Shown piece by piece: positions 1-64,000 of a DNA stretch of 64,000 nt. Below the pieces are notes generated by a model. The model worked only from the letters and a program-made list of their open reading frames with translations, had not been told where the DNA came from and searched no databases. Both the position numbers and the translations under genes were made by a program. Every line of letters begins with the position of its first letter. Within the stretch, counting starts at the first letter, position 1. The stretch comes from Sabellastarte sp. h YS-2021 (taxonomy: Eukaryota; Annelida; Polychaeta; Sabellida; Sabellidae), in contig OZ024936.1 in NCBI GenBank assembly GCA_964017235.1, positions 54,301,028 to 54,365,027 on the forward strand, read 5' to 3'.

Positions 1-466
1 GCTGGTACTTAAGAATTCTTTGCGGATTTCATCATTTTTAACCTCAACAAATGAAATGCAGTATACCGGTTTACAATTCACACCACTAGCAAAAGTGGAG
101 AACTCTCTTGAGGTAAATTGTGTTTAAAGTAGAGATTAAACTGTTATGTAATAATAATAGTTAACCTTACAGAGGTTTCAGTAAAAACACAAGAGTCTAA
201 TCTGTTGGTGTCATGCAATTTATGTATTTTTATATACTATGTGCATTTATACATAAGAATAACATTCATTGGGCTTTAATTGTAAAGACTCTACTTTATT
301 AGCTCGAAGTCATTCAAAATATTTTATGTATAACTTGAACAAGTAAATTAGACTTAAGCTAGCTTATACAGAGTTTAATCTATTAGCTTGATGTAATTTA
401 ATGTATTTTATGTATAACTTGTACCTGTAATTTACACTGGTTTTATTATTTTATTGATGACTATAG

Positions 467-1539
467 ATGAAGCAGTGCAAGACTTAAGAGAGGCCAGACA
501 TCTTGTGTGGAGTGCAACAGAGTGTAACAAAGAAGAAAACTGGGATAATTATATGAAGCCAGAGACTCAGCTTTGTGCTGGATATAGTAGTGGAAATATT
601 GCCTCCTGTTATGTGAGTATAGAAAATAGTGTTAAAATTTTGTCTATTTTATGAGAAACAACTGATCAACTGATTAACGCTTATTTTGTTTTGTGCCCAG
701 TGAACCGATTGAAAGACCTTTTAATTAAACAATTGCTTTATCAATTCATCATAAGTTGTGGTTTCAATGTCCTGGGTGATTGGATGTAGGAAATCAGTGC
801 TTACTGATTAGTCAAGATTCTGGTAATTTTTATAACTTTGTGCTTTATCTTTTTTCCTGTAGAAACCCAGCCTGGTTCAGATAAAACAACATTACCCCAT
901 TACCAGATATAAAGGGGATAATTTTTGTAAATGTAATACAAATCCTTTCATATACCATTTGTTGAATATTTAAAGGTGTTACCAACCTGAATAAACAAAG
1001 CCAACTGGCTGCTAAGGTATTGGATATCATTTGGTAAACATGAAAATCCTCTATAAGTCCTTGTGTTATCCACAACAGTCTTACAGTTTTGATATTTGTA
1101 TTGTTTATGTGACACTTGCCGTGTATATTTTATTTATTATTTGAAGCTCAAGTTTTCCCGTGACAGGAGTGGTTTTGAATGTTCTTTGACCACTCGACTC
1201 TGGCCTTTAAGTTAGTTAGGATAAAAGAACTGTTCATCAAATCCACACCCAAAGTAAATTGAAAATAATGTTGCTTTCAATAATTTTAAATTTTTTTCTC
1301 AAATAAATATAGAACTATTTTCATAACTGATAAAATCATGTATATTGTAGGGTGATAGCGGCTCACCGCTGATGTGCAGAGATGGAGTTGGGGGTTGGAA
1401 ACTAGCTGGCATTCTGACCTTGGGAGCAAATGATTGTGGTCAGCACAGAAACCCTCCAGTGGAACCAAGTGTGTTTACAAAAGCTGCAAGTTATGTGCCC
1501 TGGATAAAAGACACCATTGAAACATTCAAAAAAAGATAA
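467..1539 (+). CDS. Trypsin-family (S1A) serine protease, last two exons, 5' partial
   Basis: Two exons, 467-612 and 1351-1539 (stop TAA 1537-1539), join in frame across a GT-AG intron (donor gtgagt at 613, acceptor ttgtag ending 1350). The joined protein has the S1A C-terminal signature: a Cys followed by LCAGY, then SCYGDSGSPL with the catalytic Ser at 1357-1359, a GWKLAGIL strand, and the closing PSVFTKAASYVPWI segment. The first exon needs one base from an upstream exon, so the His and Asp of the triad and the N-terminus lie outside the window. GDSGGP is altered to GDSGSP. The residue six before the catalytic Ser (chymotrypsin position 189) reads Ala rather than Asp, so trypsin-like Arg/Lys specificity is unlikely. 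The usual SWG at 214-216 reads TLG. Secretion is expected for the family but cannot be seen here. It could be an active protease of unusual specificity or a diverged homologue. Confidence 0.86.
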
Positions 1540-2625
1540 AAATTGGCACCATTATTTTTATTTCATACACAAAATTAAGTCATGTATATTTATAAATGTT
1601 TCTTTTTCTCCTAATTTATTGTTTGCTGGTTTGTTGCAATAATTTTATAAATAATTTTTATTATGTCCTAGTAGGCTATGTTCAGATTTTCTTGCTTATA
1701 CACTCACTAGCACTGACCATTATCAGCAGACTGGAGCAAAAATATTGTTGGTCATGTAACTTTCTTGTCAGCTATCAATGTTCTGAACTCAAGATATGTA
1801 GCTGATTCATTCGGTCACTGATTGCTTGTTATATCCCACCGGTACATGTGAGTGTGTGTTCTTGTGTCATGAAGATATTCTCTACATTAAGTAGCTATAA
1901 GGTCTTTTACTTGATTAACTACAATTGCTTAGTTTCTTATGACTTCCTTGACCCAGTTTCCTTCTTTTGCAAACCTAGGTCAAAAGCTAATAGAGTAATT
2001 TTGTGTGATATGCAAGGTTTTCCATGTGCTGTGTACTTTTGTGGAGTTTGTGAGTGAATGATTTGCTACTCTGTAAATTTAAACTTCGTCTTTAATGTCA
2101 AAGATCATTGTTCCAGAAATATACATCTTTTACCAACTTCAAAATAGTATTGTTAATGCAGTTTCAGTTGTATTTATTCATTTAGTACTGTTATGTCAGC
2201 TGATTTGTCAGTCAGCTGACCTTATGGCATCGCTCTGCAGCATATTCGTTCGCATTGGCGTCCACGTGAACAACTTCTCCTCCAAAAGTATCAGGCCCAG
2301 AGACATGCTGTTACCTTTAAAAGATACCTTATTTATCTAGGATGAAAAATTATTCAAAGCGTGCAGATCGGTTCATTCGTCTGTTTCCCAGAGCCATTTA
2401 CAAGAGAGGTACCCCCAACCGAAGTGTGACTATTTCAACACTTTAACACAACTTTCTCATTGACTATTGCAGGAATTTCTCTCTTATCTCTCTTGCATAT
2501 ATGTACTAGGTCACAAGTAGATTCCCTTGCGTGAGTATCAGGCCTGGATTTTCTTCATTATTTTCAATAAATTTTTAAAATAATTTTAATGCATTAAAAT
2601 TCATGAAATCATGCACTAAATCACT
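1540..2625. other. 3' flank of the protease gene, no feature recognised
   Basis: AT-rich sequence after the protease stop codon. I see no canonical AATAAA close to the stop, no coding frame resembling a known protein, and no repeat structure. The short open frames between 1596 and 2340 look like chance frames. Confidence 0.5.
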
Positions 2626-2629
2626 TATA

Positions 2630-3020
2630 ACTTGAGAAGCTTTGCATTTAGAGCATTTTGTTAAAGTATGTTATTCAACTACTTTTTCCATAGCTACAAC
2701 ATGGTGAGTAACTTGGGGCCTATCCCAATAGCTGAGTGAGTAATAGCTACCTTGTGACTTTTCAGTACTTTCCATATTGAGCAAAATCACTTGTAACTTT
2801 ACAACTATTGCATTTAAAGCGTTTTGTTGAGATATGGTATTCACCTACTTTTGGGTCAGCTATAACATAGTAAAATTATAAACCTGTAGCTTATGGCATA
2901 CCTGAGTAATAGCTACTCAGGCTCTCACTGTTGAGTAAATCATCTATTACTCTAAAACTATTACATTTAGAGTATTTTGTTGAAATATGTTATTCGTGTT
3001 ATTCAAAAGTATTGCAGCTA
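2630..3020 (+). repeat. Three-copy ~155-bp tandem repeat, dispersed family
   Basis: Three diverged copies start near 2630, 2791 and 2941, each with an ACT(T)AT/GTAACT...GCATTTAGAG core, then TTTTGTTGAAATATGTTATTC, then an AGCTATAACATAGTA-like segment and a GAGTAATAGCTAC segment. Two more copies of the same family lie at about 15355-15490 and 15530-15640, inside an inverted-repeat element. Spacing here is 161 and 150 bp. The family is unassigned; it may be the body of a non-autonomous transposon. Confidence 0.6.
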
Positions 3021-4044
3021 TGCAATTTCTTTTGAAGGTGATGTTCATCTCCTTTTTGATTAACAAGAGCTTATTTCAGTTTTAAACTTGTTGCTCAATA
3101 TAAGAGGGTGTAATGGCTACTTCTATTATGTCATAGTCGAGTGCATATATCTTGAACAATCTGGTCCTCATTAGCTTCTCAGGAAGCACCGCAACAGTTA
3201 ACTTTGAACTTTACTTCTGAATGCCATTTACTGCACACACTTTTGTGTCCTTTTCTACTTTCACTTGTACTCTGAAGCTCAAAACAAAGTCAGCTGACAC
3301 AGAGCCCATTTGCGGGAACTGATTGCCTGTTTTTTTTATGTTTTTACTGTGGAAAGATTTAAAGATTTATGGTAATCTATGATCTAGAAAATTGATAAGT
3401 AATTTTAGTAGCCACTATATATTTCAGCATTTTATTATTCCAATTTCTTGTATAATAGCATGTTATTTTGTCATTATTGAAATCTGTAAAGAATTCCAAT
3501 ATATAAACACAGGGACAGTTTTGCTCAAACTTAATTGTTAATATGTTTTGTTTGTACATGTGTTTTTTGCTATATTTCACTCTCAACATTTCCATGAGAG
3601 ACTCTTTCTCTTCTTCTTAGACACGGAATGTTCATAAACACCGACAACCACATGATTCTAGCTGATTTGCTCTGGTAATGAAGTTGAACCTGTTATTATT
3701 ATTATTATTATTATCTATCCATCTCAGAAATCATACAGACCAATTGGATACAAAACAGTTATTTTATTGCACTACAATAGCTTACCATCATGGACTCAGT
3801 GCATAATATGTGTTATCCAATATGTTGGCCAATGAGTAAGAGGAAGAATGCTAATCATCACTGTTTTGGTCATTTCTCATCACTGTCTAGGTCACTTTTG
3901 ACTACTAATGCCTGCCACCTAGTAGCCGGCTTGGTCATTATAAACTCTTTTCTTGAGTTGGCCAAGTCTGGAGTGGCCTGCTGAGATTCACACTGAGTTC
4001 CAGATAGGAAGCTTGTAGTTTGTAAAAGCAACATTAAACAATTT
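3021..4044. other. Unassigned AT-rich DNA with an ATT microsatellite
   Basis: No gene recognised. An (ATT)n microsatellite of about seven units lies at 3692-3713. Short open frames on both strands have no recognisable domain. Confidence 0.5.
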
Positions 4045-4290
4045 CAGGGGGGTCACGTTAGCAAACTGGACATCCATAGCGAACGGCAATCTACCATAAC
4101 ATTAAAAAGATAGATAGCAGGGGCACAGGGTTCCAACACCGCACTTATTTCAATTTTTGAATAAATAAATGATCATCTAACCACTGGTGAAACCTGTCCC
4201 CATACTGTCCATTGCTTCAAATTTCATGGTAGATTGCTGTTTGCTATGGATGTCCCGTTCGCTAACGTGACCCCCCCCCCCCCTCCCCTG
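4045..4290. mobile_element. 246-bp inverted-repeat (MITE-like) element
   Basis: The left end (CAGGGGGGTCACGTTAGC, from 4045) is the inverted complement of the right end, which closes at 4290. The matching arms run about 55 bp each (4045-4098 and 4226-4290) with a few mismatches and a longer C-run in the right arm. The ~125-bp centre has no coding capacity. This is the form of a short non-autonomous DNA transposon. I could not fix a target-site duplication, so the superfamily is not assigned. Confidence 0.72.
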
Positions 4291-7200
4291 TAAAGTTTTA
4301 AATTCTTAAGAATTCTCCCAGTTTCATCAGGTCGGTACGTTTCTTCAACATACACCATAGAGTTTCAGTTAAAACCACCAGAATTTCCTTATTTCTTATC
4401 TGATTTAATTTAAAAATATTTTATAATCATATTTTACAGTGTAAAAAAGGCTCATGTCCAAGTGTATTGTCTTAATTGGGCCCAATGTGGTGTTTGTGGA
4501 TCTTTACAAATGTGAAATTTACAACTGAAGAAGTCCTCTCTGTTGAACCCTTGTTCTTCGTTTGAGCGTTATTATAAAAAATTGTGACAAAGGCTGTTCA
4601 AATAATCTGTTGAACCATATATGGTGAATTTTTCTCCTTCTTATTAATTAATCTAAATGGGTGACCCAAGAGGCAAATTTCACATGTTCAGTTGAATATC
4701 CCATTTCCTGCACTTATTGCTTTACAAAATTAATTCAAGTGATAACAGTATATTCAGGGATCATTAGAGCCAAAGCTATCTTACTAGCCAAGCTCAAGCA
4801 ACTGTTCAATTCAAAGTAGAATGTTCCAATTCATTTTAAAAGTAAATAGCTGATTGTTCAATATTTTGATGTGAAAAGTGTAAAAATGTCTGGTCTATGT
4901 TTCCTGTTACTACAATTAATTTACTTTAAAATATACTCCATTTAGAATATACATCTGCCTGTGACACAGATTTGTCACTATGGTGTTCTGTTTTATCTTT
5001 GCTCAAAATGTATAGACTTAAGATACATTTTTCTTCTTTTTGTTTAGAAAATAGAGGGTAAGAAAAGTAAACTTGGTCACTGAATGTTTAATTCTCCAGA
5101 GATGCACTTTAAGGCAATATAATAAAAATATTGTGCAGATTTGGCATCAGGGAAGATCAAAGTCCAAGTGTGTTCACATAAACCAAAAGGAGGGGAAGGA
5201 ACTTAAAACAGTTTAAGCAAATAAAATATGGTGTCCTTTTGTTTGAAGTTCAAATACTCTTTGGCATATTTCATAGTATTTCTAATGCTGTATATTTTGT
5301 AGCCCACTTGTTCAGAAAGATGGACTTGCGTAAATTAGACAGTTATTCATTTAATTGTCATATCATTCCATGATTTTACTGTTTGCATGATATACACCAA
5401 GCTTCAACAAAATTATAAATTTCTCTAAAAATACATTCCTTCATATTTGTGATCATAATAATAACCATATCATAATATACATTATAAAAATAATACATAT
5501 GTTTGAATATTTTTTATCTACTACAGAGTTTCCATGAATTTTTTAATGAAATTTTGTTGTACATTCAGTATATTTTTATATTCCTTTGTATATTTTGTAT
5601 ATGATTAAAGTAATAATCTGTGATTTAAGTGCTGTTTTGTACTTTACTATACAATATTTTTGTGTTCATGTGTCTATGTGATGGATGTTGTTGATTTACA
5701 TGTTAGATATAACACAAGATTCTGTAAACGCAGAGCCAGTGTAAGTTGCAGTATTTAGGTATAACTTGAACTAGCTTCTAAGTTGTACTATCCAAAAAAA
5801 CTATGTATTTTAATGAGTACTTGAAAATGTTAGAACAAATTACTGGAGCTTCCATTAAATTATAGACTCAGTGTTTACTGTGTAGTTGCAGAAGAGTCTG
5901 TACAACTAAAGCCTCGGATGCTCACATATACCAACTTTCACTTATACCTACAACTGGCCTTCCAGGCTGTCTACACCATAATGCAAACATGTAATGTGTC
6001 ATAATGCACACTGTATCAGAGACCTTTCTATATACTCTGAGAAATCTCCTCCGCTAGCTGAACTAAATAAATACATGAGAACATTTTATAAAATAACTAT
6101 AGTACAATCAAACAGTTATATCTATACATATTAACGCCTGTGGCAAGGCTAGTCAGAACCTTAAACTCAGTTCCACTAATACTTAAGTTCAATTTACACT
6201 GTTTCTACTTATACAGAGCCTATTGTAAATGTAAATAATTAATGCAAATCTATGGGTACATGAAATATTAATGGCATAATGACATGAAGTAATAATGTTT
6301 TGAAAGAATACATTGTAGAATGTATGTTGGTAGTCTGGATGATCATTTTTTGCATCTGTGTCAAGATGGATGTATTTTAACTCAGGCTTTTTTTATGTAT
6401 TTACTTACTGTTTCTCGTTTAATTGAAGAGGCTCTTAATGGTTGACAAATTTTGTAATTTCACTCACTCTACAGTCATAGGTCTTAATCCAGTTCATGGC
6501 ATCATAGGAGAGACACTAAGGGTATGACATTATATTGCTTTAACCTGTTGGAAAAACACTTAAAAATTCAACTGTGACCTCTGTGGCAATTTTTGTGACT
6601 GCCATTTGACAGATAAATGCACCCTCCTTAATTACTTGTTTATTTTATATTTCACGTGGAGTTTTATGAAAGGAAGATTATTAGTAATTAAAAGACATAT
6701 CAGTCGGGTGTGGGAAGAGATATTTATTGAAAAAGACGAAAAATATTATATTTCCAAAATTTTTCTCTGGGAAGTTATAGTGGATATTTTTTTAAGTTGT
6801 GAATTTACGAGTCTTAAAAAAAGGTGCATGTGTCAGTAAAATTTTCAACTTTACTGTAGTATTAGGTCATTTTATATTGATCCAAGAAAATGGAATATGT
6901 TTAGACTTTTTTGTTTAACTACCTTTATCAAGTGAATCAGTATCTTATATATTTTAGAATATGTTATAACTTTACACAAAACAGTGACTTTGTCTTTTTA
7001 TAAGATTTTTTTTCACTTCTACTCCATTGATTTTAACATGTACATTAGAGTTTTTTACCATGTATTTTATGCCACTGTTAAAGGTGCTTAAGAATATATT
7101 TTTCTTTCTGTTATAGTGTTATGCATTTTTTTGTATTAAGTACAATGAGAAATAAATCTTATGGGAGTAATCTTGTGATAACCATGCTTAAAAATATATC

Positions 7201-7375
7201 TGAAATAAATTGTTCCATTTATGTATATTTCTCTCTCTCTCTCATGTCACTAACAGAAACTCGCACATGTCCAAACAACATTCTGGTATTAAAGTTTGGC
7301 TGTAACTTGACTTTGGAAAAAGATTTAAGCAAGACATTTAAACCATGGAGGTGAATATCATAATTTTTATTTTAA
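4291..7375. other. AT-rich intergenic DNA, nothing recognised
   Basis: About 3 kb without recognisable genes, RNA genes or clear repeats. Small open frames at 6606-6839 and 7121-7354 are low in complexity and resemble no family known to me. A short CT run occurs near 7232-7244. Confidence 0.45.
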
Positions 7376-7577
7376 ACGAGGCTCGCGCTTCTAGGAATCA
7401 CATTTTTTTTTCATGAATTGTGGCATGATGTAATGAGTATCTGGCTGCTGACTGAAGTTGTTTGGCAATGGGCTATGTTAGTACTGGCTTGGGTGACAGC
7501 TTCAGTGCACTACTGCAGTCTCTGATGGCTTTGTGGCTCGCGCTAGTAGACCAAAACCCCTTTTGGCCTTTTTTACA
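7376..7577 (+). repeat. Dispersed repeat copy with GCTCGCGCTTCTAG motif
   Basis: Two blocks here (7376-7410 with GCTCGCGCTTCTAG, and 7505-7577 with GTGCACTACT...TCTCTGATGGCTTTG) recur in opposite orientation at about 17715-17750 and 17284-17352. The shared ~70-bp second block has only scattered differences. This points to a dispersed, non-coding mobile family whose termini I cannot define. Confidence 0.5.
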
Positions 7578-7626
7578 GCAGATTACTATTCAGGAATACT
7601 ATTCAGGGAATACCTTTTTAAAAAAC

Positions 7627-7718
7627 TGTTCTTGTTCTGTGTATCAAGAGTACCATGCATTCGCAGGAAGACTATTCTTGTTCTGTGTATCAAGAGTAAT
7701 GTGCCTTCGCAGGTCTCA
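7627..7718 (+). repeat. 46-bp direct tandem duplication
   Basis: Two copies (7627-7672, 7673-7718) share TTCTTGTTCTGTGTATCAAG and a TTCGCAGG end. They differ at a few positions. This is a local slippage-type duplication just right of the dispersed repeat. Confidence 0.75.
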
Positions 7719-8134
7719 TGCTTCATATAATTTTTTGCTCGCAAAATCGGAAGGTTTTTTCAGTCAAAATCTACTTACTTCCCACCACCTATATAGTTTT
7801 CAAGTTATTTTGAAGATTAAGCATAACAATCTGAAAAAAAGAATAAAATAGACATACAGGTTGAGATTGCACCTGGCAGGCAGCAGTGTATATTTTCTGG
7901 CTCTCAATAAATTTGAATTTTGTGTAAATTCTGGATATCTTGTCATAGAATAAAATACATGTCTTCATTAATTACCAATTCAGGGACTTCACAGACTTGC
8001 ATATTTTTGTGTTTGAGCAAGCATTTTTGGATAAAACATTAGTCTAAAAAATCTTAAATTTGAAAATAAAACATCAGATTCTAGCTATGTGTCAGTGTGT
8101 GACCTAATTACAATATAAACAGTGCACTCAAGTC

Positions 8135-11100
8135 ATGAGGATAATACATGGGATAGTATGTGTATTTTTTTTACTAGTTTACACATCATTGTTCTGTACT
8201 ACAATGACTCTCCGTTACACAAAAGAGGAATTAATAGGTCTGAATGCCAATAAACTAAATGAACAGAAACCACAGTGGATACCTGAAAATGCCCACAGTT
8301 TGATTGAAAGTTTAAATCTACAGAGACACAGAAGAGGGTGTAGGGCAGGCAAAAGGAAATGTAAAGGAAAGTGTCACACCCCAAGAACCTGTTGGCATCA
8401 CAAAACCAGACAATAGGATAAAGAGAGCCAAATTTGGCTTAATCAATATAAGATCTATTAAAAACAAAGTTGTTGATTTCCATCAAATGATTCTTGACAA
8501 CACATTGGACTTAATAGCTGTCACAGAGACTTGGCTTTCAGCTGATGATTATGTCACCCCCGGGGAGATTTGTCCTCCAAAGTACAATATCATACATACA
8601 CCCAGACAATGTGGAAAAGGAGGAGGCATTGCATTGATCTATAATGAACATCTGCACATTTCCCAGTGCAATACCACAACCAGCTTTAAAAGCTTTAAAT
8701 TAATTGAAGCTACTCTCATCTCTGAATCAGAAATTTTCAGAATTGTGGTCATCTATAGACCACCTCCCACACAAGCAAATAATTTTAAAATTTTTACGGG
8801 ACACTCTTTCAGCCTTTGGCAGCAAACAACACGTGGAATGTACCACCCACAATAAGTCACACACTCTTGACCTTGTTATGACCAGGTTGGAAGAAAATAT
8901 CATGGATTTGTGTGTAACGGATCCAAAACTATCAGATCATCGTCTTGTTTCTTTCAGACTGGAAACTGAGCTGGTTGAACAGCAAAAAAAAAAGACTGTA
9001 ACATACAGAAAACTGAAGGCAATTAATCTCCAGAGCTTTGAAAAGGACCTAAAAAATTCAGAATTATATCAGTGTGAATCTGAAGATGCCAATTTTCTGG
9101 CAAACCTGTATGACAGAACTTTAACGGACCTCCTCAATAAACATGCTCCTGAGATTACCAAAATGGTTTCTGACCGACAAATGGTTCCTTGGTGTACCAA
9201 CACCATAGGCAAACTAAGAAGGGAGAGACGCAGACTTGAGAGACAGTGGAAACACAAGAGAACTGCTGTTAACCTCCAGACACTCAAAAAGGCCAAGAAT
9301 AGAGTAACTGATGCAATAAAACACGCTAAAACATTGTTCTATACAAAAAGCATTGAGGACTCTGACGGAGATCAAAAGAAACTCTTTCAAATCTTGAATT
9401 CTCTATTACACAAAAAGAAAAGAACCTTCCTGCCCAGTGGTTGTAAGTCTCTCCTACCTGAAAAATTCATTTTTTTCATCCAGAAAATCAATAAAATTCA
9501 ATCTGATCTGGAGACAGAGCAGATAGGTGTAATTTGATTTTCTAGCACATTCCAGAATGGAGACATTTGCACCTGCAAGTGAAAAGGAAATTGAGCGGTT
9601 AGTCCTCACATGTCCCAACCAGCAGTGGAAGCTTGACCCAGTCCCCACATCCTTAGTGAAAGACTGTTGCCAAACATTCACTCCCATCTTCACAAAGATA
9701 ATAAATGCATCACTACAAACAGGGATTTTGCCATCCAGCTTCAAAACATCTATTGTCACCCCACTTTTGAAGAAGAATACTCTTGATGCAGAAGTTCTAC
9801 AAAATTATCGGCCCGTTTCAAATTTGTCTTTTTATTCCAAAACTCTTAGAACGGGTAGTTGCCTGCAGACTAAGCAATTACAAAGATGCTAATAACTTAA
9901 GAGAAAAGGGACAGTCTGCATACAGATGCAATCACAGCACTGAAACTGCTATTCTAAAAATCCACAATGATCTACTGATGGCTGCTGACAGAGGTGAATG
10001 TAGCATCCTAGTTTTACTGGATCTGTCAGCAGCTTTTGATACTGTCAACCATCGGATTCTGCTACAAAGACTGCATGACCAGTTTGGAATAAAGGGACAT
10101 GCACATGATTGGATAAGGTCCTATCTCCACAACAGGTATCAGCAGGTTATGATAGAAAATTCTCTCTCGAATGAGGTTGTCCTTACACTGAATGTTCCAC
10201 AGGGGCCTATGATTGGATCCAGTGAACATTCAGACTTTACTGAACCGGTTGGTTGAGTCATCAGATCAAAATCTGTTACACCACACTTTTATGCAGATGA
10301 CTTACAATTGTATGTTCACTATAATCCTAATAACCCAGATGCGGTTCAGGATGCAGTACTCAAAATTGACCAATGCTGCAAAGAGGTAAAAACATGGATG
10401 ACTTCAAACTACTTGAAATTGAATGATGGCAAGACTGAGGTTATAATTGTTGGTACCAAAGCACAATTACGAAAATCAAACATCAACACAATAGATGTTT
10501 GCAACTCAAAAATTACAGTCAAAAACAGTGTGAAAAACATTGGTGTCTACATTGATTCTGAACTGACAATGAAGCATCATGTCAATCATATTTCATCAGT
10601 GGCTTGGTGTCATCTCAGGAATCTCTTCAGAATTAGAAGATACCTCACCACAAGCGCATGTGTCACCCTTGTACATGCCTTTGTTACCTCGCGCCTTGAC
10701 CTCTTCAACTGTTTGCTCTACAAATGCCCGAACATCATGAAAAACAAGCTCCAGCGAGTCCTCAACTGTTCAGCAAAACTAATTTTTCATGGAAAGAAAT
10801 ATGATTCTGTCACCCCACTATTGAAAAAACTACATTGGCTTCCCGTGCAACAAAGGATACAGTTTAAAATACATGTACTTTTAACTACCTTTAAGTGTCT
10901 GAATGGAAAAGGTCCAGGCTACCTTACTGATCTCCTTATACAACACACTCCACACCATGTACTTAGGTCTTTTGGCAATTCTTTGCTGACAGTTCCAAGA
11001 ACAAGACTGAAAAACTATGGTGACAAAGCGTTTGCTAAAGCTGCTCCTGAACTCTGGAACAACTTACCAATTGACATCCGATCCTGCAACTCAGTCAACT

Positions 11101-11290
11101 CTTTCAAGAAAAAGCTAAGACACATCTCTTCAAAAAAACTTATGGAATATAACTGCATGTTATTTGAACAACTTATTGCACATATCCATTTAATACTTTA
11201 CTTGATTTTAAATATTGCCAAAGCGCTTGTAAACAGGACAATTCTGAAATCAGCGCTATACAAATGTATTTGTCTATCTATCTATCTACC
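8135..11290 (+). mobile_element. Degenerate CR1/L2-like non-LTR retrotransposon
   Basis: A single LINE copy on the + strand. In order it has: a basic, Cys-containing stretch (8135-8416); an apurinic-type endonuclease (8418-8960); a linker; a reverse transcriptase (9557 to ~10470); and a long C-terminal region ending near 11150. The 3' end has the GCGCTATACAAATG motif seen at L2/CR1 tails, followed by a (TCTA)4 run at 11271-11288. No poly(A) is present, as expected for this group. The 5' end is not defined and no target-site duplication was found. Several frame changes make the copy inactive. Confidence 0.88.
8418..11150 (+). pseudogene. Broken LINE endonuclease/reverse transcriptase ORF
   Basis: The endonuclease reads GLINIRSIKNK (metal-site Asn), DLIAVTETWL (Glu), GGGIALIY, IVVIYRPP, HTLDLVMTR and LSDHRLVSF (catalytic His). 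The segment that normally carries the GDFN motif between IVVIYRPP and HTLDLV is missing, with a frame change near 8790. The reverse transcriptase keeps NYRPVSNL, then (new frame from about 9820) the motif A region LVLLDLSAAFDTVNH and NVPQG. A further frame change near 10200-10290 precedes FYADDLQLY, which contains the catalytic YADD (10285-10311). A long CR1-type C-terminal domain ends with ELWNNLPIDIRSCNSVNSFK. At least four frame breaks and the endonuclease deletion show that it cannot make an active protein. Confidence 0.88.
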
Positions 11291-13518
11291 AAAGGAAATT
11301 TTTTTTCTATCTCAAATTCTCAACTTGTAATTATAGTTTTAGATAGCACCTCGTAAGTATGACTTATGAAATTATTTTTACTTCACTCATATATGACCCT
11401 TATATAGGCTTCCACAAAAAAAAGATGATCCCGACTTTGATCTGTGCATTTTCAACACTAAATGTAATTTAGAACAGAAACCATGTTGATTTAATGTTAA
11501 AATTTGATGCTAACATTAATGCATGCAGTTTAAACACAAAGTCTAATTACCCAGTCACACTGTTCCGTGCAGTCATATAAACTCATATAATTTCCTTTTG
11601 CCTTTACGTGCTGGTCGCTATGGTCCCGATAGAGAGGCCTTGTTTCTGATATGTGACCTACAACTTGATAACGAGCAACATACGAGCCACATGCATACAG
11701 ATAAGCCCCAGAAACAATTCCCACATTAAAAAAAATGCAACATACAAACAGGGTTAGTATGTACACAAATGGGCACATGATATCACTAATTCCCATGACC
11801 AAATACTGCCCACGTGCCACCAAGAAGAATCGCAAACAAGCTACATACTAGCCACATATGAATGCCTCCTTATGCACAGGTAGGGACACCCCCACTACCT
11901 CACGTACATTATTGCCCTATTGGTTGCCTATTACCATGTCTTGTGGGCTATTCACACATATATGGCAGCTTCGATGGCCTAATGATGATGAAAACATACA
12001 GATACCCACGGGGTGGAGTTTCATTAATTATTTCCCGTATAACACTGCCAATACAAATCTCTTCTATTTTGTAGTTTTCTTGGCATTTACTTCACTCAAA
12101 TGACAACTTTACAGTGTCCCCAACATGGTCTGTACTACCTCTCACTGCCTATTACGTTTTATCAGATGAGCCACATATGAAGGCACACAGCCTGCAACCC
12201 ATGCCTTCTTACACAAACCCATTACTTTCTACAAACGTCTACAGACGTCTGTCATACGTGCTGAATATGTCCCACATATTTGTGCTGACTTCAGACTTGC
12301 ATCGATGTACATGAGGAAAGCAACAAGTAAGGTCTTACCCCTCTATACAACGACTTATATATGACCTCAGATTCCAACATTTATTCTAGTGACATCTAAC
12401 TTACCAAGATACGCCCTGAACTGCCCAGACACAACATACAAGCAAGCAACATTCTAGCACATACATCCTTAAGCACAGCCACTAATGTCCACTTATGGCA
12501 GCGTATTTCCACAAACGAGCCACAAAGGGTTTCATTTTTCATTATACCATTGGTCCCTTGTTGATACTGATAATAGCTTATGTCGCTTGATCTTGGCTTT
12601 ATTGAAACATGCTTAGATATACAGATTATTCATGGTTGTTTAACGGGATGCATTGCGAATGACGCCATAAAAATCCCCCCAAAAGACATAGCTACAGAAC
12701 TCATCTTGTTGTAACATTATCTTGGCCATAACATTATAAGGAAAATGTACCCACAGATGCATCCAGCAATTATTGATGAGAATGTAAACTACAGACTGTT
12801 ACCAGAAGCACCAGCAGGCACAGAGAGCAACGGATAAGATACTTTATTGTAAGCACTATTACTTCAACCCAGTTAAGACTGTGACATGGCAAATGGATCA
12901 CATTTGAACCACATAGACCCAATTTTAATACTTTAAAATATCCAAATTTAAACTGAATACTGACACTCTATGTAGATGGTGTACAGTCCACTCAAGTTAA
13001 AAAAAATTAAAAGTACTTAATCGTAAAGATGAAAACCTACTATTACACATGTATTTTACGTATAGTTCACAGCTAATGAAAAAACTTCCACAACATATAC
13101 TTGCTGTATTGTCCAAACACTGCTTAACTGCTGCACTTACTTAATACATTACAAATATTACCAAAACCTTAAACTGCTTGTATTTTATGCATTGTCAACC
13201 CGATTCTGGTTCATACTTTATTATGGAAGCTTTTGCTTGCTGTATTGTGCAACCAATTTAATAAATGCTGTACAAAAGTTTACCAAAAAGGTTACAACAT
13301 TTTGTTGGTCCATCTTCCAACGACTTGTATCTACTACTTAATTACCAAAGCTTATCCGAACATAATCTACATACACTTGAAGACCCGTTAACCCAATTTC
13401 ACTTAATACAGATAAAAGCTTGTCAAAATAAACTGCATATACTGGTTGTCCATCCCTGTTCTCAGTTTGTGGTCAAATGTTGTGGCTGAGTGAAAGTGCT
13501 GGATGGGTGATATATGTG
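11291..13518. other. Unassigned intergenic DNA
   Basis: No gene recognised. GCCACATATGAA-like words recur irregularly at about 11684, 11849 and 12167. A diverged ~135-bp repeat (CTTGCTGTATTGT, TTACCAAAA) may occupy 13090-13300. Neither is regular enough to call as an array. Confidence 0.4.
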
Positions 13519-13841
13519 CTAAGCCCTCCGGTTACTCAGACATGTAGATAATTGTGGGTTGTGCATATTTGTTCTTAGGTATAACAACATAAACTGCAGT
13601 TGTAGGTGGATGGTCATTGTACTGCTGCAAAATCCCCTGCAGCGCTCTGTGCAGTGTTTACTTGACATGGCATCTTCATCTCCTGGTCTTGAAAATATTT
13701 CACATTCTCGGCTGACCAGCTGCTTCGAATGTCTCTGACACAAGCCACTTGGCCCAATTGTTGTGGGGCAGCCTCTGCAAAAGCAGAGTGACTAGAACCA
13801 GTATCAATATTACTTTCAAATGGACTGATGAAGTTCTTCAT
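13519..13841 (-). pseudogene. Possible degraded coding fragment, minus strand, unknown family
   Basis: Two overlapping minus-strand frames (13614-13841 and 13519-13743), with a third read after a shift, have protein-like composition, for example FISPFESNIDTGSSHSAFAE early on and YVVIPKNKYAQPTIIYMSE near the end. The change of frame in the middle suggests decay. I recognise no domain. It may belong with the other minus-strand fragments at 17.9-18.3 and 19.6-19.95 kb, but that is a guess. It may also be chance. Confidence 0.22.
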
Positions 13842-14136
13842 ACTCTCCTGTATGGAGTCAGTCTTTGATATTATGTACTGGAAAAACTTTGGACTCCTTT
13901 ATTCCAGGTCGTTATCTTGCAATAGCCAGTGTGATATTTGTTGGGTCACTCTTATTTGGTGTAATGTTAGTTGACAGAGGATCTGGGGTTGTTATCAGAA
14001 CAAGGTCCTACTCATTGACTCCTTAAGTAGATGGCGGGATGTATCTGCAGGTACTGGTCATGTAGTTGGGGTTTCTGGGGCTGTGCCGTTGCTCCTTCCC
14101 CAGAACACACGTTTCAGCTCTTAATAAATATCAGTG
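13842..14136. other. Intergenic DNA left of the 14.2-kb SINE
   Basis: No feature recognised apart from the start of the SINE's left target-site copy at its right edge. Confidence 0.4.
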
Positions 14137-14149
14137 TTTATGGTAAAAT

Positions 14150-14379
14150 TTATTTATTTAGTGTTTGATATCACACCTAGTACCTTATCAGTTTTATGTG
14201 ATGGGTAGTGGAAAGGGGACGGGAAGCCAGTACATACAGTTGGTCAAGGTTCTGAACTGTAAATTGCCAACCAACGACGAGTAACTACCAGCTGTCCCAC
14301 GTTAGGTCAGGCCAGGATTTGAACTATGATTTCAGAGGTGGGAGGCAAATGTCCTACCACTACACCACCGTGCTCCCCA
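14150..14379 (-). mobile_element. SINE-A copy 1 (tRNA-derived), minus strand
   Basis: On the minus strand the element starts with a tRNA-like head: an A-box-like stretch around TGGTGTAGTGGTAGGAC and a diverged B-box-like stretch. It continues through a CAACTGTATGTACTGG body to an AAATAAATAAA tail. It is flanked by 13-bp direct repeats with one mismatch, TTTATGGTAAAAT (14137-14149) and TTTATGATAAAAT (14380-14392). These mark a retroposed insertion. It is the most diverged of the SINE-A copies here. Confidence 0.8.
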
Positions 14380-14399
14380 TTTATGATAAAATGACCAAT

Positions 14400-14547
14400 A
14401 TATTATCGGGAAATAAAATAACATGGTAAAATGGCCCAACTAAATTTAAATGGAAATAGATGTATTGCTTTTGTCTATATCTGTGAAAATAAGGTCTTCA
14501 GATCCTACCCTGTGAAATTATGTATACCCAGATTGAACTACTATACT
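14400..14547. other. Flank carrying an extra copy of the element-end motif
   Basis: CATGGTAAAATGGCCCAACT at about 14422 resembles the outer end of the inverted-repeat element that follows (14548), suggesting a duplicated or older end. Confidence 0.4.
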
Positions 14548-14727
14548 CATGGTAAAACGCCCCAACTAAAATGAAATAGTGTTGTTGGGTGTTATGATAA
14601 CATTTTGTAAAATCACCATGTTATTTGAACCTGATTTCACATTTTGAATCTAACCTGATTTTTACCTATTGGATCTAACTAAAATAATTTGCAAAATCTT
14701 TATATATGTTGTATTGGATGTAGGTAA

Positions 14728-14846
14728 CCATTGAATGTGTAGATTCAATGGCTTGGCTAGCAAGCAGCCATTGAATGTGTATATTAAATGGTTTAACTGT
14801 GGAATGTGTACATTCAACAGTCAAAGTCATTGAATGTGTATATGAA
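14728..14846 (+). repeat. Left palindromic-repeat cluster
   Basis: Four spaced units of the type CATTGAATGTGTANATTCAATG, starting at about 14728, 14768, 14799 and 14828. Each is close to self-complementary. Spacers are 10-20 bp. Read in this orientation the cluster matches the inverted right-hand cluster. Confidence 0.75.
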
Positions 14847-15119
14847 CTTAACAAATGTAAGTAAGTATTGAAACTGCATAAAATGTAACTTCTTTTTATC
14901 ATTTTCTTTATATCACATCTGTTAATATCAACATACAAATAAACTTTTGCAAGAAGTTTTTTATCTGTAGGCAGTCACCCAGTTATGTCTTCTGGCAAAA
15001 ATGTTGTTTTCTAAAAAAGTTTATCTTAATCTGCTTTCCAATGATATTGTCCCAATGAACCTCCCTAACATTATAGGGGTGCTATTGTGGGCTAATTATC
15101 TTATCTCATGCCAGGCTTT

Positions 15120-15200
15120 AGCCCGGGGGGGAGGTTATAAAATGCATCCTGTGTGTGCATGCGTGGGGGGTGGGTGGGGGTGTGTATGTGCGTCTGTGCA
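15120..15200 (+). repeat. G-rich GT low-complexity tract
   Basis: A G8 run at 15124-15131 is followed by TGTGTGTGCATGCGTG and then G6, G3 and G5 runs separated by single T residues (15162-15181). The G runs could form a quadruplex; this is inferred from sequence only. Confidence 0.5.
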
Positions 15201-15354
15201 ATAGTGTGTCACACAGATTTCTCCAAGCGACTACAGCTACAGATTTTTTGTCAATTAATTGTCCTAATGAATTTTCACACATTTGAAAACTTTTTGGGTT
15301 TTATGGACTTAGGCCTAAAGATAAGTGAGTAACAGCAATTTTATCTACTTTGAG

Positions 15355-15640
15355 TAAAGGACTTATAACTCAAAAAGTATTGCTGTTAGAGTATTTTCTT
15401 GAAATATGTTGTTTAGCTACTTTGTTCTTAGCTATAAGATGGTATATAGTTTGGGGTTCTATTGCATGCCATAAGTGAGTAATAGCTATTTTCTCATTTG
15501 TAGCAAAATAATGAAAGAAGAAAATGTCAAATATCTTCAAAAGTATTAAAGTTAGGGAAATCGTTTCAATATGTTATCCATCTACTTTTTGGTAAGCTAT
15601 CACATAGTAATGTTTGTGTAGAAATGAGTAAATGTTCTGT
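15355..15640 (+). repeat. Two copies of the dispersed ~155-bp repeat
   Basis: ACTTATAACTCAAAAAGTAT, AGAGTATTTTCTTGAAATATG, TTAGCTATAAGATGGTA and GTGAGTAATAGCTA match the tandem copies at 2.63-3.02 kb. A second copy follows from about 15530. Both lie in the centre of the inverted-repeat element. Confidence 0.55.
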
Positions 15641-15916
15641 GCAATAGCAGAAGGAGGCCACAAAAGTGATTTACAAAATATAAAGACAGTAAAGAAAATA
15701 ATGTGATGAAATGAAGGTATTTGAAATTTATGTCACATATATGTTTATTATTAATTACTGCTCCTTCTTCATGTCAATTCATGAAATATATCACGTTTAT
15801 TCCATTTAATTGCTTATAATTATGCTAGAAAATATCCAGTCTAGGATATAAATTAAGTCTTTGCAATCTATATCAGCCTTTCATATTTAATTGTTCATAC
15901 ATTCCATGCCTTGGGT

Positions 15917-16068
15917 CATTGAATGTACACATTCAATGATTTAGCCATTGAATATACACATTCCACAGCTCAGCCATTGAATGTACACATTCAATGATTT
16001 GCCCATTGAATGTACACATTCAATAGCTTCATCCATTGAATGTATACATCATTATCCACATTCAATAC
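15917..16068 (+). repeat. Right palindromic-repeat cluster
   Basis: Units at 15917-15938, about 15945, 15975-15996, 16004-16024 and 16033. The first and third are the perfect palindrome CATTGAATGTAC plus its complement. Unit spacing is about 28-30 bp. The cluster is the inverted counterpart of the one at 14.73-14.85 kb. Confidence 0.8.
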
Positions 16069-16331
16069 AACATATATTTCCATATGATTTCATGTTTTGG
16101 TTTAACACGATTTCTTTGGTTGGTTCCAATTAAAAACTGTAAATTCTTCATATATTTCAAACAGATTTCTCCCATGCATAAAACCTGATTTCAACCATTG
16201 GTTCCAACATGATATTATTGATTGGATTTAATTGATAACTGTTTGCAATACCTAGATTATTTTATTCCGATTTTGCTGCAACATTCAACCAAATTTCAGA
16301 GTTGTGTACCATTTGGGTGTTTTACATGGAT

Positions 16332-17283
16332 GTGCCATATTCTTAGAACAGATATATTCAGATCAACAAGAGATAGTTTTGATCAAGTATAGATTCGACT
16401 GGCTGGAAAATATAAAGGTATTTGAAAAGAGTGAGAAATTATTTGACAAATGAACGGCATATAGTATGTAACTTCAGCAGCATTCTCAACTTCCAGGAAA
16501 AATCACGCCTTATTTAAAACACCTTACTGAAAAATGATTCACAAAAGATTAATCTGAAAGATGAACTCGACAAGAGTTTGTTGGCATACCATGCCACTGG
16601 TGAGACCCTTCTGAAAATTTCTCTTCTGAAATTGAAGAAAAAGATAACCTAAAAGACACCAGAGATTGTGAATGGGTTCACAAATATTTCATTAAAGAAG
16701 GTAATGAGGTAACAACAGGTATTTTATACTTTTGCATCAAGAAAACAGGCATTGAGAAAGTGGAATAGTAGAAATAGGGTCACTGGTGTTTATCATCAAA
16801 ATCCAGGTTTCATGGAAACAGTTGTATGAAAAAAGTACACAATAGCACTCAGGGAGCTCAGACCACAATCAAGGCATGTATAATTAATATCAGAACCTTA
16901 TTTGTCTTTCATAAAACAGAAGAGCTAAAGAATAAATAAATGGGAAAATCTGGATTTTTTTAGTTTTTTTTTTGTATCCAGACAGTGATTCGGATCACTC
17001 AAGATTTTAAGGTATCTAAGTTTAACCATGACCATTATCCAACTAGTGGCATTTGCATAATCCTACTAAAAGAATCGGACACCCGGTCATGAATTTAGTA
17101 CTTCAGAGATAATGAGAAAGTCATCTTACCTAACTTGAGCACATTTAACGAAATCACCCAGACTAAGTAAAAAGACTACCAAGAAAGTGTAATGATTTTG
17201 TGATGAAGTTAATAATGTGTGCAGGAGTTGAGTACAGACAAACTGTCAAAATACACCATTTAATTCAGTGGGTTAGTGCCAGA
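16332..17283. other. Unassigned DNA between elements
   Basis: No gene recognised. A short protein-like run (LKDELDKSLLAYHATGETLL) can be read on the + strand near 16555-16614, but it is short, and stops follow soon after. Confidence 0.35.
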
Positions 17284-17755
17284 TAAAACAAGGCCAAAGG
17301 GGGTCTGGGTCCCCTAGCACGAGTGCAAAGCCATCAGAGACACGAGTAGTGCACTAGAATTTACAAAAGTCTCGTGACAGAAAGAAATTCCAATTTAGAT
17401 ACATCTCACAGCTGGTCCCAAACTGAGACAGTCACCCATTCAAGTACTACCTTAGCCCATTGCCGCTTAACTTCAGTGAGCAGACAAATAGTCATCACTC
17501 TGTGCCACAATTCATGAAAGAATTCTGATGCAAGAATGACATATGTATGGGAAAAAGCCAAAAGGACATGTTTCCTTTTAGCTATTGGAGAACAAGAGAG
17601 AGAAATTCAGAATCCACAGGACATATGTATGGGAAAAAGCCAAGCTGTTGGAGAGCAAGAGAGGCAAATTCAGAATAAACAGGTAATTTAATCAATGTCG
17701 GGAGAAAAAAAAAGTAATCTCTAGAAGCGCGAGCTCTAGTGAGGCTCACGCTTAA
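17284..17755 (-). repeat. Dispersed repeat copy, inverted relative to 7.4-7.6 kb
   Basis: Read on the minus strand, 17715-17745 (GCTCGCGCTTCTAG) and 17284-17352 match the two blocks of the copy at 7376-7577. The interval between blocks is longer here. It includes an ~82-bp direct duplication (ACATATGTATGGGAAAAAGCC at 17539 and 17621). Confidence 0.5.
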
Positions 17756-17922
17756 AAAGTGCAGGATCAGTAAAAGTCACAGAACAAAATGTACCAAGCA
17801 AAAGTTGAAATGACGGCAATATAGTGTGGATGAATTTCAATAATGAGTTCTAAATCCTTGGATTCCAATGTAGCTAATGAGGCTGTATCACACAAAGATG
17901 TAGTAGATCAATATATATGTTA

Positions 17923-18319
17923 TTATTTGTTTGAATACCTCTTAGTAGGAAAAGGTGAGGGCACGTCCCTCTGATCCTGTGTGTACCATTTATAACCTTG
18001 TTTGATGGCACTAGAAGGTGAAACAAGTACTCCAAAGAGGAAAACTGTTTGCTTGATCCAAAACGAAATAGAATGACACCTATCCTTACTGAAGTTATTC
18101 TTGAATGAGGCTAAAACCAACTCCTTGTTGTCTCTCAGGTCCTGAGTTTTTATCCAGAGTATCTATGAACTGGCAGAGAGATCTGTCCTCCTTGAGCGAC
18201 ATGTCTAGATAGAAGGCCAGTGCTGGGATGACCACTGGGCCACACTTTTTAAGGAACGAGTCTGAGATCTTTTGGCCTGTTCCTGTAGAAGCTGTCCAAA
18301 AGTCTATCAGACTTATCAT
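17923..18319 (-). pseudogene. Possible degraded coding fragment in two frames, unknown family
   Basis: On the minus strand one frame (18319 to 18095) reads a protein-like segment starting SLIDFWTASTGTGQKISD, with GPVVIPALAFYLDMSL and LCQFIDTLD. Another frame (18120 to 17923) continues with VLASFKNNFSKDRCHSISF and ends AIKQGYKWYTQDQRD. Composition and continuity look like one coding region broken by a frameshift near 18110. A stop codon lies four codons upstream of the first Met. No domain is recognised. It could be a relic of a mobile element or of a host gene. Confidence 0.3.
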
Positions 18320-18771
18320 TTTAATTCAAATACTTATCTACAGCTGATCTCTACCCATCGATGGTACTGGGTTGTAGATTCTTATCTTGTAACATATAAA
18401 AGAGGAACTATTTGTTAATAGATGACACTTTGAAGTATACCTGACATGATTTTGCATCATTTGACAAAAATGGTTCCACTTCTACCAACAGACTTTTCTG
18501 GTTGAGTTTCTGTGAGGTATTTTCATTCTTCCTGCAACCTGGTAAGAGAAGCCTTGCTATTTGATGGATTTGATTAAGGACCCAAGCATATAGATTCAGG
18601 GACTCTCATTAAAGGGATGCATCAACAGATTGGGCCGGTTGAGAAGGCATAGCGAAAGGAGGCACCAGATCCCAGAACCAAGGCCAATCCGGATTGCTGA
18701 CCCAGTTGCTTTCTAGCTAGCATTTTGTTCATCAAGTTACTCATCAGAAACAGGAGGAAATGAATAAAATC
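18320..18771. other. Interval between coding-like fragment and inverted-repeat element
   Basis: No confident feature. Minus-strand frames contain fragments such as SNPDWPWFWDLVPPFAMP near 18650-18700. These could be a decayed continuation of the coding-like region cut by the 18.8-19.6 kb element. Confidence 0.3.
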
Positions 18772-19616
18772 CCCAGTAAACATTAGAAACGTTTTTAAAA
18801 GCTTTAAATGCTTACAAAATGTTTAAAACCCTATCTTTGGTGTTACTGGACTTTGTTTACATTGTAATATTTAAAAACGTTCATAAACATTCTCTATACA
18901 AATGGTTTGCTGAAAACAGTTATTAAACATTTACAAAATAAATCAAGACACCTGAGGAAACGTTTTTAAACATGTTATGCTTTTTTATGCAATTAAATAT
19001 GTAATAAGCAGTATAAATAAAATGTTTAAAAAAAATTGATTGACTATGTTTTGTAAATGTTTGCACTGAAAACGTTTTACTAACATTCCAATAGCAACTG
19101 GCTTTCATACCCACCATTTTAAAATATTTTTGAATTGTTTTCTGTGAAATGTTTTGACAACATTCTGTCACAAATGCTTTTTGTACCCATATTTTCAAAA
19201 TGCTTATTAAATTTTTACAAAAAAAGATAGCAGTGAGAAATAATAGGGAATTTTATACAACTTTTCAAACATTATCCCACATGAAATGTCTAACAGTCAG
19301 AACTGAATGGGCGGCCCAATATTTAAGCCCCTATCTTACAATTGTATACATATAAATAAAATAAAGGTTTAACTTGACCTCTAGCACCAATTAAGGTTAC
19401 TATTGGTAAGCAATGCTGAAGTAATATTTCTGAGATATTGTAATGTTCATTTGTAATGTTTTTCTAACATTTGTCATTAAACGTTTAATAAATGAAATGG
19501 TATTCATAAAACGTTTTGAAAACCTTTTATTATAAATGAGTTTTTACCCATCAATTTTCAACTTTTACAAGCCATTTCCCTTATAAGTAATATGTATATT
19601 ATAAATGTTTACTGGG
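18772..19616. mobile_element. ~845-bp inverted-repeat element rich in AACGTTTT motifs
   Basis: The ends are a perfect 13-bp inverted pair: CCCAGTAAACATT at 18772-18784 and AATGTTTACTGGG at 19604-19616. The interior is full of short degenerate AACGTTTT/AAAACGTTT and ACATTTTGTAAA words on both strands and has no transposase frame. This is the form of a non-autonomous DNA transposon built from reiterated short motifs. Target-site duplication is not clear; at most TC lies on both sides. It sits directly at the end of the coding-like segment at 19.62-19.94 kb. Confidence 0.7.
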
Positions 19617-19943
19617 TCCAGATCCTCCCAGGATAGACTCAGCATCCACTGGCCAGGGTTTTTGATCTGGGACTGGGTATACAAACCCTGGATACTTGTA
19701 CCTAATTACAAAATATTCACCTGGGGACAATGCCACTGCTTGCAGACCAGTTGGAAGTTGTCTGCAATCACATTCAGCCGACGTGTAATGTGATGGGTTT
19801 TGATTGCAATCTGAGATTGCACCATGGCAGGGGTCCCCACAAAAGGGGCACACAGAGATCCTCACCTCAAACCTATCCTTGTTTATGAGTGGGACATCTG
19901 TGGTGTTTTGTGTAACAATCAGGATGATTTTTTGTATTGACAA
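19617..19943 (-). pseudogene. Cysteine-rich coding-like segment truncated by a mobile element
   Basis: A minus-strand frame of about 110 codons runs uninterrupted into the inverted-repeat element. It reads VTQNTTDVPLINKDRFEVRI, then a Cys-rich block (CPFCGDPCHG, SDCNQNP, ECDCRQLP), then SPGEYFVIRYKYPGFVYPVP and KPWPVDAESILGGSGP. The even composition, the Cys spacing and the absence of low complexity make it look like real protein-coding ancestry. The frame continues upstream about 15 codons to a stop, or to a possible splice acceptor (TAAAAG) near 19980. I do not recognise the family. It may be an exon of a decayed gene or part of an old element. Confidence 0.35.
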
Positions 19944-19989
19944 AAATACTGATATTCTTTTGGGGCAGCAGAATACCTTTTAGTTCCAG

Positions 19990-20695
19990 AAAATTTATGT
20001 TGATCTTGCTTTTTGGAATTGACCACATGGCTCTTGCATTGGAATTTGCTGAGTGGGCACCTCAACCTTTGTGTGATGCGTCAGTACGGATCTGAAATGC
20101 AAGCTGAAGCAGGTGCAATGGCTGGCCAAGAAGGACAATGATTCAATCTAACCACCATTTGAGATGAGTTTTGAGAGATCTGAGGTTAAGGCTTTTCTTC
20201 TCCACGGACATATGCCAGCTGTTCTTTAGGTCTCGACAAGATCTATAAGAGACATGAGTTGCCAAAACAGAGCAAACTTAAACAGAAGATAAATATATTT
20301 TCAAGGCATTACCACTCACTGTGGCAGGTCTTATTGATAACCCACAAAGTAAATTTGCTTGGGGTCAATTCGTCAATTCTGGCCTCTTCATATTGGACAA
20401 CCACAAAAGACAAACCCCCCAGTGCCAGGTTGAAGTATGCAATGAAGATTCATATTGCTAATCTAGAAACAGAGACAAAGTGGAGCAGTTCAGGGAGGAA
20501 AATGTATCCTGTTTGACTTTCTGTCTGGTGTGATCCAAATAAGAATCTCTCCTGACTAAGGTGAGGTTAAAGAAGGTATAAAGAAAACATCAGTGTGACA
20601 TTGGATTGATTTTCCCATCACAAAACTTGTATTCTGATTAAAAAGTCAAATGTCTTATTTCTTCTAGTGTTTTATGAGCCTTCAAGAAGAACTTC
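19990..20695. other. Unassigned DNA left of the array
   Basis: No confident feature. A + strand open frame at 20259-20516 resembles no family known to me. Confidence 0.4.
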
Positions 20696-20785
20696 CATGT
20701 TCATAATTTACCCAGTAAGTTCCAAATTTACCCAGTCATGTTCATAATTTACCCAGTAAGTTCCTAATTTATCCAGTAAGTTCCA
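20696..20785 (+). repeat. 41-bp minisatellite with ~20-bp sub-unit
   Basis: Two 41-bp copies (20696-20736, 20737-20777) of CATGTTCATAATTTACCCAG plus AAGTTCC-type sequence, with an internal ~20-bp period (ATTTACCCAGTAAGTTCC). It abuts the left edge of the large array. Confidence 0.75.
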
Positions 20786-20792
20786 GCATTTC

Positions 20793-21446
20793 ACATATTT
20801 ACTCAGAATCACCTCAACTTTTTAGATTAATTGGAGAATAACTGATTGTGAGTTTGGTCATCAGTTGTGCCTATCATACAATTTTTGGGTTTACAAAACA
20901 TATTCAAGTGAGATTTGTTAGATCTGTAATATGTTTTTATATAAACAATGTATCATCAACATGACAGATAAACTGTAATAATTTTCAGTTGGGCATCTCC
21001 GTTCACAAAGGTTTTAACCACATTTTCTATACTTGTTGAAATTTATACACATTATTATATAAATTGTTTTAAAATTTTTCTTTCTGGAGTTTCTTCTATA
21101 ATTGTTATTACTTTAAAAACTTGGAATTGAGCCACTAAAATATATCCTGAATTGTATTTATTGCAGACATTAACTATCTCTATAATAGTTTTTGTCTACA
21201 CTTTAACTTAACAGAGGATATGAACATTCCATTGAAAGGTTTGTTTTATTCCAGATAATAGTACTCAAGTAAAACACACGTGATGGTTATTTTATGTTTC
21301 CTTTTATGTCAGAAAATGCCATATGTACCTTGTTTTAATTTCACAGGAAAATACCCCAACCTTGTTATTTGAAGAGCCACTGATTGTGAGGTTATAACAA
21401 TATTTCTGTACCAAGTTATGCATATGTTATGGTTGTTTTGTAATGT
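20793..21446 (+). repeat. Array left-edge partial unit with internal fusion
   Basis: Starts mid-monomer (ACATATTTACTCAG) and covers the first sub-repeat. At 21410/21411 it jumps from TATTTCTGTA straight to CCAAGTTATG, skipping the second and third sub-repeats that follow in all other units. It is a deletion fusion at the array boundary. Confidence 0.8.
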
Positions 21447-22185
21447 TATTTATTTATTTGGGGTTTTACAACACTTTGAACACTGTACCGGTCATTTCAC
21501 AATGGGTAGTTTTGTGGGAAGAAGAAACAGTACATACAATTGGGCAAGGTACTGTACTGTAAACTGCAACTGAATTTTTTTTTTCTTTTTTTTCCTTCAA
21601 TATACTTTTTATTCACCCTTTTTTTGCATCAGTGCTCAAAGAATCTGGGAGGGCGAGGGTGGAAAACCCTCCATCAGATTATCTTTACAAGTGGAGTGTA
21701 ATGTATAGACAATTAGAACAACATTTTTGTTGGTTTTACATACTTTTAAAAGGAAAAATAAACAACACTATTTTATCAACAGTTTTCATGCAATTGCATA
21801 ACTCCACAAGGTCTTCTGTGTGATGAAAAGATGAAGCAAAGTAGAAAAATAATGCCTATACAAAAATATCAAGCTAAATCAAATGACCAATAAGTGGTTG
21901 CCACTTATGCCAAATTTTATCAAAATGGATTTCTTCATGACATAACTTACTTAGTAACTTTTATTCTGAGAATACTTGGTGTAATCGATGAATGAATCCA
22001 TTTGAATTGAGATTTTGACATTTATTTGTAGACTCAAATATATATTTTTAGCAACAAGAAGAATTGTATTGATCGGTTGTTGATTGACTTTTAGCAACTA
22101 CAAACTTTCCTACATAAGGTAGGGGGTTTGAACCGCCGTCTTCAGAGGTGGGAGGTGAGTGTGTTACCACTGCACCACATGACCC
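21447..22185 (-). mobile_element. SINE-A copy in L unit 1, split by a 0.52-kb insertion
   Basis: The two SINE parts are on the minus strand: head 22089-22185 (A-box-like TGGTGCAGTGGTAACAC, B-box-like GGTTCAAACCC) and tail 21447-21567 (GTAAAACCCCAAATAAATAA type). The flanks TTTGTAATGT (21437-21446) and TTTGTTAATGT (22186-22196) are the target-site duplication, matching the intact orthologous insertion at 53.3 kb. The same split SINE is present in every L and S unit. Confidence 0.85.
21568..22088 (-). mobile_element. ~521-bp insertion inside the array SINE (first copy)
   Basis: This segment is absent from the SINE at 53273-53498 and present in all homogenised units. Read on the minus strand it ends in an A-rich tail before AGTTGC, and AGTTGC also lies at its other side, so it looks like a retroposed insert with a short (6-bp) duplication. 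It carries a 63-codon frame repeated in every unit (21632-21823 here). The frame's changes between copies include at least three replacements (Cys/Tyr, Gln/Arg, Leu/Phe) and about two silent ones, so constraint is not evident. Origin unknown. Confidence 0.6.
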
Positions 22186-24112
22186 TTTGTTAATGTCATG
22201 AGTAAGTGAAAACTTTTATTTCATTGATGCTGTGTGCATATTTTTAGCATATTATGTTGCATGTTTATACTAAGTGCAATATGTCATTGTATTACAGGAG
22301 TCAAAACACTATTAGTCTCTTCTCAACCTTTCAAGTTCAGCCCAAGCTCTCCAGTGAGTGATATTTCCTAAACTGAGAGACAGAGGCCAAGGATAACTAT
22401 TCATAAATTCCCTGAGGTACTTTAGCCTGTCACTGGGGATAAGACCCAATGACAAAGGGCTGTCATTTTAAATCATCACCTTATCATTTTTTCATCTGTC
22501 TGTGGGTTAGAACCCAAGTCCTCTGTGTTCCTAGAAAAGAGTTACCCATGAGACCACAGTGGAAGAGTGTATCCAATATATAAGGTAATTGTATTTGACA
22601 TATTTACTCAGAATCACCTCAACTTTTTAGTTTATTCGGTGAATCACTGATTGTGAGTTTGGTCATCAGATGTGCCTATCATACAATTTTTTGGTTTACA
22701 AGACATATTCAAGTGAGATTTGTTAGATCTGTAATATGTTTTTATATACACAATGTATCATGAACATGACAGATAAACTGTAATAATTTTCAGTTGGGCA
22801 TATCTATTCACAAAGGTTTTAACCACATTTTCTATACTTGTTGAAATTTATACACGTTATATATAAATTGTTTTAAAATTTTTCTTTCTGGAGTTTCTTC
22901 TGTGATTGTTATTATTTTAAGAACTTGTAATTGAGCCATTAAAATATGTCCTGGATTCTATCCTGAATTGTATTTATTGCAGACATTAACTATCTCTATA
23001 ATAGTTTTTGTCTACACTTTAACTTAACAGAGGATATGAACATTCCATTGAAAGATTTTTTTTATTCCAGATCATGGTATTCAAGTAACACACACGTGAT
23101 GGTTATTTTATGTTTCCTTTTATGTCAGAAAATGCCATCTGTACCTTGTTTTAATTTCACTGGAAAATACCCCAACCTTGTTATTTGAAGAGCCACTGAT
23201 TGTGAGGTTATAACAATATTTCTGTACTTGTTGATATTAATCCACATTATATTATGGAGCTTTCCTATGTTTTTTCTAGATTTCCTGTTGTAATTGTAGT
23301 TTTCCTATGCTTTTTTAAGTTGTCACTGAATTTTGTATCCTTAAATACATTTATTATTGACATAAGGTATCTGTACAGTAGTTTTTTTCTATACACTGTA
23401 ACCTTATACAGGACATGGTGAAAAGAATAGGTCCTTTGAGAGATATTTTTCAGGTTAGAAATTCACCTTCATGGCTAAGCAAATTACTTTCATATTATTA
23501 TAAGTTTTTGGTTATAATCCAAATTATCGGAACCAAGTTATGCATACATTTTGGTTATTTTATGTTTCTTTCTTTTATAATATACACATAGTGTCAGTAT
23601 TTGCTATCTGTACCTTCTTCAAATATCACAGCATTTGCCATCTGTACCTTCTTCAAATATCACAGGAATACCCCTATCTTGTTATTTGGAGATTCTTTGT
23701 GAGATTATGACAATATTTCTGTAATTGTTGATATTTATCCACATTATATTATGGGCCTTTTAAGTTGTTCTTTCTAATTTTCTAATTGTAGCTCATTTGT
23801 ATTTTTATCTTGGCACTGTGCCACTGAAATAGATATTTTTAATCCTTTTATACATTTATTACAGACATTAGGTATCTGCATTATAATTTTGTCAATACTA
23901 TAACTTAATACAGGACATAGTGGAGATGGTTGTTCCTTTGAAAAATATTTTCAGATTACAACATCTCCTTTATGGCTAAGGAAAATTTTCCCGTTATTAT
24001 AAGGTTTTGGTTATACACCAGATTATGGGGTCCAAGTTATGCATATGTTATGGTTGTTTTGTAATGTTATTTATTTATTTATTTGGGGTTTTACATCGCT
24101 TTGAACACTGTA

Positions 24113-25398
24113 CTGGAACACAGAGGACTTGGGTTCTAACCCACAGACAGATGAAAAAATGATAAGGTGATGATTTAAAATGACAGCCCTTTGTCATTGG
24201 GTCTTATCCCCAGTGACAGGCTAAAGTACCTCAGGGAATTTATGAATAGTTATCCTTGCCCTCTGTCTCTCAGTTTAGGAAATATCACTCACTGGAGAGC
24301 TTGGGCTGAACTTAAAAGTTTGAGAAGAGACTAATAGTGTTTTGACTCCTGTAATACAATGACATATTGCATTTAGTATAAACATGCAACATAATATACT
24401 AAAAATATGCACACAGCATCAATGAAATAAAAGTTTTCACTTACTCATGACATTAACAAAGGGCCATGTGGTGCAGTGGTAACACACTCGCTTCCCACCT
24501 CTGAAGACGGCGAGGTTCTCAGTGGCCTAGTGGTTAGCAAGTTTGGCATCTAATCATAGGTTGTCACCTCTGTGGGTACGAGTCCCACAAGTGGCAATTC
24601 TGAGGACCTGTCCCAATATGACCCTGGCTGTTGAACGGGACGTAAAACCCCAACTTTGACCTTTGATCTGAAGACGGCGGTTCAAACCCCCTACCTTATG
24701 TAGGAAAGTTTGTAGTTGCTAAAAGTCAATCAACAACCGATCAATACAATTCTTCTTGTTGCTAAAAATATATATTTGAGTCTACAAATAAATGTCAAAA
24801 TCTCAATTCAAATGGATTCATTCATCGATTACACCAAGTATTCTCAGAACAAAAGTTACTAAGTAAGTTATGTCATGAAGAAATCCATTTTGATAAAATT
24901 TGGCATAAGTGGCAACCACTTATTGGTCATTTGATTTAGCTTGATATTTTTGTATAGGCATTATTTTTCTACTTTGCTTCATCTTTTCATCACACAGAAG
25001 ACCTTGTGGAGTTATGCAATTGCATGAAAACTGTTGATAAAATAGTGTTGTTTATTTTTCCTTTTAAAAGTATGTAAAACCAACAAAAATGTTGTTCTAA
25101 TTGTCTATACATTACACTCCACTTGTAAAGATAATCTGATGGAGGGTTTTCCACCCTCGCCCTCCCAGATTCTTTGAGCACTGATGCAAAAAAAGGGTGA
25201 ATAAAAAGTATATTGAAGGAAAAAAAGAAAAAAAAATTCAGTTGCAGTTTACAGTACAGTACCTTGCCCAATTGTATGTACTGTTTCTTCTTCCCACAAA
25301 ACTACCCATTGTGAAATGACCGGTACAGTGTTCAAAGCGATGTAAAACCCCAAATAAATAAATAAATAACATTACAAAACAACCATAACATATGCATA
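24113..25398 (-). repeat. Inverted array segment 1
   Basis: Unit sequence runs backwards from GGAACACAGAGGAC (24115) to CATATGCATA (25398). Both joints are abrupt: ...ACTGTAC|TGGAACACAG on the left, and a ~5-bp filler before CATAAGG at 25404 on the right. The arms 24030-24112 and 25322-25398 are complementary. 24115-24520 is also complementary to 25420-25835, so the locus can fold into two nested hairpins. Confidence 0.88.
24513..24666 (+). mobile_element. SINE-B copy 1 (second tRNA-derived family)
   Basis: A 154-bp element inserted in the inverted SINE-A head, flanked by perfect 13-bp repeats TCTGAAGACGGCG (24500-24512 and 24667-24679). It has an A-box-like TGGCCTAGTGGTTAGCA and a B-box-like GGTACGAGTCCC, then CCTGGCTGTTGAACGGGACG and a GTAAAACCCCAA tail. 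The 3' part resembles the SINE-A tail. Confidence 0.87.
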
Positions 25399-25403
25399 TG
25401 TAC

Positions 25404-27347
25404 CATAAGGTAGGGGGTTTGAACCGCCGTCTTCAGAGGTGGGAAGCGAGTGTGTTACCACTGCACCACATGGCCCTTTGTTAATGTCATGAGTAAGTGA
25501 AAACTTTTATTTCATTGATGCTGTGTGCATATTTTCAGTATATTATGTTGCATGTTTATACTAAATTCAATATGTCATTGTATTACAGGAGACAAAACAC
25601 TATTAGTCTCTTCTCAAACTTTTAAGTTCAGCCCAAGCTCTCCAGTGAGTGATATTTCCTAAACTGAGAGACAGAGGGCAAGGATAACTATTCATAAATT
25701 CCCTGAGGTACTTTAGCCTGTCACTGGGGATAAGACCCAATGACAAAGGGCTGTCATTTTAAATCATCACCTTATCATTTTTTCATCTGTCTGTGGGTTA
25801 GAACCCAAGTCCTCTGTGTTCCTAGAAAAGTGTTCCCCATGAGACCACAGTGGAAGAGTGTATCCAATATATAAGGTAATTGTATTTGACATATTTACTC
25901 AGAATAACCTCAACTTTTTAGCTTATTCGGAGAATCACTGATTGTGAGTTTGGTCATCAGATGTGCCTATCATACAATTTTTTGGTTTACAAGACATATT
26001 CAAGTGAGATTTGTTAGATCTGTAATATGTTTTAATATACACAATGTATTATGAACATGACAGATAAACTTTAATAATTTTCAGTTGGGCATCTCTGTTC
26101 ACAAAGGTTTTAACCACATTTTCTATACTTGTTGAAATTTATACACATTACATATAAATTGTTTTAAAATTTTTCTTTCTGGAGTTTCTTCTGTGATTGT
26201 TATTATTTTAAGAACTTGGAATTGAGCCACTAAAATATATCCTGAATTGTATTTATTGCAGACATTAACTATCTCTATAATAGTTTTTGTCTACACTTTA
26301 ACTTAACAGAGGATATGAACATTCCATTGAAAGATTTTTTTTATTCCAGATCATGGTATTCAAGTAACACACACGTGATGGTTATTTTATGTTTCCTTTT
26401 ATGTCAGAAAATGCCATCTGTACCTTGTTTTAATTTCACTGGAAAATACCCCAACCTTGTTATTTGAAGAGCCACTGATTGTGAGGTTATAACAATATTT
26501 CTGTACTTGTTGATATTAATCCACATTATATTATGGAGCTTTCCTATGTTTTTTCTAGATTTCCTGTTGTAATTGTAGTTTTCCTATGCTTTTTTAAGTT
26601 GTCACTGAATTTTGTATCCTTAAATACATTTATTATTGACATAAGGTATCTGTACAGTAGTTTTTTTCTATACACTGTAACCTTATACAGGACATGGTGA
26701 AAAGAATAGGTCCTTTGAGAGATATTTTTCAGGTTAGAAATTCACCTTCATGGCTAAGCAAATTACTTTCATATTATTATAAGTTTTTGGTTATAATCCA
26801 AATTATCGGAACCAAGTTATGCATACATTTTGGTTATTTTATGTTTCTTTCTTTTATAATATACACATAGTGTCAGTATTTGCTATCTGTACCTTCTTCA
26901 AATATCACAGCATTTGCCATCTGTACCTTCTTCAAATATCACAGGAATACCCCTATCTTGTTATTTGGAGATTCTTTGTGAGATTATGACAATATTTCTG
27001 TAATTGTTGATATTTATCCACATTATATTATGGGCCTTTTAAGTTGTTCTTTCTAATTTTCTAATTGTAGCTCATTTGTATTTTTATCTTGGCACTGTGC
27101 CACTGAAATAGATATTTTTTAATCCTTTTACACATTTATTACAGACATTAGGTATCTGTATTATAATTTTGTCTATACTGTAACTTAATACAGGACATAG
27201 TGGAGAGGGTTGTTCCTTTGAAAAATATTTTCAGATTAGAACATCTCCTTTATGGCTAAGGAAAATTTTCCCGTTATTATAAGGTTTTGGTTATACACCA
27301 GATTATGGGGTCCAAGTTATGCATATGTTATGGTTGTTTTGTAATGT
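25404..27347 (+). repeat. Partial direct unit after inversion 1
   Basis: Resumes direct orientation inside the SINE-A head (CATAAGGTAGGGGG) and continues through spacer and all three sub-repeats. It lacks the SINE tail and the 0.52-kb insertion. Confidence 0.88.
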
Positions 27348-29971
27348 TATTTATTTATTTATTTGGGGTTTTACATCGCTTTGAACACTGTACCGGTCAT
27401 TTCACAATGGGTAGTTTTGTGGGAAGAAGAAACAGTACATACAATTGGGCAAAGTACTGTACTGTAAACTGCAACTGAATTTTTTTATTTTTTTTCCTTC
27501 AATATACTTTTTATTCACCCTTTTTTCGCATCAGTGCTAAAAGAATCTGGAAGGGCGAGGGTGGAAAACCCTCCATCAGATTATCTTTACAAGTGGAGTG
27601 TAATGTATAGACAATTAGAACAACATTTTTATTGGTTTTACATACTTTTAAAAGGAAAAATAAACAACACTATTTTATCAACAGTTTTCATGCGATTTCA
27701 TAACTCCACAAGGTCTTCTGTGTGATGAAAAGATGAAGCAAAGTAGAAAAATAATGCCTATACAAAAATATCAAGCTAAATCAAATGACCAATAAGTGGT
27801 TGCCACTTATGCCAAATTTTATCAAAATGGATTTCTTCATGACATAAGTTACTTAGTAACTTTTGTTCTGAGAATACTTGGTGTAATCGATGAATGAATC
27901 CATTTGAATTGAGATTTTGACATTTATTTATAGACTCAAATATATATTTTTAGCAACAAGAAGAATTGTATTGATCGGTTGTTGATTGACTTTTAGCAAC
28001 TACAAACTTTCCTACATAAGGTAGGGGATTTGAACCGCCGTCTTCAGAGGTGGGAAGCGAGTGTGTTACCACTGCACCACATGGCCCTTTGTTAATGTCA
28101 TGAGTAAGTGAAAACTTTTATTTCATTGATGCTGTGTGCATATTTTTAGTATATTATGTTGCATGTTTATACTAAATGCAATATGTCATTGTATTACAGG
28201 AGTCAAAACACTATTAGTCTCTTCTCAAACTTTTAAGTTCAGCCCAAGCTCTCCAGTGAGTGATATTTCCTAAACTGAGAGACAGAGGGCAAGGATAACT
28301 ATTCATAAATTCCATGAGGTACTTTAGCCTGTCACTGGGGATAAGACCCAATGACAAAGGGCTGTCATTTTAAATCATCACCTTATCATTTTTTCATCTG
28401 TCTGTGGGTTAGAACCCAAGTCATCTGTGTTCCTAGAAAAGTGTTACCCATGAGACCACAGTGGAAGAGTGTATCCAATATATAAGGTAATTGTATTTGA
28501 CATATTTACTCAGAATCACCTCAACTTTTTAGCTTATTCGGAGAATCACTGATTGTGAGTTTGGTCATCAGATGTGCCTATCATACAATTTTTTGGTTTA
28601 CAAGACATATTCAAGTGAGATTTGTTAGATCTGTAATATGTTTTTATATACACAATGTATCATGAACATGACAGATAAACTGTAATAATTTGCAGTTGGG
28701 CATCTCCGTTCACAAAGGTTTTAACCACATTTTCTATACTTGTTGAAATTTATACACGTTATATATAAATTGTTTTAATATTTTTCTTTCTGGAGTTTCT
28801 TCTGTAATTGTTATTACTTTAAGAACTTGTAATTGAGCCATTAAAATATATCCTGGATTCTATCCTGAATTGTATTTATTGCAGACATTAACTATCTGTA
28901 TAATAGTTTTTGTCTACACTTTAACTTAACGGAGGATATGAACATTCCATTGAAAGGTTTTTTTTCTTCCAGATCATGGTATTGAAGTAAAACACACGTG
29001 ATGGTTATTTTATGTTTCCTTTTATGTCAGAAAATGCCATCTGTACCTTGTTTGAATTTCACTGGAAAATACCCCAACCTTGTTATTTGAAGAGCCACTG
29101 ATTGTGAGGTTATAACAATATTTCTGTACTTGTTGATATTAATCCACATTATATTATGGAGCTTTCCTATGTTTTTTCTAGATTTCCTGTTGTAATTGTA
29201 GTTTTCCTATGCTTTTTCAAGTTGTCACTGAATTTTGTATCCTTAAATACATTTATTATTGACATAAGGTATCTGTACAGTAGTTTCTTTTCTATACACT
29301 GTAACCTTATACAGGACATGGTGAAAAGAATAGGTCCTTTGAGAGATATTTTTCAGGTTAGAAATTCACCTTCATGGCTAAGCAAATTACTTTCATTTTA
29401 TTATAAGTTTTTGGTTATAATCCAAATTATCGGAACCAAGTTATGCATACATTTTGGTTATTTTATGTTTTTTTCTTTTATAATATACACATAGTGTCAC
29501 TATTTGCTATCTGTACCTTCTTCAAATATCACAGCATTTGCCATCTGTACCTTCTTCAAATATCACAGGAATACCCCTATCTTGTTATTTGGAGATTCTT
29601 TGTGAGATTATGACAATATTTCTGTAATTGTTGATATTTATCCACATTATATTATGGGCCTTTTAAGTTGTTCTTTCTAATTTTCTAATTGTAGCTCATT
29701 TGTATTTTTATCTTGGCACTGTGCCACTGAAATAGATATTTTTTAATCCTTTTACACATTTATTACAGACATTAGGTATCTGTATTATAATATTGTCTAT
29801 ACTGTAACTTAATACAGGACATAGTGGAGAGGGTTGTTCCTTTGAAAAATATTTTCAGATTAGAACATCTCCTTTATGGCTAAGGAAAATTTTCCCGTTA
29901 TTATAAGGTTTTGGTTATACACCAGATTATGGGGTCCAAGTTATGCATATGTTATGGTTGTTTTGTAATGT
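27348..29971 (+). repeat. L unit (Lc subtype), copy in first 5.9-kb block
   Basis: Full 2,624-bp unit with the GCCATCTG form in sub-repeat 1. It also has a 34-bp internal direct duplication (CTGTACCTTCTTCAAATATC twice near 29510-29570), shared by all L units. Confidence 0.9.
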
Positions 29972-30016
29972 TATTTATTTATTTATTTGGGGTTTTACAT
30001 CGCTTTGAACACTGTA

Positions 30017-31302
30017 CTGGAACACAGAGGACTTGGGTTCTAACCCACAGACAGATGAAAAAATGATAAGGTGATGATTTAAAATGACAGCCCTTTGTCA
30101 TTGGGTCTTATCCCCAGTGACAGGCTAAAGTACCTCAGGGAATTTATGAATAGTTATCCTTGCCCTCTGTCTCTCAGTTTAGGAAATATCACTCACTGGA
30201 GAGCTTGGGCTGAACTTAAAAGTTTGAGAAGAGACTAATAGTGTTTTGACTCCTGTAATACAATGACATATTGCATTTAGTATAAACATGCAACATAATA
30301 TACTAAAAATATGCACACAGCATCAATGAAATAAAAGTTTTCACTTACTCATGACATTAACAAAGGGCCATGTGGTGCAGTGGTAACACACTCGCTTCCC
30401 ACCTCTGAAGACGGCGAGGTTCTCAGTGGCCTAGTGGTTAGCAAGTTTGGCATCTAATCATAGGTTGTCACCTCTGTGGGTACGAGTCCCACAAGTGGCA
30501 ATTCTGAGGACCTGTCCCAATATGACCCTGGCTGTTGAACGGGACGTAAAACCCCAACTTTGACCTTTGATCTGAAGACGGCGGTTCAAACCCCCTACCT
30601 TATGTAGGAAAGTTTGTAGTTGCTAAAAGTCAATCAACAACCGATCAATACAATTCTTCTTGTTGCTAAAAATATATATTTGAGTCTACAAATAAATGTC
30701 AAAATCTCAATTCAAATGGATTCATTCATCGATTACACCAAGTATTCTCAGAACAAAAGTTACTAAGTAAGTTATGTCATGAAGAAATCCATTTTGATAA
30801 AATTTGGCATAAGTGGCAACCACTTATTGGTCATTTGATTTAGCTTGATATTTTTGTATAGGCATTATTTTTCTACTTTGCTTCATCTTTTCATCACACA
30901 GAAGACCTTGTGGAGTTATGCAATTGCATGAAAACTGTTGATAAAATAGTGTTGTTTATTTTTCCTTTTAAAAGTATGTAAAACCAACAAAAATGTTGTT
31001 CTAATTGTCTATACATTACACTCCACTTGTAAAGATAATCTGATGGAGGGTTTTCCACCCTCGCCCTCCCAGATTCTTTGAGCACTGATGCAAAAAAAGG
31101 GTGAATAAAAAGTATATTGAAGGAAAAAAAGAAAAAAAAATTCAGTTGCAGTTTACAGTACAGTACCTTGCCCAATTGTATGTACTGTTTCTTCTTCCCA
31201 CAAAACTACCCATTGTGAAATGACCGGTACAGTGTTCAAAGCGATGTAAAACCCCAAATAAATAAATAAATAACATTACAAAACAACCATAACATATGCA
31301 TA
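30017..31302 (-). repeat. Inverted array segment 2
   Basis: Exact counterpart of 24113-25398 in the second 5.9-kb block, with the same joints and filler. Confidence 0.88.
30417..30570 (+). mobile_element. SINE-B copy 2
   Basis: The same SINE-B insertion as at 24513, carried along by the 5,904-bp duplication (same flanking repeats), not an independent insertion. Confidence 0.87.
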
Positions 31303-31307
31303 TGTAC

Positions 31308-33251
31308 CATAAGGTAGGGGGTTTGAACCGCCGTCTTCAGAGGTGGGAAGCGAGTGTGTTACCACTGCACCACATGGCCCTTTGTTAATGTCATGAGTAA
31401 GTGAAAACTTTTATTTCATTGATGCTGTGTGCATATTTTCAGTATATTATGTTGCATGTTTATACTAAATTCAATATGTCATTGTATTACAGGAGACAAA
31501 ACACTATTAGTCTCTTCTCAAACTTTTAAGTTCAGCCCAAGCTCTCCAGTGAGTGATATTTCCTAAACTGAGAGACAGAGGGCAAGGATAACTATTCATA
31601 AATTCCCTGAGGTACTTTAGCCTGTCACTGGGGATAAGACCCAATGACAAAGGGCTGTCATTTTAAATCATCACCTTATCATTTTTTCATCTGTCTGTGG
31701 GTTAGAACCCAAGTCCTCTGTGTTCCTAGAAAAGTGTTCCCCATGAGACCACAGTGGAAGAGTGTATCCAATATATAAGGTAATTGTATTTGACATATTT
31801 ACTCAGAATAACCTCAACTTTTTAGCTTATTCGGAGAATCACTGATTGTGAGTTTGGTCATCAGATGTGCCTATCATACAATTTTTTGGTTTACAAGACA
31901 TATTCAAGTGAGATTTGTTAGATCTGTAATATGTTTTAATATACACAATGTATTATGAACATGACAGATAAACTTTAATAATTTTCAGTTGGGCATCTCT
32001 GTTCACAAAGGTTTTAACCACATTTTCTATACTTGTTGAAATTTATACACATTACATATAAATTGTTTTAAAATTTTTCTTTCTGGAGTTTCTTCTGTGA
32101 TTGTTATTATTTTAAGAACTTGGAATTGAGCCACTAAAATATATCCTGAATTGTATTTATTGCAGACATTAACTATCTCTATAATAGTTTTTGTCTACAC
32201 TTTAACTTAACAGAGGATATGAACATTCCATTGAAAGATTTTTTTTATTCCAGATCATGGTATTCAAGTAACACACACGTGATGGTTATTTTATGTTTCC
32301 TTTTATGTCAGAAAATGCCATCTGTACCTTGTTTTAATTTCACTGGAAAATACCCCAACCTTGTTATTTGAAGAGCCACTGATTGTGAGGTTATAACAAT
32401 ATTTCTGTACTTGTTGATATTAATCCACATTATATTATGGAGCTTTCCTATGTTTTTTCTAGATTTCCTGTTGTAATTGTAGTTTTCCTATGCTTTTTTA
32501 AGTTGTCACTGAATTTTGTATCCTTAAATACATTTATTATTGACATAAGGTATCTGTACAGTAGTTTTTTTCTATACACTGTAACCTTATACAGGACATG
32601 GTGAAAAGAATAGGTCCTTTGAGAGATATTTTTCAGGTTAGAAATTCACCTTCATGGCTAAGCAAATTACTTTCATATTATTATAAGTTTTTGGTTATAA
32701 TCCAAATTATCGGAACCAAGTTATGCATACATTTTGGTTATTTTATGTTTCTTTCTTTTATAATATACACATAGTGTCAGTATTTGCTATCTGTACCTTC
32801 TTCAAATATCACAGCATTTGCCATCTGTACCTTCTTCAAATATCACAGGAATACCCCTATCTTGTTATTTGGAGATTCTTTGTGAGATTATGACAATATT
32901 TCTGTAATTGTTGATATTTATCCACATTATATTATGGGCCTTTTAAGTTGTTCTTTCTAATTTTCTAATTGTAGCTCATTTGTATTTTTATCTTGGCACT
33001 GTGCCACTGAAATAGATATTTTTTAATCCTTTTACACATTTATTACAGACATTAGGTATCTGTATTATAATTTTGTCTATACTGTAACTTAATACAGGAC
33101 ATAGTGGAGAGGGTTGTTCCTTTGAAAAATATTTTCAGATTAGAACATCTCCTTTATGGCTAAGGAAAATTTTCCCGTTATTATAAGGTTTTGGTTATAC
33201 ACCAGATTATGGGGTCCAAGTTATGCATATGTTATGGTTGTTTTGTAATGT
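31308..33251 (+). repeat. Partial direct unit after inversion 2
   Basis: Counterpart of 25404-27347 in the second block. Confidence 0.88.
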
Positions 33252-35875
33252 TATTTATTTATTTATTTGGGGTTTTACATCGCTTTGAACACTGTACCGG
33301 TCATTTCACAATGGGTAGTTTTGTGGGAAGAAGAAACAGTACATACAATTGGGCAAAGTACTGTACTGTAAACTGCAACTGAATTTTTTTATTTTTTTTC
33401 CTTCAATATACTTTTTATTCACCCTTTTTTCGCATCAGTGCTAAAAGAATCTGGAAGGGCGAGGGTGGAAAACCCTCCATCAGATTATCTTTACAAGTGG
33501 AGTGTAATGTATAGACAATTAGAACAACATTTTTATTGGTTTTACATACTTTTAAAAGGAAAAATAAACAACACTATTTTATCAACAGTTTTCATGCGAT
33601 TTCATAACTCCACAAGGTCTTCTGTGTGATGAAAAGATGAAGCAAAGTAGAAAAATAATGCCTATACAAAAATATCAAGCTAAATCAAATGACCAATAAG
33701 TGGTTGCCACTTATGCCAAATTTTATCAAAATGGATTTCTTCATGACATAAGTTACTTAGTAACTTTTGTTCTGAGAATACTTGGTGTAATCGATGAATG
33801 AATCCATTTGAATTGAGATTTTGACATTTATTTATAGACTCAAATATATATTTTTAGCAACAAGAAGAATTGTATTGATCGGTTGTTGATTGACTTTTAG
33901 CAACTACAAACTTTCCTACATAAGGTAGGGGATTTGAACCGCCGTCTTCAGAGGTGGGAAGCGAGTGTGTTACCACTGCACCACATGGCCCTTTGTTAAT
34001 GTCATGAGTAAGTGAAAACTTTTATTTCATTGATGCTGTGTGCATATTTTTAGTATATTATGTTGCATGTTTATACTAAATGCAATATGTCATTGTATTA
34101 CAGGAGTCAAAACACTATTAGTCTCTTCTCAAACTTTTAAGTTCAGCCCAAGCTCTCCAGTGAGTGATATTTCCTAAACTGAGAGACAGAGGGCAAGGAT
34201 AACTATTCATAAATTCCATGAGGTACTTTAGCCTGTCACTGGGGATAAGACCCAATGACAAAGGGCTGTCATTTTAAATCATCACCTTATCATTTTTTCA
34301 TCTGTCTGTGGGTTAGAACCCAAGTCATCTGTGTTCCTAGAAAAGTGTTACCCATGAGACCACAGTGGAAGAGTGTATCCAATATATAAGGTAATTGTAT
34401 TTGACATATTTACTCAGAATCACCTCAACTTTTTAGCTTATTCGGAGAATCACTGATTGTGAGTTTGGTCATCAGATGTGCCTATCATACAATTTTTTGG
34501 TTTACAAGACATATTCAAGTGAGATTTGTTAGATCTGTAATATGTTTTTATATACACAATGTATCATGAACATGACAGATAAACTGTAATAATTTGCAGT
34601 TGGGCATCTCCGTTCACAAAGGTTTTAACCACATTTTCTATACTTGTTGAAATTTATACACGTTATATATAAATTGTTTTAATATTTTTCTTTCTGGAGT
34701 TTCTTCTGTAATTGTTATTACTTTAAGAACTTGTAATTGAGCCATTAAAATATATCCTGGATTCTATCCTGAATTGTATTTATTGCAGACATTAACTATC
34801 TGTATAATAGTTTTTGTCTACACTTTAACTTAACGGAGGATATGAACATTCCATTGAAAGGTTTTTTTTCTTCCAGATCATGGTATTGAAGTAAAACACA
34901 CGTGATGGTTATTTTATGTTTCCTTTTATGTCAGAAAATGCCATCTGTACCTTGTTTGAATTTCACTGGAAAATACCCCAACCTTGTTATTTGAAGAGCC
35001 ACTGATTGTGAGGTTATAACAATATTTCTGTACTTGTTGATATTAATCCACATTATATTATGGAGCTTTCCTATGTTTTTTCTAGATTTCCTGTTGTAAT
35101 TGTAGTTTTCCTATGCTTTTTCAAGTTGTCACTGAATTTTGTATCCTTAAATACATTTATTATTGACATAAGGTATCTGTACAGTAGTTTCTTTTCTATA
35201 CACTGTAACCTTATACAGGACATGGTGAAAAGAATAGGTCCTTTGAGAGATATTTTTCAGGTTAGAAATTCACCTTCATGGCTAAGCAAATTACTTTCAT
35301 TTTATTATAAGTTTTTGGTTATAATCCAAATTATCGGAACCAAGTTATGCATACATTTTGGTTATTTTATGTTTTTTTCTTTTATAATATACACATAGTG
35401 TCACTATTTGCTATCTGTACCTTCTTCAAATATCACAGCATTTGCCATCTGTACCTTCTTCAAATATCACAGGAATACCCCTATCTTGTTATTTGGAGAT
35501 TCTTTGTGAGATTATGACAATATTTCTGTAATTGTTGATATTTATCCACATTATATTATGGGCCTTTTAAGTTGTTCTTTCTAATTTTCTAATTGTAGCT
35601 CATTTGTATTTTTATCTTGGCACTGTGCCACTGAAATAGATATTTTTTAATCCTTTTACACATTTATTACAGACATTAGGTATCTGTATTATAATATTGT
35701 CTATACTGTAACTTAATACAGGACATAGTGGAGAGGGTTGTTCCTTTGAAAAATATTTTCAGATTAGAACATCTCCTTTATGGCTAAGGAAAATTTTCCC
35801 GTTATTATAAGGTTTTGGTTATACACCAGATTATGGGGTCCAAGTTATGCATATGTTATGGTTGTTTTGTAATGT
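33252..35875 (+). repeat. L unit (Lc subtype), copy in second block
   Basis: Counterpart of 27348-29971. Followed by an S unit instead of an inversion. Confidence 0.9.
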
Positions 35876-36906
35876 TATTTATTTATTTATTTGGGGTTTT
35901 ACATCGCTTTGAACACTGTACCGGTCATTTCACAATGGGTAGTTTTGTGGGAAGAAGAAACAGTACATACAATTGGGCAAAGTACTGTACTGTAAACTGC
36001 AACTGAATTTTTTTATTTTTTTTCCTTCAATATACTTTTTATTCACCCTTTTTTCGCATCAGTGCTAAAAGAATCTGGAAGGGCGAGGGTGGAAAATTAT
36101 CTTTACAAGTGGAGTGTAATGTATAGACAATTAGAACAACATTTTTATTGGTTTTACATACTTTTAAAAGGAAAAATAAACAACACTATTTTATCAACAG
36201 TTTTCATGCGATTTCATAACTCCACAAGGTCTTCTGTGTGATGAAAAGATGAAGCAAAGTAGAAAAATAATGCCTATACAAAAATATTAAGCTAAATCAA
36301 ATGACCAATAAGTGGTTGCCACTTATGCCAAATTTTATCAAAATGGATTTCTTCATGACATAAGTTACTTAGTAACTTTTGTTCTGAGAATACTTGGTGT
36401 AATCGATGAATGAATCCATTTGAATTGAGATTTTGACATTTATTTATAGACTCAAATATATATTTTTAGCAACAAGAAGAATTGTATTGATCGGTTGTTG
36501 ATTGACTTTTAGCAACTACAAACTTTCCTACATAAGGTAGGGGGTTTGAACCGCCGTCTTCAGAGGTGGGAAGCAAGTGTGTTACCACTGCACCACATGG
36601 CCCTTTGTTAATGTCATGAGTAAGTGAAAACTTTTATTTCATTGATGCTGTGTGCATATTTTTAATATATTATGTTGCATGTTTTGCATGTAATTTATTA
36701 CAGACATTAGGTATCTGTATTATAATTTTGTCAATACTGTAACTTAATACAGGACACAGTGGAGAGGGTTGTTCCTTTGAAAAATATTTTCAGATTAAAA
36801 CGTTTCCTTTATGGCTAAGGAAAATTTTCCCGTTATTATAAGGTTTTGGTTATACACCAGATTATGGGGTCCAAGTTATGCATATGTTATGGTTGTTTTG
36901 TAATGT
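35876..36906 (+). repeat. S unit 1 (internally deleted monomer)
   Basis: A 1,031-bp unit with the split SINE but lacking about 1.59 kb. GCATGTTT is joined, through filler TGCATGTAAT, to TTATTACAGACATTAGG, removing the spacer and sub-repeats 1 and 2. It also lacks 12 bp in the insertion (GGAAAATTATC at about 36092 versus GGAAAACCCTCCATCAG). The 12-bp loss keeps the recurrent small frame open. Confidence 0.9.
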
Positions 36907-39528
36907 TATTTATTTATTTATTTGGGGTTTTACATCGTTTGAACACTGTACCGGTCATTTCACAATGGGTAGTTTTGTGGGAAGAAGAAACAGTACATAC
37001 AATTGGGCAAGGCACTGTACTGTAAACTGCAACTGAATTTTTTTATTTTTTTTTCCTTCAATATACTTTTTATTCACCCTTTTTTCGCATCAGTGCTAAA
37101 AGAATCTGGAAGGGCGAGGGTGGAAAACCCTCCATCAGATTATCTTTACAAGTGGAGTGTAATGTATAGACAATTAGAACAACATTTTTATTGGTTTTAC
37201 ATACTTTTAAAAGGAAAAATAAACAACACTATTTTATCAACAGTTTTCATGCGATTTCATAACTCCACAAGGTCTTCTGTGTGATGAAAAGATGAAACAA
37301 AGTAGAAAAATAATGCCTATACAAAAATATCAAGCTAAATCAAATGACCAATAAGTGGTTGCCACTTATGCCAAATTTTATCAAAATGGATTTCTTCATG
37401 ACATAACTTACTTAGTAACTTTTGTTCTGAGAATACTTGGTGTAATCGATGAATGAATCCATTTGAATTGAGATTTTGACATTTATTTATAGACTCAAAT
37501 ATATATTTTTAGCAACAAGAAGAATTGTATTGATCGGTTGTTGATTGACTTTTAGCAACTACAAACTTTCCTACATAAGGTAGGGGGTTTGAACCGCCGT
37601 CTTCAGAGGTGGGAAGCAAGTGTGTTACCACTGCACCACATGGCCCTTTGTTATTGTCATGAGTAAGTGAAAACTTTTATTTCATTGATGCTGTGTGCAT
37701 ATTTTTAGTATATTATGTTGCATGTTTATACTAAATGCAATATGTCATTGTATTACAGGAGTCAAAACACTATTAGTCTCTTCTCAAACTTTTAAGTTCA
37801 GCCCAAGCTCTCCAGTGAGTGATATTTCCTAAACTGAGAGACAGAGGGCAAGGCTAACTATTCATAAATTCCCTGAGGTACTTTAGCCTGTCACTGGGGA
37901 TAAGACCCAATGACAAAGGGCTGTCATTTTAAATCATCACCTTATCATTTTTTCATCTGTCTGTGGGTTAGAACCCAAGTCCTCTGTGTTCCTAGAAAAG
38001 TGTTACCCATGAGACCACAGTGGAAGAGTGTATCCAATATATAAGGTAATTGTATTTGACATATTTACTCAGAATCACCTCAACTTTTTAGCTTATTCGG
38101 GGAATCACTGATTGTGAGTTTGGTCATCAGATGTGCCTATCATACAATTTTTTGGTTTACAAGACATATTCAAGTGAGATTTGTTAGATCTGTAATATGT
38201 TTTTATATACACAATGTATCATGAACATGACAGATAAACTGTAATAATTTGCAGTTGGGCATCTCCGTTCACAAAGGTTTTAACCACATTTTCTATACTT
38301 GTTGAAATTTATACACGTTATATATAAATTGTTTTAATATTTTTCTTTCTGGAGTTTCTTCTGTAATTGTTATTATTTTAAGAACTTGTAATTGAGCCAT
38401 TAAAATATATCCTGGATTCTATCCTGAATTGTATTTATTGCAAACATTAGCTATCTGTATAATAGTTTTTGTCTGCACTTTAACTTAACAGAGGATATGA
38501 ACATTCCATTGAAAGATTTTTTTTATTCCAGATCATCGTATTCAAGTAAAACACACGTGATGGTTGTTTTATGTTTCCTTTTATGTCAGAAAATGCCTCT
38601 GTACCTTGTTTTAATTTCACTGGAAAATACCCCAACCTTGTTATTTGAAGAGCCACTGATTGTGAGGTTATAACAATATTTCTGTACTTGTTGATATTAA
38701 TCCACATTATATTATGGAGCTTTCCTATGTTTTTTCTAGATTTCCTGTTGTAATTGTAGTCTTCCTATGCTTTTTTAAGTTGTCACTGAATTTTGTATCC
38801 TTAAATACATTTATTATTGACATAAGGTATCTGTACAGTAGTTTTTTTCTATACACTGTAACCTTATACAGGACATGGTGAAAAGAATAGGTCCTTTGAG
38901 AGATATTTTTCAGGTTAGAAATTCACCTTCATGGCTAAGCAAATTACTTTCATATTATTATAAGTTTTTGGTTATAATCCAAATTATCGGAACCAAGTTA
39001 TGCATACATTTTGGTTATTTTATGTTTTTTTCTTTTATAATATACACATAGTGTCAGTATTTGCTATCTGTACCTTCTTCAAATATCACAGCATTTGCCA
39101 TCTGTACCTTCTTCAAATATCACAGGAATACCCCTATCTTGTTATTTGGAGATTCTTTGTGAGATTATGACAATATTTCTGTAATTGTTGATATTTATCC
39201 ACATTATATTATGGGCCTTTTAAGTTGTTCTTTCTAATTTTCTAATTGTAGCTCATTTGTATTTTTATCTTGGCACTGTGCCACTGAAATAGATATTTTT
39301 TAATCCTTTTACACATTTATTACAGACATTAGGTATCTGTATTATAATATTGTCTATACTGTAACTTAATACAGGACATAGTGGAGAGGGTTGTTCCTTT
39401 GAAAAATATTTTCAGATTAGAACATCTCCTTTATGGCTAAGGAAAATTTTCCCGTTATTATAAGGTTTTGGTTATACACCAGATTATGGGGTCCAAGTTA
39501 TGCATATGTTATGGTTGTTTTGTAATGT
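36907..39528 (+). repeat. La unit 1
   Basis: 2,622-bp L unit marked by ACATCGTTTG (1 bp shorter than ACATCGCTTTG) near 36930 and AAAATGCCTCTG near 38589 (3 bp shorter). These markers recur in the units at 43183 and 46835. Confidence 0.9.
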
Positions 39529-42151
39529 TATTTATTTATTTATTTGGGGTTTTACATCACTTTGAACACTGTACCGGTCATTTCACAATGGGTAGTTTTG
39601 TGGGAAGAAGAAACAGTACATACAATTGGGCAAAGTACTGTACTGTAAACTGCAACTGAATTTTTTTATTTTTTTTCCTTCAATATACTTTTTATTCACC
39701 CTTTTTTCGCATCAGTGCTAAAAGAATCTGGAAGGGCGAGGGTGGAAAACCCTCCATCAGATTATCTTTACAAGTGGAGTGTAATGTATAGACAATTAGA
39801 ACAACATTTTTATTGGTTTTACATACTTTTAAAAGGAAAAATAAACAACACTATTTTATCAACAGTTTTCGTGCGATTTCATAACTCCACAAGGTCTTCT
39901 GTGTGATGAAAAGATGAAGCAAAGTAGAAAAATAATGCCTATACAAAAATATCAAGCTAAATCAAATGACCAATAAGTGGTTGCCACTTATGCCAAATTT
40001 TATCAAAATGGATTTCTTCATGACATAACTTACTTAGTAACTTTTGTTCTGAGAATACTTGGTGTAATCGATGAATGAATCCATTTGAATTGAGATTTTG
40101 ACATTTATTTATAGACTCAAATATATATTTTCAGCAACAAGAAGAATTGTATTGATCGGTTGTTGATTGACTTTTAGCAACTACAAACTTTCCTACATAA
40201 GGTAGGGGGTTTGAACCGCCGTCTTCAGAGGTGGGAAGCAAGTGTGTTACCACTGCACCACATGGCCCTTTGTTATTGTCATGAGTAAGTGAAAACTTTT
40301 ATTTCATTGATGCTGTGTGCATATTTTTAGTATATTATGTTGCATGTTTATACTAAATGCAATATGTCATTGTATTACAGGAGTCAAAACACTATTAGTC
40401 TCTTCTCAAACTTTTAAGTTCAGCCCAAGCTCTCTAGTGAGTGATATTTCCTAAACTGAGAGACAGAGGGCAAGGATAACTATTCATAAATTCCCTGAGG
40501 TACTTTAGCCTGTCACTGGGGATAAGACCCAATGACAAAGGGCTGTCATTTTAAATCATCACCTTATCATTTTTTCATCTGTCTGTGGGTTAGAACCCAA
40601 GTCCTCTGTGTTCCTAGAAAAGTGTTACCCATGAGACCACAGTGGAAGAGTGTATCCAATATATAAGGTAATTGTATTTGACATATTTACTCAGAATCAC
40701 CTCAACTTTTTAGCTTATTCGGGGAATCACTGATTGTGAGTTTGGTCATCAGATGTGCCTATCATACAATTTTTTGGTTTACAAGACACATTCAAGTGAG
40801 ATTTGTTAGATCTGTAATATGTTTTTATATACACAATGTATCATGAACATGACAGATAAACTGTAATAATTTGCAGTTGGGCATCTCCGTTCACAAAGGT
40901 TTTAACCACATTTTCTATACTTGTTGAAATTTATACACGTTATATATAAATTGTTTTAATATTTTTCTTTCTGGAGTTTCTTCTGTAATTGTTATTACTT
41001 TAAGAACTTGTAATTGAGCCATTAAAATATATCCTGGATTCTATCCTGAATTGTATTTATTGCAAACATTAGCTATCTGTATAATAGTTTTTGTCTGCAC
41101 TTTAACTTAACAGAGGATATGAACATTCCATTGAAAGATTTTTTTTATTCCAGATCATCGTATTCAAGTAAAACACACGTGATGGTTGTTTTATGTTTCC
41201 TTTTATGTCAGAAAATTCCATCTGTACCTTGTTTTAATTTCACTGGAAAATACCCCAACCTTGTTATTTGAAGAGCCACTGATTGTGAGGTTATAACAAT
41301 ATTTCTGTACTTGTTGATATTAATCCACATTATATTATGGAGCTTTCCTATGTTTTTTCTAGATTTCCTGTTGTAATTGTAGTCTTCCTATGCTTTTTCA
41401 AGTTGTCACTGAATTTTGTATCCTTAAATACATTTATTATTGACATAAGGTATCTGTACAGTAGTTTTTTTCTATACACTGTAACCTTATACAGGACATG
41501 GTGAAAAGAATAGGTCCTTTGAGAGATATTTTTCAGGTTAGAAATTCACCTTCATGGCTAAGCAAATTACTTTCATATTATTATAAGTTTTTGGTTATAA
41601 TCCAAATTATCGGAACCAAGTTATGCATACATTTTGGTTATTTTATGTTTTTTTCTTTTATAATATACACATAGTGTCACTATTTGCTATCTGTACCTTC
41701 TTCAAATATCACAGCATTTGCCATCTGTACCTTCTTCAAATATCACAGGAATACCCCTATCTTGTTATTTGGAGATTCTTTGTGAGATTATGACAATATT
41801 TCTGTAATTGTTGATATTTATCCACATTATATTATGGGCCTTTTAAGTTGTTCTTTCTAATTTTCTAATTGTAGCTCATTTGTATTTTTATCTTGGCACT
41901 GTGCCACTGAAATAGATATTTTTTAATCCTTTTACACATTTATTACAGACATTAGGTATCTGTATTATAATATTGTCTATACTGTAACTTAATACAGGAC
42001 ATAGTGGAGAGGGTTGTTCCTTTGAAAAATATTTTCAGATTAGAACATCTCCTTTATGGCTAAGGAAAATTTTCCCGTTATTATAAGGTTTTGGTTATAC
42101 ACCAGATTATGGGGTCCAAGTTATGCATATGTTATGGTTGTTTTGTAATGT
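39529..42151 (+). repeat. Lb unit 1
   Basis: 2,623-bp L unit marked by ACATCACTTTG near 39553, TTTTCGTGCG in the insertion, TTTTCAGCAAC, and AAAATTCCATCTG near 41214. These recur in the unit at 49456. Confidence 0.9.
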
Positions 42152-43182
42152 TATTTATTTATTTATTTGGGGTTTTACATCGCTTTGAACACTGTACCGG
42201 TCATTTCACAATGGGTAGTTTTGTGGGAAGAAGAAACAGTACATACAATTGGGCAAAGTACTGTACTGTAAACTGCAACTGAATTTTTTTATTTTTTTTC
42301 CTTCAATATACTTTTTATTCACCCTTTTTTCGCATCAGTGCTAAAAGAATCTGGAAGGGCGAGGGTGGAAAATTATCTTTACAAGTGGAGTGTAATGTAT
42401 AGACAATTAGAACAACATTTTTATTGGTTTTACATACTTTTAAAAGGAAAAATAAACAACACTATTTTATCAACAGTTTTCATGCGATTTCATAACTCCA
42501 CAAGGTCTTCTGTGTGATGAAAAGATGAAGCAAAGTAGAAAAATAATGCCTATACAAAAATATTAAGCTAAATCAAATGACCAATAAGTGGTTGCCACTT
42601 ATGCCAAATTTTATCAAAATGGATTTCTTCATGACATAAGTTACTTAGTAACTTTTGTTCTGAGAATACTTGGTGTAATCGATGAATGAATCCATTTGAA
42701 TTGAGATTTTGACATTTATTTATAGACTCAAATATATATTTTTAGCAACAAGAAGAATTGTATTGATCGGTTGTTGATTGACTTTTAGCAACTACAAACT
42801 TTCCTACATAAGGTAGGGGGTTTGAACCGCCGTCTTCAGAGGTGGGAAGCAAGTGTGTTACCACTGCACCACATGGCCCTTTGTTAATGTCATGAGTAAG
42901 TGAAAACTTTTATTTCATTGATGCTGTGTGCATATTTTTAATATATTATGTTGCATGTTTTGCATGTAATTTATTACAGACATTAGGTATCTGTATTATA
43001 ATTTTGTCAATACTGTAACTTAATACAGGACACAGTGGAGAGGGTTGTTCCTTTGAAAAATATTTTCAGATTAAAACGTTTCCTTTATGGCTAAGGAAAA
43101 TTTTCCCGTTATTATAAGGTTTTGGTTATACACCAGATTATGGGGTCCAAGTTATGCATATGTTATGGTTGTTTTGTAATGT
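42152..43182 (+). repeat. S unit 2
   Basis: Same internal deletion, filler and 12-bp loss as S unit 1. Confidence 0.9.
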
Positions 43183-45803
43183 TATTTATTTATTTATTTG
43201 GGGTTTTACATCGTTTGAACACTGTACCGGTCATTTCACAATGGGTAGTTTTGTGGGAAGAAGAAACAGTACATACAATTGGGCAAGGCACTGTACTGTA
43301 AACTGCAACTGAATTTTTTTATTTTTTTTCCTTCAATATACTTTTTATTCACCCTTTTTTCGCATCAGTGCTAAAAGAATCTGGAAGGGCGAGGGTGGAA
43401 AACCCTCCATCAGATTATCTTTACAAGTGGAGTGTAATGTATAGACAATTAGAACAACATTTTTATTGGTTTTACATACTTTTAAAAGGAAAAATAAACA
43501 ACACTATTTTATCAACAGTTTTCATGCGATTTCATAACTCCACAAGGTCTTCTGTGTGATGAAAAGATGAAACAAAGTAGAAAAATAATGCCTATACAAA
43601 AATATCAAGCTAAATCAAATGACCAATAAGTGGTTGCCACTTATGCCAAATTTTATCAAAATGGATTTCTTCATGACATAACTTACTTAGTAACTTTTGT
43701 TCTGAGAATACTTGGTGTAATCGATGAATGAATCCATTTGAATTGAGATTTTGACATTTATTTATAGACTCAAATATATATTTTTAGCAACAAGAAGAAT
43801 TGTATTGATCGGTTGTTGATTGACTTTTAGCAACTACAAACTTTCCTACATAAGGTAGGGGGTTTGAACCGCCGTCTTCAGAGGTGGGAAGCAAGTGTGT
43901 TACCACTGCACCACATGGCCCTTTGTTATTGTCATGAGTAAGTGAAAACTTTTATTTCATTGATGCTGTGTGCATATTTTTAGTATATTATGTTGCATGT
44001 TTATACTAAATGCAATATGTCATTGTATTACAGGAGTCAAAACACTATTAGTCTCTTCTCAAACTTTTAAGTTCAGCCCAAGCTCTCCAGTGAGTGATAT
44101 TTCCTAAACTGAGAGACAGAGGGCAAGGATAACTATTCATAAATTCCCTGAGGTACTTTAGCCTGTCACTGGGGATAAGACCCAATGACAAAGGGCTGTC
44201 ATTTTAAATCATCACCTTATCATTTTTTCATCTGTCTGTGGGTTAGAACCCAAGTCCTCTGTGTTCCTAGAAAAGTGTTACCCATGAGACCACAGTGGAA
44301 GAGTGTATCCAATATATAAGGTAATTGTATTTGACATATTTACTCAGAATCACCTCAACTTTTTAGCTTATTCGGGGAATCACTGATTGTGAGTTTGGTC
44401 ATCAGATGTGCCTATCATACAATTTTTTGGTTTACAAGACACATTCAAGTGAGATTTGTTAGATCTGTAATATGTTTTTATATACACAATGTATCATGAA
44501 CATGACAGATAAACTGTAATAATTTGCAGTTGGGCATCTCCGTTCACAAAGGTTTTAACCACATTTTCTATACTTGTTGAAATTTATACACGTTATATAT
44601 AAATTGTTTTAATATTTTTCTTTCTGGAGTTTCTTCTGTAATTGTTATTATTTTAAGAACTTGTAATTGAGCCATTAAAATATATCCTGGATTCTATCCT
44701 GAATTGTATTTATTGCAAACATTAGCTATCTGTATAATAGTTTTTGTCTGCACTTTAACTTAACAGAGGATATGAACATTCCATTGAAAGATTTTTTTTA
44801 TTCCAGATCATCGTATTCAAGTAAAACACACGTGATGGTTGTTTTATGTTTCCTTTTATGTCAGAAAATGCCTCTGTACCTTGTTTTAATTTCACTGGAA
44901 AATACCCCAACCTTGTTATTTGAAGAGCCACTGATTGTGAGGTTATAACAATATTTCTGTACTTGTTGATATTAATCCACATTATATTATGGAGCTTTCC
45001 TATGTTTTTTCTAGATTTCCTGTTGTAATTGTAGTCTTCCTATGCTTTTTTAAGTTGTCACTGAATTTTGTATCCTTAAATACATTTATTATTGACATAA
45101 GGTATCTGTACAGTAGTTTTTTTCTATACACTGTAACCTTATACAGGACATGGTGAAAAGAATAGGTCCTTTGAGAGATATTTTTCAGGTTAGAAATTCA
45201 CCTTCATGGCTAAGCAAATTACTTTCATATTATTATAAGTTTTTGGTTATAATCCAAATTATCGGAACCAAGTTATGCATACATTTTGGTTATTTTATGT
45301 TTTTTTCTTTTATAATATACACATAGTGTCAGTATTTGCTATCTGTACCTTCTTCAAATATCACAGCATTTGCCATCTGTACCTTCTTCAAATATCACAG
45401 GAATACCCCTATCTTGTTATTTGGAGATTCTTTGTGAGATTATGACAATATTTCTGTAATTGTTGATATTTATCCACATTATATTATGGGCCTTTTAAGT
45501 TGTTCTTTCTAATTTTCTAATTGTAGCTCATTTGTATTTTTATCTTGGCACTGTGCCACTGAAATAGATATTTTTTAATCCTTTTACACATTTATTACAG
45601 ACATTAGGTATCTGTATTATAATATTGTCTATACTGTAACTTAATACAGGACATAGTGGAGAGGGTTGTTCCTTTGAAAAATATTTTCAGATTAGAACAT
45701 CTCCTTTATGGCTAAGGAAAATTTTCCCGTTATTATAAGGTTTTGGTTATACACCAGATTATGGGGTCCAAGTTATGCATATGTTATGGTTGTTTTGTAA
45801 TGT
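43183..45803 (+). repeat. La unit 2
   Basis: Carries both La markers. Followed directly by an S unit, so its Lb partner is missing here. Confidence 0.9.
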
Positions 45804-46834
45804 TATTTATTTATTTATTTGGGGTTTTACATCGCTTTGAACACTGTACCGGTCATTTCACAATGGGTAGTTTTGTGGGAAGAAGAAACAGTACATACAA
45901 TTGGGCAAAGTACTGTACTGTAAACTGCAACTGAATTTTTTTATTTTTTTTCCTTCAATATACTTTTTATTCACCCTTTTTTCGCATCAGTGCTAAAAGA
46001 ATCTGGAAGGGCGAGGGTGGAAAATTATCTTTACAAGTGGAGTGTAATGTATAGACAATTAGAACAACATTTTTATTGGTTTTACATACTTTTAAAAGGA
46101 AAAATAAACAACACTATTTTATCAACAGTTTTCATGCGATTTCATAACTCCACAAGGTCTTCTGTGTGATGAAAAGATGAAGCAAAGTAGAAAAATAATG
46201 CCTATACAAAAATATTAAGCTAAATCAAATGACCAATAAGTGGTTGCCACTTATGCCAAATTTTATCAAAATGGATTTCTTCATGACATAAGTTACTTAG
46301 TAACTTTTGTTCTGAGAATACTTGGTGTAATCGATGAATGAATCCATTTGAATTGAGATTTTGACATTTATTTATAGACTCAAATATATATTTTTAGCAA
46401 CAAGAAGAATTGTATTGATCGGTTGTTGATTGACTTTTAGCAACTACAAACTTTCCTACATAAGGTAGGGGGTTTGAACCGCCGTCTTCAGAGGTGGGAA
46501 GCAAGTGTGTTACCACTGCACCACATGGCCCTTTGTTAATGTCATGAGTAAGTGAAAACTTTTATTTCATTGATGCTGTGTGCATATTTTTAATATATTA
46601 TGTTGCATGTTTTGCATGTAATTTATTACAGACATTAGGTATCTGTATTATAATTTTGTCAATACTGTAACTTAATACAGGACACAGTGGAGAGGGTTGT
46701 TCCTTTGAAAAATATTTTCAGATTAAAACGTTTCCTTTATGGCTAAGGAAAATTTTCCCGTTATTATAAGGTTTTGGTTATACACCAGATTATGGGGTCC
46801 AAGTTATGCATATGTTATGGTTGTTTTGTAATGT
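45804..46834 (+). repeat. S unit 3
   Basis: Same structure as the other S units. Confidence 0.9.
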
Positions 46835-49455
46835 TATTTATTTATTTATTTGGGGTTTTACATCGTTTGAACACTGTACCGGTCATTTCACAATGGGTAG
46901 TTTTGTGGGAAGAAGAAACAGTACATACAATTGGGCAAGGCACTGTACTGTAAACTGCAACTGAATTTTTTTATTTTTTTTCCTTCAATATACTTTTTAT
47001 TCACCCTTTTTTCGCATCAGTGCTAAAAGAATCTGGAAGGGCGAGGGTGGAAAACCCTCCATCAGATTATCTTTACAAGTGGAGTGTAATGTATAGACAA
47101 TTAGAACAACATTTTTATTGGTTTTACATACTTTTAAAAGGAAAAATAAACAACACTATTTTATCAACAGTTTTCATGCGATTTCATAACTCCACAAGGT
47201 CTTCTGTGTGATGAAAAGATGAAACAAAGTAGAAAAATAATGCCTATACAAAAATATCAAGCTAAATCAAATGACCAATAAGTGGTTGCCACTTATGCCA
47301 AATTTTATCAAAATGGATTTCTTCATGACATAACTTACTTAGTAACTTTTGTTCTGAGAATACTTGGTGTAATCGATGAATGAATCCATTTGAATTGAGA
47401 TTTTGACATTTATTTATAGACTCAAATATATATTTTTAGCAACAAGAAGAATTGTATTGATCGGTTGTTGATTGACTTTTAGCAACTACAAACTTTCCTA
47501 CATAAGGTAGGGGGTTTGAACCGCCGTCTTCAGAGGTGGGAAGCAAGTGTGTTACCACTGCACCACATGGCCCTTTGTTATTGTCATGAGTAAGTGAAAA
47601 CTTTTATTTCATTGATGCTGTGTGCATATTTTTAGTATATTATGTTGCATGTTTATACTAAATGCAATATGTCATTGTATTACAGGAGTCAAAACACTAT
47701 TAGTCTCTTCTCAAACTTTTAAGTTCAGCCCAAGCTCTCCAGTGAGTGATATTTCCTAAACTGAGAGACAGAGGGCAAGGATAACTATTCATAAATTCCC
47801 TGAGGTACTTTAGCCTGTCACTGGGGATAAGACCCAATGACAAAGGGCTGTCATTTTAAATCATCACCTTATCATTTTTTCATCTGTCTGTGGGTTAGAA
47901 CCCAAGTCCTCTGTGTTCCTAGAAAAGTGTTACCCATGAGACCACAGTGGAAGAGTGTATCCAATATATAAGGTAATTGTATTTGACATATTTACTCAGA
48001 ATCACCTCAACTTTTTAGCTTATTCGGGGAATCACTGATTGTGAGTTTGGTCATCAGATGTGCCTATCATACAATTTTTTGGTTTACAAGACACATTCAA
48101 GTGAGATTTGTTAGATCTGTAATATGTTTTTATATACACAATGTATCATGAACATGACAGATAAACTGTAATAATTTGCAGTTGGGCATCTCCGTTCACA
48201 AAGGTTTTAACCACATTTTCTATACTTGTTGAAATTTATACACGTTATATATAAATTGTTTTAATATTTTTCTTTCTGGAGTTTCTTCTGTAATTGTTAT
48301 TATTTTAAGAACTTGTAATTGAGCCATTAAAATATATCCTGGATTCTATCCTGAATTGTATTTATTGCAAACATTAGCTATCTGTATAATAGTTTTTGTC
48401 TGCACTTTAACTTAACAGAGGATATGAACATTCCATTGAAAGATTTTTTTTATTCCAGATCATCGTATTCAAGTAAAACACACGTGATGGTTGTTTTATG
48501 TTTCCTTTTATGTCAGAAAATGCCTCTGTACCTTGTTTTAATTTCACTGGAAAATACCCCAACCTTGTTATTTGAAGAGCCACTGATTGTGAGGTTATAA
48601 CAATATTTCTGTACTTGTTGATATTAATCCACATTATATTATGGAGCTTTCCTATGTTTTTTCTAGATTTCCTGTTGTAATTGTAGTCTTCCTATGCTTT
48701 TTTAAGTTGTCACTGAATTTTGTATCCTTAAATACATTTATTATTGACATAAGGTATCTGTACAGTAGTTTTTTTCTATACACTGTAACCTTATACAGGA
48801 CATGGTGAAAAGAATAGGTCCTTTGAGAGATATTTTTCAGGTTAGAAATTCACCTTCATGGCTAAGCAAATTACTTTCATATTATTATAAGTTTTTGGTT
48901 ATAATCCAAATTATCGGAACCAAGTTATGCATACATTTTGGTTATTTTATGTTTTTTTCTTTTATAATATACACATAGTGTCAGTATTTGCTATCTGTAC
49001 CTTCTTCAAATATCACAGCATTTGCCATCTGTACCTTCTTCAAATATCACAGGAATACCCCTATCTTGTTATTTGGAGATTCTTTGTGAGATTATGACAA
49101 TATTTCTGTAATTGTTGATATTTATCCACATTATATTATGGGCCTTTTAAGTTGTTCTTTCTAATTTTCTAATTGTAGCTCATTTGTATTTTTATCTTGG
49201 CACTGTGCCACTGAAATAGATATTTTTTAATCCTTTTACACATTTATTACAGACATTAGGTATCTGTATTATAATATTGTCTATACTGTAACTTAATACA
49301 GGACATAGTGGAGAGGGTTGTTCCTTTGAAAAATATTTTCAGATTAGAACATCTCCTTTATGGCTAAGGAAAATTTTCCCGTTATTATAAGGTTTTGGTT
49401 ATACACCAGATTATGGGGTCCAAGTTATGCATATGTTATGGTTGTTTTGTAATGT
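46835..49455 (+). repeat. La unit 3
   Basis: Carries both La markers and precedes an Lb unit, restoring the S-La-Lb order. Confidence 0.9.
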
Positions 49456-52020
49456 TATTTATTTATTTATTTGGGGTTTTACATCACTTTGAACACTGTA
49501 CCGGTCATTTCACAATGGGTAGTTTTGTGGGAAGAAGAAACAGTACATACAATTGGGCAAAGTACTGTACTGTAAACTGCAACTGAATTTTTTTATTTTT
49601 TTTCCTTCAATATACTTTTTATTCACCCTTTTTTCGCATCAGTGCTAAAAGAATCTGGAAGGGCGAGGGTGGAAAACCCTCCATCAGATTATCTTTACAA
49701 GTGGAGTGTAATGTATAGACAATTAGAACAACATTTTTATTGGTTTTACATACTTTTAAAAGGAAAAATAAACAACACTATTTTATCAACAGTTTTCGTG
49801 CGATTTCATAACTCCACAAGGTCTTCTGTGTGATGAAAAGATGAAGCAAAGTAGAAAAATAATGCCTATACAAAAATATCAAGCTAAATCAAATGACCAA
49901 TAAGTGGTTGCCACTTATGCCAAATTTTATCAAAATGGATTTCTTCATGACATAACTTACTTAGTAACTTTTGTTCTGAGAATACTTGGTGTAATCGATG
50001 AATGAATCCATTTGAATTGAGATTTTGACATTTATTTATAGACTCAAATATATATTTTCAGCAACAAGAAGAATTGTATTGATCGGTTGTTGATTGACTT
50101 TTAGCAACTACAAACTTTCCTACATAAGGTAGGGGGTTTGAACCGCCGTCTTCAGAGGTGGGAAGCAAGTGTGTTACCACTGCACCACATGGCCCTTTGT
50201 TATTGTCATGAGTAAGTGAAAACTTTTATTTCATTGATGCTGTGTGCATATTTTTAGTATATTATGTTGCATGTTTATACTAAATGCAATATGTCATTGT
50301 ATTACAGGAGTCAAAACACTATTAGTCTCTTCTCAAACTTTTAAGTTCAGCCCAAGCTCTCTAGTGAGTGATATTTCCTAAACTGAGAGACAGAGGGCAA
50401 GGATAACTATTCATAAATTCCCTGAGGTACTTTAGCCTGTCACTGGGGATAAGACCCAATGACAAAGGGCTGTCATTTTAAATCATCACCTTATCATTTT
50501 TTCATCTGTCTGTGGGTTAGAACCCAAGTCCTCTGTGTTCCTAGAAAAGTGTTACCCATGAGACCACAGTGGAAGAGTGTATCCAATATATAAGGTAATT
50601 GTATTTGACATATTTACTCAGAATCACCTCAACTTTTTAGCTTATTCGGGGAATCACTGATTGTGAGTTTGGTCATCAGATGTGCCTATCATACAATTTT
50701 TTGGTTTACAAGACACATTCAAGTGAGATTTGTTAGATCTGTAATATGTTTTTATATACACAATGTATCATGAACATGACAGATAAACTGTAATAATTTG
50801 CAGTTGGGCATCTCCGTTCACAAAGGTTTTAACCACATTTTCTATACTTGTTGAAATTTATACACGTTATATATAAATTGTTTTAATATTTTTCTTTCTG
50901 GAGTTTCTTCTGTAATTGTTATTACTTTAAGAACTTGTAATTGAGCCATTAAAATATATCCTGGATTCTATCCTGAATTGTATTTATTGCAAACATTAGC
51001 TATCTGTATAATAGTTTTTGTCTGCACTTTAACTTAACAGAGGATATGAACATTCCATTGAAAGATTTTTTTTATTCCAGATCATCGTATTCAAGTAAAA
51101 CACACGTGATGGTTGTTTTATGTTTCCTTTTATGTCAGAAAATTCCATCTGTACCTTGTTTTAATTTCACTGGAAAATACCCCAACCTTGTTATTTGAAG
51201 AGCCACTGATTGTGAGGTTATAACAATATTTCTGTACTTGTTGATATTAATCCACATTATATTATGGAGCTTTCCTATGTTTTTTCTAGATTTCCTGTTG
51301 TAATTGTAGTCTTCCTATGCTTTTTTAAGTTGTCACTGAATTTTGTATCCTTAAATACATTTATTATTGACATAAGGTATCTGTACAGTAGTTTTTTTCT
51401 ATACACTGTAACCTTATACAGGACATGGTGAAAAGAATAGGTCCTTTGAGAGATATTTTTCAGGTTAGAAATTCACCTTCATGGCTAAGCAAATTACTTT
51501 CATATTATTATAAGTTTTTGGTTATAATCCAAATTATCGGAACCAAGTTATGCATACATTTTGGTTATTTTATGTTTTTTTCTTTTATAATATACACATA
51601 GTGTCAGTATTTGCTATCTGTACCTTCTTCAAATATCACAGCATTTGCCATCTGTACCTTCTTCAAATATCACAGGAATACCCCTATCTTGTTATTTGGA
51701 GATTCTTTGTGAGATTATGACAATATTTCTGTAATTGTTGATATTTATCCACATTATATTATGGGCCTTTTAAGTTGTTCTTTCTAATTTTCTAATTGTA
51801 GCTCATTTGTATTTTTATCTTGGCACTGTGCCACTGAAATAGATATTTTTTAATCCTTTTATACATTTATTACAGACATTAGGTATCTGTATTATAATTT
51901 TGTCTATACTGTAACTTAATACAGGACATAGTGGAGAGGGTTGTTCCTTTGAAAAATATTTTCAGATTAGAACATCTCCTTTATGGCTAAGGAAAATTTT
52001 CCCGTTATTATAAGGTTTTG
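49456..52020 (+). repeat. Lb unit 2, truncated at right edge of the homogenised array
   Basis: Carries Lb markers. Near 52020 it breaks at TTATAAGGTTTTG and continues as ATACACAATGTATCATGAAC, a mid-monomer position, losing the last few tens of bases. Confidence 0.88.
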
Positions 52021-53660
52021 ATACACAATGTATCATGAACATGACAGATAAACTGTAATAATTTGCAGTTGGGCATCTATGTTCACAAAGGTTTTAACCA
52101 CATTTTCTATACTTGTTAAAATTTATACACGTTATATATAAATTGGTTTAATATTTTTCTTTCTGGAGTTTCTTCTGTAATTGTTATTACTTTAAGAACT
52201 TAGAATTGAGCCATTAAAATATATCCTGGATTCTATTCTGAATTGTATTTATTGCAGACATTAACTATCTCTATAATAGTTTTTGTCTACACTTTAACTT
52301 AACAGAGGATATGAACATTCCATTGAAAGATTTGTTTTATTCCAGATGATGGTATTCAAGTAAAACACATGTGATGGTTATTTTATGTTTCCTTTTATGT
52401 CAGAAAATGCCATCTGTACCTTGTTTTAATTTCACAGGAAAATACCCCAGCCTTGTTATTTGAAGAGCCACTGATTGTGAGGTTATAACAATGTTTCTGT
52501 ACTTGTTGATATTTATCCACATTATATTATGGAGCTTTCCTATGTTTTTTCTAGATTTCCTGTTGTAATTGTGGTTTTCCTATGCTTTTTTAAGTTGTCA
52601 CTGAATTTTGTATCCTTAAATACATTTATTATTGACATAAGGTATCTATACAGTAGTTTTTTTCTGCACTGTAACCTTATACAGGACATGGTGAAAAATA
52701 TTGGTAAAAACATTGGTCCTTTGAGAGATATTTTGCAGGTTAGAAATTCTCCTTTATGGCTAAGCAAATCATTTTCAAATTATTATAAGTTTTTTTATAT
52801 TCCAAATCATGGGGGACCAAGTTATACATATGTTTTCGTTATTTTATGTTTCCTTCTTTTATAATGTACACTTAGTGTCAGTATTTGCCATCTATCTGTA
52901 CCTTCTTCAAATATCACAGGAATACCTCTATCTTGTTGTTTGGAGATTCACTGATTGTGAGATTATGATAACATTTCTGTAATTGTTGATATTTATCCTT
53001 TCCTTTATATTCTTTCTGTTCCACTGAAATAGACCATTTTTAAATCCTTAAATACATTTATTACTAAGATTAGGTATCTGTATAACAATTTTGTCTATAC
53101 TGTAGCATAATACAAAGGACTTGGTACAGAGGGTTGTTCCTTTGACAAATATTTTCAGGTTAGAACATCTCCTTTATAGCTAAGGAAAATTTTCCCATTA
53201 TTATAAGGTTTTGGTTATATACCAGATTATGGGGTCCAAGTTATGAATATGTTACGGTTATTTTGTTAATGTTATTTATTTGGGGTTTTACATATCTTTC
53301 AACACTCTACTGGTCATATCAGAACAGGTAGTTTTGTAGGCAGAGGAAACCAGTACATACATCTGGGCAGGGTTCTGTATATTATAAACTGCTGGACCAT
53401 CATTTAGCAACTGCAAACTTTCCCACATAATGTAGGGGGTTTAAACCGCCGTTCTCAGATCTGGGAGGCAAGTGTGTTACCACTGCACCACGTGGCCCTT
53501 TGTTAATGTCATTAGTAAGTGATAAGTTTTTTTCATTGATGATGTGTGCATATTGTTAGTATATTATGATGCATATTTATACTGAGTGCAATATGTCATT
53601 GTATTACAGGACTCAAAATACCATTTGTCCCTTATCAATCCTATTGTAGATTTCACAGTG
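52021..53660 (+). repeat. Diverged right-edge unit with pre-insertion SINE
   Basis: Mid-monomer start, then sub-repeats 1-3 (GACATTAAC at 52258, GACATAAGG near 52634, and AAGATTAGG near 53065), all clearly more diverged than the central units. A local duplication GGTAAAAACATTGGT-type lies near 52697. Then follow the SINE without the 0.52-kb insertion, and the TATTACAGGA spacer end near 53607. Confidence 0.88.
53273..53498 (-). mobile_element. SINE-A copy lacking the insertion (empty-site reference)
   Basis: An uninterrupted 226-bp SINE-A at the same site in the monomer, flanked by TTTGTTAATGT on both sides (53262-53272, 53499-53509). Its centre (ATAAACTGCTGGACCATCAT then TTAGCAACTGC) is where other units carry the 0.52-kb insertion. 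Confidence 0.88.
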
Positions 53661-54660
53661 TTCAGTTGTAGTACAAGTATCCTAAGCTATGCCATTAAAC
53701 ATTAAGTACGCCAGCCATTGGATAAAGTTTGTCCCATTCCAAACGGCTATGGAGAAAAGCCGTCCATTTCCTGATTCAAATCAATGTTTGAACATTATGT
53801 TTGAGTTTTAATGTAACAACCCTCTGCTATGCTATTTATCACTACTTGCCAGTACCCTGACCATTTCAAGAGATTCAATCTTATGGAAGATTTTGGTTTG
53901 TTCAGTTCTACTATTAGTACCCTAAGCTATGCTATTAATATTAAGTTCCCTGTCCATAAGATAAAATCAGTCCCATTCTAAACTGCTTTGGAGAAAATCC
54001 ATACATTTGTTGATTCAAATACAGGTAAGTTGAAAAGCATTTTTGAGTTTAGTTTTATTGTATTTATCTGGGGTTTTACATTGCTTTCAACACTGTAAGA
54101 TCATATCACAATGGGTAGTTTTGTGGGCAGATGAAACCAGTACATACAGTTTTTCAAGGTTCCATCGTATAAACTGACCATTGTTAAGCAACTACCAACT
54201 TTTCTACACAACATCTTGGGTTTGAACCACAGACCTTAGAGGTGGGGGGAAAATGTGTTACCACTGCGCCATGGTGGTCCCTAGTTTTATTGTAACTGTC
54301 ATATTTAATAAGCTATGCTAGTATTTACTAATTGCCAGTTCCATGACAAATTAAGAGATTCAATCCTATAACAGATTTCCAATTGTTCAGTTGTAATTTA
54401 AGTATTCTATGATATGCCACTGAACATTAATTAAATACCCTAACCATTACATCAGTCCCATTTCAAACTGCTATGAAGAAAATTCATTCATTTTCTCAGT
54501 CAAAAGAAGTATGTAAAAACTATAGTATTTAGAAAGAATGTTTGAGTTTTAATGTAATTACCCCAAGCCATACTAGTAATCACTAAATGCCAGCAGCATG
54601 GCGGTCTAATAAATTTAATCCTTTTGCAGATTTCTAAGTATTATGTTCTAAAAAATGCCT
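53645..54660 (+). repeat. Older ~250-bp tandem repeat, three copies plus a partial
   Basis: Copies begin at AGATTT near 53647, 53888, 54374 and 54627. Shared words are GTTCAGTT, AAGCTATGC(C/T)ATTAA, CATTAAGT, GTCCCATTC, CTGCTATGGAGAAAA, TTTGAGTTTTAATGTAA and AAGAGATTCAATC. Spacing is 241, 486 (that is ~250 after removing the SINE) and 253 bp. Copies are strongly diverged. Confidence 0.75.
54063..54281 (-). mobile_element. SINE-A copy with perfect 13-bp target duplication
   Basis: Inserted in the second ~250-bp repeat copy. TAGTTTTATTGTA occurs at 54050-54062 and 54282-54294. The minus-strand head has ATGGCGCAGTGGTAACAC and GGTTCAAACCC; the tail is GTAAAACCCCAGATAAA. Confidence 0.9.
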
Positions 54661-55704
54661 TAGGTTATGGTAAGTCTGACTTGGTTCAGACTGTACCCAA
54701 ACTTCTACATGTGACCTTTGTGGAAAATTTGAGGATGATAGTTTTAATTTTAAAGTTGCCTCAGAGCCCCTAAAATCGTTTTTTTATTATTATTATTATT
54801 AATAAATCCAATACATGTATAGAGGGATAATATAGATATAAAATACTCAGAAATCGCATACTAGCGACCATCTGTGAACCGCATTAATTCTGCAGGTAAA
54901 ACAGCTATGCAAGTCAAGATTCATTATTATCTTTTGAATCATATATGTTGGGTTCCAGAGATCCTGAACTTGATATCCTGTTCAAACCTATATGCCGCCA
55001 ATTTGCCTTAGCTAAGATTGTCAGAAGGGGCAGCACAGAGTGAAGCAATGTTTCAGGCCACAATTAACTGCACCAAATATTCCTGGGCCAGCAATGGTGT
55101 TTTGAAACTCCAAGTCTGAGAAATTACCAACACAGAAGGAACATCATGGAAAAGTTCAAACCTGTTCATCCCCTACAAGGCAAGACAGGGATTTACACAA
55201 AGTGAAGCAATGAAGCAGGCAACTGACCAGAACTAAAAATAAGAGGCCTTGCTTTATCAAAGGGTATAATATACAAACCACTCATTAGCACATCATTACC
55301 AGCTATATTCCCAGGTTTGTTTCCATGAAGTCACTCAATTTCTCAGATACTCAATTGCTTACTGGACAAAGTGGCTCAATGAAAGGGTGCCCCAAATAGG
55401 AATATAAGAAAGGAGCCGAGATACAGACCCTGTACTTGGGAATCCACTGAAGAACCTAATCTTCAGTCAATGTTCAACCAAAATGTCAAAAGACTCAACA
55501 CAGCAGCCATTAGAAATCAATCTTCTTTGATATTTGGCAGTTAACAAAAGCAGTGGTCTATGGATCACCTGTTTATGTACAATCAATGTGATAGTGGACT
55601 GCAATGATGTTGAATACTAGATTAATCCTTAAACCAAACTTTTTTGTGAAAGATGTTAAATCTTTTTCAGTATGCATTCTATTCTACCTTGAAGTTACAG
55701 AACA
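54661..55704. other. Unassigned DNA
   Basis: No gene recognised. An (ATT)n run lies at about 54784-54801. GAGTGAAGCAATG-like words near 55038 and 55202 suggest a faint repeat only. Confidence 0.4.
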
Positions 55705-55716
55705 CCTTCCTTATAT

Positions 55717-55955
55717 TTTATTTATTTGGGGTTTTTCGTCGCTTTCAACACTGTACAGGTCATATCACAACAGGTAGTTGGAAGGGCAAAGAAAACCACT
55801 ACATACAGTTGGTCAAGGTTCTTTACTGTAAACTGCTGACCAACGGCAATCAACTACCAGCTTTAACACTTGAGGTGGATCCATGAACCAAACCCTGGCC
55901 TCAGAGGTGGGAGGCGAGAGTGTTACCACTGTGCTACCATGGCCCCCCCCCCCCC
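55717..55955 (-). mobile_element. SINE-A copy, uninterrupted, with 12-bp target duplication
   Basis: CCTTCCTTATAT flanks it at 55705-55716 and 55956-55967. On the minus strand it starts with a G run (complement of C15 at 55943-55957), then CCATGGTAGCACAGTGGTAACAC, a body reading CTGTATGTAGTGG, and a GAAAAACCCCAAATAAATAA tail. Confidence 0.9.
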
Positions 55956-56125
55956 CCTTCCTTATATGACAAGGGGAGTGTGGTGAGGTGTGAGGTATAG
56001 CTAATTACCATAATTAGTCCACATTTAGTTTCACATGAAGAGAACATGTGTAGTGAGTATGACATCCCAGAAATAGACTCAAATTGTAAGTTGTGTATTT
56101 GCAGTCAAGCCAACAAGACCTGTTA

Positions 56126-56684
56126 CAGGGGCCGATTTCACTAAAGGACTTAAACTGAGTCCCTTTTTGGGCTAAGTCAGGGACTTAAATCTAAGACTTT
56201 GGTCTTAACTAGGTCTGGGACTTAAAATGGATTTCACAAAGGTGACTTAGCTAAGTCCAAGCTAATCATATAACCACAGTGGTTTTCTGTGTTATGTGAA
56301 CTTTTATATCCTTCATTTAATGCATTTTATCTAAGGATAAGTGCTGTTTTGAAATGGAAAATCTTTTTGCCACACATAAACTTCCCAAAGACTACTTCAG
56401 TAAGGTGTTCTGTGTAATTATACTTTTTTACAGCCCTTTTAAATTTTGAAGTGGAGAAAAGTTCATGGCGGCCATATTTAAGTCCTCTTTACAAAATTTA
56501 AGCCCACTACAAACCAGACTTAAATATAAGTCCACTGACTCAGCAAATCCATGGACTTAGCCCCTTTGTGAAATCCACTAAGTCTAAGCCTGCTGACTTA
56601 GCACATTTTTGACAGAATTTAAGACCAAAGTCTTAAACTTAAGCCCAAAACCAGACTTAAGTCCGTTTGTGAAATCGGCCCCTG
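56126..56684. mobile_element. 559-bp inverted-repeat element upstream of RIOK3
   Basis: The ends are CAGGGGCCGATTTCAC and its exact complement GTGAAATCGGCCCCTG, followed inward by GGACTTAA-type words inverted from the other side. GACTTA/TAAGTC words recur throughout, so the arms are long and imperfect. No coding capacity. It ends about 420 bp before the RIOK3 start codon. Confidence 0.8.
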
Positions 56685-56689
56685 GATAT

Positions 56690-57102
56690 TTAAAAAATTC
56701 GGCTTTTTTCCTCCAGTGAAAGACATTTAAAGTTTGGATCAAATTCACCACATTACTAAATTTATGGAAAGGATGTATTTTTTGGTTATAGAAGATCTCG
56801 TGCTTTTGGCGATTATTTAGGGGATATGGGAATACTTGTAATAATAATAAAGTTAATAAGACGCACGCTTCATCAAAAAATCAAAACAGGAAGTAGGTTA
56901 AGTCAAGTATTGATCTCGGTATTTCACCACAGCTGGGCAAGGTTGTATGGTTTGTTTGCATTTCCATTTTATATTTCGCAATACCTTTCTATTTTAGTTG
57001 CAAATGGTAATCGTAGTTCCATATATAAACCAAACAACACTCTTCTATTTTTCCATCTGCAGATTTGATTAACTATACAGTACTACTGTAGTGCTGGGAT
57101 AC
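56690..57102 (+). promoter_or_regulatory. Probable RIOK3 5' region
   Basis: The interval between the inverted-repeat element and the RIOK3 ATG must hold the 5'UTR and probably promoter sequence, or an upstream intron end (CTATACAG at 57073-57080 could be a splice acceptor). No TATA box or defined motif is convincing, so this is placement by position only. The open frame at 56826-57068 is probably chance. Confidence 0.3.
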
Positions 57103-60100
57103 ATGTCAAATAAGGAAGGAGAAACGTCAAGTATTCAAACAAATATGTCTCAGTCAGGAGTTAGGTAAGTGGAGAAGCTATGTTTAGTTTTAAATTGATA
57201 CGTAATTTCAACTTTGAAATTAATACATTGTGTGTGCTTTTGTGAAATAAATTTTTTTTTACCAAATAATACAGTATCGTTTAAATAAGATTAGGGGCTC
57301 CTCTTATAGATTACCCACAGTACTTTTGTTTGCTGAAAACATCAATTCTTTGTGGGATAGTTTTCAGTTGTACGTGTTAGTCATAAGTTCATTAATTTTG
57401 GAAATATTTTTATGAATAACCAATGAAGTGACTAATGAATGGTGATCTGGTCAGGAGGGGGCATTACTTTTGCCCAAATCACATGACAGGCGTTATGTCC
57501 CTCGGTAGTACACGTTGGGCGAAACACCCTGCCATTCAACAACCGTGTGAGGTTTGTCTGGCAACTTGTGACTCGGTGAAACGTTCAATTCCTTGCATGT
57601 GCTACAGAAGTTATAAAATGTTTAAAGTGCCCACCTCTGACCATCTCACAGTGAGCATGAGCAGAGGGATTTTTTGCTATGGTAGGTAACTGAAGGTATG
57701 GTCCATGGTGTATAAAGGTTGTGACTCGGTCGTGTTTTGATGTAATGGGTGACATAAGGTGAGTGGAGGTAAATGAATGTTTTGCCACAGTGTCGCAAGT
57801 TCACAACATCAGACTATAGTTGAAGGACAGGCGTGTTTCACCCAACACCAATAACCTCGGGGTATACTGATTGTAGTGTGATAGTCCATGATGGATACAC
57901 CAAATCTCGAAGATATGACTGGGTGTCTTGGGAGGCGGTTCAGCCACTAAGTAAAACCTATAATTGCAGGATGTACCGCTGTAATGTGAGTGGGTTACTG
58001 GCCTCATTGTATTCTATATACAGATCTGCATGTGAGGATGATTTAACTAGACCTTTTGATGAGTTAATTATTGTCAATGGGGGGGGGGGGGGGGGGGACC
58101 AGTGTAGGGTTACTGCACTTTAGTGTGAAGTAGCTAGCATTTCTATTAATGAATGGAGACCTGATAAATAGACTCATGCTATAACTTATGATGACTCTTT
58201 GTCACCAGTTTCACAATTTTGTCATAAATAAGTTAATATCAGTTGGCCATGTTCTTTTAGCCCATGGGGAAATGTACAAACATTTACTCCTTGTTCATTG
58301 AATGATGTCATGAGTGAAGAGTTAGCAGTACAACTCGAGAATGAAAACTTCCCTGTTGCACCTCAAGAGTAAGTACATTATTTTTCCGTTATTATTTATG
58401 TTCCAAAAATACACCCAGGCCTATATTTACTGACTGGATCATAATTGAGGTTAGAGAGGCCAAAAGCTGTACAGTTTTACAATTTGTATCTGAATAGAGT
58501 TATATAATTAGGAGTCCTGTATTGGACAGTACTGCCAAGTCTGTGAATTGTGTCACCCCTGTGAAGTTTGTCACTTAAATTCTGTGACAAAATTAAAACT
58601 TGTTTAATGTGAGATTTTAGCATGCAATTATACCTTGCTGTCAAAAGCAGCTATTCCGTTTATTTAAATGTGATTATTGCTTGTCCTTGAGCCATTACAC
58701 AGGAGGTTACGTACTTCACTGGGGTGACAAAATCCACTGGTTGGCCAGTATATATTTTGAAATCTTTCTATAAATGCCATGGTAAAATTAGTGTAAAATG
58801 TTTTATTTTCATGGATACAAGGTGGTGTTTTCAAACTCCAAAAAATTGGTATATGTTGTCAAGTTTAATAATGTATACCTTTACTTTTAGCGAGGATATT
58901 GACCTGTCACAGTTCATGACCTCAGATGACCAGTCCACTGCCAATGACCTTCTGTTGGCCCAAATGATGCAACATGAATTTGACAGAGAACACGACAAGG
59001 AAATAAAAATCAAAGAAAATAAGTTTAATTCGCAAAGCAAAGGTTTGTCGCCATATTTCAAGCATTCAAATGATTTTATCAGTACAGTTACAATTAAAAG
59101 ATACGTGTTTAAAAAACTTTAGTTGGAAATTTAATACCACATATATTATTTTCAGTGTTATATTTTAGATTTTTAATTTCTTGTCTACAGCTAAAGATTG
59201 TAAGAATTGATGATTCAATTAGGTTTCATTTCACTTGGAGGCAATCTTATTAAGTTGTAATACATAAATTTTTCCTTCATGAAAATTGACAGCACATTCA
59301 GGATGATTGTGGTCACTCTTTTAATTTTTAAACATCTGTAAAATCTTTGCCAGTGAGTAAACAATGGTTGGGTGTATGTGGATTCATTTGATTGAAAAGT
59401 ACTGAAATATTTAATGGCTGCTGTCTCCACTGCATTGATTTGTACCTTTGTGATGCTCTGTTTTATTTCTGCCGAGAGGTTACTGTTTGTCAGAATTTTC
59501 TTTTTTTTTTTGGTGGTTTTTTGAAACAATAGGTAGCAAATTAATTAGAGAAAGCAGTTATATAATCTTTTCGTAAAGTTGTGCATTTCTTTTACAGTGA
59601 AGGTGTCCTATCAGAACTACAGGGCGGTGCATCCTGCCCAGTGGGATGAAGACAATACAGATGAGGAAGTGGAAGAAAGGGAAGAAGTAACAGGTTAGAA
59701 CTGACTTAATCCAGTTTAATTGCAGATGCAACTACTTGCCTACATAAAAGTCGGTTCAGCAATATTGTGGAGTGTGTATAATTTATTCAAACTTTTGATT
59801 GCCTTTTAAAATGCTTTTGTAAACAGTATAACCTGATTAACCTCTATTATCCGACCTTCAATTATCCAACCTCAAACTAACTTTCCCAACTCCATTTAAA
59901 CCCGTTATTTTAGGCTTTCTATTGTCCGACCTTTTCTATTATCCAACCTAATTGTTACTCTCCCTAGAGAGTCGGATAATAGAGGTTCTACTGTATGTTG
60001 AAGTCTATTATTATTGTTATAATTATTTTTGTTATATCATAAATCTTTAACCATTTACAACCCTGCTTCATCATTGCTTTTAATAGAGGTACCACGCAAC

Positions 60101-63100
60101 TTTCGTGGACGTGGAGTGTCGGGACATGGAAAGAATATTGTGACCAAACATGACCCGACTATTTGCGGACGCAGAAATGCTAACAGGGTAATGGAACAGG
60201 TGAGCATGACTGTTACTGTAAAAAGAAAATCAAAGAATAAGAGTAATAAGAGTACCATTGCCTTGTCTTTTTTGTTTTTTATTTTAATTTTTGTACTTCA
60301 AATTTTGAAGCCCAGGTTGACTGTATCATGTTTAATTGAAATTGAAATAAATTGGGTATTTTTGTCTTTAGTTTCCACCCGAGATACAGACAGGGGATGG
60401 TATAGGAATGGATATGAAGCTGCCAAATCATGTGTACAACAAACTGAAGACCCACAGCAAGGCTGAGAATAAGCGAAGTCACAGACTGCATGAAAAGAAG
60501 GAGCATTCCACTGCTGTAAGTTAGAATAAAGTACACCAGATATGACTATAATGTATAGAAAGTGGTTGTGTATTGAAACATCAATATTGTCAGTATAGCT
60601 CCCTTGATTTTACTATCAGTACTGAAAATGTTCATTTTAATATCATTCTGAATCATGAATAACTCACAGCAGTATTTGCAAAATAAAATTTTATTCCAAT
60701 TTATAAGTAACTTGATATTTACATCATTTGTAGGCATATTTTGGAAAAATTATTTTGAAACATTTGATGAAATATGTAAACTTTCAATGGCAATTTCATC
60801 CAAAAGCTATGGTAACTTTAAACACTCTTGAAATCGGAAGGAGCATTGAATTTTGGTAAATATTATGGTATTTCATTGTTGATTGAGATGTGAAGCCAAA
60901 TCAAATATTAAAACTGTATTTCAAACTGTACAGTACAAAAAATGTGTATTCATTTTTCATATGGGGAAAAAAGCAAGAAACAAAATCACACAACCAAGCA
61001 CAACAATTTTTTTTTCTAATTTTTACCCCACAGCCCTTAAGGGCTGTCGGGGTATTGTTTTCACCCATGGTGTCCGGATGGGCGGGTGGGCGGAAGTTTG
61101 TCCGGGCTGTATCTCAGAAACCGTAAGGTGTAGGAAGTTAATACTTGGTAGGGACATTTGTTGGGAGGTGTAAGTGTGCAACATCATGGTCTAATCTTGA
61201 TTTGACCTTGCCATAGTGACCTTGAGTTTAAAAATGTTGTCCGGGCTGTATCTCAGAAACCATAAGGTGTAAGAAGTTGATACTTGGTAGGGACATTGGT
61301 AAGGGGGTGTAGGTGTGTAACGTTGTGGTCTGACCTTGAGTGGACCTTTAACTTTGCTTTAGTGACTTTGACCTATAAAATCTAGCCTGGGCTATATCTC
61401 AGAAACCGTAAGGTATAGAAAGTTGATACTTGGTAGGGACACTGGTTAGGGGGGTGCAGGTGTGCAACGTCATGGTCTGACCTTGATTTGACCTTGCCAT
61501 AGTGACCTTGACCTATAAAATCTTGTCCGGGCTATATCTCGGAAACCGTAAGGTGTAGGAAGTTGATACTTGGTAGGGACATTGGTTAGGGGGTGTAGGT
61601 GTGCAACATCATGGTCTGACTTTGATTTGACCTTGCTGTAGTGACCTTGATTTTGAAAATCTTGAATTGTTTTGTTTTAGTACTTTATCTTTACATACGT
61701 TTTCTTTCTCTTAGATGTTATTTTCTCTATTTAAACATTATTTGGACCTTTATATAAGTGACACTGCGCTGAAAATATCCCGGTCTTTGTACTGTGTCAC
61801 TACCCCAATATGTCATGGTGTTGAAAACTATTTCCCAAGGCTGTGGAGTAGGGGCATCTCTGATGCTATTTTTTACACTGAATAAGTTCTTAGAGTCCTT
61901 ACCCCTTAACATTTACCATGCTTAAGAAGAATTCTGGTCCCCTGGATTTGTCTTACTTTAACACAAATGTATGTAAAAAACCAGGGTGGAAAAGAACTGG
62001 TCATGTAGGTATGGACCAGACTGGTGGTACAAAATTACATAAAATGATATGGGATACTGTTGAGCAATTTTTTTTAAGCATCCCACAAGGGACGCTTGTT
62101 TGTATGGGAGAAGCGACTCACGGAACCCCATTTTCTTTTTGCAATAGCTTCCCAGCCATAAGGCAGATTCTTTTCATATTTGGCAGTTGTATGCAGTAGC
62201 CCTGGGAAATTTTTCTGAATATGCTGCGATGACATTTTAATTTTTTTTTTAAATGAAGGATTATTGTAAAAATCTTGCCATTTTGAAAATGATATTGAAC
62301 CTCGGGTGTTTTTACACAGGAGCATGCAATGGATCCCAAAACACGACTTATTCTGTACAAATTGGTCAACAATGGAACACTGGAAGATGTTAATGGAATT
62401 ACCAGTGCAGGAAAAGAATCTGTGGTCTTCCATGGCAACACTGGGTTAGTTTTTGATAGTATTGATTGTTTCCTACAATAGGTTCTGTCTATAAAAATTC
62501 CAATTATAATGCATCACAGTAAGTGTATAGCTAACTTTTTTTGCAGTATGTTCTGTTGGTTATTCTAGTTTTTTTAATAAAATCCCCCTGATATAGACAG
62601 TTTTAAAATTGCAGTACATTGCATTTGCTGTTCCATAGATGTTCCAGTTTCGTGTTAAATGCACCAGTGTAAGTTAGGTTTCATAAGGTTTTGCAAATTA
62701 ATTATTATTATTTTTGAGATTAAAAATTATCATGATTTAAGAAACTAAAATTTTGATTCTGTTTACAGGCTAAATGCACCTGAAATTGATGGTTTTCATA
62801 AGGTGTTGCCCCCTGAAGTTGCCATAAAGGTGTTCAAGACTACACTGAATGAGTTCAAGAATAGGTCCGACTATGTGAAAGGGGATGTCAGGTTAGCTCT
62901 ACTATACATAAAGTTTTAATATTGAAGGTTTTGTATGTATTGACTGCTTTACTTTTGTGGTTTTAATACAAGAAAGTGGGTAACACATCCTGAAATGTCT
63001 TAACTACTGAAGACCATATTTTCTCAAAATAGAGGAAAATATTTCTACCATATGGGACAGTGTCCCTGAATTGTTTGTTTCGGCAACATTGTTTTGTAAA

Positions 63101-63622
63101 ACATTGAATAAAAAGTCGCTAATTAAAGTAAAACATCCCTCATTTGACATATAATAAAGTATGTATATGATATATCAATCATTAAGATAATCATGTAAGA
63201 CTTGTGTTACACATTCGTATTATATTGTCCTCTTCATTTGTGATATATATTTTTGGCAGATGTCGAGGCACATTGAAAATCAAGATAATGTATTTAACTA
63301 AACATGGCCAGTCCTTATATGTGCACTATAACTATATTTTCTCTTTTATTGTGACAAAATAAATGTGTTTTGTAAAGAATTTCAAAAGAAACGAGATTCA
63401 GAATGATTGCAGTGTAAAGTCTTATCCTTGTTTTTCTTATTTTCCATTTTCAGATTCTTCAAGGACGAATTTAAGAAGCAGAATCCACGTAAGATCTTGC
63501 GTTTATGGGCAGACAAGGAAGTTTTTAATTTGAAACGCATGGAGAAACATGGCATTCCCTGCCCCACTGTTGTATTGCTGAAAAAACATGTACTTGTGAT
63601 GAGCTTTATCGGGAAAGATCAA
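57103..63622 (+). CDS. RIOK3: RIO kinase 3, first nine exons, 3' partial
   Basis: Nine GT-AG exons join in one frame for 364 codons: 57103-57164, 58261-58368, 58891-59042, 59598-59693, 60087-60199, 60372-60515, 62320-62444, 62769-62891, 63454-63622. The N-terminal part shows the RIOK3-specific SLNDVMSEELAVQLENE, DLLLAQMMQHEFDREHD, YQNYRAVHP, an acidic stretch, GHGKNIVTKHDPTICGRRN and GDGIGMDLKLPNHVYNKL. The RIO kinase domain begins in exon 7 (MDPKTRLILYKLVNNGTLED, then the GKESVVFHG nucleotide loop). Exon 8 has the ATP-contacting Lys in AIKVFKTTLNEFKNR, and exon 9 has NPRKILRLWADKE, IPCPTVVLLKKH and the hinge VMSFIG. The catalytic-loop and metal-binding Asp exons lie beyond the window. In vertebrates RIOK3 acts in the cytoplasm in 18S rRNA maturation and innate signalling. 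The start ATG gives 20 codons before the conserved PWG, like the vertebrate first exon, and an in-frame TAA lies upstream. Confidence 0.94.
57499..57861. mobile_element. Possible inverted-repeat element in RIOK3 intron 1
   Basis: The left part GTTGGGCGAAACACCCTGCC (57514 on) resembles the inverted right part GTTGGGTGAAACACGCCTG (ending near 57846). Inner words AACTTGTGACTCGGTG and AACTTGCGACACTGTG also pair. The match is imperfect and the ends are approximate. Confidence 0.4.
58079..58097 (+). repeat. Poly-G tract (19 G) in RIOK3 intron 1
   Basis: An uninterrupted G19 run. Its length in the assembly is uncertain because homopolymers of this size are error-prone. Confidence 0.9.
59824..59993. 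mobile_element. ~170-bp inverted-repeat element in RIOK3 intron 4, pogo/Tigger-like ends
   Basis: The right end read inverted is CAGTAGAACCTCTATTATCC; the left end is CAGTATAACCT, then seven extra bases, then CCTCTATTATCCGACC. Internal copies of TATTATCC/ATTGTCCGACC also occur. CAGT-starting ends with CCTCNATTATCC are typical of pogo/Tigger-type Tc1/mariner MITEs, which duplicate TA. A TA follows the right end. Confidence 0.55.
61021..61670 (+). repeat. ~141-bp tandem repeat (four copies) in RIOK3 intron 6
   Basis: Copies of CCGGGCTGTATCTCAGAAAC with GTAAGGTGTAGGAAGTTGAT, ACTTGGTAGGGACATTGGT and CATGGTCTGACCTTGATTTG start at 61102, 61241, 61386 and 61527. They follow a leader with the palindrome AGCCCTTAAGGGCT (61032-61045). 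This looks like a mobile element with an internal tandem repeat. Family not assigned. Confidence 0.8.
61671..62319 (+). other. Remainder of RIOK3 intron 6
   Basis: Intron sequence with no recognised feature. Open frames here on both strands are not supported as genes. Confidence 0.5.
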
Positions 63623-64000
63623 GTGAGTTGAAATTATAAACTAATTCAGAATTAAAGTATCTTTTTCTTTTATCTTGCCCTTCTGGAAAATATGTGTTTT
63701 TGGTGTCATACGTTCTGAAATATTTCAGTTATATTTTGCATGTGGCTATACCTACTGATGCCAAGTTTAATAGTGACTTAAACCTTGTTAAAATATGGTG
63801 AAAACAGCAACTTGACACAATTTTTTTTTTTGGTTTTCTTAATTGCTTCATAAACAATTTTAAAAATTGTCGGAAAAAAGTTTTCCAAGTCAGTGTGTGT
63901 CGCCCAGTTTATTGCAGCCGTAGTTCACAAGAGTAATTTGTGCAATTTGCGTTAGATATACATCAGGGGAGATCAGAGGCCTAATCTTACCAAAAAAAAA
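63623..64000 (+). other. RIOK3 intron 9 (start), window end
   Basis: Begins with donor GTGAGT at 63623. No coding sequence or repeat recognised up to the window end. Confidence 0.6.

Follow-up and report, generated by a model that had tools for sequence, protein, structure and literature searches.

A probable single-locus, intergenic megasatellite with a composite unit in Sabellastarte

The 64-kb window analyzed here (the whole stretch of DNA under study, located 54.3 Mb into a contig of 99.7 Mb; the genome comprises 1.786 Gb in 647 contigs) contains a tandem array that is, with good confidence, an intergenic megasatellite confined to a single locus and built of composite units, in which a tandem core would have come first, SINEs and a retroelement would then have been added, and the modified unit would have been spread by exchange. 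Self-BLAST of the window confirms that the array is real and places it at 20,788 to 53,640, against 20,793 to 53,660 in a preliminary description made from the sequence alone. In a full unit, a core built of tandem arms is followed by SINE-1, an antisense SINE that a poly(A) retroelement interrupts, and by a fragment of a second antisense SINE, SINE-P. The preliminary description, in which the unit was built around a SINE, was right about the presence of a SINE and incomplete as to the second SINE, the retroelement, and the tandem-arm core. Features are collected in Table 1.

TABLE 1 Features of the array and its flanking genes, in positions of the 64-kb window
Feature	Position	Strand	Remarks
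Trypsin-type serine protease, last trypsin-domain exon	1351-1536	+	flanking gene
5' edge unit	20788-22592	+	about 0.8 kb of core missing, junction at 21411
Unit 1	22593-25883	+	3,291 bp, with inverted block
First inverted block	24103-25398	-	SINE/retroelement portion of the unit in inverted orientation
SINE-2	24513-24667	+	young, inserted in inverted block; 12-bp target-site duplications at 24501-24512 and 24668-24679
Unit 2	25884-28494	+	2,611 bp, reference unit of the analysis
Palindrome-family arms of unit 2	26629-26839, 27135-27339 (full); 26252-26360 (third, partial)	+	
SINE-1, split	27351-28087	-	antisense; tail 27351-27472, tRNA-like head 27995-28087 (tRNA likeness by eye)
Retroelement	27480-27992	-	513 bp, dispersed, 5'-truncated, with poly(A), inside SINE-1
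SINE-P	28140-28468	-	second antisense tRNA-type SINE, partial
Unit 3	28495-31787	+	3,293 bp, with inverted block
Second inverted block	30007-31302	-	no mismatch to the first (5,904-bp shift)
Unit 4	31788-34398	+	2,611 bp
Unit 5	34399-38053	+	3,655 bp, includes 1,031-bp short unit 35663-36693
Unit 6	38054-40675	+	2,622 bp
Unit 7	40676-44328	+	3,653 bp, with short unit 41939-42969
Unit 8	44329-47980	+	3,652 bp, with short unit 45591-46621
Unit 9	47981-50602	+	2,622 bp
Unit 10	50603-52020	+	partial, deletion junction at about 52020
3' edge unit	52021-53640	+	about 85% identical, SINE-1 unsplit (53269-53500)
RIO kinase 3-like exons	62299-62478, 63407-63628	+	flanking gene

A locus-specific array between two genes

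The preliminary description put the array between two ordinary gene loci, and an exon of a trypsin-type serine protease and exons of a RIO kinase 3-like gene were indeed found on its two sides. The LDL-A, SRCR, and trypsin domains encoded upstream (stretch L041) probably belong to the same protease gene. A genome search with the core (25,889 to 27,370) as the query, with very common words skipped and all 36 candidates scored, gave 58 matches, 18 of them in the array, including every match that spans most of the core; the remaining 40 span only query positions 1,245 to 1,482. Within the reach of this search, the full-length core is confined to one site of the genome, so the array is a locus-specific megasatellite rather than a genome-wide satellite. 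Hence, the word satellite of the preliminary description is not supported in its genome-wide sense, and classical satellite DNA, abundant and present in many arrays, is rejected as a class, since the core search finds one array.

Other repeats occur near the array and in its flanks. A 20-bp minisatellite at 20696-20783 ends a few bases ahead of the 5' border, and a second, degenerate tandem repeat (68 to 75% alike) lies directly 3' of the array at 53635-54640. Free copies of the SINE-1 family are found just 3' of the array (54053-54286 and 55711-55934), and four copies of a 139-bp tandem repeat stand near the RIO kinase gene (61098-61664). On the protease side, a non-LTR-type retrotransposon remnant in several frames occupies 8316-11330, where one of five tested open reading frames (ORFs) matches reverse transcriptase.

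Steps, units, and higher-order duplications

The landmark TTTATTACAGACATTAGG, with which the full list of steps was made, marks the starts of the last core arm, with a variant spelling in the last, diverged copy. Its successive steps are 3280, 2624, 3280, 2624, 1031, 2622, 2623, 1031, 2621, 1031, 2621, 2623, and 1191 bp, that is, 2,621 to 2,624 bp in 7 of the 13, 1,031 bp in 3 of the 13, 3,280 bp in two, and 1,191 bp in the last. The 2,621- to 2,624-bp and 1,031-bp steps, 10 of the 13, had been reported from the letters alone, while the two 3,280-bp steps and the last step had been missed. Cores start at 20794, 22599, 25890, 28501, 31794, 34405, 38060, 40682, 44335, 47987, and 50609. The units are longer than about 2 kb and stand head to tail, as in mega- or macrosatellites, with the two inverted blocks as the exception, and the transposable element (TE) pieces recur once per unit, as in megasatellites, except that the retroelement is missing from the 3' edge unit.

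In ten core copies, complete or nearly so, identity to the query unit is 97 to 100%; the 5' edge copy is 95% identical over 618 bp and the 3' edge copy 85%. Repetition is nested, from sub-repeats of about 0.5 kb (74%) through the 2.6-kb units (97 to 100%) to higher-order duplications of 3.65, 5.9, and 9.9 kb (99.9 to 100%). Shifted by 5,904 bp, the array matches itself without any mismatch from 23,960 to about 30,000 (about 6 kb); shifts of 3,652 and 9,927 bp give 3 mismatches in 4,823 and 6 in 5,066, respectively. Each shift is a sum of whole steps (3,280 + 2,624 = 5,904; 2,621 + 1,031 = 3,652; 2,623 + 1,031 + 2,621 + 1,031 + 2,621 = 9,927), as in-register unequal exchange would give. The homogenized core, the diverged edges, and the higher-order organization of the preliminary description are thereby confirmed, and its suggestion of growth by unequal exchange fits these recent duplications.

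Anatomy of the composite unit

The core of about 1.45 kb is organized in sub-repeats that measure about 0.5 kb and are 74% identical. Within these lie three arms, all in direct order, and only part of the first can be recognized. Next to the core, SINE-1 belongs to a family with 3,466 first-look candidates in the genome, of which 40 were scored and 39 lie elsewhere at 81 to 84% identity. The retroelement that splits it has 6,220 first-look candidates; among the 39 scored, which omit the array's own copies and are an incomplete sample, as for abundant elements generally, one is 90% identical and 38 are at 81 to 84%. Its 3' end has an AATAAA word followed by poly(A), and the genome copies share sequence past its other end, indicating that the copy here is 5'-truncated. 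No clean target-site duplication was found around it; a candidate read by eye agrees at 6 of 7 bases, with about 16 bp beside it missing. SINE-P has 2,114 candidates, with 27 of the 40 scored lying elsewhere at 73 to 75%, and its tRNA-like head, visible in an alignment with five genome copies, carries what we take to be box motifs.

Inverted blocks and short units

Both 3,280-bp steps contain an inverted block of about 1.3 kb with non-homologous ends (junctions read by eye). These blocks need a second, non-homologous process besides unequal exchange. Each carries a SINE-2 with its 12-bp target-site duplication, and these 12 bp are single and unfilled at 13 further sites within the array. A genome search with SINE-2 gave 41 matches (40 scored of 1,465 candidates), two of them in the array, 38 others at 93 to 99% identity, and one 50-bp piece; SINE-2 is a young family. 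At the joint of the 1,031-bp short units, an 8-bp TATTACAG is common to both parents and is accompanied by a few filler bases (by eye), which fits microhomology joining.

Order of events

The 3' edge unit carries the core and SINE-1 without the retroelement and is the most diverged unit of the array (85%). Its SINE-1 can be aligned in one piece with the 39 copies scored at other genomic sites (81 to 84%); the other full units have SINE-1 in two halves, separated by about 0.5 kb. We take the edge unit to represent a stage that preceded the retroelement insertion. In principle, replacement rather than age could explain why the retroelement is missing, but the 85% identity argues for age. The simplest order, by parsimony rather than from a dated tree, is therefore that the tandem came first, the insertion followed, and the modified unit then spread.

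Under this scenario, a tandem core would have formed first, and SINEs, then the retroelement, would have entered single units. The modified unit may have spread via unequal exchange or replication slippage between units, and the later higher-order duplications may have arisen likewise. Microhomology or template-switch joining would account for both the inverted blocks and the short units of 1,031 bp, and the insertion of the young SINE-2 into an inverted block would predate the last 5.9-kb duplication.

A sibling palindrome family at 12 other loci

An imperfect palindrome of about 425 bp, one arm of which matches the arms of the core, occurs at 12 other loci on 7 contigs (L029 to L040), with at least two clusters within a few Mb on each of contigs C5, C8, and C14. 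Three sibling-palindrome queries (40/42, 40/42, and 38/38 candidates scored) recovered these loci and no others (12/12, 12/12, and 11/12, the last missing C14:33.65 Mb). A genome scan for the arm-end pattern with up to 3 mismatches gave 44 hits, of which 13 belong to the array and 31 fall inside the 12 loci or no more than 200 bases away, against 2 hits for the reversed control; more diverged arms would escape this pattern. All 37 of 37 array arms lie on one strand, while the siblings mostly have opposed pairs.

Of 75 arms, 53 were placed in a tree (22 arms from the window were left out). The tree splits in two (98/98), and the split separates the two arms of every one of the 18 hairpins represented by both, indicating that the two-armed palindrome existed before the family spread. 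On the A side, the six arms included from the array form one clade. The mean identities of the array arms to A and B are about one point apart, with B favored for the middle arm and its edge copy, and since the identities are nearly equal, the assignment to the A side is weak.

Local duplication around the palindrome was seen in 8 of the 12 siblings (9 of 12 with L037) compared to 3 of 23 control stretches (Fisher p 0.0005 for 9/12 and 0.002 for 8/12). The controls, 8 retroelement loci, the window flanks, and 10 kb beyond each end, were stretches at hand rather than random ones, and the siblings came from similarity searches, which favor multi-copy loci; the contrast is thus only suggestive of a tendency of palindrome loci to be locally duplicated. 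A tentative and rather doubtful extension is that all 13 loci go back to one ancient two-armed (A/B) palindrome that repeatedly seeded local duplication wherever it lay, and that the array, with its arms in one orientation, escaped into a 33-kb megasatellite. If true, palindromes would start megasatellites, and loss of the opposite arm would permit long, stable arrays.

A reading of the siblings as MITEs was rejected. No target-site duplications were seen by eye in the 10 hairpins printed, the family is not mostly dispersed as single copies (31 non-array termini in 12 clusters), and the flanks are partly shared between sibling loci. Among sibling ORFs, one of six matched Pfam, a reverse transcriptase in L029, and in a further set beside the siblings 2 of 10 had Pfam matches, both below the cut-offs. 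In L029 (C14:45.18-45.19 Mb), tandem units about 3.8 kb long and 91% identical carry several palindromes and reverse-transcriptase-like ORFs. At L037, an unrelated minisatellite (2648-3940), tandemly repeated at about 146 bp, lies beside a solitary arm.

Alternative explanations

In a TE graveyard model, all TE pieces would have been joined at one locus before the finished composite unit was tandemized. The unit does hold degraded pieces of several elements, as that model (PMC12628747) leads one to expect. However, the retroelement is absent from the 3' edge unit, which has the core and SINE-1 in common with the others, and the core is itself built of older tandem arms, indicating that tandem structure preceded the last insertion and making a finished unit at the outset improbable; for the two older SINEs, SINE-1 and SINE-P, the graveyard model may still apply. 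The assembly raises another doubt, namely, that some or all of the higher-order duplications are false. Zero mismatches over about 6 kb at the 5,904-bp shift are how a false duplication would look, and both the copy number and the existence of this exact duplication rest on one assembly. Nevertheless, most other unit pairs differ by 1 to 3% and the edges by 5 to 15%, the duplication lengths are sums of unit steps, and the window contains no N bases, so we regard an artifact as unlikely and slightly less credible than the graveyard model. Insertion into an existing tandem followed by spread is the reading that we prefer.

Most likely, the array has no selected function, since the tests made gave no sign of coding, of an RNA family, or of stem pairing. 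Tandem protein-coding or repeated-exon genes in such an array would have precedent, as large-unit arrays are often gene-bearing (53 of 96; PMC2588610). Here, the four array ORFs tested have no Pfam match, the five other array ORFs of at least 90 codons are copies or near copies of these, and the longest, of 128 codons, are not open in all units, which leaves this explanation scarcely credible. A functional hairpin-RNA or siRNA locus, with arms deriving from the long-hairpin family, is nearly as hard to sustain and can be called very improbable. One sibling hairpin folds at -188 kcal/mol (z = -18), a value that counts little because any palindrome folds strongly, and over 22 sibling hairpins apposed G-U exceeds A-C (142 versus 98, binomial p 0.005). 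This excess is confined to five related L029 hairpins (43 versus 10), with 99 versus 88 in the other 17. Moreover, compensatory arm pairing was not found in 18 sibling hairpins from 9 loci, where identity between a hairpin's own arms (0.664) hardly differs from that across loci (0.656) and is reached by 91 of 400 shuffles. The tree of arms, also used as a test, does not support a hairpin-RNA function either. The array arms, being all on one strand, form no such hairpin. A search at Rfam gathering thresholds gave no match in the window or the 12 sibling loci, and no tRNA was found. An intergenic megasatellite without selected function thus remains our preferred view of this locus.

Comparison with known repeats and significance

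No published description of this array was found in the open-licence literature, which claims little. As a kind of DNA the array is known, since human TE-bearing megasatellites are close precedents; it is a new example of that kind with an unusually readable history. The origin of composite satellite monomers is described as an open question, for which tandemized TE graveyards have been proposed (PMC12628747). Stages seem to be kept side by side in the array, from the pre-retroelement edge unit through later units to the units with SINE-2 and their neighbors with unfilled sites, so that insertion into a tandem with subsequent spread can be tested against graveyard first within one 33-kb stretch. 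The 12 sibling loci provide a separate test of palindromes, described as recombinogenic (PMC7999016), as starters of local amplification.

The TE-bearing megasatellites of the human genome (Warburton et al. 2008, PMC2588610), whose growth is presumed to occur by unequal crossing over, resemble the present array in being locus specific and gene free, with units of >2 kb, an interspersed-TE pattern, and an inversion in at least one array. They differ in lineage and sequence, and, as far as that account goes, a pre-insertion-like edge unit and a palindrome-related core are features of the Sabellastarte array. DXZ4 is likewise a single-locus tandem array, with 3.0-kb units that are similar within the array (PMC3081327). 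Unlike the present array, it has 12 to 100 units, is uninterrupted, and contains no TEs recognized by RepeatMasker (PMC2588610). Chromatin and CTCF roles are reported for DXZ4, and no such role is known for the present array. Composite satellite monomers of the graveyard type are also made of successive stretches from several TEs (PMC12628747); here, at least the last TE piece seems later than the tandem, and the array sits at a single locus between genes.

Similarities are found in other invertebrates. PcH-sat of Patella caerulea is a tandem repeat with a SINE segment, but it has a 179-bp monomer, makes up about 10% of the genome, and is pericentromeric on several chromosomes (PMC11121367). 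The macro-dyad satellites of Tribolium madens share an inverted organization with the present repeats; they are megabase sized and putatively (peri)centromeric (PMC13081366), compared to only two inverted blocks in 33 kb here.
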